A stretch of 64,000 nt of DNA from Toxorhynchites rutilus septentrionalis. Lineage: Eukaryota > Arthropoda > Insecta > Diptera > Culicidae. Below the pieces are notes generated by a model. That model ran no database searches and had not been told where the DNA came from. It saw only the letters and a list, made by a program, of their open reading frames with translations. Positions 1 through 64,000 of the stretch are shown here, in pieces; the first letter of the stretch is position 1, and each line of letters opens with the position of its first letter. A program made the translations under genes and the position numbers. The DNA lies in assembly GCF_029784135.1 (NCBI RefSeq), contig NC_073746.1, positions 54,782,097 to 54,846,096 on the forward strand, given 5' to 3'.

Positions 1-838
1 TCGAACAAAAGTGTATTTTCAAGAGAACAACAACAAAACGTTTATGCTTTTTCACAAAATTGCGATCGATTAGTAACAAGTCATTAACCACAAGAATAAG
101 ATTTTGAAACTCTCTATTCTCAGAAATTAGAAACAATAAATGAAAACCACTGACCCTCGAACTTTTGCTTATAACCGTTTTTCTATTTTGTTCAAAACAC
201 ATATAAACACAGAAGCACTTTTTGAAATATTTGTTATACAGAAATGTTCTATGCAACCACGTGAGAAGAAACTCACCTTTGGCAATGAACCAGCATTACC
301 AGGAAGCACCGATGCACAATTACTCTAAAAGGAACCATTCAGCTTCCGGAATCTTTCACCAAGTTCGTCGTTTATATACACCTTATTTCTTTCCCTATTA
401 TGTGTCCGTTCTCGACTAAAATAGAACACCAGATGACCGGTAAACTCTTATGGGGAAGCACATTTATTGATGCCATCATCGAATTTCTCATTTCTCCGAT
501 CCATAGGTGCTCCTGTTGCGGTGAAAGAAAGAAAGATAAGAACAGCATAACGGAATCCAAAACTATGTGGCTGATCGGGTTGTAGGTGTTACTTTTAAAT
601 CAGTTCTTTTCTCTTCGTGGCTCATTTCGATTTAAGCGGCTGTGATCGATAGATTTTATTCAAATAACGACAATGATAGATAGTAGACAGGTTTTGTTAT
701 ATATTATATAATGCAGCGTATTAGTTACGATCATCGGAAAACATATTTGTTTTTGTTTTTGTTTTTCGACTATCGTTTGTATGAAATTAATGGTTTCAAT
801 GTTAAGGCTATTTGATTTACACAATACATTTGTAATGG
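1..838. other. Noncoding block homologous to DNA upstream of the TEP gene
   Basis: No convincing coding sequence. From about 200 to 620 this block aligns by eye with 44350-44790. Shared stretches include 'catcatcgaatttctc' (475 against 44620), 'ataacggaatc' (547 against 44685), and the same order of ACCGGT/TCGGT, GGGAAG and TAGATGCTC-type words. The partner block lies upstream of the collagen-TEP gene on the minus strand. This copy therefore sits where the upstream DNA of the next tandem gene to the left would be. The open frames are not conserved between copies, so I read it as promoter, UTR or intron DNA. Confidence 0.5.
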
Positions 839-1928
839 TACAGGGTTTTCCATTTCGGGCTTCCGGGTATACAGCCCTGCGCTGACAACCGTTTGACATA
901 GCTGTCAACCAAAGCGTCATATCGTTAGTTGAATGTCTGCCATTATACAATATGGATCGTTTTAGCATCGCACAACGTGTTAATTTTGTTAAATTATACT
1001 ATAAAAATGACGAAAAACCGGCAAATGCTTTTCGAGCATTACGGACGGATTTTGGTCGTCATGGACGGCCTACAGAGCACACAATCGTTAATGTAGTGCG
1101 TAAATTCTAACAAACTGGATCCGTACCGGATATTGTGAAACCTGTGCATCATCGTAATGTGCGTTCGGCCGAAAATATTGCTGCTGTTGCTGCCAGTGTG
1201 GAGGATGACCCGAATGTTTCAATTCCACGGCGTGCTCAGCAATTGGGCTTGTCAAACACATCATTGTGGCGAATTTTGCATTTGGACTTGCACCTACATC
1301 CATATAAAGTCCAACTGGTACAAAAATTAGAGCGTGGTGACCATGGAATGCGTCGGGCATACGTCAATTGGGTGAACGAACAACAGCAGCAAAATGCTGA
1401 ATTTTCGCATCAAATTTTCTTCAGCGATGAGGCACATTTCGAGCTCGGTGGCTATGTGAACACCCAAAATTTCCGTATATGGGGCTCAGAAAATCCACAC
1501 GTGATTGTTGAGAGGCCATTACATCCGCCAAAAGTCACTGTTTGGTGCGCATTATGGTCTGGTGGAGTCATCGGGCCGTATTTCTTTGAAAATGAGGACG
1601 ACGAGACGGTAACTGTGAATGGTGAGCGTTATGGCCGCATGTTAACTGATTTTTTTTGCCACAAATTGAAGATATGGATACGGATGACAAGTGGTTTCAG
1701 CAAGACGGCGCCACATGCCACACAACAGTACCGAACATGGCCATATTGCGAACGAAATTTGAGGGACGCATAGCGGCTAGCCCTAGGTGGACATTTGAAT
1801 GATGTTGTATTTCACACATAATGGCATAAACCAAACTTTAATTTGAAATAAAAGTTTCATCGAAATTCGAATTCTAAGTGTGTTTTATTTCAATTTACTT
1901 TCGGAATTTAAAGTTGGAAAACCCTGTA
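839..1928 (+). mobile_element. Mariner-superfamily element with HTH N-terminus, defective
   Basis: A 12-bp terminal inverted repeat, CAGGGTTTTCCA, lies at 841-852 with its reverse complement at 1915-1926. Both ends are flanked by TA, the IS630-Tc1-mariner target. The element is about 1.09 kb and holds one broken transposase gene. A relic of the same type is at 33620-33835. Confidence 0.8.
952..1785 (+). pseudogene. Broken mariner-type transposase
   Basis: The frame starts at ATG 952 with MDRFSIAQRVNFVKLYY, followed by a helix-turn-helix N-terminus of the kind found in insect mariner/Tc3-like transposases. Catalytic blocks are visible: FFSDEAHFEL (first Asp) and, after a frame change, WFQQDGATCH (second Asp). 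There is an in-frame TAA at 1108-1110 (codon 53). A frameshift falls at the T run near 1649-1656. The C-terminus with the third acidic residue cannot be read. It therefore cannot make an active enzyme. Family placement rests on recognised motifs, not on a search. Confidence 0.75.
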
Positions 1929-2269
1929 TTTAGAGAAAAAAATCTCTCATGATTCTTTTTTCGTTGTCTACTAATGGGAAACAACGATTCAGTAAACTTT
2001 CATAATCAAATAAGGTTTCTCGATTGAACTTTATCTTATAAAAGTAACGTATTCCTTAAAAAGTGACTAACTTAAAAAAATTGAAAAAATACCACTAAAG
2101 ATGATTCAATGACAGAATTTTTTATTAAATCCTACTTTTATTAGGTCTGAAGCCCAGCTGCGGGCGTTGGGAGGGATGGTGGTCTTCCGTACGACTTATA
2201 TATTTAACCGGTCGATCTTCTCCAGTGATCTCTTGGCATAATGAACCGAGGCCAGGTCCGGCCAAAATA

Positions 2270-3508
2270 TTGGGTTGGGGAAAAAGAAATGTCGTATATT
2301 GTCAATATATGGCAACACTTAAACATATCTTGTGTTGTACTAATCGTATCAGGTCATACTATACGGCTATTAAAAGACGACAATCTGGGCTACAAGTGTC
2401 GTTTTGACAGTGTTGTGATTGTCCTTTTAGTCTCAAGTTATAGCGCGTCAAAGATGGAGTCCACCAAGCAAGAAATTCGCCATATTTTACGCTTTTACTA
2501 CCTGCGAGGTAAAACTGCAACGAAGGCGACCGAAAAAATTCGTGTAGTTTATGGAGCCGATACTGCAACGATTCCCACAGCACAGCGTTGGTTTGATCGA
2601 TTTCGTTCTGATGTAGTGGCTGTCGAAGATACACCCTGTACTGGTAGGCCAATCGTCGTGGAAACCGATAAAATCGTTGAAATCATTCAAGTAGACCGGC
2701 ATGTGAGCACTCGCTTTATTGGCCAGGAACTGGGTATAGACCATAAAACCGTTTGGAACCATTTGTAGAAGATTGGATTCCAAAAAAATCTGGATGTATG
2801 GGTGCCACACGAGTTGATGCAAAAACATCTTTTAGACCGAATCAACGCCTGCGATGCACTACTGAAATGGAACGAACTCGACCCATTTTTGAAGAAGATG
2901 GTGACTGGTGATGAAAAGTGGATCACGTACGACAATCTAAAGCGAAAAAAGTCGTGGTCGAAGCGAGGTGAGCCGGCCCAAACCATCGCCAAGTTCGGAT
3001 TGACGGCCAGGAAGGTTTTGCTGTGTGTTTGGTGGGATTGGAAGGGAATCATCCACTATGAGCTGCTCAACTATGGCCAGTCCCTCAACTCGGTTCTCTA
3101 CTGTGAGCAGCTTGACCATTTGAAGCAGACGATTGACCAGAAGTGGCCAGAAGAACAATAGGAATGGTGTTGTTTTCCACCAGGACAACACTCGGCCTCA
3201 CACATCTTTGATGACCCGCCAGCAGCTACGGGAGCTCGGACGGGATGTCCTATTGCACCAACCGTATAGTCCGAACCTGGCTCTAAGTGATTATCATCTC
3301 TTCCGGTCCATGCAAAACGCTCTTGGTGATACTAAGTTGGCCTTGAAAGAGGCTTGCGAAAACTGGCTGTCTGAGTTTTTTGCAAATAAGGAGGGGGGTG
3401 GGGCGAACAAAACGGCGCATATTTGACTTAAATTGGATAATTTTCAGTATGTTAAATAAAGCGTCAAATTTCGATCAGAAATACGACATTTCTTTTTCCC
3501 CAGCCCTA
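2270..3508 (+). mobile_element. DD34D mariner element with both TIRs, defective
   Basis: The inverted termini are about 28 bp and share GGGGAAAAAGAAATGTCGTAT, at 2277-2297 and as the reverse complement at 3481-3501. TA flanks both ends. The element is about 1.24 kb, typical of mariner, and carries a transposase pseudogene at 2454-3420. Confidence 0.85.
2454..3426 (+). pseudogene. Mariner (DD34D) transposase pseudogene
   Basis: Starts at ATG 2454 (MESTKQEIRHILRFYYLRG), the usual mariner helix-turn-helix start. The three catalytic regions are VTGDEKWITYDN, VFHQDNTRPHTS and LALSDYHLFRSM. The last two Asp are separated by 34 residues, so this is DD34D. A premature TAG lies at 2766-2768 in the same frame as the following segment. 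A frameshift near 3145 separates the first from the last two catalytic blocks. Sequence and size resemble the cecropia/SETMAR type of mariner transposase. It is inactive as it stands. Confidence 0.85.
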
Positions 3509-4918
3509 TACTACACGCATGTTACTTCTTAATGAAAGCACTTCGTACTGTTTAGCTCCCATTTTAGCGCAAGCCTCGAAGGGAAGTCACAACAGCGTCA
3601 TAATTTGTGCTGATTTTTTTAAAGAGGAATCGAGGAATCGATTTTTAAGGGAGGAACCGAACACTTCGAGTGGAGTGGAAGTTCGAAATATGCAAAATGA
3701 GAGAAATAAAAACGAGCTTGGTGAGAGGACCATAGTGATTTGCCTAGTAGCACAAAAGGTGAAGTGGGGGAGAAGGGGATACTATTTTGCTGAATATTTT
3801 CAAAGCCTGGCATGCCCAGAAAAGGATCATGCTGGTTTGTACACCAACGTTGCCGAAGATATTGGAAAATATTGCCGCGATACCATACTATGAAAATCAC
3901 AAAAACCTACATCAATCAATACAATAGACCAATAAAGCTCGCTCTGGCCAATCCCACTTCTATTTTGCACAATAGAACGGACGTGCATAATTTTGCATCC
4001 GCAGAATATGCACGAAACAAGCTCTATGCATGTACTTGCTTGGACTTTCCAGAAATCTTTCAGAATATTCATTTATTGAAATTAATTCAGATGCAACTTC
4101 AAACAGATGATTACTAAGTCAACGGTAGTCCTACGTCAACCTTACGGTTGCATCACAGATAGAACCCACCCCTAGTTTTTGAAATTCGATAAGCTAGCGC
4201 AGGAATATCGTGCCATCGGTGATCAGCTGGATGATTTATTTCCGGTCAGAGTTAACCGAACTCAAACGCCAACGTCGTGGAATCGAATAAGCGAGGGTAC
4301 ATCTGCTTCATTGTGTGATCGGAATAAATTGCCCCATAAAACAACTCCAACAGAAACATTCGCTCAGCAAAAGTGTAGTAGACTAGAAATATTGTGGCGT
4401 AAGAAAAACATCATGGGTATAAAGCCTCGCAGAAAAAAGCGTTAGCTCTATTTCTAATTTATTCCGGGGGCGAAGTCCCCCAGTGTATGATATTGATATA
4501 CTGTGATATTGATATATTTTGAAAAATCATAACTCAAAAACGAAAATAAATAGCATCTCTGATATCGAGATATGTTATGTAAAAAATCCTCAGTTTTCGA
4601 GTAAAAATATAAAAAATATAGCGCCTTCTAGTCAAAAGCCATGAAAACAGTAAAAAACGACTACAATCAATAATTACGAAAATATAATTCATTTATTTTG
4701 CAAGTTCAATATTTTTTAATCAAAAGCTTTAATAATTTTTTAAAAAAAAGTGGAGAATTTTAATTTTTCGGATCACTCTAAAATGGAAATGGGCACCCTA
4801 ATAAAAAAAAATTTAAAAAAATACGGGTCTAATGTTTCGCGATGAAGAACAAAATTGCCACTTTTGACGAAAATCTGAGAACCACTACTTCGCTTTGGCA
4901 TGGAATGGCTGAGCTGCT
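3509..4918. other. No gene recognised; contains one family-B repeat end
   Basis: No supported coding sequence. About 4095-4185 (GGTAGTCCTACGTCAACC followed by a CACAGATAGAACCCAC-like stretch) matches the right ends of family-B repeats at 16585-16645 and 24438-24495. A short open frame at 4179-4445 has no recognisable motif. 4480-4900 is AT-rich. Confidence 0.4.
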
Positions 4919-5687
4919 AACGGGTGTTAAATAAAAAATGAGAATTTTTTCAATCACATATAAAAAATTTTTTTTTCATCGATTTCAGTATTTTTTTTAA
5001 TTAATAACATAATGTAATTTTCTTCAAAAAAATGTCAGTGAATGTTTGAGTTAGGGCCGTGGTCTGCTGTTCGACGCAACTTTGTCGCGATGCTCTCACA
5101 AGAACGTTGTACGGCACCTACGTCCATTTCCCGGATACAATTCCGGATTCTTATAGTCAGTTGCTTCGTGTCCTTGGCCCTCCAATTGTTTTTATACACT
5201 AGGGCACTGAGTGAGCCAAAGAAATTCTCTATTGGGCGGCACTGGGGAAAGTTTGTTGGGTTACGATCTTTCGGCACGAACGGTATCTTTTTCTCCTCAA
5301 GATACGCCAGCGTCTTCTTGGCGTAATGGGAAGACTCCTTGTCCGGCCAGAAAACGTACTTCCCATACGCGTGATGCTCGTTCAGGAACGGCAACAGGAT
5401 TTTATCGAGGCTCTCTTCTCGATAGATTTGTTAGTTGATTGCCAGACCGCTCGGCTTAAACCAAGGCTTTGAAATGCCCCGGTCGGAAATGGCGATGTAC
5501 AACATAACCTTTTTTTCAAACTTGTGCTTGAACTTGTATTTCACTTCAGGCGGTGTGGATGACTTATCGCTGGAGTAGTAATTATCATTTCCTGGAATAT
5601 GCGTTTTGGACAGCGGAAAATAGCTTTCGTCGTCCAGAACGAAAGACGTCCCGCGGTATTTTTTGGTCATCCACCGACACTGTGATT
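4919..5687 (-). mobile_element. DD37E element, truncated copy
   Basis: One terminus is present at 4919 (ACGGGTGTTAAATAAAAAAT), matching the fuller copy at 53992-55284. Homology stops near 5687, in the middle of the transposase gene, so the N-terminal half and the other TIR are missing. The remaining minus-strand frame (about 5035-5670) shows LDDESYF, FWPDKESSHYAKKTL and CRPIENFFGSL. There are 37 residues between the second Asp and the Glu. A stop codon separates two segments near 5431. Confidence 0.8.
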
Positions 5688-5847
5688 AATTCAGCTTCTA
5701 CTCTTAATGTAAAAAGCGCTTCGTTAAGGTTTTTTAAGAACTCGAACAAGAAAATCTTTAACGGGGACCGTATCTTTGGAGAAGTCCCCTTAGCAGTGAT
5801 GCTTTTCTTCGTTGAATTGTATAATTTTCGGAATACACTTCTAGTTA

Positions 5848-6440
5848 TTGGGTTGTCCAGCAAGTTCATGTGTGCAACTGATGATAATCGAATCGAGACG
5901 GTGATAAAGAATAACCCCTGGTATGCAACACATTCATTAGCAGGTATCTAAGCTCATAAGCACCTGGTAAAACTTGATAACGATAAACGCTACAATGTAT
6001 GAGTTCTACACTATTTGACCAAAAAACATTAAATGGATCGCATGTCCATCAACCACTCGCTTTATAAATGCAATGAAAAATTCGCAGTATGAAGCAAATC
6101 GTGACAGGCGAAGAAAAATATAATACAACAATGTTGAGCGAAAAAAAAAATCTTGTGGCTGAGCGAAATGAAAGTCGGTCCTCCAGAAAAATTTCAAACC
6201 TCATGATTCTTTGACAGCCCGCCAAACATTTTTAGAGTTCGGCTAGGATGTGATAGTCCACCCGCTATCATCATATATTGCATCTTCTGATTATCACTTG
6301 TTCAGGTCGCTAAGAAAAAATATTGAAGGTTAAGAATTTCGACTCATTGGATTGCCCAGTTTTTTGAGGAGGAAACAACTGAGTTCTGTGATGATGGATT
6401 TTGCAAGTTGAGATAAGGATGACGAGAGATTGAAGAACAA
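5848..6440 (+). pseudogene. Mariner relic
   Basis: A mariner-like terminus, TTGGGTTGTCCAGCAAGTTC, occurs near 5848. Downstream are decayed transposase traces: a VTGEEKY-like block near 6090-6110, a DSLTARQT-like block near 6210, and SSDYHLFRSLRKN near 6284-6325. The second catalytic region appears deleted. No usable frame remains. Confidence 0.6.
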
Positions 6441-7401
6441 AACAGTGTTTTGATTTTGATTTTTTCCTAAAAATGATTATGACATGATTTTAAGATCATT
6501 GGTAGATGAAACATGTGACTTATTATTGAATCTCAGACGAGGAAAGATTTTGCAATAATAAACTGGTCTTGATGGGATGATGAATTTGCGGATCAGCTGA
6601 GTGAACGACATCAGATATTAAGCATTGGCGTATATTATTAGTTTGATCGGCAATTTTGCAGATGAACTCGCCAAAACTACATAGCACAACACAATATGTT
6701 TGTATTTGTATGTAAAATTAAGATAACATCCATATCTATTTTTATTCTTCTGTCTTCTTATTTCTAGATTCAGTTTTTATTCGATGATTTCCAATAACTG
6801 AATTCCAATAACGAAGCACTTGATTCTATTGTGTGATTTTCTCGAAAACTCAAACAATTCAGCCGGCTTGCATCGGTTTATAATAGAGAATGTCCGAGAT
6901 TAGATTCACATGTGATGTTTTGCTACAACGTAAATATAATGTTTTATAACGTGATCGTAAATGGAATTTAAAAAAAACTGCAATACAAATAACTTCATGG
7001 GTGGTTGTTCCCCAAAGTTGTTCAATTAATTGAGAAGAAACCGTTACTATTGATTAAGTTTACATTTTTATAATGTAAGAACATAGGATAGAAAATAGAA
7101 ACAAACATAACATTGAATTTAGACGCAATTCAACTATTTTTCCGTTTATTTTTTCCAAGAAATGGAAAAATGCCCACGTGAACAACAGGAGGAGGGGTCT
7201 CTGAAATGGTACTTCTTCTGTCCACGTGGTATGTGGACAGTCCCTAATAGATTTCGACAAGGCAAGACGTGTTTTTCGGGTCAATGGCTTAAAAGAAGTA
7301 TGCTGATTAATTCCTGACCTTGCGTGGAATTTCACAGTTTGGATTTTGTTGGGGTACAATTCCAAGCTGACGTTCAGTCTGAGAGGAAGAGAGGTCTGCT
7401 T
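6441..7401. other. No gene recognised
   Basis: About 960 bp of moderately AT-rich DNA between a mariner relic and a MITE. No frame with recognisable motifs. Confidence 0.4.
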
Positions 7402-7821
7402 CAGTGTTGCCACATTTCAATCTGAACATGAGGGGTTAAAAATCTTTCTCATCTGTACTTTTTTGTCCAAAAATCTGTACCATCGAAAATATTCGATGTA
7501 GAAATTTAGCATGAAAAAATACTCATTACTACAAATACTAAATTTACATTTGCATATCCTTCGTGGGTTTGCGTGTAAATTGCGTACTATCATGAATTGA
7601 AATCTAAAAAAGATTGCTCCAAGCGATACTGCGGTGCCAAAGTCGTCATGTACCTTAATGTTGCTTTATTCGAATGTAAAAAAATTCACACACGGAAGAA
7701 ATCTGTACCAATCTGTACCTTTTAACGAAAATCTGTATTCTTTACTTTACTTTAAATCTGTACCAAAAATAACGAAAAAATCAGTACCTTTCCTGATCGA
7801 TCTGTACGTGTGGCAACACTG
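7402..7821. mobile_element. hAT-like MITE
   Basis: The 12-bp terminal inverted repeat CAGTGTTGCCAC lies at 7402-7413, with GTGGCAACACTG at 7810-7821. The flanking octamers GTCTGCTT (7394-7401) and GTCTGCAC (7822-7829) share the first six bases, as expected of a decayed 8-bp hAT duplication. The interior is about 420 bp, rich in CTGTACC words and noncoding. Confidence 0.6.
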
Positions 7822-7847
7822 GTCTGCACCCATATATATATATATAA

Positions 7848-8838
7848 TTAGGCTGTCAAAAAAGTCCTGCGGTATTTCCGCGAGGTGTCGTTGTAAGCGC
7901 GTAGTTCTAGTTGTATTCATTGTATCGAGTCATACTATAGCTTGTTGGAAAGGTATTTTAATATAGTCCTTGACGCTATAATATAGTCCTTGACAGTGTT
8001 TTGTTTGGTTAAGTCGTTCGTGAGTTATAGTGTCGCAAATATGGAGCAAAATAAAGAGAAAATCCGACATATTTTACAGTACTACTATGACAAAGGCAAA
8101 AATGCATCTCAAGTTGCCAATCAAATTTGTGCAGTTTATGGACCCGATACAGTTTCCATTTCCACCGCACAACGATGGCTTCAACGTTTTCGTTCTGGAG
8201 TAGAGGTCGTCGAAGATGCGCCACGCTCCGGAAGGCCTGTCGTCGAAAATTGCGACAAAATCGCTGAATTAGCCGAGAAAGACCGGCATAGTAGCAGCCG
8301 TAGCATCGGCCAAGAGCTGGGTATAAGTCATCAAACCGTTATTAACCATTTGAAGAAGCTTGGATTCACAAAGAAGCTCGATGTATGGGTGCCACACACG
8401 TTGACGCAAAAAAACATCTTTGACCGTATCGACGCATGTGAATCGCTGCTGAATCGCAACAAAATCGACCCGTTTCTGAAGCGGATGGTGACTGGCGATG
8501 AAAAGTGGGTCACTTACAACAACGTGAAGCGTAAACGGTCGTGGTTGAAGCCCGCTGAAGCGGCTCAGACGGTGGCCAAGCCCTCATTAACGGCCAGGAA
8601 GGTTCTGCTGTGTGTTTGGTGGGATTGTCAAGGTATAATCTATTATGAGCTGCTTCTTTATGGCCAAACGCTCAATTCGGACCTGTACAGCCAACAACTG
8701 GACCGCTTGAAGGTAGAACTCATGAAGAAGAGGCCATCTTTGATAAACAGAGGCCGCATTGTCTTCCATCAGGACAACGCCAGGCCTCACACTTCTTTGG
8801 TGACGCGCCAGAAGCTCCGGGAGCTCGGATGGGAGGTA
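7848..8838 (+). mobile_element. 3'-truncated mariner element
   Basis: A mariner-type 5' terminus (TTAGGCTGTCAAAAAAGTCC) at about 7849 precedes a transposase frame starting at 8041. Similarity ends at about 8838 and no 3' TIR follows. The break lies about 240 bp from the poly(A) signal of the convergent TEP gene. Confidence 0.75.
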
Positions 8839-8928
8839 TATAAACATTTTAAAACTCTTGAAAATGTGTTTTTATTTCTTCATTTCACCCTTCAGCACAC
8901 GAAAAAGCATATTTTTTGTCAAAGATAA
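8041..8928 (+). pseudogene. Mariner transposase, C-terminally truncated but open frame
   Basis: The frame MEQNKEKIRHILQYYYDKG begins at 8041. It runs for about 265 intact mariner residues: a paired HTH, a GRPVVE linker, MVTGDEKWVTYNN with the first Asp, and VFHQDNARPHTS with the second. After ELGWEV (about 8836) the frame enters about 30 unrelated codons. The third Asp and the C-terminus are lost. It could still encode a DNA-binding protein, but nothing here shows that it does. It resembles the 2270-3508 element and is much better preserved over the shared part. Confidence 0.8.
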
Positions 8929-9074
8929 TAATTTTTTCTGCCAACGCTAGTTTGGGTGTACGGATGAGAAGAGCTTGAAATACCTTGATGAAGTAGTCAT
9001 GAGTACCTGTAGATGTAGATGTACCGAAAATTTTCGAATGAATAATTGAACGACTGAGTAAATTAGAAGCCACT

Positions 9075-9080
9075 TTTATT
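9075..9080 (-). terminator. Poly(A) signal of the TEP gene
   Basis: AATAAA on the minus strand about 85 bp past the TEP stop codon, with no other gene in between. Likely the 3' end signal. Confidence 0.7.
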
Positions 9081-9163
9081 CAGGGTACATTTGAAAAGAC
9101 AACAAACATATCCGCTACGAGACTCAAAATATGTTCATAGATTCAATCACGATAGCAAAGGAT

Positions 9164-9255
9164 TCAGGGACAGGACAGGCTTTCACATTCCTCATCTTCG
9201 CAAATATCGCACAGTTGAGCCACTATGCCTTGGTATGATTTGACGGCGAAGCGAT
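9164..9255 (-). CDS. TEP exon 15 (C-terminal tail, stop)
   Basis: The acceptor TTTCAG precedes 9255, and the phase joins codon G|AT to exon 14. It encodes DRFAVKSYQGIVAQLCDIC, an acidic stretch, then Cys-rich ECESLSCP and TGA at 9164-9166. A cysteine-rich tail after the last macroglobulin domain is a known feature of insect TEPs and supports this end. The longer open frame that stops at 9280 reads through the preceding intron and lacks this tail. Confidence 0.85.
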
Positions 9256-9311
9256 CTGAAATTACTCATATTTAATTAACTAGTGAGGTTGACAAAACCA
9301 TTCATAATTAC

Positions 9312-9465
9312 CTAGGTCGTACAAATCATACACAACAACGTTAGCGGGACGATTATTTGCAACCTTGTACCTACGGTAAGCGGTGACTCGGAAGCAACTA
9401 GCTTCTGGACTCAGGCTGTTATAGTAAACAACAACGGAAGTAGCGGCGAATCGAAGTTCAGTTTT
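9312..9465 (-). CDS. TEP exon 14 (MG8 region)
   Basis: Begins after acceptor TTACAG and ends at donor GACCTAG|GTAATT. It encodes KTELRFAATSVVVYYN and a Cys-Phe-Arg-Val-Thr strand, ending in VVVYDLYDL, the conserved end of the TEP MG8 (receptor-binding-like) domain. The 63-bp intron before it (9466-9528) is in frame and open, which is why a simple ORF call runs through it. Its GTAAGT donor and the improved match to TEPs favour splicing. Confidence 0.85.
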
Positions 9466-9528
9466 CTGTAATTGACAGGTAAAAGATATTAATCGAATTT
9501 GTGAGAAGTCTAGATCAAATACACTTAC

Positions 9529-10805
9529 TTGAATTTGAGGGTAGCGGGATAGATCTTGGACAGAGTCCTCGTCAGCAACGAGCCCACTCGGGAAGAATAC
9601 TTCAATCATTGCCATGTTCGATCTTTGATATGCTTCCCGTGGAATATATTTCACACATACTTGCAAGTGCTGTACGTAATAATTGGAACGCTTCAACACT
9701 TCCACGTTTATCTTGAAGCTCGGTCTGGCCCGTTCAATGCTCATATAATATTGATAGGCCACTTGGAACATACCGTAACCCACTCCGACGATTTCAACCC
9801 GTATCTGTCTAACGTGGCTTGGAATATCAAGCTCTTGAATACTAAATGTATCATTTTTGTCGACGTCAAAGGTGTGGGTTCTATAGGGTTTGTGCCAAAT
9901 AGTGACTCGATAGTCATTTTTCTTTGATGAAATTTGGGCAGAAAACTTCGTTAGTGCCTCCAATCCAACAATTGTGTCTTGTACTCCCCCGTAACTGCCC
10001 TGTCCGTAACGCTGCTGAGTTAGCCATTGTACAATTTCCATCACCCCAATCACTACATTGTTTTTCATTAACGATAGAATTGCATATCCAGCGATTTCAA
10101 CACTTGCGGATGTCCTGTTCCAGTAACGGAGACCATTTTCTCCATCAAGTATCGACTGATCAATAAGATCATCAAGAGCTTGTTTGGCCTTCGGATGACC
10201 AGCCAGCGAAAAGGCATACGTTGTCAGAGCTAGATCATATGAATCGTCGATTTCATCGTATTTGCCCGATAAGAACCTCAACGCTCTCCGAACCGTGGGG
10301 GTGTGATTAGCAGCGATATCGGGATTCTCCAAAAATGCTATCAATACATAAGAGGTGAGTGCAATGCTGTTGTTACGTATTCCACTTTGAATATCTGCAT
10401 GGTAAACTTGTCCTACTTCCTCGAACCTTCCATCCGTTTTTTGAATATCCGCTAACCAATTGAATGCATCGGCTATAACTGTTTCGTCTATATCAATATA
10501 TACAGACGCCAATTTGAACGATTTTGCCACAAATGCAGTCAAGAAAGTACTGCCTTCTGAGTCTAGACGACCCCAGACGCTGAACGAACCATCAGGATGC
10601 TTAAACTTTAACTGATTCTGATAACCAGTTTGGAGGTATCTGAGGGCTTTGGATTTCACACTATCTGCTACCACGCCTGTTTCGGAGAGGTAATCTAATA
10701 TGACAATATTCGGCACGAAACTCAACATATTTAATTCTCCACAAGTATGACTCGGTGGATTAATCAGATTACCGAGATTCTGCACGGTTGTACCCAGGCA
10801 GTTTG
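9529..10805 (-). CDS. TEP exon 13 (thioester-like domain, CUB, start of MG8)
   Basis: This is the largest TEP-body exon, 425 codons plus a split codon. It starts NCLGTTVQNLGNLINPPSH and carries the position of the thioester motif as T-C-G-E-L-N-M, where active TEPs and C3 have G-C-G-E-Q. The Cys remains but the Gln acceptor is Leu, so the internal thioester cannot form. The alpha-alpha toroid follows (FVPNIVILDYL, HPDGSFSVWGR, ADIQKTDGRF). After it come a GGVQDTIVGLEAL helix, CUB strands and the start of MG8. Length and order are otherwise normal for an insect TEP. Acceptor CTTCGTAG at 10806; donor GTAAGT at 9528. Confidence 0.9.
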
Positions 10806-10875
10806 CTACGAAGTGAGAGAACAGAAGATCAGTTTCAGTACACGTGTTGGGACGAGATGAAATTGTGTTACCTAC

Positions 10876-11616
10876 CATCTAGAGTGAACTTTATTTGCAA
10901 GGACCCTTCATCGATTCCTCTCGGAACGTCGATATCGATCTTGAATTTTTTCTTGCCTGGTCTACCAAGCTCAATGAATCTTGCTTCGTTCTTCATGTAT
11001 AAATGACTTTCTGGAGTGACATGCAAAATATGCTCCACCGCATCAGACGCCAACAAATTTTTGGCTTGGACCTTGATCGCGATGTCTCCCAATTTTTTAG
11101 CTCTTATCATAAATGAAATGGTTTTCCCAATACCGCTGGGTGTAACAACCGTCTTCGTAAGCTGAGTAGTTGTCTCATTAATAACAGCACGCAACGATTG
11201 ATGAACGGTAGCTCCAACGAACTCAAGCTCGTCTCTCTTGTTGAACATTGTCACATCCGTTAGAAGGTCATTTCCAATGAAATTATACAACGTGACATGG
11301 ATAAGTGTCGTTTCGTTGCGTTTCAATGAGTATGGGTGGTTGACGATTATGTAGAATGGTTGTTTGACGACAAAATGTTTCGATTTCTCAGGAATACCAA
11401 GACCCAAAGTTGGACTGAGCGCAAATCCAGACAACTGCCATGACGTTATCGTATCCGGAACCGTATCCGAGACGCTTGTTTTCTTTCCATCCATCGAGAA
11501 ATGTCTCCACATCCACGTCTCTGGAAAGATGGTCCTGATGAGTATTGGCTTCCGAAGTAGTTTTGTTATTCCAGAACAGCAAACGGCAGCACGAGTGCTT
11601 GCCCCGCGGGATCGCA
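10876..11616 (-). CDS. TEP exon 12 (linker, MG7, start of CUB)
   Basis: Opens with a short basic, Cys-containing segment (RSRGASTRAAVCCSG) where TEPs have their protease-sensitive or bait-like region. The strongly conserved IFPETWMWRHFSMDG follows, then MG7 strands (WQLSGFALSPTLGLGI, FYIIVNHPYSLKRNETTLIH). It ends FTLD with split codon G|CA. Acceptor GTTTTAG at 11617; donor GATG|GTAGGT at 10875. The next intron is 70 bp (10806-10875). Confidence 0.88.
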
Positions 11617-11679
11617 CTAAAACCATGAAAGTACATTAGAGCCTGCGTAATTATTATTCACATTATCTTCTCTACTCAC

Positions 11680-11722
11680 GAATATCTTGCTTGATGGCTG
11701 ATCTCAAAAAGAGACCCGCCGA
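11680..11722 (-). CDS. TEP exon 11 (43-bp microexon)
   Basis: Encodes SAGLFLRSAIKQDI between acceptor CTTATAG and donor ATTC|GTGAGT. Phase 0 in and phase 1 out fit exons 10 and 12 exactly. Too short for ORF finders. It contributes to the linker before the FPETW block. Confidence 0.8.
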
Positions 11723-11791
11723 CTATAAGTGAAAGAAACATAAAAAAAAGTTAAAAGAGATTTGGTTTGTATAATGCATAATGGAACTTAC

Positions 11792-12004
11792 GAATGAAAA
11801 GTCATCTGTTTCGTTGGACGGGGGATCGTAAAGGGCCAGATCATTGAGGACATCAGTTTTACTGAACCCGTACTTTTGGTTATCTACAACGAGTACGCTT
11901 TGGTCTATGGCCTGCAATGCGATATAAGAATCTTCCGCTGCCGCTACGTCTACATAGATATCCTGTCCTGGTCGATAATCTTCCCTGTCTAATGCCATCA
12001 TTAC
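11792..12004 (-). CDS. TEP exon 10 (MG6)
   Basis: Starts VMMALDREDYRPGQDIYVDV and runs through IALQAIDQSVLVVDNQKYG to DDFSF, matching TEP MG6 (compare the family's YRPG and DQSVLLL motifs). Acceptor CATTTCAG at 12005 and donor CATTC|GTAAGT at 11791. Both ends are phase 0. Its 5' neighbour lies 22,018 bp away at 34023. Confidence 0.88.
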
Positions 12005-12352
12005 CTGAAATGAGCATTTTGTTCTCAATTTAGTATATGCTTTATTCTTGTTGAAATATATCTGTAAGGAAGGCGTCCTTTGCAGTCGAATTAAGACAAC
12101 ATGGCATGATATACTAGAACTGTTGAATAATTAACTCTTTATTATCACATGTTCTGTTTTTCATTTGAAAACTGAAATAATTATTCGGTTATTTGCATTT
12201 GTTTTATTTTTTTTGAGTACTTACCCTTTTCTCAACAAATATGCTTGAAATTATCCTTACCTTAAGGAATTATGTCGCGAGGAACAAAAAAGTTAACCAA
12301 AAAATACAAAAAAAATTATCCACTCAAATATGCTTAGTGCCATTTTGTTGTG

Positions 12353-13609
12353 TAAGGAGTGTATCGAATAGTAGTCTGAAATAATTAACACGTTGTTACA
12401 CACAAACGGGTGATTTTTTTTGTCGTGTAATCAGAGCACACTTTGTTTACATGTCAAAAATCGAAATACAAGTAATTTAGTCGCGTTCGAAAAGTTGTTT
12501 TCAAAATGGCGCGGATTGATTTGAAAACTAAAAAGAAAATTCTGCACAATTGGTGCACCGAAAAGGGTGTTATATACCACAAAATAGCAAAAAAAAAATC
12601 ATAGTTCGGCAATAAGTGTTCAATAAGTGAACACTTTGCAAAGTTCGGCAATAAGTGTTCTTTCGAGGATCTCAGCAGAAGTGGACGAAACCCTGGACCA
12701 AGTAATCCCGAATCGGACCGAAAAGCTGTAAATTATATTATGATTGTAAAGCGGATTATACAGAGACATGGTCTAAAGACAACAAACAAGCAAAAAGTGG
12801 CCAAACAAACACCGGTGCAGCAAAATCGCGCTAAAACACAAGCTCGAAAGCTATATTAGCGTATTTTGAACAATCCAAACTAGTGCATTATCATGCATGA
12901 CGAAACATACATAAAAGAACATTCCAGAACGCTGCAGGAACCTCAATGTTATACCAAATCGATTGGAGAGAGTGTACCATTTGCGGATACGTTTGTTGCG
13001 ATGGAAAAATTCGGCCAAAAAGTGCTCGTTTGGCAAGCCATTAGCACGTGTGGCATACTATCGTCAACTTTTTCCACAATAGGGACTATAAATGCTCAAA
13101 TTTACGTGGAAGAAGGTTTGAAGAAGAGATTACTTCCACTTTATAGAAAGCACGTGGTTCCTCCTCTATTCTGGCCGGATTTGGCATCGGCACAATATGC
13201 CAAATCCACTCTACAATGGTTTTCGGAACACAATATCATGTTTGTCGAAAAATACCTCAACCTACCTAACTGTCTCCAGCTGCTCCCAATTGAACGTTAC
13301 TGGGCAATCATCAAGGCCAAGTTCAAGAAGGAAGGTACAGTGTCTAAAAATATGTCAGAGTTCAAAAAGAATTGGTCTGCAGCGTCCAGAAAGTGCACAA
13401 AGGCTACTGTGCAGAATTTGATGAGCGGTGTTAAATCTAAGGTTCGATCATTTTTTTTTTGGAAACCAACAATAAGCTTGATTTTTTTCATTTTATTGTT
13501 GTGTAAACTTAATATTCTTTAATAAAATTCCCTTATGTCAACACTTTCTGAACGTTTTCAGTTTTATTTTGATGTTTAAGTTTAAGACTACTTTACGATA
13601 CACTCCTTA
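12353..13609 (+). mobile_element. DD37E element inside the TEP intron
   Basis: TIRs of about 24 bp share TAAGGAGTGTATCG, at 12353-12366 and as the reverse complement at 13596-13609. TA is at both ends. The element is 1.26 kb and encodes a broken transposase. Confidence 0.8.
12506..13522 (+). pseudogene. DD37E transposase pseudogene
   Basis: An N-terminal HTH frame begins at about 12506 (MARIDLKTKKKILHNWC) and is soon broken near 12590. The catalytic half is open from 12893: MHDETYIKEH (first Asp), WPDLASAQYAKSTLQW (second Asp) and LLPIERYWAIIKAKF (Glu). There are 37 residues between the last two acidic residues. Another stop lies upstream of the catalytic frame. It is closest in layout to the 22344-23636 element, but its TIR differs, so it is a separate family. 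Confidence 0.75.
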
Positions 13610-13987
13610 CTACGCCGTTCCAGCCATTTTGTTCAATGAAGAAACATTATTTCTACTATAAGAAATTGATTATATCTCGAGAACGGTTGGTTCTAGGATA
13701 AAACGTTATATATCAGCTATTCATGTTGAATCGCATGTAGATTCTATTTTTCATGTTTCTTTTCTCAAAAGGTTACAACAGTTCCAACAGTTTTGTCAAA
13801 CATCATATTCTAATCAGATAACTTAATTTTAAGTTACGATTTTTTGAAAGAAAGAACAATGATTTTGAAAACGTCCTTTTGAAAAATCAGTCGTAATTTA
13901 AATTGGTCATATGATAATGAAAATTGGGATTATGGATAGTTTCCATCATAGGCACCAAGTTTCAAAAAACTGAAGAGGATCGGGTAA

Positions 13988-14830
13988 AAAAGTCACAGGA
14001 GGGTTGTCGCATGAACTTTCCTTGGGAGAAAAAAAATCGTTTCATATTTCAAGTCATTTTAACACAATAGCTACCATATACAATTTTACTTTTACAGTTG
14101 TGCTAAAAATTTTACAATACATGATCGGTAATTGATATGAAATCTCACGAAGCAACCAACATAAAAATTCCAAATTTAAATTTTATTTCATTCTATCAAG
14201 CATAAGTTCTATTCAGTTCATTGAAACATCATTCTTCAATCAACCCATCGAAAGATTCTTATTGGAACGAAAATAACAAAAAAAACACTCGTTCATCGCT
14301 CCCAACTTATTCGCCAGCACGTATGCAATCAGCAATGCCCACAATGAGCACTATCCATTTGTGCGCGTCGTTAGTTAAACTATCGGCCACGAGGGTATTT
14401 ACATGCTGATTACCCTAAGACACCTTGGATTTGAAATCTCTGTTAGGGAATACATGTCAGTGGGAAAAAAAGCTCCCCCTACTTTCATGTGTTTGCAATT
14501 CCGATTTCCCCCAGGCAGCTTGGTTTTGATGTCTCTGTTAGGGACTCGCCGCATGTGTCGTAGATTTCGACCAATCAGAAGTAGGTATTTCCGTTAAGAT
14601 AAGGGTTGAGATTTTTCAATTGTTCGATAGTTAGTTTCATGACATATACTATTTTATTCAATGTAAAAAATTGTTATGGAGTGCCGAAATTGATTGACGC
14701 AAAAATCTCATTAAACCATCATGAAATAACTGAGCAATAAGCATTTGAAATTGGACAATTTTCACGGTGCGCTCGATTTTCGATTTTCAATTTGTACCCC
14801 AATATGTTCCCAAAAGACGTAATCCTAGGT
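13988..14830 (+). repeat. Repeat family A, copy 1 (internally deleted)
   Basis: Nearly identical to 19068-20518. The opening GTCACAGGAGGGTTGT jumps straight to CGCATGAACTTTCC, a segment about 600 bp further on in copy 2, so this copy has an internal deletion. A short frame at 14403-14597 is shared, with only a silent change noticed. A CCAAT-type motif (CGACCAATCAG) is at about 14567. The right end is GACGTAATCCTAGGTC. Inverted copies lie at 62115-62375 and 63668-64000. Confidence 0.75.
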
Positions 14831-14929
14831 CAAAATTGTTGTTTTTTTTGAAAGATTTTTTGTGGAATTGCTCTAAAGTAAACCTGGTAAAACCATTTGT
14901 TATTTCCTTGTTCGAAAGGTTCCGTGATC

Positions 14930-15300
14930 AAAGTTGATGTTATTTTGTTTTAAAATGCCCAAAAGCCATAGAACACCATGTCACCGGCAGAAGCTACCAT
15001 CACATTGCTGTTATCTTTCGGCAATGAGTCGATTATCACAACGGTTCAATAGTTTTAAAACTGGGCTGTATCGAAGATTAATCAAAATCGAGGGATTCTT
15101 AAAAACAAATAGAGAATGAGTTTTTCCATCCATGTGTCACAATATCAATGTTCTGGAGTGCACTATCACCTGACCTTAAGCCAATAGTATATCTGTGGTT
15201 TATTTTGAATGATGAGATTCATGAAAGAAATACACCAACCCTTTAACAACTACAGCACCTAGTTGCAACTGATATACTGAAACAGACCGGATCATATAAA
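14930..15300 (+). pseudogene. Tc1-like transposase relic
   Basis: About 15150-15220 reads VLEWSALSPDLKPIVYLWFILN. This matches the Tc1 block WPAQSPDLNPIE.LW, with the catalytic Glu replaced by Val. Flanking frames are broken. Confidence 0.55.
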
Positions 15301-15407
15301 ATACCCGTAAAAAACAACTGAGATATATCCATTTTCATTCTAGAACATACAAACAGATTACAGGCATTTTTCAGTTTAGGCATTTTTGTTTGTGGCTGTT
15401 TAGTTTT

Positions 15408-16645
15408 GACGTAGGACTACGTCTTTCATTTCTATACCGGGGTGTAAAATCAAAATTTCGAAAACGAAAGCGTTACGCCGGAGACCGAGATTTTGAGCGT
15501 TAATAGCTCCTAAACAACTGAACGAAATGGTATGATAAACACTTCATTCGAAAGATAAAATGTCTACGCGTTCTATACTTGTTACTTTCTGATCCAAAAA
15601 CTTGTTTCAATAGTCTTAAAATTGCTTTCAAAACAGGCTATTGAAATCACCAATCGGTATATAAGCGAGCGCCGCTCGGAAATCTACTCAGTTCTAATTG
15701 AACAGCGATTGGAGCATGTTGTCGCTGTTGTGGTGAAGCTCTTCGTTTATCATGAAAGCGCGGATGAACGGTGTCACCAAGAGCCTGTTTGTGCACCTTA
15801 GGCCAGAAGGGAATCCATCAGGAGGAGAGTGATGCCACAAACGGTTCCCCGGGATGATCTCGAAGCAGCCGCTACACACACACATACACGCGCGGAATTC
15901 TTTCCATTTGGATGCCATTCAGCATCGAGAAAGATCATGAAAATAATCTGCGGTTCCTCTGGGAATTTAAAAATACATTCATGTGAAAGAGTTTATTTGA
16001 ATGTTTTCTATCCATGTAACACTGTGACCAAATACATTTGGTTTTGTGATTTTTCAATCAATCGCAATCAACAGGATAGCTTCTGAAGATTATTCTTCCC
16101 CATCAGTAGGATATTTCCGTATTCAATATTGTCGACTGTGCAATCGATTATTGCACAGTCGCCGAAAGTTCCGAGCTCAGAGAGTTCATTCCCCTCTAGT
16201 TTGCCTTCCAAATTGCTATCGTAAACCACGCCTTCTCTCGATTCAATCACACACAAAAACAATACTTAAGCGATATTCTGGTGGTGAGACGCATTCATTT
16301 TTCGTGAGGACATCGACAAGGCAACATCGTTGCTGAGGGTGCTGGTCGGCGAAGGATCGAGATCTGCCCTGAACGCAAGCAGTTTGTTTGAAACTGTCAG
16401 GGAGCACAGAGAAGCCTATCCTTCAGGAGAAGAGAAGGTGACCATCGAAGCAGCCGCTACACACATACATACACGCACGGAATTCTTTCCGTTTGGATGT
16501 CATTTAGCATCGAGAAAGATCCGGAAAATAATCTGCCAGTTCCTCTGATTCAAGATTCAACTTCAAACAAATGATCTCTAAATCAACGATAAACCTACGT
16601 CACCCTTGCGGTTATACCATAGATATAACCCACTTCCTGTTTTTG
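15408..16645 (+). repeat. Repeat family B, copy 1
   Basis: Begins TTTTGACGTAGGACTACGTC and ends with CCTACGTCACCCTTGCGG. The first 650 bp match 20598-21060. The 16310-16500 part recurs at 23700-23900. The block around 15920-16125 recurs at 21100, 21600, 21840, 23906 and 24120. It contains a Pol II-type core promoter but no long frame. The class is unknown to me. Confidence 0.7.
15658..15693 (+). promoter_or_regulatory. Core promoter (TATA plus arthropod initiator) in repeat B
   Basis: TATATAAG at 15658-15665 and TCAGTT at 15688-15693, with the initiator A at 15690. The first T of the TATA box is at -32. The same pair with the same spacing occurs in the second copy at 20851 and 20883. TCAGT is the arthropod initiator. 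The spacing and its conservation are seen directly; activity is inferred. Confidence 0.6.
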
Positions 16646-16901
16646 ATTTAGAACGACAGATATAAAATCGTGTAGCATAGTCTATATTTACAACTAAAAT
16701 TCCACCATTCTCCTGATGATTCTGAAATTTGGTTTTATTGCTGTCGTAGCTTGGAAGTAGCAGACAGCGCATGATGCCCACTTGGGGAGGGAAGTTTTGA
16801 TTTTCTGTTTACATAGAAAGAAAAGTGCAGCTGATCATATGTAAAGCCCGGCCAACCAGGAACATCAACGCCGAAGTCGAATTTCCACGATACTAAAGTA
16901 A

Positions 16902-17620
16902 TACAGTGGAACCCCGATTATCCGCGAGCGTATGATTTGCGGTGCGGATTATTCGCGACAGCGAGTTCCATAGTAAATCTATAGACCTTCTCGGAATTTG
17001 TCGGTTAGTGATAGGCTCATGCACTTCTTAGTTCTAATTAAGTTCTCGCTTGAATAGATTTTCGTTTGTATCTTTGATTTTGAGAGGCTTTAAACTTTGC
17101 AGTTCATTCGCATTTATTAGATAGGTTGGTAATCTGTCCATCTATGAAAAGGTGACAAATTGGCCTGTGAGAATTATCGTGTAATCACGCTTTTGAATGG
17201 TACCTACAACACTTAATCATGCATTTTTTTTTTTTTTAATATCTGTATTATAGTGATTTTCAACTCATTTGGCTGGTTCGTCACTTTTACTTCCATTTTT
17301 TTGGAAGAATGTCGGGAGTGAGAATTGAACTCGTGACCTTCAGCGTGAGAGGCATGGATGTTACCACTACGCCAGATCGACCCATCTCTCATGCACTTTT
17401 GTTTTGGTCATGGCTTTCACATTATCTGACCATTGGTGTACAGGACCTTGTAGATGGATAGTTTAGAGATTTCTGTATTGATAAAACATAGTTTTCATGC
17501 TGAAATATTTTTTTTTTCGTGTTTGAAACTCAGTTATTGCGTTTATTGCGTTATCCGCGATTTTAGTTATTCGCAGTGAGCTGGCCAGACTATTCCGCGG
17601 ATAATCGGGGTTCGACTGTA
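16902..17620. mobile_element. pogo/Tigger-like MITE, carrying nested insertions
   Basis: TIRs read TACAGTGGAACCCCGATTAT at 16902-16921, with the reverse complement (one mismatch, GTCG for GTGG) ending at 17620. Related ends are at 24985-25105, 60634-61390 and 61611-61640. The interior includes about 200 bp of LINE reverse-transcriptase relic (17020-17220, duplicated at 25500-25700) and a SINE. Confidence 0.65.
17224..17383 (-). mobile_element. tRNA-derived SINE (family 1), minus strand
   Basis: The minus strand carries a tRNA-like head with A box TGGCGTAGTGGTA and B box-like GAGTTCAATTCTC, and ends in a run of A (T run at 17224-17237 on plus). Flanks TCATGCA on the left and TCATGCA on the right look like a target duplication. 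A second copy is at 55816-55958. Confidence 0.65.
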
Positions 17621-17629
17621 CTCTATATT

Positions 17630-18052
17630 CGGTGGGATCAAAAGGGTGTGATTAACTATGAGCTGCTAAAACCAGGGCAAACGATCAATGGAGACTTTTA
17701 CAGGTAACAATTGTTTCGTTTGAATATCGAGTTATTGCCGAAAGACGTCCAAACACGAGTTGATAATATTCCATCATCACAACGCTCGGCCCGAGTTGAA
17801 AACTATTTGAAAATGTCGGATTGAAATTACTGTTTCGTCCGTCTTATGGCCCAGATCTTGCCTCTCTCAAAAACTATTTATTTCGATCGGTGCAGAATGC
17901 TGTGAGTGGAATACGCTTTACTTTAGAAAAGGTATCAAAAATTGCTAGATTCATTCATGACATCAAAAAATGAACGTTTCATTCGCGACGAAATCCGTAA
18001 ATTGCCAAAATGGGAACAAGTAGTGACTAGCGATGATCGATTGTTCGAATAA
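17630..18052 (+). pseudogene. Mariner transposase relic
   Basis: Decayed but readable blocks: RWDQKGVINYELLKPGQTI near 17636, then broken middle segments, and a C-terminal IRKLPKWEQVVTSDDRLFE ending with TAA at 18052. Matches the mariner order; no intact frame. Confidence 0.6.
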
Positions 18053-18053
18053 T

Positions 18054-19040
18054 GTAGGGGAACCGCGGGTAATACGGGCAGTGGGGGTAAAATGAACAGG
18101 TGGTTGATTTGTATAGTTACATTTTGAATTTCAAATTTCTGTTAATGAGAACACCTTCTACATGTTATTCTATAATATTTAAACCACCCTATGGCAATGA
18201 ATATTAATCAAAAGAGGAACAGGGAAACAAAAACCGGAAATCATGCATGATTCCGCGTGTGGATGTAATTTTAGCTGCTTCGATAAGCATTTTGAGTGGT
18301 TTAACATCAACATTCAATTCGCTGATGGTTATATTTCGGTTTGTGAGTTAACAGAGAAACGATATTAGGTATGAACGGAAAATTAAATTCATTTTTGAGT
18401 GGAAAATTTAAATTATTGGAATAAATGTACTGATGGGATAAACCGAACAGTTGCCAGTGGGAGTGAGATCGACTGTGAAAAGTCTGTTTAATCTATTCCT
18501 AAGGAATGCCCTGCGTCCATAAATGGAAATCAAATCGTCAAATGTGGACTGTTTAGAAGCTGACTGGAACCAAAAGCAATATAATTGAGAGTCTGTCCGT
18601 TTATACCGTTGAAATGCACGATATCACTTCTAGGTGGATTAATTCGATTCTTTCATCATTCATGATGAGTTCAGACCTTGGTTGAATAAAATTATTCTTC
18701 TCGCGATCGATAAACCTCTACGCTTCATATATTACGAACCGGTTACCATATTACTGGCATCGAAGAAAAAGTTGTACTTTCAGTCTGTTTTAATTTCAGT
18801 AAAAAACACTGAAAAACACTTTTTTGTAAAATATTTGACCAATAAGGTAGAAAAACAGTATATTGAATCGCAAGAAACTGCATCAAGGTTTTGGGAAACA
18901 TGAATTTCTAAAGATATAACTGTATAAGATATATAAGATATAAATTTTGAGAAACATGAGTTTCCAAAGGTATAATTGAAGTTCTTCTTAACATGTACGT
19001 TTTACCCCCACCTCCGCTATTAGTTCATTTTATTATTCAA
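18054..19040. repeat. Possible TIR element of unknown type
   Basis: GTGGGGGTAAAATGAAC near 18081 faces the reverse complement of GTGGGGGTAAAACGTAC near 18990-19010. The roughly 0.9-kb interior has no recognisable protein. Ends and target duplication are not resolved. Confidence 0.35.
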
Positions 19041-19067
19041 ATAAAAGTGATCTTCATGCAGAAAAAA

Positions 19068-20518
19068 GTCACAGGAGGGTTGTGTCCAAGACACGACCGC
19101 ATAGTTGACGTAGGATTCCGTTAGGCTATCTGCTGCATGCTGATTTTTGATATGTTTGAAGAATTACATTGTTAAACTCTTCGATAATGATTTGGGTCCG
19201 TTTTATCTGGTTGTTAGGTATTGTTTGTTCACTCTACCAGTGTCCATAACCGAGCGATAATGCTAGAAAGATGGTTATTAGTCATTAGATGGTGCGTATC
19301 ACGTACTAAAGACGCCCTCTGTGGTCCTGGACTAGATGGCTCCTATGTTATGTATAGATGGAATTAAGAAAAAAAAGCTCATCAATGTAATATAAGATAA
19401 ATATCATTATCGAACACAAGTTTTCTCACCAGAAATGAAGTGTTACTTTAGTATAGAGAAAATATATTTGAAATGGAAAAGGTAATTTCATTTATATATT
19501 TTTTTATTTTCTGAGTGTTTATACAACCCATTTCCTTTTCGCTTTAAACCCAACGGAACACGATGCTACTTGCCTCAATGCAAATTTCAATTAGGCTAAC
19601 AGCACCCAATACGATATGTAGAGCATATGTGAAATCACTTTTTCGAATATTCCTTCATTTTTCCAATTTTGTTCGTCGCATGAACTTTCCTTGGGAGAAA
19701 AAAAATCGTTTCATATTTCAAGTCATTTTAACACAATAGCTACCATATACAATTTTACTTTTACAGTTGTGCTAAAAATTTTACAATACATGATCGGTAA
19801 TTGATATGAAATCTCACGAAGCAACCAACATAAAAATTCCAAATTTAAATTTTATTTTATTCTATCAAGCATAAGTTCTATTCAGTTCATTGAAACATCA
19901 TTCTTCAATCAACCCATCGAAAGATTCTTATTGGAACGAAAATAACAAAAAAAAAACACTCGTTCATCGCTCCCAACTTATTCGCCAGCACGTATGCAAT
20001 CAGCAATGCCCACACTAGTTACAATGAGCACTGTCCATTTGTGCGCGTCGTTAGTTAAACTATCGGCCACGAGGGTATTTACATGCTGATTACCCTCAGA
20101 CACCTTGGATTTGAAATCTCTGTTAGGGAATACATGTCAGTGGGAAAAAAAGCTCCCCCTACTTTCATGTGTTTGCAATTCCGATTTCCCCCAGGCAGCT
20201 TGGTTTTGATGTCTCTGTTAGGGACTCGCCGCATGTGTCGTAGATTTCGACCAATCAGAAGTAGGTATTTCCGTTAAGATAAGGGTTGAGATTTTTCAAT
20301 TGTTCGATAGTTAGTTTCATGACATATACTATTTTATTCAATGTAAAAAATTGTTATGGAGTGCCGAAATTGATTGACGCAAAAATCTCATTAATCCATC
20401 ATGAAATAACTGAGCAATAAGCATTTGAAATTGGACAATTTTCACGGTGCGCTCGATTTTCGATTTTCAATTTGTACCCCAATATGTTCCCGAAAGACGT
20501 AATCCTACGTCAAAACGG
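19068..20518 (+). repeat. Repeat family A, copy 2 (longer)
   Basis: Starts GTCACAGGAGGGTTGTGTCC and includes the roughly 600-bp segment missing from copy 1. From 19676 it is almost identical to 14008-14830, with the same short frame (20083-20277), CCAAT motif and right end (GACGTAATCCTACGTC). The high identity implies recent duplication or insertion. Confidence 0.75.
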
Positions 20519-20850
20519 AACGAATTGAGCCGCACACCCAATAATGGAAGCCAACAGGGAAGGTAACGAAGGATAACAAGTGTAGCAGTCAACCAATTTT
20601 GACGTAGGACTACGTCTTTCAATTCTATACCGGGGTGTAAAATCAAAGTTTCGAAAACGAAAGCGTTACGCCGGAGACCGAGATTTTGAGCGTTAATAAC
20701 TCTCAAACAACTGAACGAAATGGTATGATAAACATTTCATTCGAAAGATAAAATGTCTACGCGTTCTATACTTGTTACTTTCTGATCTAAAAACTTGTTT
20801 CAATAGTCTTAAAATTGCATTCAAAACAAGCTATTGAAATCACCAATCGG

Positions 20851-20886
20851 TATATAAGCGAGCACCGCTCGGAAATCCACTCAGTT
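20851..20886 (+). promoter_or_regulatory. Core promoter in repeat B copy 2
   Basis: TATATAAG at 20851-20858 and TCAGTT at 20881-20886, with spacing identical to copy 1. The following ATG of copy 1 (about 15751) is ACG here. Confidence 0.55.
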
Positions 20887-22343
20887 CTAATTGAACAGCG
20901 ATGGGAGTATGTTGTCGCTGTTGTGGTGAAGCTCTTCGTTTATCACGAAAGCGCGGATGAACGGTGTCACCAAGAGCCTGTTTGTGCACCCTAGGCCAGA
21001 AGGGAATCCATCAGGAGGAGAGTGATGCCACAAACGGTTGCCCGGGAAGACACACATACACGCGCGAAATTATTTCCGTTTGGCTTTCCATTCAGCATCG
21101 AGAAAGTTCCGGAAAGATCTAATCATTTCTGGAAAATAATCTGCCAGTTCCTCTGGGAATTTAAAAATACTTTCATGTGAAAGAGTTTATTTTAATGTTT
21201 TCTAACCATATAACACAGCGATCAAATACATTTGATTTTGTAATTTTTCAACCAAGTGTAATTAGCAGGAAAGCTTCTGAAGATTATTCTTCCCCATCAG
21301 TAGGATATTTCCGTATCCAATATTGTATGCGTACGCAATTGATTATTGCTCAGTCGCCGAAAGTTCCGAGCTCAGAGAGTTCATTCCTCTCTAGTTTGCC
21401 TTCCAAATTGCCATCGTATAAAGCACGCCTTCTCTCGATTCAATCACCAACAAAAAGCATACTTAAGCGATATTCTGGTGGTGAGACACATTTATTTTTC
21501 GTGAGGACATCGACAAGACAACATCGTTGCCTAACGTGCTGGGAGAGGTGGACGGCGAAAGATCGACACATACACGCGCAGAATTCTTTCCGTTTGGATG
21601 CCATTCAGCATCGAGAAAGTTCCGGAAAGATCTAATCATTGCTGGAAAATAATCTGCCAGATCCTCTGGTAATTTAAATATACATTCATGTGAAAGAGTT
21701 TATTTGAATGTTTTCTATCCATGTAACACTGTGACCAAATATGTTTCAATCAAGTGCTATTAACAGATGGTTATCGAGTTAGCATTAACCACTGGTGGGC
21801 TTCCAGTATCGAGGAAAATGTGGAAATATCTAATCGTTACTGAAAATAATCTGCCAGTTCCTCTGGGAATTTAAAAATACATTCATGTGAAAGAGTTTAT
21901 TTGAATGTTTTCTATCCATGTAACACTGTGACTAAATACATTTGGTTTTGTGATTTTTCAATCAATCGCTATTAACAGGATAGCTTCTGAAGATTATTCT
22001 TCCTCATCAGTAGGATATTTCCGTATTCAATATTGTATGCGCCCGCAATCGATTATTGCTCAGTCGCCGAATGTTCCGAGCTCAGAGAGTTCATTCCCCT
22101 CTAGTTTGCCTTCCAAATTGCCATCGTAAACCACACCTTCTCTCGATTCAATCACACACAAAAAGCATACTTAAGCGATATTCTGGTGGTGAGACGCATT
22201 AAACTAGAAAAGTTTAGGCACGATTTTACAATAGAAATATGAAACAAACGGATAATGTGTATGATGAAAATCTTTACAGAACTTGACATTGCAATTTTAA
22301 GATGTAGAACCCTAGGTTGATCACTTGAAATGTAGTATTATAT

Positions 22344-23636
22344 TAAGGACCGTATCGTTATTTATGGGTACGCCTTAGAGTCTCCGTCTGAAAAAGACTA
22401 TAGCTTGTTTTGACAGCTGTTTATTTTTCTCCTGTTGTTGACACAGTTAGCGTTCAGTTAGCATTGTTAAAAGATCGTTTTTTCCTAAAAGTGCAATCAT
22501 GAGAGGGCTAACAGAAGAAAAACGAAAATCCATTGTGACCAGATACTGCTCCGAAACAGGAATATCAATGAGAAAATTGGCGAAGGCGGAAGGAGTAAGC
22601 GTCCATGCGGTCCAAAACGCTATCAAGCGATTTGGTATGTATAATACATTGAAGGATCTACCCGGTCGCGGCAGAAAACCTGGGCCATCCAAGCCAAACT
22701 TGGATAAAAAGATTTGCAGGCAATTTGAAAGAAAAAAGGAATTATCGATACGGGATTGCGCAAAAAAGTGTGGAACATCAATCGGTATGGTTCAACGTGC
22801 CAAAGAACGTAACTCACTGAAGGCATATAGAAAGCAAAAATGTCCCAAACGCAGCCAAATTCAGGCAAGTTCCGTGAAAACCCGTGCCCGTAAGCTTTAC
22901 GATGGGATTTTAAGCAAACGCGAACTGTGCATCGTCATGGATGATGAAACCTACGTCAAACTGGACTACAAAACTCTTCCTGGGGCACAGTTTTACACTG
23001 TAAAGCAAGGAACAGATGTCCCGAACGCGGAGAAGTCAATTTTTGCGAAAAATTCGGTAAGAAAGTGCTGGTTTGGCAAGCTGTTTGTCAATCATCTCCT
23101 TTCTTCACTCTCGGGAATATGAATGGTGAAATTTACCGGAAAGAATGTCTCCAAAAGCGTGTGTTACCGTTCATCCGAAAGCACACTGGTCCGACACTAT
23201 TTTGGCCTGATTTGGCATCATGCCACTATGCACGTTTGACCTTGGATTGGTATCGCGAGAATAATGTCGATTTTGTGGAAAAGGAGATGAATCCTCCAAA
23301 TTGTCCGCAAATAAGACCTATTGAAAAATTTTGGGCTTTGATGAAGGGACGACTGCGGAAGAAGGACAAGGCAGCCGATGACCTTGAGCAGTTCAAAAAG
23401 GATTGGATAAATGTGAGCAAACAAGTCGATGAGACGGTTGTCCAGAACCTAATGAGGGACATCAAGAACCAGGTGCGATCATTGGCGCGAAAATCAGAAT
23501 CTTGATTATTTTTTACTGTTACTCCTTTCTTTCATTCATAAGATACAATATTTTGATATCAGAACTGAAAAATAAATGCAATATTTGAAATAAAGCTGTG
23601 TTTTGAGCGTACCCATAATTAACGATACGGTCCTTA
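22344..23636 (+). mobile_element. DD37E element, nearly intact
   Basis: The 30-bp TIRs start TAAGGACCGTATCGTTA (22344) and match the other end (23607-23636) with one mismatch; TA flanks. The element is 1.29 kb and inserted into repeat family B. Long, nearly perfect TIRs and a transposase with one frameshift suggest recent activity. Confidence 0.88.
22499..23505 (+). pseudogene. DD37E transposase with a single frameshift
   Basis: MRGLTEEKRKSIVTRYC starts an HTH domain (22499). A GRGRKPG linker follows, then VMDDETYVKLDYK (first Asp). After a one-base frame change at the T run about 23039-23044 comes KKVLVWQAVCQSS, then LFWPDLASCHYARL (second Asp) and IRPIEKFWALMKG (Glu). There are 37 residues between the last two acidic residues. 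It ends RSLARKSES at 23505. All catalytic residues are present, and apart from the frameshift the gene looks complete at about 335 codons. Confidence 0.85.
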
Positions 23637-24528
23637 TAATGTAAACCAAATTAAGAAATAAAAAGAATTTAAGTGAAAAAAAAAAGTGAGACGCATTCAT
23701 TTTGCGTGAGGACATCGACAAGACAACATTGTTGCTGAGGGTGCTGGACAGCGAAGGATCGAGATCTGCCCTGAAACGCGAGCAGTTTGTTTGAAACTGT
23801 GAGGGAGCACAGAGAAGCCGATCCTTCAGGAGAAGAGAAGGTGACCATCGAAGCAGCCGCTACACACACACATACACGCACGGAATTCTTTCCGTTTGGA
23901 TGCCATTCAGCATCGAGGAAGATCCGGAAAATAATCTGCCAGTTCCTCTGGTAATTTAAAAATACATTCATGTGAAAGAGTTTATTTGAATGTTTTCTAT
24001 TCATGTAACACTGTGACCAAATATGTTTCAAGCAAGTGCTATTAACAGATGGTTATCGAATTAGCATTAACCACTGGTGGGCTTCCAGTATCGAGGAAAA
24101 TGTGAAAATATCTAATCGTTACTGAAAATAATCTGCCAGTTCCCCTTGGAATTGAAAATTACATTCAAGCGATAGAGTTTATTTTAATGTTTTCTATCCA
24201 TAAAATATCCATATAATACATTTGGGTTTGTGATTTGTCAATCAAGTACAGTTAGCAGGAAAGCTTCTGAAGATTATTCTTCAGAACAAGGTTTTTCGTA
24301 TCCTATATTGGATGCATAAAACCTTGTGCCTCCAACGTAACGCTCTTGTTTTCGAAGTCCCCCAAATATTCATTTATTCATTCATTCAGAATGGATTTAG
24401 GAAACAAATGGAACTTCAAACAATCTCTAAATCAACGATAGTCCTACGTCACCCTTGCGGTTATACCATAGATATAACCCACTTCCTGTTTTTTTTTTCG
24501 TAAAAGAAGTCGAGTGTTATGTAGTAGT

Positions 24529-24568
24529 CGTTGTGTGGTTGGACGCAAGCGCAGCGAATCAGGTTCCG

Positions 24569-24608
<40 letters not shown>

Positions 24609-24706
24609 ACACACACACAATCAGAAGTACACACACACACACACACACACCTTTCAATGTTGAGTGGACGAAGTGCCTTGCTGCGCTTGCGTCCAACCAC
24701 ACAACG
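24529..24706. repeat. (CA)n microsatellite inside a perfect 27-bp inverted repeat
   Basis: CGTTGTGTGGTTGGACGCAA and seven further bases (24529-24555) are exactly reverse-complemented at 24680-24706. Two CA runs fill most of the interior (about 24570-24655). Single-stranded, it would fold into a long hairpin. Confidence 0.8.
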
Positions 24707-24959
24707 ATTGCATAGAACCTATGCAAATCTTAGTGTGCAAGATGTGCTAGGAAGCAGTCAGTTTTATTTAGACTGCTATCCACCGAAAATATTTATAACT
24801 TGTAGCATGAAACACACAAGAAACTGCGGGCGGTGAAAACATCAAGCACATTATGGTTTCAAATGGTACTGGGATCACAGTGTTACTGACCTCTCCATCC
24901 ACCATAACGGATGAATCACAATTATCGAGGTTGCTATGCTACTGGGTAAAATTCTGAAG

Positions 24960-25110
24960 GAAATGGTCCTATGATTTGATGAATGATTTTTGTATTAATA
25001 AAACATAGTTTTCATGCTGAAATAAGTTTTTTTTTGCGTTTGTACTTCTTTTTTTTCGTTATCCGAGGTGACGTTGCCAGACTATTCCGCGGATAATCGG
25101 AACGCTGTAC
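24960..25110. mobile_element. Fragment of the pogo-like MITE
   Basis: Matches the right part of 16902-17620 (ATAAAACATAGTTTTCATGC, and GACTATTCCGCGGATAATCG near the end). No left TIR. Confidence 0.5.
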
Positions 25111-25499
25111 TAGAACGCTCTCTCTATCTCGTTGACCGAAAGACGCCCAGTTTTGTCAGTGATTCAATCCTGCGGTTGTCTGTGTGATTATAGATGAAAA
25201 TGAATTTGCGGGACGATCGCCATTGGTTCAAAGTTGGATTTAAAGCCTTGAATGGCCTCTTTCAGTTCTACTGGCGTAAAGAACGGATCTCAGTAGATTT
25301 CTAACACAGTGAAAAACAATAGAAAGTTACACAATAGGAATTGGAAATATAGGTGATAGAAATTTTACAATTAATATGATATATTAATATCACTATTGAA
25401 ATTTGAATTTCGAATTTAGAATTTAGTTTTAAGAAACCTGTATTTGTATATTTTGTATTCCACTCGGTGTGAGACAAAAAAAAACAATTTGATGCGAGT

Positions 25500-26140
25500 T
25501 ATGAATATTTAGACCTAATTAAGTTCTCGCTTGAATAGATTTTCGTTTGTATCTTTGATTTTGAGAGGCTTTAAACTTTGCAGTTCATTCGCATTTATTA
25601 GATAGGTTGGTAATCTGTCCATCTATGAAAAGGTGACAAATTGGCCTGTGAGAATTATCGTGTAATCACGCTTTTGAATGGTACCTACAACACTTAATCC
25701 CAGATGCTCATTCGCCGTATATTGCCAATAGTAGGCAAATTTGTGGAAAGTTATCAGACCTGATGTTCGGTTACTTGATACCGGGTAGATCCTCTGAAGG
25801 TGTCGCGAGTAAGTCCCTGCGCACCACATGTTCGTCGACTTCAAAGCCACATGTGATACCATCGGCCGATGACAGCTAAAGATAATCATGATTAAGTAAT
25901 GTGTGGATCTCAGGCGATCTGTCGGATCGTTTGAGGCTCACAGGAGACTTCGACGAAGTGATGGACTCTCATGCCTCCTTTTCAACTTGGCGCTGGAAGG
26001 CGTTTAATACACATGCATGCCACGATTTGCAACAAATCCAGCCAGTTTATCTGCCTCAATAAAGTTCGATTCGTTCGACAACTCGCAAGTAGATCGGACA
26101 AGTTTTCGAAACGATCCAAAAAAGGTGTTTTTTTCCACAT
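25500..26140 (+). pseudogene. LINE reverse-transcriptase relic
   Basis: Broken frames give CENYRVITLLNGTYN near 25640, RRLQSHM (from a VDFKAAYD-type block) near 25850, and DGLSCLLFNLALEG near 25965. These are standard non-LTR RT blocks in the right order. The first 200 bp duplicate 17020-17220. Confidence 0.6.
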
Positions 26141-26553
26141 CGAATTAGACTGTGATTTTTTTTTTCATCGGTTGCGCTTGCGAGTAGAGCTCAAAATAGT
26201 GCGCGACCGAGACGCTGAGGATACAATTCAGACAGATTCATCACACACGCCACACAGCCGCGGCAAGTATAAGTTTATTTTTCTTTTGTCCTCCTATCAT
26301 TCCTTCTACCATCTGTGCTCGATTTACACCATTGTTCATCTGTGCGTTAACCAAATCGGCAAACGTTGGCATTAGGGGTGTCTATTTTTCCTTGGTTTCA
26401 TTACCGTTGAAATTTTATTGGGACTTTTTTTTCATTTTATAATTTTATATAAATAAAATAAATTGATATAAATATTATCCCCAGCATAACCTTATAATAT
26501 ATTTTTTTACTTATTCATTTTGATAATCATTATATTCTGTTCATATCGAACAG
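26141..26553. other. No gene recognised (possible LINE 5' UTR)
   Basis: AT-rich stretch upstream of an I-like ORF1. No motif seen. Confidence 0.35.
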
Positions 26554-27240
26554 TTGGCCGATTTTTCTGATATGGCTGAGGGCGAAAAGGACCCCCCGTT
26601 GACACAATTGAATATTTCTGATACCGAACCTCCTCCTGAAAAGCAGGAGGATGAAGCAGAAATTGAGGTAGAAAATTCTGTTTACGAAGTTGATAGTTCC
26701 GAAGATGAGGAAATCGACGAGAAACAGGATTTTCGTCCTAAAGAATACCCTGAAGGCTCCAAAGGCCCATTCATTGTGTACTTTAGACGAAAATCCAAAC
26801 CTCTCAATGTCATTCGCATCTCGTAGGAATTAACTAAAAAAATTTCTGACGTTACCGAAATTACACGGATGGGGCCAGACAAACTACGAGTTGTCGTCTC
26901 AAGCAGGACCCAAGCGAACAAAATAACGCGCTGCGACCTCTTTGCGATTGAGTATCGCGTATACGTACCCTGTTGCAACGTCGAAATAGACGGCGTAATA
27001 ATCGAAAAGGGTTTGACCCGAAAAGAGATAATCGATGGTGTCGGTCGCTTCAAGAACTCCACACTAAAAACTGTGAAGATTCTTGCATGCGATCGACTGA
27101 AATCTGTGTCACATAAAAATGACAAAAGAATTCTCAATCGAACAAATTCTTTTCGTGTGACTTTTGAGGGTTCCGCCCTTCCAAATTACGTTGCAATAGG
27201 GGCACTTCGTTTACCTGTTCGGTTGTTTGTACCCCGAGTA
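26554..27240 (+). pseudogene. I-clade LINE ORF1 fragment
   Basis: Starts MADFSDMAEGEKDPP, then an acidic region. It shares its middle with the ORF1 at 51061-52590: DKLRVVVSSRTQANKI against NKLRVVVNDRKDANKI, IEYRVYVP against IEYRVYIP, and NSFRVTFEGSAL against NSFRVTFAGSAL. A TAG at 26824 splits it, and it stops before the zinc knuckles where a GGCACA-rich minisatellite begins. It is a different family from the 48-52 kb copy. Confidence 0.75.
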
Positions 27241-27470
27241 ATATGCGTGTGCCATTGGCACGGCACGTACCATGACACGACAAAATTCTGTACCATTTGG
27301 TACGGCACAGAGCTGTGCCGTGGTACAAATGGCACGGTTGGCACACTTTGGCACAGCTGGCACAGATTGGCACAAATGGCACAAATGGTACGAATGGCAC
27401 GAATGGCATGAATGGCACAAATGGTACAAATGGCACATTTGGTACACTTACTACGAATGGTATGTATCAG
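27241..27470. repeat. Minisatellite of 9-bp units (AATGGCACA variants)
   Basis: About twenty imperfect units of TGGCACAAA/TGGTACAAA, open in several frames as Asn-Gly-Thr repeats. A short inverted repeat (CGGCACAG/CTGTGCCG) lies at 27303-27320. The open frames across it are a composition effect. Confidence 0.65.
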
Positions 27471-27767
27471 TGCACAGATTCAAATCCCTATTTCTATCAA
27501 ACGGTTCTGTTGCTTGCCCTGTTTGTATGTTTGTATGCAGGGGATCGATTCAGTGCTGGTTTTTCAAAAGTAAAAATAATTCTTGTTTCCCGTTTATTTC
27601 TCTGATTACTAGCGTACCGACAGACTCCAGACTAGCGTACCGACAGGCCCTAATAATAGAAATGTTACCCCCTTCTTGTCAACACAACTTTATCTCTGCT
27701 ATCATTATAAAACTGCGTACCCCATTGTCTTGAGAACCCAAAAAATGGTGGACTGCATATTTACTGA

Positions 27768-28143
27768 AAATCCCATCAATATGGGTATCAAATGAAGGGC
27801 TTGACTAGTAGAACACAGTTATTTATGAAGAATGCAAATCCAAAATGGCCGCCACCACAAAATGGCGCCATATATATTTTTTTCGAAACCCCATCAATAT
27901 TGCTATCAAATGAAAGGGCTTGACTAGTAGAACACAGTTGTTTATGAAAAAATGCAAATACAAAATGACCGCCACGACAAAATGGCGCCATATATTTTTA
28001 TCAAAACTCCATCATTATGAGTATCAAATGAAAGGGCTTGACTAGCAGTTATTTATGATAAATGCAAATTCAAAATGACCGCCACCACAAATTGGCGCCA
28101 TAAATATATTTTTTTAAAACCCAATCAATATGAGAATCAAATG
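27768..28143. repeat. Tandem repeat of about 125 bp, three units
   Basis: Units share ATCAAATGAAAGGGCTTGAC, AAAATG.CCGCCAC and AATGGCGCCATA at spacings of about 125 bp. Noncoding. Confidence 0.65.
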
Positions 28144-28149
28144 AAAGTC

Positions 28150-28545
28150 GTCGAATATACAGTATATACAGACACTGGAACACCTCCGACGTCGAGTTTG
28201 TCTTGATAGAGGTAACCTGGCGCCAATAATATTGCAACACGACAACGCTCGTTCATACTTCGCCTGTAACTGAGACTCTGAAAACCCTGAAGTTTGAATT
28301 AATTCCACCAATTTCCCGTATTCTCCCGATCTTGTGTCTTGCGATTTTTTTCCTATACTAGAGAGAGAGAGAGAGAGACCTTAAGGATAATCATTACAGC
28401 TCTGACAATGAGGTGATAGCAGCTATCCCGTCCTGGATTCCAGAAAAGTCGGATGGGTTTATCAGTGATGGTATGAAAAAACTTGTTACACGTTGGGAGA
28501 AATGTGTTTTGCATAAAGGGTGACTATGTCGAAAATATATATATG
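28150..28545 (+). pseudogene. Mariner-like transposase relic
   Basis: Traces LQHDNARSYFA near 28230, YSPDLVSCDFF near 28325 and RWEKCVLHKGDYVE near 28490-28535. This is the C-terminal order of a SETMAR-like mariner transposase. A GA-dinucleotide run (28362-28377) interrupts it. Confidence 0.6.
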
Positions 28546-28959
28546 TTTTGAACGTTGAGATTTGTTTTTATTCAACCTTGCTATTTGTTTTTGTTCGTTT
28601 TCTACAAGCGTGTATGTGCATTATTTATCAGCCTACACCCGTATGTTATTGAAAAAATCCTCCTGCGCATATGGTCGAATTTCAACAATGACGGAGTTAT
28701 TATAAAACTATATATAAACAATTTTCCTACCTCTATGGTTAATAACAGTTTGGCTGAAAAGATCATAAGGTTGACGTCTACATGGCGCCTCTTGCAAAAA
28801 TCTACTTAACTATCATAAAGTATCATCTTTCAATGGATACGCGTCAAAATTTGACAGCAATCGGCCGATTGGCTCGTGAGTTACAGCATTGAGAGTAAAG
28901 CAACTTTTGTTTTTGTGAAAAAGAAAAATGGAAAAATTCGAATTTCGTGTGTAATTACA

Positions 28960-29755
28960 TTAATTGGGCTTCGAATTGCTTCTGCATCCACCGTAATACT
29001 CGCGGTAGACTCGAGTTTAGAAGGGTGAGATATTTTTTGAGGAACACGTGTGGGATATAAGGGAATTGTTACAATGTTGAGAACACACTCAATTTTTAAA
29101 TCTATTCGTATATCTATTGTATATTTACATTCAATTTATTTTACTGTTTATAGCAAAAGGGCCAATTGCTCGCAATGAAAGAGAAGGAGGGTATGAGCAT
29201 ATAGGGACATACGAAGATCGATAGCTTTATGGAAAACATATACATGGTAACTGCGATATAATGTACATTTCACTTTCAAAATTATACGTTGTATCGAATT
29301 GTACGTTATATCGAAGCATAATAGAGAACTCAAAAACGTAGCTTGTATTACTTTATTGTGTTGCTGTTTGGGTAAAGTTGATGAATAAATTCAACTAAAA
29401 GACGAAGCTAGCCTTCCTCATGATGTTTTCCTTCGTACTGTTGATTAAAGCTTGATTCATTTAGAATCCGGAATCACAAAACCAGTTGTATTTCGGGATT
29501 GGTTAGAGGTACGAAACATGTTCTAGTATCAAAATACAGATAATTTATTGTTTATTCAGAAAACGATTTTTACGTTATATTGAGGTAAAATGTACGTTAT
29601 ACCCAGTGATGTCAAATGGAAGACACGTTATAACGAGGGTACTTTATATCGAAGTTTCCCTGTATTTGGGACATGTAATCAAAGTCTAACCGAGCCTACA
29701 CATCTCTCACCGACACATTGGGCTGTCTTTCTCGGGCGCGAAGGGAGTTTTGTAA
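28960..29755 (-). mobile_element. 3' end of an I-clade LINE, minus strand
   Basis: The minus strand matches the 3' UTR and ORF2 end of the copy at 48108-52606. Shared are the reverse complements of CTCGAGTTTAGAAGGGTGA, CGAAGATCGATAGCTTTA and GGGACATGTAATCAA. It is split by a MITE at 29241-29664. It abuts head-to-head the plus-strand LINE that begins near 29765. Confidence 0.65.
29241..29664. mobile_element. MITE with 26-bp imperfect TIRs
   Basis: Termini TACATGGTAACTGCGATATA and TACAGGGAAACTTCGATATA (the latter on the minus strand ending at 29664) match at 22 of 26 positions. It lies within the LINE 3' end. The interior is AT-rich with repeated GTACGTTATAT words. Confidence 0.6.
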
Positions 29756-29764
29756 AAGGAGCCG

Positions 29765-32700
29765 CGGTTAATCTTAGGTGACTTCAACTCCCATGGAACA
29801 GCATGGGGGTCACTCTACGATGACAACCGTGCCACGTTGATTTATGATCTGTGCGACAACTTCAACATAAATACTGGGGAAGCAACTAGGATAGCCAACC
29901 CTCCTGAACGGACAAGCATGCTAGACATATCTCTCTGCTCTTCTTCATTATCCCTGGATTGCACATGGAAGGTAATCCAAGATCCCCACGGTAGTGATCA
30001 CCTACCAATAATTTTATCGGTCGCCAATGAATCAAGTTTGCGAGAGTCAGTCGATATTGCGTATGACCTCACGAAGAATATTGACTGGAGAAAATTTGCG
30101 GAATTAATATCTGAAGCAATAATTTCGATGCATGAACTTCCTCCCCTTGAAGAGTATAACTTTATATCAAGTTTGATTTACGATAGCGCACTTAAAGCTC
30201 AAAAGAAACGTGTACCCGCTACCACTTTCCGACGTCGCCCTCCATAACTTTGGTGGGATAAGGAGTGCTCAAAGGTCTATCTTGAAAAATCATCCGCTTT
30301 CAAAAAATTCAGGAAAACTGGATTAGTGGAATGGTTTCTAAAGTACCAAGCTCTAGAAATCAAACTAAAAGGTTTGACTAAAGCAAAATAGCGTGGATAT
30401 TGGCGGAAATTCGTCAATGGTTTGTCAAGGGAGACCGCTATGAGTACTCTTTGGAGTACGGCCAGGAGAATGCGTGGCTGGAACCATACCAATGAACGTG
30501 AGGAATACTCTGACCGTTGGATTTTCAAATTTGCAAGGAAGGTTTGTCCCGATTCTGTTCCTGCACAAAGCGTCGTACGCGATATTCCGATCCAATGCGA
30601 TTATGAGAATTTTTCGATGGTAGAATTCTCAATTGCCCTCCTCTCATGTAACAATTCAGCTCCGGGGTCGGACAAGATTAAATTCAACTTGTTGAAGAAT
30701 CTTCCCGACTTGGCAAAACAGCGTTTGCTGAACTTGTTCAACAAGTTTCTGGAACTGAATATTGTCCCGCATGACTGGAGACAAGTGAGAGTGATAGCCA
30801 TACGGAAACCCAACAAGCCGGCTTGCGATCACAACTCGTATAGGCCGATTGCAATGTTATCCTGTATTCGTAAATTGTTAGAGAAAATGATTTTACTTCG
30901 TTTGGACAAGTGGGTTGAAACGAACAATTTGCTGTCAAATACGCTTGGCTTCCGCCGAGGTAAAGGGACGAATGATTGTCTCGCGCTGCTAACTTCTGAA
31001 ATCAAAATCGCATTTGCTCGCAAAGAACAAATGGCTTCCGTATAGATGAATCAGTTTCCATGGAAATTCTCTCAGAGAAGCTTCATAATCGTGGACTTTC
31101 ACCAATTCTCAATAATTTCCTGTACAATTTACTGTCAGAAAAGCACATGATTTTCTCTCATGGCAGCTCAAAATCTTCTCGTTACAGTTTTATGGGCCTA
31201 CCACAAGGCTCTTGTACAGTTTTTACGTTAATATGGATGATTGTCTAACTAGAGACTGCACGTTGACTGCACTAGCAGACGATGGAGTTATTTCCATCAC
31301 GGGTACTAATCCCGTCGCTCTGCAAAAGTCGTTGCAAGATACCATAAACAATCTGATCACGTGGGCCCTCAAGCTGGGTATCGAATTCTCTACGGAGAAA
31401 ACTGAAATGGTCGTTTTTTTCTAGGAAGCACGAACCCGCCCAATTCCAGCTTTACCTATCCGGCAAAGCGATCCAACACTCTATGTTTTTCAAATACCTG
31501 GGTGTATATTTTGATTCTAAATGTACCTGGGGGAGACACATTGCGTATCTGTAAAAGAAATGCCAGCAAAGAATCAATTTTCTCCAAACAATTACCGGAA
31601 CATGGTGGGGTGCCCATCCAGGAGACCTCATTCAGTTGTACAAAACAACGATATTATCAGTGTTAGAATATGGCAGTTTTTGCTTCCGATCAGTTGCCAG
31701 AATTCATATTCTAAAGCTGGAGAGGATACAATATCGTTGCTTGCGTATAGCCATGGGGTGTTTGCATTCGACACATACGATGAGTCTCGAAGTCTTGGCA
31801 GGAGTACCCCCGCTTACTCTTCGGTTCACAGAATTATCCTTAAGATTTCTCATTCGTTGCAAGATCATGAATCCATTGGTGATTGATAACTTCGAAAATC
31901 TACTCCAACTGATTCCTCAGTCAAGTTTTATGTCTTTATACCATGAGTACCTTATACACGACGTGCACCCTTCATCAGGCATCTCCAACCAAATTTGCTT
32001 CCCATACTTTTGCAATTCCTCTGTCATTTTTGATCTGTCTATGCGACAAAAAATCAATGGAATCCCAGATCATCTTCAATCCAATGCTATTCCGTCGATA
32101 TTTTCGAAAAAATATGGGAAAGTTAGATCTGATAAAATGTTCTTTACTAACGGTTCATTCATAAACGGGTTCACTGGCTTCGGTATCTTCAATGAAAATT
32201 CCAGTGCCTCTTTCAAACTCAAAGATCCTTGTTCCGTGTATGTCGCAGAAATGGGTGCGATATACTATGCTCTAGGGATCATTGAAACACTGCCCATCGA
32301 CCATTATTTTATTTTTTCAGACAGTCTCAGCTCAACAGAGGCAATCCGCTCAATGAAAGTTGATAAACGCTCATCTTATTTCCTAACAAGAATAAGACAA
32401 CTATTGAGTGTTTTGGTCGAAAAATTATTCAAGATTACCTTAGCATGGGTTCCCTCTCATTGCTCGATTCCGGGGAATGAGAAAGCGGACTCGCTAGCTA
32501 AGGTGGGCGCTTCAGAAGGCACACTTTTTGAAAGGCAAATTGCCTATAATGAATTTTTTCACATTCCTCGTCAGGACACATTCGTTAGTTGGCAGCGCAT
32601 GTGGAGTGAAGATGAGTTCGGTCGTTGGTTACACACGATTATCCCTAAGGTCTCGACGAGTGCATGGTTCAAGGGATTGAATGTAGGTCGTGATTTCATT

Positions 32701-32982
32701 CGCGTGATATCTCGGCTCATGTCCAATCACTACAACCTAAACGCGCATCTCTATCGCATTGGGCTCGCAGCAAACAATCTTTGTGATTGTGGCGATGGCT
32801 ACCACGACATCAAGCATATTGTCTGGTCGTGTATCCGGTTCCATGCTACTCGCTCTCAGCTCTCTATAGCACTGAGAGTAAAAGGCAGACAATCGGATAA
32901 CCCCGATATCTTAGGTAGCCGTGATCCTGATCTTCTGCTTCATCTATACCTGTTCCTCAGAAACGCCGATGTCAACATTTAA
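29765..32982 (+). pseudogene. I-clade LINE ORF2 (APE-RT-RNase H), 5'-truncated and broken
   Basis: Begins inside the endonuclease at LILGDFNSHGTAWG and goes on with GSDHLPI. The RT part reads SAPGSDKIKFNLLKN, SYRPIAMLSCIRKLLEKM and LADDGVISITG (the xADD catalytic box). A well-kept stretch at 31636-32982 gives FSDSLSSTEAIRS and WVPSHCSIPGNEKADSLAK, the RNase H signature typical of the I clade. The C-terminus is RNADVNI. Stops at about 30244 and 30389 and frameshifts near 30945, 31040, 31215 and 31420 inactivate it. The tail at 32983-33240 is probably its 3' UTR. Confidence 0.85.
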
Positions 32983-33240
32983 TGATGTTTCCTTCGTTGT
33001 GTCCCTGTTTCATATCCCTCCTATCCGATCTATAAACTTTTACTTAGTCGCGGCAATACATACACACACTCTTTACAGATGCACGGGCCGAAGGTGCAGT
33101 CCACTGAACATTCAACAAGAGCCAAAGGTTGTACCTCTCATGACAACTCTACACGAGCTGATGATTGCACCGGCTAGTGACCATTCTATCCTGGATTCCT
33201 CGAGTCGAGAAGACGCACCACGCTAGATTTGGGGTACAGA

Positions 33241-33619
33241 CTAGGGGGCGTTGCTGATTAATGATCAGCTGCATCCCAATCGGAAGTATCCCGTGTCGGG
33301 CACACGTACAGAGCATTGGAGACAGCAACATCCCAATTACGAGAACGCTTGTAATACTAACCTCGAGCCGACCGCGAGTATTCGGTTACATATACGAAGG
33401 TGTACAGAAAAACAGAGTATGGAGAAAGATCACTAACTGGCGCAACTTTACGGCTAACCAGCATTCTGAAATTTTTCAAGGCTGGACGAGTGCGAAGGAC
33501 GGAACATGTTGCTATATTGCCCTACATTTGTCCAGTAAAGGTGGTGTTCGAATTGAACCAGTGGATGGCCCAGGTCGAACTTTTCATTTTACCCTTCACA
33601 TATTTCGGTTAGTTCCATG
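33241..33619. other. No gene recognised
   Basis: About 380 bp between the LINE 3' region and a mariner relic. Short frames without motifs. Confidence 0.35.
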
Positions 33620-33835
33620 TCAAAAGTCACGTTTGGGTGGCTTTACCTTGGTGTAAACATTGGTCTGATTTTCTTCCAAAATGATACCGGCCAGAACGTA
33701 ACAGACTACAGAGCCGTGATAACCGATTTTTTTAACCACAATTGAGAGCCTTTTATGCGGATGAACTGTGGTTTCGACAAGACGGTGCTGCATTACGGGT
33801 ATTCCAATATATTTATTGAATTAAAGGTTCGGCGA
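33620..33835 (+). pseudogene. Relic of the 839-1928 type transposase
   Basis: Frames give GWLYLGVN and NDTGQNVT, then AVITDFFNH, then FDKTVLH. These parallel GGVIGPYFFENEDD, TVNGERYGRMLTDFF and FQQDGATCH of the first element. Confidence 0.5.
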
Positions 33836-34022
33836 ATTATTCATTTTGCGTGTAGGACCTGTAAGTTGGCATCCAAGTTCCACTAGTTCCTGCTATGTAA
33901 GAAGAACGGAAGTTATATCATTCGATTAATTGTGCCTAACGATAAGAAAATGATCAGAACATGATCAAATTTATAAAGTGAATCATACAAATAGATTTGC
34001 AGTACAATAAGTTCTTACTTAC

Positions 34023-34278
34023 ATTGTTATTGAACGTTTCGAAGTTCAGGAGCAAGCTGTCGTGAATGAGCAGTCCGTCATCAACATTGAACACCGAGAG
34101 TCGTGCAATAGGTGCCATCTCGGGTGTTAGTCTTACTTTGAAGTTCAAACTTTTTTTGTTCGGCACGACCATATTGCTCGCAGTGACAACACGTCCCCTG
34201 GCCGTAATTACGTACCAAAATCGTTTCATATATTTAGTGCACCTCACACCGAAGACAACGTCCTTATTGGAGCGAACT
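34023..34278 (-). CDS. TEP exon 9 (MG5)
   Basis: Encodes VRSNKDVVFGVRCTKYMKRF and then the V-V-x-A-S-N and V-P-N-K-K-S strands, to LLLNFETFNNN, the end of TEP MG5. Acceptor ATCGATAG (34279) and donor AACAAT|GTAAGT (34022). An open frame continues upstream into the 62-bp intron. Without splicing, exon 8 would meet TGA at once, so the intron is required. The intron after this exon is 22 kb. Confidence 0.88.
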
Positions 34279-34340
34279 CTATCGATTGGAATGGAATCAC
34301 AGTTATCCGGGATATGTATCGGGGGGCATAATGAACTCAC

Positions 34341-34441
34341 CTGTATCTTGGATTGAGTGTCACCCGTATATAATGTGCGCTTTCTGATTCTATAGCTTCA
34401 ATAGTGCCAATTTGGCCATAGTTTACCGAGTCGTAGGTCGC
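34341..34441 (-). CDS. TEP exon 8 (101 bp, end of MG4)
   Basis: Encodes ATYDSVNYGQIGTIEAIESE and HYIRVTLNPRY. Acceptor TGTTTAG, donor TACAG|GTGAGT. Phase 0 in, phase 2 out. Missed by simple ORF calls. Confidence 0.85.
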
Positions 34442-34501
34442 CTAAACAGTTTATAAAGGTTTAGAAATAAACAAAAAAAAAGTTTTGGATAATCCATTTA
34501 C

Positions 34502-34791
34502 CTCGATTGTTAACTCCGAAGCTTCCTCTGGTACATCTAGATATAGCGTTGCTAAGCCATGATCATCAAGATTAGCATTTATGGTTTGTCTACCGTCGGT
34601 CGGATCTCCGTTATAGTAAGCTACCACTTCTACCGTTCCAGGGCCTTCAGGAGTGTCACCATAGTGATCCTTTACTGAGAGTTTCACTAGATATGGTACA
34701 CCTGGAAACAATCGATCCAATGGTCCATCAAACTCAATTCTGTTCGGATTACGGAACACAGGAACGTATTGAGTGATGTCAACCACACGAT
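34502..34791 (-). CDS. TEP exon 7 (MG4)
   Basis: Encodes RVVDITQYVPVFRNPNRIEF, FPGVPYLVKLSVKDHYGDTP and LYLDVPEEASELTIE. PGVPY.VKL..KDHYG is a conserved TEP MG4 pattern. Acceptor TTTATAG (34792), donor ATCGAG|GTAAAT (34501). Confidence 0.9.
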
Positions 34792-34853
34792 CTATAAATA
34801 CAAATTGAACCTGTTAGTCATTTATATATTCATTTTCACACAGTCCACCGTAC

Positions 34854-35178
34854 CAGTATGTTTTTCCTTAATGCTTGCCTTGATTATCACGTCCTGATAA
34901 ACACTGTCGTCTTCAATTAGTACGTCATCTTCAAGGTCAAACTTAACAGTCGCCTTCCCATTTATACTCATCGTTTTGGTTCTGAGTGGCGCTAGATCAT
35001 CTTCGTTCGTAAATAGTCGAAGAAGGAGTGTTCCCTCGGTTGGGTGACCGAATGTGTATTCTGTGTCGATCGTGATCTGAATCTCTTTGTTCTCTATAAG
35101 CGAAAGTTCGGTGGGGTAGACCTTTACGTAGAATTTCGGCAGATCATACTGACGCACTTCGAATACTTGAACTGTCGT
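34854..35178 (-). CDS. TEP exon 6 (MG3)
   Basis: Encodes TTVQVFEVRQYDLPKFYVKV and onwards through TYTFGHPTEGTLLLRL-like strands to IKASIKEKHT. VxEYxLPKFxV is the hallmark start of MG3. Acceptor CTTCCAG (35179), donor CATACTG|GTACGG (34853). Confidence 0.9.
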
Positions 35179-37083
35179 CTGGAAGTGTTAAGTTATTGAT
35201 TGGAAATATACCTTTCTGCTGTTTTGTATTGAAATGTTCATTACACAGCGACGATAATGTCAACGATGACGAAACGTAATAATAAACCATTGACTTGAAC
35301 GCCATGTCCAAAAAAGATCCAAAACACGTACATAAAAAGCTGCTATCAGAAATCGAAATATCCGAACTTATCAACATAATTGAGAGACATTAGTTCGAAC
35401 ATAATTAAAAAAATATAAAGAAACGTATATACGTAACTCGCGGAAATTGAAACGTTGCAATACTTTTTGAACAGACCACGTATACCTCATTTCAACTCAG
35501 CTCTTACATATCTTCGGAAACTCAAAACAAAGTGGTTCGGAAGTTGGAAAAAACGCAAATCCGCAAAAACGCAAGTTGGAAAAAACGCAAAACGAAAATC
35601 CGCAGTGAAAAAAACTTTTGAGTATCAGGCGTTTAGATGGTGGAATGGTAAGCTGAGGACCATTACATAATGCTTGCATTAAAAAAATAGACAAATTTTA
35701 CCATTTTTTCGTGCGTTCACCTTAACACCTGGTGATGAGACCACCTGTGCATCGTCAATCGTCAATCACATGTAGCCCAAAATTTGACAGCGCTATCTGC
35801 GGTTGAACTGCTGAAGTTATGGCGAAAATATTAAAGCAACTGGGCTCCACGTGCGCACTTAGAGCTCCATCCCGTTGCGAAGAAAGTGGACATCGTCTAG
35901 TACTTTGAGTCCACCGGATACGCCCGTTCCGGTATCTATAGCATCCTTACACTTCTGGAGAAGAATGAGAGCGTTAAACGGAAGCCTGGTTCCGGTCGTC
36001 CGATGGTGCCACGCGATCAAAACTGCAGCTGAAGCTAAAGCAGTAGACAGAGGAAAACGTGGCTACATCGTTCGGGGCCGAGAGGTCGGAGCAACGGGGC
36101 AGACTGTGAAAAAATACACTTTAGTCACGACCGGACGTGTTGAAACAGCAATCGTGACCCAGAAACTAAGGCTGACAAAACTCCTGTCGAAGCGGAACAT
36201 TTCGGTGTCATGGACGACGAGACGTATTTAGCGCTAGATGGCATCGACTAGTAGAGGACCAGATAATTTACACCCTACACCAAGAAGGTAAGTTTCGATG
36301 TGAAGGAAATTTCCCACACCATGCTCCCAAAGAAGGGGCTTCTGTGGCTAACTATCAGCGAAAAGGAGATATCAAAGCCGTTCTTCATTCTTCAAAGTAC
36401 TTGCCGGAAGTTGCTTCCTTCATCAAAAAATATCATCCGGATGAAGGATGTGGTTTTTTGGCTGAACCTGGCCTCTACCCATTACGCAAAGAAGTCGCTG
36501 GAAAAGATGCACCGATTGAAGATAAATGTTGTTCCGAAGTCCGCCAACCCTTCGAACGTCCCCCAGCTGCAGCCCATCGAGAATTTCTGGGCTAACCTGA
36601 AGCGGAAGGTCAATAATTCTGTGGCAAAAATGGAGGAAGAACTAATAATTAAAGCTAAGGAAGGACGGAAAAATATGTCAACAAGTATGTTTTAGACAGC
36701 AATGGCGAAAATTCCGGCTAACTGCAGGAAGGCCGCTCGGTAGTGCGTCGAAATATTTTTGTAACATGATCAATAAAATTATGTTTTATGCGAAATTTGT
36801 CCCATTAAATTATCTTTTGTATTTTTTTTGTCGCTATCCAAGAATTGTCCATTTTTTTTAGTGCAAGCGTCATGTACGAAAAACGGTTGAGCATGTATCC
36901 CCTGACATCAGCATTCGGGAACTAACAACAATAATTTCGGAAATAAATTCGCACACATGTTTGAAACATATACGTTTGCAACATGCGTTAACCAAGTATT
37001 CAAATTATAAATGAATTTAGATCAGCGTTATATTGGTAATCTGAAAACAAACAAAAATCAGCCTGCCACATTTCTATACTCAC
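35179..37083 (-). other. TEP intron 5, enlarged by a transposon relic
   Basis: A 1.9-kb intron between MG2 and MG3 exons. It contains a plus-strand DD37E relic (about 35740-36790). The rest is AT-rich with no coding signal. Confidence 0.7.
35740..36790 (+). pseudogene. DD37E transposase relic
   Basis: Traces of FGVMDDETYLALDG (first Asp) near 36205 and VVFWLNLASTHYAKKSLEKM near 36450, where the second Asp is Asn (WLN for WPD). LQPIENFWANLKRKV near 36575 has the Glu at the 37-residue spacing. An N-terminal segment lies near 35880-36000 in other frames. No clear TIR found. Confidence 0.65.
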
Positions 37084-37446
37084 ATGTCCATCAACTGACA
37101 CCTCTAGGGTCCAGTTTCCCAAATTAGGAGATGACGCTAACTGAATTCCAGATGAAAAAACTCCGTTAGTTAGTGCCGCGTTCCGCCATCGCGCTATGGA
37201 GTTTCTTTTAGCATCCGAGATTCTTATCCTCACAGGGCCATTGTTCGTCACTGGTTTGGTGTCAGGATCAACCATTACGACGCGAAAGCGCATTCGATCT
37301 CCTGGGTTGTAAATAGGTTTGTCGGTTTGAATGAAAATAGACATCCGTTTCGGATTGTATACTAGGTCCTTGTATACATCAATGTCACAGGTTTCATCCG
37401 CACTAGTGATCGTCAGGGTAAAGTTATCAGCAGGTATGTCGAAAAA
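37084..37446 (-). CDS. TEP exon 5 (end of MG1, MG2)
   Basis: Encodes FFDIPADNFTLTITSADETC, then MSIFIQTDKPIYNPGDRMRF, then WTLEVSVDGH. IQTDKPIYxPGD is the diagnostic start of MG2 in the alpha-2-macroglobulin family. The true exon begins well upstream of the internal Met at 37344. Acceptor ATTCACAG (37447), donor GGACAT|GTGAGT (37083). Confidence 0.93.
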
Positions 37447-37510
37447 CTGTGAATAGCGGAAATATAATGGCTGTGTGCTCTGAAATGGAAATGCGCTTAT
37501 ATAGACCTAC

Positions 37511-37691
37511 CTCGAAGCTGATTGTTTTCAAAGCATTTCTATTGACCGTTATGGTTCTGCTGAATATCACATCCTGCGTAGAATCAGCAATAATTGATAC
37601 GTTGACTTCCAAATGCCTTGTGTATAAATTTCCAAACAGTAACGTGTAAGGAGCATTCCTTGGAATAAATCCTGATCCGAATGCGAAGTAG
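37511..37691 (-). CDS. TEP exon 4 (MG1)
   Basis: Encodes YFAFGSGFIPRNAPYTLLFG, then MG1 strands to NALKTISFE. FIxRNxxYTLxxxN is how MG1 starts in mosquito TEPs, directly after their signal peptide. Here the exon begins after acceptor TTATTCAG (37692) and joins codon AG|C from the collagen exon in frame. Reading through the intron instead gives MIITILFSYFAFG, a weak signal-peptide-like start. Donor TTCGAG|GTAGGT (37510). Confidence 0.88.
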
Positions 37692-37745
37692 CTGAATAAA
37701 ATCGTTATTATCATTTGGAATCAGAAGAATTTGTTTTCAAAATAC
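37692..37745 (-). other. 54-bp intron joining collagen and TEP coding sequence
   Basis: GTATTTTG at the 5' end, TTTTATTCAG at the 3' end. The exon 3 frame would stop inside it (TGA at 37721-37723) if unspliced. Removing it gives AG|C (Ser) and leaves both frames open. The size is normal for mosquito introns and similar to the other short introns in this gene. Confidence 0.82.
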
Positions 37746-39287
37746 CTAGATGCGTTACAGTCCAAGATGGGCGCCACCGTAGTATCGGGTTCCATAGTGG
37801 ATGTAGCTGGATGTGGATGTGGTGTCCAATGTGGTTTGGTGGGGTGTGGGTGTGGCCTCGTTGGTTTTTTAGTTATGGTTGGTGTAGAAGGGGTTGTTGT
37901 GGTTGTCATTGTTGTGGTTGCTGAAGTTGTCGACCATGGTGGACGAGAGCAATTTGATGGATGACCTGGATGTCCTGGATGTCCTGGATATCCTGGATGT
38001 CCTGGATGTCCTGGATGTCCTGGATGTCCTGGATGTCCTGGATGCCCTGGATGTTCTGGGTGTCCTGGATGCCCTGGATGTCCTGGATGTCCTGGATGTT
38101 CTGGATGTTCTGGATGTCCTGGATTTTCTGGATGTCCTGGATGTTGTGGATGTTGTGGATGTCCAGGATATTCTAGATGCCATGGATGCCATGGATGCCA
38201 TGGTTGTCCTGAATATCCTGGTTCCCCTGGAGGCCCTGGAGGTCCTGCAGGTCCTGGAGGTCCTGCCGGTCCTGAAGGTCCTTGTAGTCCTGCAGGTCCA
38301 GCAGGTCCTGTATGTCCATGATGTCCTGCGGGTCCTGCAGGTCCAGGACGTCCTGGAAGTCCTGAAGGTCCTCTATCTCCTTTAGGTCCTTGAGAGCCTA
38401 GCGGTCCTTGAATTCCCTGAGGTCCTTGAGCTCCCTTAGCTCCATCATTTCCATCATTTCCTGGAGTTCCTGGAAGTCCTGGCTCTCCTGGAGTTCCGGC
38501 CATTCCTGGAGTTCCGTCCATACCTGGTGTTCCTGCAGGTCCTTCGGCTCCTGCAGGCCCTGAAGGTCCTCCATCTCCTTTGGGTCCACTATCTCCTTTA
38601 GGTCCTTGAGGTCCTGAAGGTCCACTATCTCCTTTAGGTCCTTGAGGTCCTTGAGCTCCCTTAGCTCCATCATTTCCATCATTTCCTGGAGTTCCTGGAA
38701 GTCCTGGCTCTCCTGGAGTTCCGTCCATTCCTGGAGTTCCGTCCATACCTGGAGTTCCTGCAGGTCCATCGGATCCTGCAGGCCCTGAAGGTCCTCTATC
38801 TCCTTTGGGTCCACTATCTCCTTTAGGTCCTGAAGGCCCTAGAGGTCCTTGAATTCCTTCAGGTCCTTGAGCTCCCTTAGCTCCATCATTTCCATTAATT
38901 CCTGGAGTTCCTGGAGGTCCTGCAGGTCCTGTAGGTCCTGCAGGTCCTATAGGTCCTTCAGTTCCTGGAGATCCATCAGAGCCATCTAATCCTGGAAGTC
39001 CTATAGTTCCACTATCTCCTTTAGGTCCTGGAGTTCCTGCAATTCCTTGAAGTCCTGGAGGTCCTTGCTCTCCTTTAGTTCCATCCATTCCTGGAGTTCC
39101 AGGAGTTCCTGCCGATCCAGGAGACCCTTGCGTTCCTGGAGTTCCATCCATTCCTGGAGTCCCAGGAGTCCCTGCCGATCCAGGAGGTCCAGCAGATCCT
39201 GTAGCTCCAGTTTCTCCTTTTGAACCTTTGAATCCTGGCAATGATATTGGTGGTATTCCTGGTATTGGTGGTAGTCCTGGTATAATC
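37746..39287 (-). CDS. Collagen exon 3 with His-rich tail and Thr/Pro linker, spliced to the TEP
   Basis: Starts with split codon TT|G, then [20 protein letters not shown], a short Gly-poor hinge. About 280 residues of Gly-X-Y follow ([27 protein letters not shown]). From about 38210 the triplets become Gly-His-Pro and Gly-His-Pro-like. They are followed by [20 protein letters not shown], a Thr/Pro/His stretch, and [10 protein letters not shown]. Two Cys flank the linker. Donor TCTAG|GTATTT at 37745; the 54-bp intron leads in frame to MG1. No stop codon in 514 codons. Confidence 0.85.
37961..38210. repeat. Coding 9-bp minisatellite (Gly-His-Pro)
   Basis: About 25 units of TCCTGGATG (plus strand) within collagen exon 3, coding Gly-His-Pro on the minus strand. 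The array makes several other frames open on both strands; these are shadows. Confidence 0.85.
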
Positions 39288-39901
39288 CTGGTGAGAGTTA
39301 ATGTTTAGTCAACAATTGCAAATACATATTGCTTGAAAACAGCAAGTGAATGGTAGTCACAAAATTGATGTACAGATTTCCCTAATCAGCACATGTAGAT
39401 TCATTTCAACATTTGCGAATATAAATAGCCGCAATACGGCAACCTTTTACGATTTTTGAATATCTTGAACGTATGGTGGCAGCTACTCTAAATCACAATT
39501 TTCTTTATCATATGACCATTTCTAATTGGTACTGATTTTTTATAATGCAGACTTTTTTTTATTGTACCTTGAAATCAAGATGGCTGATTAAAATATGATG
39601 CACAGCAAAGTTGTTGGGAAACCATTGTACTATTTATGAAAAATACAATTTAAAACTGACCGCTAAAAATCTTAAGCCAAAAAATATTTGATGTTTGAAG
39701 CTTTTATATCAAAAAAGGCAATCGTAGTCGTAGGATAAAACATTATCTATAGTTTTTGATGTATATATTTTTTAATATTCCATTAATAGTAAAGACAAAA
39801 TTATTGAAATATTGTAAATTTTTAACAGGATATAAAAACTTTCAACATTCAATTCAATTTATGAGTAAGATTTTTTCACGATGTATTTAATTAACACTCA
39901 C
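39288..39901 (-). other. Collagen-gene intron 2, paralogous to intron 1
   Basis: Shares its ends and several internal stretches with 40886-41540: GTGAGTGTTAATTA at the donor side, ACTAAACAT.AACTCTCACCAG at the acceptor, and AACATTCAATTCAATTT inside. Shows that exon and intron were duplicated together. Confidence 0.75.
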
Positions 39902-40885
39902 AATTGTAACGATCCAGGAGGTCCTGCAGGTCCCGCAGTTCCAGGAGATCCTGGTGGTCCTGAAGGTCCACTATCTCCTTTAGGTCCTTGAAGTCCTGAA
40001 GGTCCACTATCTCCTTTAGGTCCTAGAGGTCCTTGAGCTCCCTTAGCTCCATCATTTCCATCATTTCCTGGAGTTCCTGGAAGTCCTGGCTCTCCTGGAG
40101 TTCCGGCCATTCCTGGAGTTCCGTCCATACCTGGTGTTCCTGCAGGTCCTTCGGCTCCTGCAGGCCCTGAAGGTCCTCCATCTCCTTTGGGTCCACTATC
40201 TCCTTTAGGTCCTTGAAGTCCTGAAGGTCCACTATCTCCTTTAGGTCCTTGAGCTCCCTTAGCTCCATCATTTCCATCATTTCCTGGAGTTCCTGGAAGT
40301 CCTGGCTCTCCTGGAGTTCCGTCCATTCCTGGAGTTCCGTCCATACCTGGAGTTCCTGCAGGTCCATCGGATCCTGCAGGCCCTGAAGGTCCTCTATCTC
40401 CTTTGGGTCCACTATCTCCTTTAGGTCCTGAAGGCCCTAGAGGTCCTTGAATTCCTTCAGGTCCTTGAGCTCCCTTAGCTCCATCATTTCCATTAATTCC
40501 TGGAGTTCCTGGAGGTCCTGCAGGTCCTGTAGGTCCTGCAGGTCCTATAGGTCCTTCAGTTCCTGGAGATCCATCAGAGCCATCTAATCCTGGAAGTCCT
40601 ATAGTTCCACTATCTCCTTTAGGTCCTGGAGTTCCTGCAATTCCTTTAAGTCCTGGAGGTCCTTGCTCTCCTTTAGTTCCATCCATTCCTGGAGTTCCAG
40701 GAGTTCCTGCCGATCCAGGAGACCCTTGCGTTCCTGGAGTTCCATCCATTCCTGGAGTTCCAGGAGTTCCTGCCGACCCAGGAGATCCAGCAGATCCTTT
40801 AGCTCCAGATTCTCCTTTTGATCCTTTGAGCCCTAGTAGTGATATTGGTGGTATTCCTGGTATTGATGGTAGTTCTGGTATAGTC
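39902..40885 (-). CDS. Collagen exon 2
   Basis: Starts with split codon GT|G, hinge [20 protein letters not shown], then about 300 residues of Gly-X-Y, ending GPPGSLQ and split codon TT|. Both ends are phase 2, so it can be added or removed without changing frame. It is nearly identical to the first half of exon 3 over 150 residues or more. Acceptor CTCACCAG (40886), donor CAATT|GTGAGT (39901). Confidence 0.85.
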
Positions 40886-41540
40886 CTGGTGAGAGTTTAT
40901 GTTTAGTCAACAATTGCAAATATTGCTTTAAAACAGTAAGTAAATGGTAGTTACAAAATTGATATACAGATTTCCCTAATCAGCACATGTAGATTCATTT
41001 CAACAACGGCGAATATTGCTCGAAAACTGTGAGTATGGATAGAGTAATTCCACACCAAATCAGCCGAATACGGCGACTTTCTACGATTTTTGAATATCCT
41101 GTACATATGGCCATCCAAAATCACAATTTTCATTATCGTATGACCAATTATAATAGGGACTGAATTTTTATAATGCAGAATCATTTTTTCTATTGAAACT
41201 CGAAATCAGGATGGCTGATTTAAATATAATGTATAGCAAATCTGTAGGGAAACTATTGTTCTAGGAAAAAATAGGAAATTAGGAAAAAACATTTAAAACT
41301 CACCGTTAAAAAATTTTACTCAAAAAAATTTCAATATTTGAAAATTCTATATCTTAAAAGGTTGTCGTAGTAATAGGATAAAACAATTAATAGTTTATAA
41401 TGTACATTTTTTTATATTACTATTCTTGAATAGGAATGTTTACGCAAAATGCTGAAATTTTATAAAAGTTATAAAAGCTTTTAACATTCAATTCAATTTT
41501 TGAGTAAGATTTTTCAACGGTGTATCTAATTAACACTCAC
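40886..41540 (-). other. Collagen-gene intron 1
   Basis: GTGAGT donor and CTCACCAG acceptor. Paralogous to intron 2 and, over its acceptor-proximal about 120 bp, to 42693-42812. Confidence 0.75.
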
Positions 41541-42692
41541 ACTTGTATCAATCCAGGAGGTCCTTGAGGTCCTGCAGGTCCTGGCGGTCCTGAAGGTCCA
41601 CTATCTCCTTTAGGTCCTGAAGGTCCACTATCTCCTTTAGGTCCTTGAAGTCCTTGAGCTCCCTTAGCTCCATCATTTCCATCGTTTCCTGGAGTTCCTG
41701 GAAGTCCCGGCTCTCCTGGAGTTCCGTCCATTCCTGGAATCCCAGGAAGTCCTGTCGATCCAGGAGATCCTGCAGGTCCTGCAGGCCCTGATGGTCCACT
41801 ATCTCCTGTAGGACCAGTATCTCCTGGAGATCCTTTAAGTCCTTGAAGTCCTTCAGTTCCTGGAGGTCCTGCGGGTCCTACAGCTCCCTTAGCTCCATCA
41901 TTTCCATCATTTCCTGGAGTTCCTGGAAGTCCCGGCTCTCCTGGAGTTCCGTCCATTCCTGGAATCCCAGGAAGTCCTGTCGATCCAGGAGATCCTGCAG
42001 GTCCTGCAGGCCCTGATGGTCCACTATCTCCTGTAGGACCAGTATCTCCTGGAGATCCTTTAAGTCCTTGAAGTCCTTCAGTTCCTGGAGGTCCTGCGGG
42101 TCCTACAGCTCCCTTAGCTCCATCATTTCCATCATTTCCTGGAGTTCCTGGAAGTCCCGGCTCTCCTGGAGTTCCGTCCATTCCTGGAATCCCAGGAAGT
42201 CCTGTCGATCCAGGAGATCCTGCAGGTCCTGCAGGCCCTGCAGGTCCACTATCTCCTGTAGGACCAGTATCTCCTGGAGGTCCTAGAGGTCCTTGAAGTC
42301 CTTTAGGTCCTTGATCTCCTTTGGGTCCTACAGCTCCGTCAGCTCCGTTAGTTCCTGGATTTCCTGCAGATCCTTTGGGACCTGCAGGTCCTGCTTGTCC
42401 ATCAGATCCTGCAGGTCCAGGAGATCCTTGGGTCCCATCAGATCCTTTTGATCCTGGTAGCCCTGTATCTCCAGTATCTCCTTTGGGCCCTGGAGATCCG
42501 TCAGCTCCTTGAGATCCTTTAGGCCCTGGAGATCCTTGAGCTCCGTCAGCTCCAACACTTCCATCATTTCCTGGAAGTCCCTGCCCTCCTGGAGTTCCAT
42601 CCATTCCTGGAGTCCCAGGAGCTCCTGTCGATCCAGGGGGTCCTGCAGGTCCTGGTGGTCCTTGATCTCCTTTTGATCCTTTGATTGGAAAC
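41541..42692 (-). CDS. Collagen exon 1 (most upstream coding exon found)
   Basis: Acceptor CCCCACCAG at 42693, then split codon |G and [20 protein letters not shown]. About 380 residues of uninterrupted Gly-X-Y follow, ending GPPGLIQ and split codon GT|. A 225-bp (75-residue) block containing [16 protein letters not shown] is tandemly repeated nearly three times. Phase 2 at the acceptor requires another exon upstream, which I could not identify. The domain is expected to form a secreted triple helix with two other chains. Confidence 0.83.
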
Positions 42693-44349
42693 CTGGTGGG
42701 GGTCAATGTATAATAATTGATTGAATAATAATAATTGCAAATATTTCTTAAAAACAGTAAGTAAATGATAGTCGCAAAATTGATAAAAAGATTTCCCCGA
42801 TCAGCACGATGGTTTTAATTTGCACCCTCTCTTGTTAACACTATATTATCTTCTGGAAAAGAGTCGTCGAAAGTCAAATTACGTTGTTTACCAGTTCTCG
42901 TCACATGGTGCTAGTTCGATGTGCTCGTGTTTGGTTCGTGCTGTTGGAAGCGAGATCAGGGGGTTAATGTGGACACTTGCACTGTTTTCACACTTGTGTT
43001 CCACCAAATGCAAACGCACCTAACCCTAGAAATAATTTTTCAATGCGAGTATCGATTTCTTCAAATCAGGAACATTATCCATGCTAATGTACACATGTGT
43101 GCATTATCTTTACTTGAGCGCTGAACCATATACATTGTAACAAAGTTGTACAACAGTCAATCGAGCCGAACTTGTTCAACAATGACCATGAGAGCTTTTT
43201 TCTAGGTTTCCAAATTTATCGAAAAACTTGAAGGCAGAGAAAGTGACACATTTTGGTTGTCACTTCCTTTTTTACGATCAGTTCAAGCGTTTCGACACTA
43301 GCGGTCAAGGAACTAGAGATTTAATCGTGTAGGCAGTAGTTCTGGATCGACACGATTTTTTGTCTGCTCAGTACGGCAGATTTAATCATGCTGTCAATAT
43401 AAATATCTCAAACCAGTTCCTCCTTCTAATATCCGAATTTTTACAAGACTTGAGAGATTCGGAAACCTCATCCGAATTCCAAGTGCAAAAGAGAGAATTT
43501 AAAATGCAGGTTGGGATTGGGCAAATGTTTTGATTTGAATTCAATCGCCGTTATGGCCACACACAAAAAAGAATTCGCTCGATCACAGTTGATTTTCTAG
43601 AACATTATGATAAACTTACATTTGGAGCTATTTTCAGTTTGTTGTAGAGAATTTGAAGAGCATTTCCATTATGAAAGCAATAATTGGAATTACACAAATT
43701 CTATCCATGTTTTCAAAGGAGATTTATTATTATTGATTTTTATTATTCATTATTTTTCACGAAATACCGATATTTGAATACAAAAGGGCAATTTTTCATT
43801 CAATCAAATATATCCTTGTGGTAAAAGAGTTTGACGGAACGCGCTAGGAATCAAAGGATAGCTGATTCAATTCTTTGAATCCAGATAGACTAACAGGATT
43901 CGTCCGGAGTCTATAGAAACTTCGGAATACGAAAAACTATGTTATCCGATATTTTTCCATATTTAACATTGAACTAATAATATGTAAGTAAAATCCGATA
44001 CACGAAACTCATTGCTTTGAAATGATGTTTTTCTCATTCCCTTGTGTTTATTAATCTCGGAACTACGGCATTTTAAAATTCACTAACAATTTTCTATATA
44101 GCACATTGCTCCACTAACTCCGGGAAAACTTTTAGAACTTAGAACCTTAGAACCAATACATTGATTTATTTGATATGTTTCAAATATTTGAATTAGGCAC
44201 GTTATTTTTAATTGTGATTATTGCTAGTGGTCGAGGATTTTCATGATTTCCCGTTTGTTATTTTATGTACACACTAAAGTGTTTTTTTTTATCTGTTTTC
44301 TGTTCAATATCACATCACGTTGTAACACTAAATAAGATACCATTATAAT
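42693..44349. other. Upstream of collagen exon 1; no exon identified
   Basis: 42693-42812 is paralogous to the collagen introns. Beyond that no coding exon is supported. Minus strand 43701-43630 reads MDRICVIPIIAFIMEMLFKF, a hydrophobic start followed by a stop and then a good donor (AAAT|GTAAGT at 43620). It could be an untranslated or misread first exon but does not join exon 1 in frame. Confidence 0.35.
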
Positions 44350-44790
44350 AGCATGACAAGGCCTGTCTTTTTTCTCATTATTAAAACACAAAAAACAGTT
44401 CGATTTGGTATGGAGGAACTTACTGACAACAAACCAGCCCCCCCGTCAGCAAGAAGCAATACACCAGTAATCGGAATAACACCATTCTCGGTCCCAAATT
44501 TCTCACTTATATGTATCGTCGTCTGTAAACTATTTCTTTTTCTGAAATGTGTCCACTCTCGGCGAAGAGTGAACCCGAAATGATCGGTCAGCAGCCATAG
44601 GGAAGAACATTTATCGGTTTCATCATCGAATTTCTCTTTTCCCGATTCATAGATGCTCGCGGTGCTTCGAAAATATTAGAACATCATAACGGAATCAAAA
44701 CCTGTGCGGCTTACCGGATAGCAGACGTTTATAATTAATGCATTATTCAGCTTTTCTCGAGCGATTGTGATCAATATATTATTTATGGAA
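44350..44790. repeat. Block homologous to the left edge of the window
   Basis: Aligns by eye with about 200-620; see that entry. It lies about 1.7-2.1 kb upstream of collagen exon 1. Probably promoter, 5' UTR or first-intron DNA of the gene. Confidence 0.5.
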
Positions 44791-47344
44791 TAAATCCAAT
44801 GATTCTGTGAACCAGCAATACAATGAGAAATGTTGGGAACGTTTAGTTTCATGCGCTCAGCAAGGAGTAGCTGAGCGAAGTGCGACATCGTAAATGTTCA
44901 CCAAGTGTATGCGTATGAAATCGAGATAATAGATATTACAGATGCACCCCGGCCTACCGTCACATTGGTAGCTGCATAAAAAGTATTGGTATGTTAAATT
45001 TTAATTTGATTTTCTTGAAAAAAAAGAGAAGACTAGCGAAAGTGAAAGTGCTTTAACTATATGAACCCACGCTGGCACAAACCATCTATATCTATTTATT
45101 TGAACAATCATATGCTCGATCTGATATTCAAAATGCGAGGAAGATTTGCAACAGGATTGAACAAATCTGTTTAAATATGAGAGGTAATATCAAATTGAAA
45201 ATTTAATTATAATTTAAAAATTTATTCGTGAATTTATGCGAAACTATATAGTAAAATGCCACAAATGCAATCCGGTCTTCCGATAGTTATCATGTTTATA
45301 GCTGTTTAAAATGAAACTAATCCACATCTAGAAACTCAAGAAGAAATTCGAATCCACAAGACCAAAACAAACATGAAGTTCAGTGTTCTGCAATTTTCTA
45401 AGCTTCCATTTTTTTTGTTCAGTATTATTCCCAGAAATATTAGCTGCTCTCTGGCTTCCTATACTTACATGGTTCACTCTGACCAAACCAAAGAAGCAGT
45501 TGTTAAGACTTGGTTCATTATGACTGAATTTTTCAATAAATTAATAGTTGTACATAAGTCATAGTGTGTTTTATACTGTAATATTCGCCATTCTGTTATG
45601 TAAACTAGGGGAAGGAGGAATGTGGTGCTGGAATTGCATAAAAATCTGGCAGCGTTCAGCATAATAGCCTCTGCCATCTTCTACAGGCACGAATATGATT
45701 ACACGGATTACATGTTAAAGTATATACTTACCTATTTCAATCATCTTAGAGCAGTATTCCTCGATAAAATCGTCAAATTCGATTCCGTTGTCATCGCTAC
45801 AATCTAAACTGCACTCTAAAGTTAGATATTTTGCTATCACTGAAGACCAGCATTTTTCTCTGATCCGTTCAGTCAGAGCGGAGATGTCAACTTTCCTGAT
45901 TTTCCAGGATTTCGAATACTTTTCGTCACTTCTCCTGATGTCCTGACAAACATTAAATGTTGCCTGATTTTACTGAAATGATCCTGATTTATCCTCATTT
46001 TTACCGGTTTTGTACTTTTTACTTCATCAAAAAAAAATATTAAAAATTATGGTTGGAAATGAGCATTGTCATAATAGCCTACATAAAAATTCTCTCCGAT
46101 CCGCAATTGTATAGTGCTTACTCTTTAAATAGTTCATTATCTATGGACTCCGCAGGGATTCGCTGTATTAGAAGAACATTTTCGACATATAGTAAAGCAT
46201 TATGTAGGCGTGAAAGAAAGAAAGATATTCGATAAGATTAGCATGTCCGAAGGCAGTGTACAGGCAGAGAAAGTGAACATTCATTCATAATTTTTATTTT
46301 ATAAGTGCGTTTATTCCACTTGAAACATCCATTACGATTTTCGCTCCACAGATATTTGGTAGATTTTAAATGTATGACTAGCTGACTCGGCAAACGCTAT
46401 TCTGCCATATACATTATTTCTAGTGGATATTTTTGTTTAATAAAAAATAAATAATGTATTGTAAGCGTGTTTGGATATTTCGACGATCTATACATAGTAG
46501 ATCTAAGAACTAATGATAGAGAAATTTTTTTAAAGCGTTTGATTCCACTTGAAAATCTATTAAATTTTTCACTTTACAGGAAGGGAACACGAAACTCAAT
46601 GTTGTCTATATCGAGTTGCGTGGCAAGGTTGCCACATTTGAACAACTCGATTGAACATGAGTTGAACGGATTACAGAATGCAAGATTGTGATCCGTTCGG
46701 GTAATTCTGACTCGATCGGATTTGAGAATACGGGCGAGCAGTACATCAGTAGGTATATTTGGAATTTCCGAGGAAAATTATTTCCTCGAGCGTATTTTGT
46801 TGAGTAACCATACAAAAAAAATGAATTGAATCGCTTCCGCCATTCAACCGAATACATCCAGTAATGTGTGAGACCGAAGGCGTGTAATGCTGTCATGAAG
46901 CTCATTAAGAACTTAATTGTACGTTTGAATACACGCGCTGTAATGTCATGATAATGCATTGCGTTTTGGCCTGGCAATAGCAAAGGCTGTTGTTGTGTTG
47001 GCTTAGATCTTGATAGCGTCTCGCAAGTGAACGTATTCTTCCTCACACCGCTTTGGTCGATTGTGTCGTGGAAATCGCAGTCATTCGCTGTCTATCTTCG
47101 CGTACATGTCTGTCAGAAATTGTTGGCATAGCTAACGACTTCTTTGAATGGTGTTGTCCAGACTATGTTGATTCATCATAAAAATGCATGGAGCGCACCT
47201 TCTTGTTTGTTTCACCTCCTCTAACTGTCGTTTATAAATTACATTCAATATGAGAAATGATGTTAATAATGAATAAAGTATCTGTGGCGGAGTCTCGTTG
47301 TCTAATGTTTATGCAATATTTGCAAATTTGCTCTTCAGTACGAC
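44791..47344. other. No gene recognised
   Basis: AT-rich DNA. Minus-strand frame 47046-46606 includes a hydrophobic stretch (KFLMSFMTALHAFG) that could mimic a signal sequence, but no splice donor of the right phase was found. 46379-46410 contains CTAGCTGACTCGGCAAAC, matching in reverse the GTTTGCCGG..GTCAGCTAG near 59345-59376, probably an end of a common interspersed repeat. Confidence 0.35.
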
Positions 47345-47525
47345 TGGGAGATTTTTCGCCGAAAAATCCTTTCTGACTTGCACTATAGTCACATTTATTC
47401 AAGAGCATGACTGTATTTCAGCGTAGAAATCGCAACTAAGTACTAATAAAAATGACGCAAGAATTACTACGTTGAGAATGCGAACTTTAGGAACGTTAAT
47501 GCAATTGAAGAAGAACGCGACGAGA
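47345..47525 (+). mobile_element. 5'-truncated SINE (family 2)
   Basis: GGGAGATTTTTCGCCGAAAA, GACTTGCACTATAGTCAC and AAAATGACGCAAGAAT match the body of the SINE at 56213-56480. The tRNA-like head is missing. Confidence 0.6.
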
Positions 47526-47835
47526 GTCGTATCAACGGTGAAATCCAGGTTATTGTTTTTTTTCGAATCACAATTTCTCGCGCCATTGTGCAATTGTCTA
47601 ATATGATTCCAGTAACGTTTGCGAATTGAATCTATACACATGTTCTGTAGCTAGTGTTTTATCAAAATTGATGACAATATCGTGATAGTCATTTTGTAAT
47701 CCGAGAAAGTGTGATTTGAAGAATTTAAATAATTCATTGTGCTCATTCAAAAAGGCTTTCTTTCCGGCGAAGCGCCTGGCTTTAGACGAATTGAGGTTAC
47801 TTGCACATGTGTGGATGAAAGTTCGATGAAGGGGA

Positions 47836-47877
47836 TGTAGCGCCATCTGTCATTTAACAATGACAGATGGCGCTACA
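47836..47877. repeat. Perfect 19-bp inverted repeat (hairpin)
   Basis: TGTAGCGCCATCTGTCATT at 47836-47854, loop TAAC, and the exact reverse complement at 47859-47877. Confidence 0.9.
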
Positions 47878-48486
47878 AAAAAGAACGGTCCTTAATATGT
47901 TAAGGATGAAAAAAACACATGTGTGTCTAAAAAAAATGTTTTTCGAATAAACAGGGGCTTATCCGCGTTGCGAAATTATTATTCTCATTATCAGGAAAAA
48001 AAAACTAGCAACTTGCTTCTTCTTTTAGCTTTTTTAATTACTAAGTGCAAAGAACGATGAAAACGAATCACGTGAAAAAATCGGAGTTGCCAAATGTGAT
48101 ATAGTTTTTTTTTTTTTTATTTAAATCGTTTATTTTTACAGGCTCAGTTACATAGGTTTAAAGGAGCCGAACTCCTTACTGTATTGTTACTAGTATATAT
48201 ACATTTTTCCGTAATTCTAATGTTAATAATATAGGAAACCGATTACTCGCGGTCAACTCGAGTTTAGAAGGGTGACATATTTTCTTCAGGAAAAGGAGGG
48301 GATATGAGGATATGTTGACAATGATCACACTCACACTCTCAATCACACTCTCATTCACACTCATCACACTCAATTCTTAAACCTATCTTATATCTAATAT
48401 GTATTTACATTTCATCTTATTCTTAAGAAGGGATCCGATCTCTCACAAAGGAAAAGGAAAAGGAAAAACTAAGGGTATAAGGACAA

Positions 48487-51071
48487 TCACACACGAAGAT
48501 CGATAGCTTTAAGGAATACATATATTTGGGACATGTAATCAAGGTCTAACCGAGCCAACACGTCTCTCACCGGCACCATGGGCTGCCTTCCGCGGGCCCG
48601 AAGGGTGACATCCCAACGCGATACGGAGACAAAGATACTGAATTCGCTCGAGTTTAATGAGGTGTGTTTTGGCAGCTGATTGAAAACAGAAACTGCCATA
48701 CTCCATCACTGAGAGAATAGTTGTTCGATACAACATTATAAGATCTTCGGGATGGGCTCCCCACCAGGTGCCGGTAATTGTACGGAGAAAGTTTATTCTT
48801 TGTTGACATTTTTTACTCAGATACCTAATATGGGCCCCCCAAGTACATTTAGAGTCGAACCAGACCCCAAGATACTTGAATGACATAGCATGAGTGATCG
48901 GTTTACCCAAAAGTTGAAGCTTTGGTAAATAAACCAGCAATATGCTTCCTAGAAAAAACCACCATCTCTGTTTTCTCCGTGGAGAATTCGATCCCTAGCC
49001 CAATGGCCCAGGTTTAAAAATTGTTCAAATTATCTTGTAAGGATTCTTGCAGGTCGGATTCGTTTGATCCTACGACAGACACCACTCCATCATCTGCAAG
49101 TTGTCTTAGGCTGCAATTTTGTGTAAGAGAATTGTCAATGTCGCTTACGTAGAAGTTGTACAAGAGGGGGCTTAAACATGAGCCCTGGGGGAGTCCCATG
49201 TAAGAGACCCGACTTACTGCCGAATCTCCGTGAGAAAAGTTCAAATGTTTCTCACAAAGTAAGTTATATAACATATTATTCAATAGAGGCGGCAGACCCC
49301 GAGATTGTAATTTGTCTGACAAAACCTCTATTGAAACAGAATCAAAGCCCCCCTTTATGACGAAGAATACTGAAGCCATTTGTTTTTTTTCGGCGTAAGC
49401 CATTTGAATTTCTGAAGAAAGCAACGCAAGACAATCATTCGTCCCCTTGCCCCTGCGGAACCCATATTGTGTATCTGAGAGTAGGCCATTCGTTTCAACC
49501 CATCGATCAAGGCGAAACAAGATAATTTTCTCCAACAATTTCCGTATACAAGACAGTATTGCTATTGGGCGGTACGAATTGAAGTCGGACGCGGGTTTTC
49601 CGGGTTTTTGAATAGCTATAACTCGTACTTGTCTCCAATCATCTGGAACAATATTATGCTCCAGAAACTGATTGAATAAGTTCAACAAGCGATGTTTCGC
49701 CACATCAGGGAGATTTTTCAGCAAGTTGAACTTAATTCTATCCGATCCCGGAGCAGAATTGTTACATGAAAGGAGAGCAAGAGAGAATTCTACCATCGAA
49801 AACTCGGAATCAAGGTCGCACCTATCTTGTGGTATATCTCGAATAATTCATTGCACTGGAGCGGAATCGGGACAAACCTTTCGTGCAAAATTAAAAATCC
49901 ATCGATGTGAATATTCCTCGCTTTCATTGGATGAAGAGCGATTTCTCATGTTTCGAGCCACTTTCCATAATTTTTTCATTGACGTTTCTCGTGATAAACC
50001 TCCCACGAAATTTCGCCAATAAGCACGTTTTTTCCCTTTGATTAAGTTTTTAAATTGATTTTCAAGGTCCAAATACGTTTGAAAATTCTCAATGGTTCCA
50101 CGTTTCCGAAAAGCTTTAAATGCATTCGATTTATCTCCATAAAGCTTGGAACACTGGCCATCCCAACATGGATTGTGAGGCCTTCGACGAATAGTGGAAC
50201 CTGGGATGGGTTTCGTTTGAGCGCGAACCGCGCTGTCATAGATCAAACGAGAAATGAAGTTATACTCCTCCAATGGAGGCAAACTATCTCTGGAATTGAT
50301 GGCTAGAGCAATCGCGTCCGCATATTTTTTCCATTCAATGTGTCTTGTGAGGTCGTATGTCATGTTTATTGATTCAGAAGAATTCAACCCATTGGTGATA
50401 GAAATTTTGATTGGCAAGTGGTCACTACCGTTGGGATCCTGGATTACATTCCACTTGCAATCTAACGATAGTGAATTCGAGCAAAGCGAGAGGTCAAGAG
50501 CACTTGGGTTAGCAGGAGGTTTAGGTACACGTGTTGTTTCCCCAGTGTTCAAAACGGTCATATTGAAGCTGTTACAAAGGTCATATATCAACAATGAACG
50601 ATTGACGTCGTACTGTTCCCCCCAGGCAGTTCCGTGAGAGTTGAAGTCTCCCAAGATTAATCGCGGCTCAGGAAGGAGTGAGCACATGTCAACAAGTTGC
50701 TTGCGGCTAACCGCAGCTCTCGGAGGCCAATACAAGCTGACAATACAGAGGTCTTTGCCTCTGATGTTTGCATGACAAGCAACAGCTTCGATCCCTCCAA
50801 TAGGTGGAAGGTCAATTCTAAAAAATGAGTGACACTTATTGATCCCCAATAGTACCCCTCCGTATCTGTCATCGCGGTCCAAGCGTATTATATTAAAATC
50901 GTGGAAAGAGAGATCATTTTGAGAAGAGAGCCAGGTTTCGGATAGAGCAAAAACATCACAATTGAGTTTATGAATTAGAAATTTGAATGTATCCAATTTA
51001 GGCATAAGACTACGACAATTCCACTGTAAAACAGTTTTATCTCCGACCTCTCTATTTGAATTAGACATCAA
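48487..51071 (-). pseudogene. LINE ORF2 (APE-RT) with internal deletion
   Basis: Starts MMSNSNREVGDKTVLQWNCR. The AP endonuclease is nearly complete (LSETWLSSQ, LILGDFNSHG, GSDHLPIKIS). An interruption near 49848 precedes the RT, which has SAPGSDRIKFNLLKN, QYGFRRGKGTNDCL and LADDGVVSVVG. Further breaks lie near 49010 and 48940. After CLRIALGC the sequence jumps to VTLRARGRQPMVPVRDVLAR and ends LKAIDLRV, the normal ORF2 C-terminus. The RNase H present in the 31636-32982 copy is missing here. Confidence 0.82.
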
Positions 51072-52590
51072 GAGAGATAATCATTGCAAGGAGGGGCCAT
51101 GTTTGCATCAATTGCTGCAAAATTGTCTTTAGTACTGGAAGCATTGCGGTGACAATGGTTCTGATGGAGTCGGAAACATTAAAACACGTAAAGATTTGAT
51201 CCAAAAGGTCAGACAACTTTATAAATCCCGATTGGGAAGTTGAACTTGACGGAAAAACAGGGACAGTTGGGGTTTTTGATGTCCCCTCGAGTGCTGGGTC
51301 GTTCGAAGGTGAACTATTACCACGGAGGCCAGGAGGGACCTGATTTTGCTTATCCGCTGCACTCGATTTTTTGGGCAAGCTAACAGGGGTTATCACCGGA
51401 GGGACTTGTCCTTGAACTTTGAGAGTGGTCACATTTTTGCGCCGGGGATTCCCTTGAGAAATAAACGGCGTGCCCCCGTTAGCTGTATCCGCTTCCATTT
51501 CGTCAACTGGCAACGTAGCGAAGACATTGTGTGTATTGATTGGTTGTTGTTCTTGAGCCAGTGGAGAAGCGCCCTTCAAAATTTCTGCGAAAGTGCGTTT
51601 AGAGCGTTCCCTCAAAGAGCGCTTCTGTTTCTCCCAGCGAGCCTTGTATGTTTCACAAGCTGAGAGCACGTGTGGGGATCCCCCGCAATATGGACACTTA
51701 TGCTCAGTCGCACTGCAGGATTTCCCCTCATGTTGTTCTCCGCAAGTGGCACATCGTTCTTTATTGGCACAATAAGCAGCCGTGTGACCAACTGACTTGC
51801 ACTTTAGACAAGTCATTGGCTTTGGAATAAAAAGTCGCACGGCTAACCTCAATTTATCTACCAGAGCTGAACCAGCGAAGGTGACTCGAAACGAGTTGGA
51901 CGGCGTAAATTTCTTTTCTTCTCCTTCATGGGAGACTGTTCCGAGCTGGCGGCAACCCAAGATCTTAACAGTCGTCGAGGGCAGTTTTTTAAAACGGCCG
52001 GTACCTTCACTCGTAATGTATTCGCACGTCAAGCCCGTTTCGGTTATCACACCCTCAATTTCGACTATGTGAGAGGGAATGTAGACCCGATACTCAATTG
52101 TAAAATGCTGATCGACAACAATCTTGTTTGCGTCTTTTCGATCATTCACGACAACTCGCAATTTGTTTGGTCTAACCTTCGAAATTTCCGAAACAGAGGT
52201 ATACCTTGCCAGATCTTTCGCGATCTGCATTACTCTCAACGCCTTTCCATTTGGCTTAGGCCTGAAGAAAACAACCCAGGGACCAGTTCCGGGCGCATCT
52301 TCTGGATAGACCTTTACACGGGGAGTGGGAATAACAGGGGGGGAAGGCGAGGACGGGGATTGAGAGTGGGAAGGCGAAGGTTGAGAAGGAGCGGGAAGAA
52401 CAGAGGGAGAAGACGAGGTTGAAGGTAGAGTGGGATCGTTAAGGGCAGATGGGAGATTTGCTAGTTTTTTGGAGGGAGGCTTGGTAGGGTTAGCTGACTC
52501 GTCCCCAGAAGAAGTATCTTCCGTATTTGGAACACGTTTGAGTGACTTTTTTTTATCCGTTAGGAGGGAACTAGAGTCAGAGACCTCCAT
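51061..52590 (-). CDS. LINE ORF1 (gag-like, CCHC zinc knuckles)
   Basis: 509 intact codons from MEVSDSSSLLTDKK. Ser/Pro-rich N-terminus, a gag-like core (WVVFFRPKPNGKALRVMQIA, NKLRVVVNDRKDANKIVV), then three Cys knuckles: CLKCKSVGHTAAYC, CATCGEQHEGKSC and CPYCGGSPHVLSAC. ORF1 proteins of this kind bind the element RNA. It overlaps ORF2 by about 11 bases in another frame, as in other I-clade elements. Its open state against the broken ORF2 suggests a fairly recent insertion. Confidence 0.88.
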   Translation of the reverse strand: MEVSDSSSLLTDKKKSLKRVPNTEDTSSGDESANPTKPPSKKLANLPSALNDPTLPSTSSSPSVLPAPSQPSPSHSQSPSSPSPPVIPTPRVKVYPEDAPGTGPWVVFFRPKPNGKALRVMQIAKDLARYTSVSEISKVRPNKLRVVVNDRKDANKIVVDQHFTIEYRVYIPSHIVEIEGVITETGLTCEYITSEGTGRFKKLPSTTVKILGCRQLGTVSHEGEEKKFTPSNSFRVTFAGSALVDKLRLAVRLFIPKPMTCLKCKSVGHTAAYCANKERCATCGEQHEGKSCSATEHKCPYCGGSPHVLSACETYKARWEKQKRSLRERSKRTFAEILKGASPLAQEQQPINTHNVFATLPVDEMEADTANGGTPFISQGNPRRKNVTTLKVQGQVPPVITPVSLPKKSSAADKQNQVPPGLRGNSSPSNDPALEGTSKTPTVPVFPSSSTSQSGFIKLSDLLDQIFTCFNVSDSIRTIVTAMLPVLKTILQQLMQTWPLLAMIISLDV

Positions 52591-52618
52591 ATCCGAAGGT
52601 CCCCCAGTGATATAGTTT

Positions 52619-53334
52619 ATGACGATTATTTTCCCACAAATGTTATGATATATTCACAGAATCTTCGCAATCGATTGAACAGAATATTTCATATTCTTCT
52701 ATAGAATTATGGTTATTCATCGTCATCGGATACAGTATATAGACCACGTACGTTCGGTTGAATTTCATTTTTTATTATCATTGGCAACACTGAATAATTG
52801 ACTGAAAAATATTTTTATAAGTTTTCTAATCAGCAGTCGGTTGATTTCATTCGAATTCAACAGAAAAGTAGTCCTGAATCGAACCCGAATTAATTATCAT
52901 CGTTGCTCACTTATTTCCCTAGCGCACCGACAGTTGAATGTGGGCCCCGCAAGAAACTCGACCGAATCGCCCTGGGCGACGAAGGTGTTAAAAATCTATT
53001 GTTAGAGTTTTTCTCCAATAAGAACCAAGATTTCTATGAGAGAGGCATTATGAACAAGTTGCCACATTAAATTCTTTAAAAATTTCTGAAAAAATCTGTG
53101 TATCTGTATTTTTAGCAAAAACATCTGTATAACAAATCTGTATTAAATCAATTTTTAATTTATTTGGTTTATTATTTATGGGTGGTTACAGTCGTATCAA
53201 TACATCAAAATAAATCATAAAAAGGTTTTTTTATAACCCTCTAAATTGTGTGATGTTTATACATGGTTTTACTGAACTTTTATTAGATAAGGGCTGTTTT
53301 ATAAATAGTCCTTACAAATTCCAAAAATTATACA
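52619..53334. other. No gene; degraded repeat DNA
   Basis: TTGGCAACACTGAATA near 52783 and TTGCCACATTAAATTC near 53059, with CTGTATC-rich sequence between and after. They resemble the hAT-like MITE at 7402-7821 but do not define clean ends. Confidence 0.35.
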
Positions 53335-53800
53335 TACAGGAGATGGGCACTGTTACAGTGAAAAAGTTTTTGTAACAACATTTTCATCTTTTCTTTGAAA
53401 AAATTACAACTAATCCTAATTTTGTTTAAACTCAAGGCTAAAGATTCGACAAAGTTTTAGACCCTATCAAAATATGAACTTTTGTCGAAGATGTGCACTT
53501 TCTATCTTTTATAGTTACTCGAATATATGGCACTTTTGTATGAAGATTCCTGAAAAAATAATGTTTTACTCATAACATTTCTGCGTGTGAATTCTCGCGT
53601 TTGACATGTTTCTCAATAGAAACCGTCTGCAGAACACGTACGATAATCATGTACAAAAACAATAATTTAAACATGAAAATATGACTAGTTGAAAAATAAA
53701 AAGTATTTTTTCAAAGAAAACATGAACAAGTTGTTGTTATAAAAACTTTTTCCTTGTGAAAGTGCCCTTCTTCCGATGTGTGGGTGACTTGTTGGAAATA
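53335..53800. mobile_element. Long-TIR MITE, copy 1
   Basis: The first and last about 70 bp are imperfect reverse complements (GGGCACTGTTACAGTGAAAA against TTTTTCCTTGTGAAAGTGCC). The interior has AAGATTCGACAAAGTTTTAG and TTTGTCGAAGATGTGCACTT. A second copy in the opposite interior orientation is at 55411-56030. Confidence 0.6.
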
Positions 53801-53991
53801 TTAATTGTTGTCATGTCTATTTTGTTCAAAATTTAAAAAAACCATTTTAGAGAAAAATGAATTTTAGTTTTCAAAATATTTTTTTTTCAATGACATTTTT
53901 CCTTAAAAAATGGTTTTTTTCAATTTTGAGTTTTTGTTCTTTTTTATGATCTTAATTAAAAAAACTATAAGACCTACAAAATGTTGGTTAT

Positions 53992-55284
53992 AACGGGTGT
54001 TAAATAAAAAAATGAAAATTTTTTCAATCACATATAACAAAATTTTTTTTTCATCGATTTCAGTATTTTTTTTATTAATAACATAATGTATTTTCTTCAA
54101 AAAAATGTCAGTGAATGTTTGAGTAAGGGTCGTGATCTGCTGTTCGACGCAACTTTGTCGCGATGCTCTCACAAGAACGTTGTACGGCACTTACGTTCAT
54201 TTGCCGGAAACAATTCCGGCTTCTTGTAGTCAGTTGCTTCGTGTCCTTGTCCCTCCAATTGTTTTTATACACTAGGACACTGAGTGAGCCAAAGAAATCC
54301 TCTATTGGGCGGCACTGGGGCAAGTTTGTTGGGTTTCGGCACGAACGGTATCTTTTTCTCCTCAAGATACGCCAGCGTCTTCTTGGCGTAATGGGAAGAC
54401 TCCTTGTCCGGCCAGAAGACGTACTTCCCATCCGCGTGATGCTCGTTCAGGAACGGCAACAGGATTTTATCGAGGCACTCTTCTCGATAGATTTGTTGGT
54501 TGATTGCCAGACCGTTCGGCTTAAACCAAGGCTTTGAAATGCCCCGGTCGGAAATGGCGATGTACAACATAACCTTTTTTTCAAACTTGTGCTTGAACTT
54601 GTATTTCACTTCAGGCGGTGTGGATGACTTGTCGCTGGGTAGTAATTATCATTTCCTGGAATATGCGTTTTGGACAGCGGAAAATAGCTTTCGTCGTCCA
54701 GAACGAAAGACGTCCCGCGGTATTTTTTGGTCATCCACCGACACTGTGATTTAACCGTCTCAATCTGCTCCTACGTGTACTCCGGCGACCTCGTCTTCTT
54801 CCTGCAGACGATTCCTTCCATTTTGAGGGTCCGATGGATCAATACGTGAGAGCAGCCATATTTCCGACCGGCGTCACGCAGGTTAGTTGCGTCCTTGTTG
54901 TCAAACAGTTTCTTTAACGATGTCTTCCTCTGCTTCGTCATTATTGTCACCGGACGACCACTTCCGACCTTCCGCTCTACGTTCAGTGAACCCAGGATAT
55001 GATATACCGTACTGACAGGTACATTTTCTTCCTTAAAATGTGCCACCGTGAACTTTTTTCCTTGCTGGAAATGCGTTTCGTAGAACCGTACAATGCGTTC
55101 GTGGGGCACGTGCTGTTTCGACGCCATCTTTGCTTTGACTAAATTCAAACTAGCAAAACCAAACACGCCTACTGTTTCTAGGGAGCCCAAAGAATACTTT
55201 TCTTGGAGAAAGAAAATTTTACCCTCTTTATTTGAGTTACTGAAAGGTATTGAAAAAATTCTCATTTTTTATTGAACACCGGTT
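53992..55284 (-). mobile_element. DD37E element with both TIRs
   Basis: TIRs AACGGGTGTTAAATAAAAAA (left) and AACCGGTGTTCAATAAAAAA (right, minus strand), continuing with GAGAATTTTTTCAA. Length about 1.29 kb. Same family as the truncated copy at 4919-5687. Confidence 0.85.
54108..55127 (-). pseudogene. DD37E transposase pseudogene
   Basis: MASKQHVPHERIVRFYETHF starts at 55127. HTH regions follow (HFKEENVPVSTVYHIL, GRKYGCSHVLIHRTL). A stop after RSPEYT (54771), then frames with FVLDDESYFPLSKTH, FWPDKESSHYAKKTL and CRPIEDFFGSLSVLV. A frameshift near 54635 and a small deletion near 54340 break it. The 37-residue spacing is shown by the truncated copy at 4919-5687. About 340 codons if whole. Confidence 0.82.
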
Positions 55285-55410
55285 AGAATGAAATATAGTA
55301 AATTATTTGAGTATTCATTTAAATAAAATATTTTTGAAATTATTTTTTCTCAAAAATATTTATTTTTAAATCCTGAAAAAATAGATTTGAATAGCCCTTA
55401 CATTTTGTCT

Positions 55411-56030
55411 TCATACATCTGAAGAAGGGCACCTTTACAGAGAAATTTTTTTCCAACATCAACATTTTCAGTTTTTATTTGAAAAATTACTATTAATGTT
55501 TAATTCGTAACATTTTTATGTATAAATAATCGCGATTTACATGCTCTGAAAACTTTTTTTACATTTAGAAACATGTCAAAAACAAGTCGAACGCGAGAAT
55601 TTACACACAAAAATTTTATGAGTAAAACATCAGTTTATCAGGAACCTTCACACCAAAATTCCATATATTCCAGAAACTATAAAAGATAGAAAATTGACGT
55701 CTTCGACGAAAGTTCGTGTTTTAATAAGATCTAAAACTTTGTCGAATACGCTATATCGCCTTGACTTTAAGCAAAATTAGGATTAGTTGTATTTTTTTTT
55801 TGAAGAGAACTTTTTTTTCTCTATTATAGTGACTTTTAACACATTTCGGCTGGTTCGTCAGTTTTACTTCTATTTTTGGAAGAATTTCGGGAGTGAGAAT
55901 TGAACTTGTGATATCTGCGTGAGAGGTATGGATGTTACAATTACGCCAGATCGCCTCCACGAAGAAAACATGAAAAAGTTGTTGTTAGGAAAAAATCCCT
56001 GTTAAAATGTCCGTCTTCCAATGTATGGGT
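55411..56030. mobile_element. Long-TIR MITE, copy 2, with a SINE inside
   Basis: The interior reads in reverse relative to copy 1 (GTCTTCGACGAAAGTTCGTG, CTAAAACTTTGTCGAAT), while both termini resemble copy 1. A family-1 SINE sits at 55816-55958, between GAAGAGAAC and GAAGAAAAC. Confidence 0.55.
55816..55958 (-). mobile_element. tRNA-derived SINE (family 1), copy 2
   Basis: Matches 17224-17383: TTTCGGCTGGTTCGTCAGTT, GGGAGTGAGAATTGAAC and ACGCCAGATCG. Minus strand. Confidence 0.65.
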
Positions 56031-56212
56031 GACTTGTTTTAAATTGTAAGAAATATTCACATTTTTTTTGGGGATTGAAAAAACAATTTTTTTGAGAAAA
56101 ATAAATTTTAATTTTTTAAATAATATTTTATTTCAATGTAATTTTTCTTTAAACAATTTTTAAAGTTTTTTTTTTATAAAAATTTAAACAGTTTCATACA
56201 TTTCATCCTTTG

Positions 56213-56480
56213 ACTGAGCCGAGTGGTTAGCGTCCCACATTATCATGCCGAGGGTTCGGGTTCGATTCCCGTTCTGGCCGGGGGATTTTTCGCCAAAGAA
56301 ATTTCTTCCGACTTGCACTGTGGTCACGCGTATTCTAGAGCTTGCCATTCCAGAATACATTCAAGGCGTACTTTTCGGCATAGAAATCTCAACAAAGTAC
56401 TACTAATAAAAATGACGCAAGTAATACTTACGTAGAGAAGACCAAAGTTCCACTGGGAACGTTAGTGCCATCCAGGAGAA
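56213..56480 (+). mobile_element. tRNA-derived SINE (family 2)
   Basis: Pol III head with A box TGAGCCGAGTGGTTAG and B box GGGTTCGATTCCC (56258-56270). The body contains GACTTGCACTGTGGTCACGC and ends with AACGTTAGTGCC. Other copies are at 58516-58791 (minus) and 47345-47525 (truncated). Confidence 0.75.
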
Positions 56481-56799
56481 GGCATCCTTTGACCCGAATT
56501 TTGTAGGTATTATAATTTTTGAGTTATATTATTTTGTAAAAAAATATAGAAAAAAATTGGACCTTTTCAAAAAGTAGTTTAATTCTTTTTCGAAGACTTC
56601 AAGTATGCACCCACAACGTTCCACTGCTATCTCAGATAGTGCTGGCAACTGCTAGGACTAGTTGGCATGAAATCCGTCCCTATTCAAAAATCAGTCGTAA
56701 TTTAAATTGCAGCTATTCCGAATGAAATCGTCCTAAAAACGCAGATTTTAAAAACTTGTATTTTTGATTCCAATGAAAGTGTGTATTCCGTTTGGGTTG

Positions 56800-58890
56800 G
56801 AGGAAATATGATTTTTTAAAGCAATTGGGAATTTTTTGACACAAGCGTAACTTTTGAAAAGGGAGTATTGATTTTAGTGAGAGAAATTTTTGAACTGAGA
56901 AAAAAAATTAGTATCCTTTTTTTTATTTACAAAATAAAAATTCAATTTGCAATATCCAAAATGTGATGCCAAAATACTTTTTTTTTATTTTTTTTTATTT
57001 TTTGTTTTATTTTTTTCATACAAAATTGAATCCACGCAGAAAATTTAAAAAATGGGCCCAAGATGGTAAAACTATTTTTGACGAACTTTGTGGAACATCG
57101 AATTTTTAGGAATTTTCGAAACTTCGAATTTTTGTATGTTAACAATCATTTTTAGCCACAAATTATGAATCCTGATGTGATTTAAAACAAAAAAAGGTTA
57201 TTATCAATCTCCTTCTAAATGTAGCCATTCTCGAAATATTTAAAAAATATTTCTAATTTATTGTCTTTTTTATAGTAAATAATCCCTTTTAATATGTTTG
57301 TCATGTTATACCATCATGTGCATAAAATTTTATGAATTTGCTTATAATTTCCAACAACTTTCCCAAATACATCATCATGGTTCATTTTTTGACTCAAGCG
57401 TAACTTTTGAAAAGGGCGTATCGATTTGAGTAAGAGAAATCTTTGATAATTTATATCTCAAAAACTATGAGTCGTTCCGAAATAGTGTCTTAGAAAGAGT
57501 TATAGAGTATTGATGGTTGAATATGAAAAAATGTACACTGAGAAAAAAAATTAGTACTCTTTTTTTTTATCTACAAAATAAAAATTCAATTTGCAATATC
57601 CAAAATACATATTTTTCAATTTTTTTTAATTTTTTCATACAAAATAGAAGTCATGCAGAAAAATTTAAAAAATGGGCCCAAGATGGTAAAACAATTTTTG
57701 ACGAACTTTGTGGAACATCGAATTTTTAGGAATTTTCGAAACTTCGAATTTTTGTGTGTTAACAATCATTTTTAGCCACAAATTATGAATCCTGATGTGA
57801 TTTAAAACAAAAAAGGTTATTATCAATCTCCTTCTAAATGTAGCCATTCTCGAAATATTTGAAAAATATTTCTAATTTATTGTCTTTTTTATAGTAAATA
57901 ATCCCTTTTAATATGTTTGTCGTGTTATACCGTCATGTTCATTAATTTTCATGAATTTGCTTATAATTTCCAACAACTTTTCCAAATACATCATCATGGT
58001 TCATTTTTTGACTCAAGCGTAACTTTTGAAAAGGGCGTATCGATTTGAGTAAGAGAAATCTTTGATAATTTATATCTCAAAAAATATGAGTCGTACCGAA
58101 ATAGTGTGTTAGAAAGAGTTATAGAGTATTGTTGGCTTAATTTGAAAAAAAAATACACTGAGAAGAAAAATTAGTACTCTTTTTTTATTTACAAAATAAA
58201 ATTTTAATTTGCGAAATCAAAAAATATGTATTTTTTATATTTTTTTCAATTTTTTCATATAAAATAGAAGTCATGTAGAAAATTTAAAAAATGGGCCCAA
58301 TATAGTAAAACTATTTTTGACGAATGTTGTGGAACATCGAATTTTTAGGAATTTTCGAAACTTCGAGTTTTTGTATGTTAGCAGTCATTTTTACTCACAA
58401 ATTATGAATCCTGATGTTATTTAAAACAAAAAAGGTTATTATCAATCTCCTTCTCGAGCCATTCTCGAGATATTTAAAAAAATATTTGTAATTTATTGTC
58501 TTTTTAATAGTAAATCTTCTTCTTCTTCTTCAATGGCACTAACGTTCCTAGAGGAACTTCGCCGTCTCAACGTAGTATTACTTGCGTCATTTTTATTTAT
58601 ACTTAATTGAGATTTCTATGCCAAATAACACGTCTTGAATGCATTCTGAGTGGCAAGCTCTAGAATACGCGTGATCACAGTGCAAGTCGGAGGAAATTTC
58701 TTTGACGAAAAAATCCCCCGACCAGAACGGGAATCGAACCCGAACACCCGGCATGTTAGTTATGACGCTAACCACTCGGCCAAGGGAGCACTAATAGTAA
58801 ATAAGCCCTTTAAATATGTTTGTCGTGTTATACCATCATGTTCATGAGATTTAATGAATTCGCTTATAATTTCCATTCGCTTCCATAATT
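56800..58890. repeat. Tandem array of about 0.62-0.64-kb units
   Basis: Unit landmarks (ACTGAGAA....ATTAGTA, AAAATGGGCCCAA.AT, CGAATTTTTAGGAATTTTCG, AATATGTTTGTC) recur from 56898, 57537 and 58157, giving periods near 639 and 620. Units 1 and 2 are very alike. Unit 3 is split by a SINE. Noncoding, AT-rich. Confidence 0.8.
58516..58791 (-). mobile_element. tRNA-derived SINE (family 2), minus strand, with target duplication
   Basis: The 11-bp duplication TAATAGTAAAT lies at 58505-58515 and 58792-58802. The minus strand has TGGCCGAGTGGTTAGCG and GGGTTCGATTCCCG, and ends at the GAAGAAGAAG tail. Inserted in tandem unit 3. Confidence 0.85.
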
Positions 58891-59120
58891 TCGAGCAGAA
58901 TGGGGCCGCGCATTATCGTGGATGAGGAACACTCCTTTCGTCACTAAACCTGGCCTTTTGTTCTTAATCGCGGTTCTTAATCGGTCCAAAATTTCACAAT
59001 AGTACGGTGATGAAACAGGCGTTCGGCGGTCAACGATTCGATAACACTGAAGAAATTCGTGATGCAGTTACATCGTACTTCAAAAAGTTGGACGCTACGC
59101 ACTCGGAATGGAAAAACTGC
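58870..59120. pseudogene. Mariner relic, parts on both strands
   Basis: Minus strand, about 59020-58870: YCEILDRLRTAIKNKRPGLV then KGVFLIHDNARPHSARN, the second catalytic region of a mariner transposase. Plus strand, about 59005-59110: QAFGGQRFDNTEEIRDAVTS then HSEWKNCHAN, its C-terminal part. The two pieces face opposite ways, so the relic has been rearranged. Confidence 0.6.
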
Positions 59121-59129
59121 CATGCTAAT

Positions 59130-60633
59130 GAAGCATACATTTCTGCATAATTCAAGAACTAATCAAGCATTCTGAGCCACATTTGGGTTGTGGAGGTTTT
59201 AGGGAGTAAGAAACATTTAAATTCAACGGGGTCAATTAGAAGATCAATCAATGAACAGTTCTGCGATTGGACCTATGAACTTGCTCATAGTAAGAAAACG
59301 TGGATGATTGAAGGTTTTGATAACAAAACACAAATTTTTGGCGGGACGAAGTTTGCCGGGGGGTCAGCTAGTGATGTACAAATGTTCATTAAAATTTTAA
59401 TATTTAAGAACTGGGTTGGCCATCTAATCTGATAGAATTTAAACTATCGAGTTAGGGATCCAAATTCAAAGTCGACACTAGACATCGAAACTGTACCACT
59501 GTCATCGCGAATTCACCATAAAGTTAAGTAAAAGTATTATCACAATGATGCAGGTGGATTTCGGCCCGAATAAATTCAGTACCTTATTATTGGTTATCAT
59601 TGAGGTACGAATTATTTGTAACACTTGTTTAAACTTCGGTTGGATATCATGCAAATGGAGTTGAATTTTCTGAAAAGCGAAAAATCTCCGAAATTGGAAG
59701 AAACTTAAACGAAATTGGTGACACACACACAAGAAATGTTAATTTTATTCAAATTGGTTATCTAGCAGTCAACGTTCAAGATGATCCGATTCTTCCATTC
59801 CTTTTCGGTTTTGCATGTCATTATGCTTCTTTCGTGAGGTAAAAGTCAAACACGGTCACATAAACGGACAACGCAAAGACAAGTTCTTGAATCGAGAGAG
59901 CTGTGTTCTCAAAACTTTCTCCAAGGTGAGAAGAGCGCGGGAGATTGAAAATATCTTCGGGCATACTGGAGACTGTTAGAAAATAGAAAGAGTGTTGTTA
60001 GAAAACTTATTGATGAGATGTCTTTTTTAATGACGCCACCAAATGCATCGAGTCTTGATTCGATATGTTTCCAGACGCTGCGCTTCTATTCTGGATGATA
60101 TATTTATGATCAAACTTTATTCTCTAACTCAGCTCCCATATTGAGCCAACAAGATTATTCTTCAGTTCCACCTTATCTTGGTTACCTTTTGATATCAAAT
60201 CACAGAAACAAAACTAATGATTCCCCGCGCGTATTGATGTAGAGAAAACACGGTGGAAAATATTCTCGAAACCGTTAGTTCGAATCGACCGAAGGCCCAA
60301 TTTGACAAGCACACCTTTGGACCACTCGTGCACTCCAATCCATTCCCCCACACGCCCTGCGTTGAATTGTCATCCGTAGTCAATATCTTTTTCGAGTATT
60401 CTTCTCCTGCTAGCAACTATTCAAAAGCCACAACAGGTTATGCATACGATCCATTTACATAATCTGCTAACGGTCCAACAGTCGGATGAACTCAAGATTC
60501 GGTTTATAATTAGAAGCTTGTGGCACGTATTGAGGATTCGGTCTGGAATTGACCTATTTTACATTGAATTTCAGATAACACAATCTGGCAATCGGGTAGA
60601 GATCGTGTCCGGTTTTGATCTGAAGAGTGAATG
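59130..60633. other. No gene recognised
   Basis: About 1.5 kb with short frames only. TTTGCCGGGGGGTCAGCTAG near 59355 is probably a repeat end. Confidence 0.4.
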
Positions 60634-61390
60634 TACAGTAGAACCCCGGTTATCCGCAGAATTGTGTGGCAAGGTCGCACCTCGTAACGAAAAGTAGATT
60701 TCCATGTTTTGAATTTTTCATCATGGAAACTATGGTTTTTAAGGGGGAACTCTACTCTTGACGGTCGAAAAATAATAGTTTTTCGTGTTTTTACGGATGT
60801 TGGAATCAAAACTGAGTGTTGGGGCATCTTGGTGATTGATTAAGGTATATTCGAATTTTTGGATGCCAATATAGTGATTATTATGCTATTGGCAGCTGGT
60901 CGGGTGGATGCTATTTGTTAAAGTGGGGTTCCGGTTTTCTGAGAATTTAGTGGACCGATCTGGCTGGGATTGGTATGAATGTAGAAAAAAAAATGTAAAA
61001 ATGAATTATCTAGATGTTTACGTAGCTATTTTTCATACCACAAATTTTCTTTATGATTTTTTAAATAGTAGCTTTTGTTGAAAAAACATTTAAATTTTCA
61101 TTTTTACTCCGCCATTTTGTGCAATTTTTCGAAATTTCAAAAAATAATACTAATACCCCAACACACAGCTTTAACTACAACATTCGGGAAAAATCACGAA
61201 AATCGGTTATTCTTTGACCTTCCAGAGTAAAACTCTTTAAACTATACATCGTGTACACCAGTGATCAGATAATATGAAGGTCATGAGTGAAGTAGAAGAG
61301 CTAGAGCCTTCTATTCACCAGAAGAATTTTGAGAAGACGCATGAAATTACTATAAAATTCGCTTTCGTGGATAATCGGGATTATACTGTA
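60634..61390. mobile_element. pogo/Tigger-like MITE
   Basis: TACAGTAGAACCCCGGTTAT on the left, and the reverse complement of TACAGTATAATCCCGATTAT at the right end (61390). TA flanks. The interior has no frame. A lone related end (CAATAGAGCACCGGCTATCC) lies at 61614. Confidence 0.6.
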
Positions 61391-62114
61391 CACTGTCGGC
61401 TTTTTGGAAGCTCGTTTTCGAGATATCTATTGCGAGTTTGATGAACCCCTTCATTAAAGATGGCGCTCATATGTGCTCTTGAAAATCTATCACTTCTCCA
61501 TAACTTTTTGTAGATTATGTTTTGTTAGTTGATCTTTTGGCCAGTAGTAATGGCGTCGACATATATTTTTTTCAGTAGAATACAAAATTGCTTGCGACTT
61601 GACAATGAAGTACAATAGAGCACCGGCTATCCGCGAACGTGAATTCCACAAAAAAACTTGAAATATTTTCTCAGAGAAACCGATTTTGATATAATATCAA
61701 CAATAAGGAAACACTGCGAACATCGAACATCGAATTTTTACAAGTCGTATCCCAGTCTACATTGTTGTGCCAGATTGGTCCCAACAAATGGTGTCGACAA
61801 CGATGCCGATATCATGCCATTTTGCAATGATTTTGTCGACCTACCCTTCGAATTTGACAACCAATTATGGGCCAACATTGTGCCAATCTGGCACCACGTC
61901 GACCGAAAGCAAATCTGCTCGACTCTTATTATGGCTCTATTTCTTTTCAAGGAAATGCAAATAAAATGTAAAAAAAAATACCATTGATAAAAAAATATAT
62001 GATTTATTTCTTGAGAAAGCAATTTCATAATTAAATCCAATTTGTAATACAATTATCAATTCATCGATTATTTACATAGTTTTATAGTGTTCTTCTATAT
62101 ATACATGTGTAACT
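61391..62114. other. No gene recognised
   Basis: Short frames without motifs. One isolated pogo-like TIR at about 61611-61640. Confidence 0.35.
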
Positions 62115-62375
62115 TTTGACGAAGGATTACGTCTTTCGGGAACATATTGGGGTACAAATTAATATCGATCGCATCGTGAAAAATGTCCAATTTAAAACGC
62201 TTATTGCTCAGTCATTTCATGACGGATTGATGAGATTTTTACATCAAAACATTGCGGCACTCTACAACAATTTTTCAGCTTGAATAAAATAATATATATC
62301 ATGTTATTAACTATCAAACAATTGAAAAATCTCAACCCCTATCCAAACGGTACTGATTGGTCGAAATTGACGTCA
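62115..62375 (-). repeat. Repeat family A, inverted copy 3 (partial)
   Basis: Reverse complement of the right part of family A: GATTACGTCTTTCGGGAACA, CTTATTGCTCAGTCATTTCA, AAAATCTCAACCCCTATCC and the CCAAT box as GATTGGTCGAAATTGACG. Confidence 0.7.
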
Positions 62376-62716
62376 TTTCTTTTTCGCCTGCTTCGCTTCT
62401 TTCGTTCCCCGATAAGTCAAATATTTGCATGGCGAGCGAGTGGGGGGCGCCTATTTCTCACATACCAACTGAGGACGGTAGCATTTTTGGATTTCTCATT
62501 CTCGTTCAACGCTCAGATCGGCAAACATCTGGGCTTCTAGTGTGCAGTGCTCTACAAATCAACCAACACCATACGATGCGGCAAAGGAGAGGAAGCCATC
62601 GGCAACCAACGATGGATGCGATGTGACAAAGGGAGCAAAGAAGAGGAAGCAGCGGAGAACATCGAATTAAATCTAGTGTGCATTGCTGGTGCCCTTCCTT
62701 CACATCAACAATTGGA

Positions 62717-62803
62717 TGCGGCAAAGGAGGCAGAGGAGCGAAGTGCATTGCATCGCATCGTATCACACCCGCTATCCGTCGTTTAGCTCGTCGTGGTGGT
62801 GCC
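62717..62803 (+). pseudogene. Histone H4-like fragment
   Basis: The plus strand reads CGKGGRGAK, then HRITPAIRRLARRGGA (62759-62803). Histone H4 has GKGGAK and, a little further on, GITKPAIRRLARRGGV, so this is an H4-derived piece with an internal deletion. It is followed by unrelated basic sequence. No start, no H4 C-terminus. Confidence 0.65.
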
Positions 62804-62953
62804 AATCAAACCCTCGCAAATCGACGCACAAAAGCCGATGGCGCCAAAATCAAGGAAAGCATCAGCGAATCCGTAAAAGCTACCGCTCCCAAAACTAAAC
62901 TGCTACATCCGACTGAAACGCAGCAGATTCCGTACAACACATTAAACCATTCC

Positions 62954-62969
62954 AGTCCTTCTCAGGACT
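62954..62969 (+). promoter_or_regulatory. Histone-type 3' stem-loop motif, plus strand
   Basis: AGTCCT-TCTC-AGGACT: a 6-bp perfect stem and four-base loop fitting the UYUN loop of metazoan histone mRNA stem-loops. The first stem base is A instead of the usual G. It lies 150 bp downstream of the H4-like fragment on the same strand. Confidence 0.5.
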
Positions 62970-63667
62970 ATCAATTTGTTTTGAAACAAAAGAGTTTATT
63001 TTACTGTTTTCCACTTACCACAAAAACTATATAAAACCGATCAAAAATACTGTTTATTTTTACATTTTCTACTAACAACTAACATGGAACGTATCACGTC
63101 AAAAACATACGTTTCATCAACCACCTTTTACTGGATTTGGCAAAAGAAGCGAAGGACATATGCATGCATGTATATAACGGAACGCTCCAGTCATACACAG
63201 CCCGTTAGGGACGAATGACCTTTGGGTTAAAGTCCCTTCAAAAACAAGAACGAACGATACACAGCCCGTATCAGACAAATGCATGAAGGAATTCTATAAA
63301 ATAATATTTTTGCGGTGCCTTTGCGCCAACTACACGGGCGAGTAGCACCATAGTAGCAAAAAATGTCGAAGCTCGTGACATCTGGTAGCAATATTTTTCT
63401 TCTTTTGAATTATAGACTTTAAACTTTACGTTCATTCGTCTCTAGCCCTGAGAAGGGCCCTTGCGAAGAAAACTAGTTCATACTCTTTCTCGACCTACCT
63501 TTAGAAAGACATTTTCATTGTCGCTCAGCACTCCTCAGCAAACGAGTCTGCTTTCGGCGGCACCAACGACGCCATGAGCAATATTCATTTAGGGAGGCAG
63601 ATTAATCTCCCATCGAACTAGCAGGCCCGAAGGCAGTTTTGAATTGATAAAATTTAAATGTATTTAT
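62970..63667. other. No intact gene; region between family-A copies
   Basis: Contains a TATATAA (63173) with CCAGTC about 17 bp further, and the minus-strand stem-loop at 63444-63459. No open frame with motifs. Confidence 0.35.
63444..63459 (-). promoter_or_regulatory. Histone-type 3' stem-loop motif, minus strand
   Basis: The minus strand reads GGCCCT-TCTC-AGGGCT. This fits the GGYYYU-UYUN-ARRRCC consensus except for the last base. No histone frame was recognised upstream on the minus strand. Confidence 0.45.
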
Positions 63668-64000
63668 TTTTGACGTAGGATTACGTCTTTCGGGAACATA
63701 TTGGGGTACAAATTGAAAGTCGACAATCGAGCACATCGTGAAAATTGTCCAATTTCAAACGCTTATTGCTCAGTCATTTCATGATGGATTGATGAAATTT
63801 TCGCGTCAATCGATTTCGGCACTCCATAACAATTTTTTATATTGAAGAAAAAAAAATGTCATGAAACTAATCATCGAACAATTGAAAAATCTCAACCCCT
63901 ATCCTAACGGAAATACCCACTTCTGATTGGTCGAAATTGACGACACATGCGACGGGTCCCTTAGGCAAGGCGCAAATTGAGAAGCGTATAGCGCTCGTAA
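63668..64000 (-). repeat. Repeat family A, inverted copy 4 (runs off the window)
   Basis: TTTTGACGTAGGATTACGTC, then the same order of landmarks as 62115-62375, continuing through GATTGGTCGAAATTGACG to GACACATGCGACGGGTCCCT. This corresponds to the reverse of the GGGACTCGCCGCATGTGTCG region of copies 1 and 2. Confidence 0.7.

Follow-up and report, generated by a model that had tools for sequence, protein, structure and literature searches.

Within the window, a stretch of 64,000 nucleotides from the genome of Toxorhynchites rutilus septentrionalis (a predatory, non-biting mosquito that takes no blood), the fusion of a collagen domain to a complete TEP body in one chain is confirmed as a gene model, its expression being predicted only. 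According to the splice model, this is one minus-strand gene (44485-9164) with 16 exons and 15 introns, all of the latter with GT-AG sites, and its coding sequence of 7,776 nt yields 2,591 aa with the terminal stop as the only one. In order, the exons encode a signal peptide, three collagen segments, a His-Pro and Thr-rich linker and the TEP body (Table 1). The original prediction, which had described a mosquito TEP (rightly, given the species) joined in frame to three collagen exons through a 54-nt GT-AG intron, with 14 junctions keeping phase and no in-frame stop, agrees with this model: the collagen exons amount to 3,678 nt (1,226 residues), and the frame is kept over the 14 junctions joining the 15 exons from COL1 to the C-terminus. 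The signal-peptide exon, missed at that time and added here, contributes one more. The 1,345 residues proposed for the TEP body are correct once an in-frame 63-nt GT-AG intron (9528-9466) is spliced out; the TED exon without this splicing (21 additional residues) was dropped, and it should be kept in mind that the queries of two of the three homologue searches, the Pfam scan (run on a 2,612-aa translation) and the tree carried those 21 residues. COL3 has a rather weak donor (GTATTT), and transposon-like open frames can be seen by eye inside the 22-kb intron.

Table 1. Features of the collagen-TEP gene and of the supporting exon of gene X, in positions of the window.
Feature	Positions	Strand	Remarks
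Exon 1, start codon and signal peptide MVLFRLLVYCFLLTGGLVCC, then split Gln codon	44424..44485	-	phase 2 end, donor GTAAGT
Exon 2 (COL1), 126 uninterrupted Gly-X-Y triplets	41541..42692	-	phase 2-2
Exon 3 (COL2), 18-aa non-collagen lead, then 103 Gly-X-Y triplets	39902..40885	-	phase 2-2
Exon 4 (COL3), 18-aa lead, 115 Gly-X-Y triplets, GHP-type tail, linker	37746..39287	-	phase 2-2
COL3-MG1 intron, 54 nt, GT-AG	37692..37745	-	phase 2; same position in P0001, P0051 and canonical TEP genes; counterpart in gene X
Exon 5, MG1 start	37511..37691	-	
Exon 6, end of MG1 and MG2	37084..37446	-	
Exon 7, MG3	34854..35178	-	
Exon 8, MG4	34502..34791	-	Pfam match under cut-off
Exon 9	34341..34441	-	
Exon 10, part of bait-region domain (A2M_BRD)	34023..34278	-	followed by the 22-kb intron
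Exon 11, remaining A2M_BRD and beyond	11792..12004	-	
Exon 12, 43 nt	11680..11722	-	
Exon 13, A2M domain as far as TED	10876..11616	-	
Exon 14, TED with CGEL, second CUB part, receptor-binding domain start	9529..10805	-	
Former thioester site, CGEL replacing CGEQ	10732..10743	-	coordinates counted from exon start
Exon 15	9312..9465	-	follows the in-frame 63-nt intron
Exon 16, Cys-rich C-terminus and stop TGA	9164..9255	-	
AATAAA, candidate polyadenylation signal	9075..9080	-	about 84 nt past the stop
Gene X signal-peptide exon MVPFRVIVHRCFLVMLVHCQ	277..338	-	outside the fusion gene, supports exon 1; phase-2 donor GTGAGT

In the Pfam scan, the protein matched eight macroglobulin-type families (the MG4 one below the cut-off), plus one unrelated sub-threshold match, and the domains follow the order of insect TEPs (MG2, MG3, A2M_BRD, A2M, TED_complement, TEP1_CUB2 and A2M_recep). 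Residues 5-1341 of the 1,345 match mosquito TEPs of the AgTEP1 type (PDB 4d94 and 2pn5; E 1e-250, aligned with 4d94), with which the protein shares a predicted signal peptide and an MG1 after it. Unlike them, it holds about 1,226 stalk residues between these two elements and lacks the thioester Gln. The GCGEQ motif is absent, the Cys being kept and the Gln replaced by Leu (CGEL), which leaves the Cys-Gln pair of C3-type opsonins incomplete; therefore, the complement-like action that had been proposed, in the sense of a covalent opsonisation of the TEP1/C3 type, is not expected. Despite the lost thioester, the TEP body is under purifying selection, with dN/dS values of 0.31/1.59 = 0.20 (1,318 codons) and 0.30/2.14 = 0.14 (1,240 codons). 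The MCR proteins (AaMCR and Drosophila Mcr) are also TEP relatives without a thioester. AaMCR is reported to act without it, and classical thioester motifs are counted in 17 of 35 family members, many lacking them (PMC12692319); tsetse MCR bears an LDLa module in place of the motif (PMC5969219), a module with no match in the Pfam scan of the fusion protein.

The fusion TEP falls among mosquito TEPs in a tree of 39 rows (whose 38 homologues were hand-picked from 111), where it forms one clade with P0001 and P0051 (SH-aLRT 100) and groups with P0051 (96). Both are encoded by same-strand neighbours of the fusion gene and were retrieved under their NCBI names in the homologue searches (P0001 as “TEP1 allele R1-like”, with 2,074 aa; P0051 with 1,364 aa). 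The three share a Thr-rich sequence and a Cys ahead of MG1, as well as the loss of the thioester, with CGEL in the fusion gene, CGET in P0051 and NGES in P0001 versus CGEQ in the canonical neighbour. However, the stalks of P0001 and P0051 are Thr/Ser-rich and have no collagen. In the canonical neighbour, a phase-2 intron splits the signal peptide from MG1, and it is in the corresponding intron of the fusion gene that the phase 2-2 collagen exons sit; the phase of the pre-MG1 intron is the same in the canonical TEP, P0001 and P0051, and the intron has a counterpart in a fourth, broken cluster gene (gene X). P0001, P0051 and gene X have a stalk ahead of it too. No collagen was found in gene X, and the DNA comparison of its stalk with the fusion-gene collagen gave matches only in the signal-peptide and MG1 regions.

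Exon 1 is called signal-peptide-like by hydrophobicity and homology only. It is the sole candidate in a scan of about 42.7-54 kb, and its nucleotide identity with the homologous exon of gene X is 71% over 214 nt (76% over 696 nt with the flank included). That gene X exon, at 338, was also considered as part of the P0051 gene, an assignment that was dropped after gene X had been found in between; for P0001 and P0051 themselves, no convincing signal-peptide exon was found, only weak candidates.

Regarding the stalk, the Pfam Collagen match is very strong (E 3.4e-158) and the Gly-X-Y runs of the three exons are uninterrupted, as in collagen domains. Pro occupies Y in 113 and X in 105 of 358 triplets, the former being compatible with a triple helix and prolyl hydroxylation; the Pfam scan of the protein returned no trimerisation domain. 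The length of the open frame was dropped as proof of collagen, since other frames across the collagen region are also open, which makes an open frame weak evidence in a nine-nucleotide repeat. The fusion model is better supported by the kept Gly register, the conserved intron phase and the dN/dS of 0.14-0.20 in the TEP body. As for the Gly register, Gly is lost in none of the 229 triplets of COL1 and COL2, whose X and Y positions do vary, versus 10 of the 28 nine-nucleotide units (counted by eye from the list of units) of the GHP-type tail of COL3 (p 5e-11). The run of COL3 was left out of this test because it was taken to stop where Gly turns irregular (unit 1 of the tail doubles as its final triplet); in COL1 and COL2, on which the test is based, the Gly-X-Y runs take up the whole exon apart from a few terminal residues and an 18-aa lead. 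After the tail comes a Thr/Pro-rich linker of 70 aa ending in DCNAS. Between COL2 and COL3, dN/dS is about 0.76 and the Gly test alone is not significant (p 0.19). Even at third positions, the collagen cores of these two exons are much more alike than their introns, which makes conversion or homogenisation likely.

The collagen exons are built on a nine-nucleotide unit, GGA-NNT-NNA, whose phasing is visible in the synonymous codons of Pro: the CCT:CCA ratio is 87:4 at X and 21:75 at Y (p 2e-27), a contrast that holds over distinct 9-mers (17:2 versus 9:15, p 6e-4). The other collagen loci of the genome also carry Pfam Collagen repeats, but with mixed synonymous codons and no X/Y phasing (70:92 versus 110:114 when pooled, p 0.26); this pool comprises five loci (L009, which may be collagen-IV-like, and L011-L014, of which L011 and L014 overlap) of the twelve fetched (L009-L020), and none of the five is near a match of the genome A2M and TEP searches. 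This difference suggests that the collagen stalk arose from a minisatellite. A copy of another collagen gene of this genome was considered and dropped, as no donor appeared among the scored candidates: the genome searches for collagen scored 150 of 542 and 103 of 226 candidates, and in the latter, leaving aside the exons of the window itself, the sequences matching COL1 were 24-55% identical to it.

What would such a gene produce? Judging from the sequence, the most likely product is a secreted, collagen-trimerised, thioester-independent macroglobulin, although its trimerisation and function, like the “trimerising, multivalent” character originally proposed, are things that we infer. The explanation that we favour, and consider probably right, is that one gene gives a secreted chain of signal peptide, collagen repeat (about 1,030 residues in three blocks), His/Pro and Thr-rich linker and full TEP/macroglobulin body, with a minisatellite-born stalk and trimeric heads. 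The stalk exons would lie in the ancestral intron between signal peptide and MG1; the stalk itself would have been Thr/Ser-rich at first, the nine-bp minisatellite would have expanded within the stalk exon of this gene to form the collagen domain, and that exon, together with the upstream intron, would have been duplicated twice. The chains may then assemble into a collagen trimer about 300 nm long (from the rise per residue of collagen) with three thioester-independent TEP heads; anchored in a matrix or gel, this trimer would serve as a multivalent bait, trap or regulator and not as a covalent opsonin. A broader view, to which we give a little less than an even chance, is that in the thioester-less TEPs of Toxorhynchites the signal-peptide/MG1 intron is a stalk slot in which tandem paralogues carry different rods derived from repeats (in one a Thr/Ser-rich exon of 3,686 codons, in others a short Thr-rich exon or collagen), and that the triple helix of the fusion gene was born there de novo from the nine-bp minisatellite and held by selection, giving a trimeric thioester-independent macroglobulin.

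The stalk could be interpreted in other ways. Since the paralogues have Thr/Ser-rich stalks where the fusion gene has collagen, what unites them may be a long stalk outside the cell and not trimerisation, and the stalk of this same gene might be an extended, hydrated monomer that serves as a spacer or forms a gel; nonetheless, a triple helix demands Gly and a mere spacer does not, so that the exceptionless Gly of COL1 and COL2, next to a GHP tail that loses it on the same nine-nucleotide unit, makes this reading rather unlikely. Somewhat less probable still is that the collagen exons are cassettes and the main product a stalk-less TEP, with collagen forms minor or tissue-specific. Each of the three is skippable in frame, and the direct splice of exon 1 to MG1 is also in frame (hence the collagen may be optional) and would look like ordinary TEP N-termini, but, given the kept Gly register, the collagen must be in use at least some of the time, and in P0001, P0051 and gene X the intron ahead of MG1 is likewise preceded by a stalk. 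Phase 2-2 exons inserted in an intron are also the classic pattern of exon shuffling, from which one could propose acquisition from an existing collagen gene; we consider it quite improbable in view of the lack of a genomic donor among the scored candidates, the absence of the GGA-NNT-NNA phasing in the five other loci and the presence of collagen, GHP tail and Thr-rich linker within a single exon.

The unity and integrity of the gene can be questioned as well. No transcript of the fusion was found (the 27 matches were one TEP fragment at 35% and otherwise repeat-like or unrelated sequences), so none speaks against a collagen gene that stops at the TGA located 25 nt past COL3, where an unspliced COL3 would terminate, followed by a separate TEP gene. 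Yet this division is very unlikely: the 54 nt between COL3 and MG1 are too short for a promoter, a start and a signal peptide, the intron lies where the canonical neighbour has the one separating signal peptide and MG1, and the only signal-peptide exon found in the scan lies upstream of the collagen. Equally hard to credit is a decaying gene or assembly artefact without protein product, for which one could invoke the broken sister gene, the transposon-like frames in the 22-kb intron and the lack of a record in the database searched (the three homologue searches gave nothing nearer than 55-56% overall to the fusion TEP), but which is at odds with 2,591 stop-free codons, GT-AG sites throughout, the intact Gly register and the dN/dS of both TEP-body comparisons.

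As originally surmised, no mosquito TEP of this form seems to have been described: none of the 50, 93 and 27 homologues combines Collagen and macroglobulin domains in their precomputed Pfam lists, and no paper on such a protein was found in the open-licence PMC literature. Like C1q, collectins and ficolins, the protein has its collagen stalk on the N-terminal side of a globular immune module, within a single chain that is predicted to be secreted, but the head is a macroglobulin, with no C1q, lectin or fibrinogen match in the Pfam scan, and their stalks are about ten times shorter. In the complement systems known so far, defence collagens occur apart from C3-like proteins, as distinct molecules; the fusion gene holds both architectures in one chain with the covalent chemistry gone, so that what TEPs do without a thioester becomes a testable question. 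Furthermore, thanks to the codon phasing, the apparent formation of a collagen domain from a simple repeat can be read at this locus, which is rare; the GHP tail within the COL3 exon acts as an internal control, and no collagen was found in a sister gene. Finally, long repeat-rich stalks can be missed by gene prediction, as in P0001, where the NCBI model includes 727 of the roughly 3,686 open codons of the stalk exon.

The collagen-TEP fusion gene runs on the minus strand from 44485 to 9164 as one continuous model of 16 exons and 15 GT-AG introns, comprising 7,776 nt of coding sequence with a single terminal stop (2,591 residues), and an AATAAA lies about 84 nt downstream of that stop. The three collagen exons (COL1, COL2 and COL3) and the TEP body are located where the original prediction had put them, and the junctions across them keep frame; what it missed is the beginning of the gene, a 62-nt exon encoding a putative signal peptide that, as assessed by eye, hydrophobicity and homology, resembles those of mosquito TEPs (e.g., MWLFQILLGCGLIAVLCESQ). 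Pfam detects Collagen (E 3.4e-158) and, in order, the domains of a TEP; the body can be aligned to Anopheles TEP1 (4d94) from residue 5 to residue 1341 of its 1,345. Open frames named by eye as transposase-like and reverse-transcriptase/endonuclease-like occur in the 22-kb intron (34022-12005; e.g., 29756-32982) and upstream of the gene (e.g., 48539-52653).

Stalk-encoding features of the fusion gene and its neighbours (bare positions, window; G000:C3, contig)
Feature	Position	Strand	Description
Fusion gene, signal-peptide exon (exon 1)	44485-44424	-	62 nt; encodes MVLFRLLVYCFLLTGGLVCC; ends in phase 2, splices to COL1
Fusion gene, stalk	COL1 42692-41541; COL2 40885-39902; COL3 39287-37746	-	collagen exons; COL3 also with GHP tail and Thr-rich linker
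P0001 gene, stalk exon	G000:C3:54677800-54688860 (loci L028-L029)	-	11,061 nt; 3,686 stop-free codons; 29% Thr, 11% Ser; start is the best-looking acceptor, a guess
P0051 gene, stalk			52-aa Thr-rich exon before the pre-MG1 intron
Gene X	G000:C3:54752634-54782434	-	broken sister of the fusion gene; signal-peptide exon at window left end, 277-338
Gene X, stalk			Thr/Ser-rich repeat, with stops

The predicted protein is a TEP by descent and fold, although its thioester site reads CGEL, against GCGEQ in the canonical neighbour, CGET in P0051, NGES in P0001 (NCBI 'TEP1 allele R1-like') and SGEL in gene X. Such a loss is by itself nothing unusual in a TEP: according to PMC12692319, of 35 TEPs counted in Drosophila and three mosquitoes, 17 have classical motifs. 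Despite it, the body is constrained, with dN/dS of 0.31/1.59 against P0051 (1,318 codons) and 0.30/2.14 against P0001 (1,240 codons), dS being near saturation; the comparison with the canonical gene yielded no computable dS. Collagen and macroglobulin domains were found together in 0 of 50, 0 of 93 and 0 of 27 homologues in precomputed Pfam lists (about 8,000 candidates scored per search), and searches of open-licence PMC papers, by title and abstract start, brought up no such protein.

Either capture or minisatellite growth could have given rise to the collagen, and the sequence favours the latter, because of the phasing of its codons, the absence of this phasing from control loci and the low identity (24-55%) of the genome matches to COL1 beyond the window's own exons (103 of 226 candidates scored). 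COL1, COL2 and COL3 carry 126, 103 and 115 uninterrupted Gly-X-Y triplets (358 including tail pieces, 105 of them having Pro at X and 113 having Pro at Y), built on a unit of 9 nt, GGA-NNT-NNA. Of the 344 Gly codons in these runs, all but 37 are GGA; Pro is CCT:CCA 87:4 at X vs 21:75 at Y (p 2e-27) and Ala is GCT:GCA 26:0 vs 3:39 (p 8e-16), and the phasing persists on 104 distinct 9-mers (Pro p 6e-4, Ala p 2e-3). It is absent (Pro 70:92 vs 110:114, p 0.26) from five of the 12 other collagen loci retrieved, scored in runs of at least 10 triplets (910 in all, some counted twice as two loci overlap), where Gly is GGA in 373, GGT in 352, GGC in 127 and GGG in 58. The minisatellite history is read from codon phasing and one sister gene in one species. 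A repeat-rich region of the contig (G000:C3:275109282-275174339, minus strand) has stop-free frames of up to 11,556 codons with weak similarity to the collagen query.

As for selection on the Gly register, Gly is lost in 0 of 229 COL1 and COL2 triplets, while its codon deviates from GGA at the third position in the 37 of 344 mentioned, which span all three exons. In the GHP tail, which follows the collagen run of COL3 and is built on the same unit, it is lost in 10 of 28 units (counted by eye, the first being also the last triplet of the run). The difference (Fisher p 5e-11; on distinct 9-mers, 0/104 vs 6/12, p 3e-7) is indicative only, as repeat copies are not independent. Two comparisons between COL2 and COL3, whose common core differs at 9 of 795 nt, count against use as collagen, namely a non-significant Gly test (p 0.19) and a dN/dS of 0.76. 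COL2 and COL3 with their preceding introns are tandem copies, the introns being 80% identical, and the low silent-site divergence, together with cores far more alike than these introns (about 20% different), suggests exon-limited gene conversion between them. COL1 looks like an older copy, because the last 150 nt of its preceding intron are only 73% and 67% identical to the other two.

The stalk occupies a slot that other genes fill differently. A phase-2 intron before MG1, the first macroglobulin domain, is common to the fusion, P0001, P0051 and canonical genes; a counterpart, ending in CNAS, is present in gene X. In the canonical gene nothing lies between this intron and the signal peptide (SQG, donor GTCAGT), whereas the stalked genes have extra sequence upstream of it. 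The NCBI P0001 protein has only 727 residues ahead of MG1; the gene product is perhaps a TEP of about 5,000 residues. Among 61 aligned homologues, 11 of which have 0-2 residues ahead of MG1 and are uninformative, four have more than 50: Thr/Ser-rich in P0001 and P0051, preceding an ordinary signal peptide in P0095, and unrelated, reading as retrotransposon-like, in P0003. By this survey, T. rutilus is the sole species with stalks seen so far. A stalk like that of the fusion gene is not known from any other TEP.

The chain would be secreted and trimerise through its collagen into a long rod that ends in three TEP heads; its likeliest setting is an extracellular matrix or gel. Since the paralogues fill the same slot with Thr/Ser-rich stalks, the common need is suggested to be reach, hydration or anchoring, with trimerisation added in the fusion gene. 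Precedents for a role without the classical thioester are AaMCR (PMC12692319) and Mcr of Drosophila, which has roles in immunity and in septate junctions (PMC5969219).

Five TEP1-like genes are located in 54.60-54.83 Mb, in the order canonical gene (plus strand, CGEQ), P0001 gene, P0051 gene, gene X and fusion gene (all four minus). The NCBI proteins P0001 and P0051 of T. rutilus septentrionalis map to this genome with best HSPs at 98-100% amino-acid identity; among the others above 85%, identity drops wherever an intron is translated along. A tree of 39 TEPs (38 hand-picked homologues, gene X left out) groups the fusion body with P0051 at SH-aLRT 96 and with P0001 at 100. Gene X is 73-92% identical to this body, by segment, and is broken, with stops in the stalk and a stalk frame different from that of its CNAS end; no match to MG3-MG5 came up in it at E below 1. 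Near the cluster, a TEP-like locus (G000:C3:54589044-54591951, plus strand, 54.59 Mb) has several in-frame stops. Locus L005 (G000:C3:54463696-54467100, plus strand), with a macroglobulin-like match inside an uninterrupted 1,423-codon frame, may be a TEP or CD109-like gene that lacks introns.
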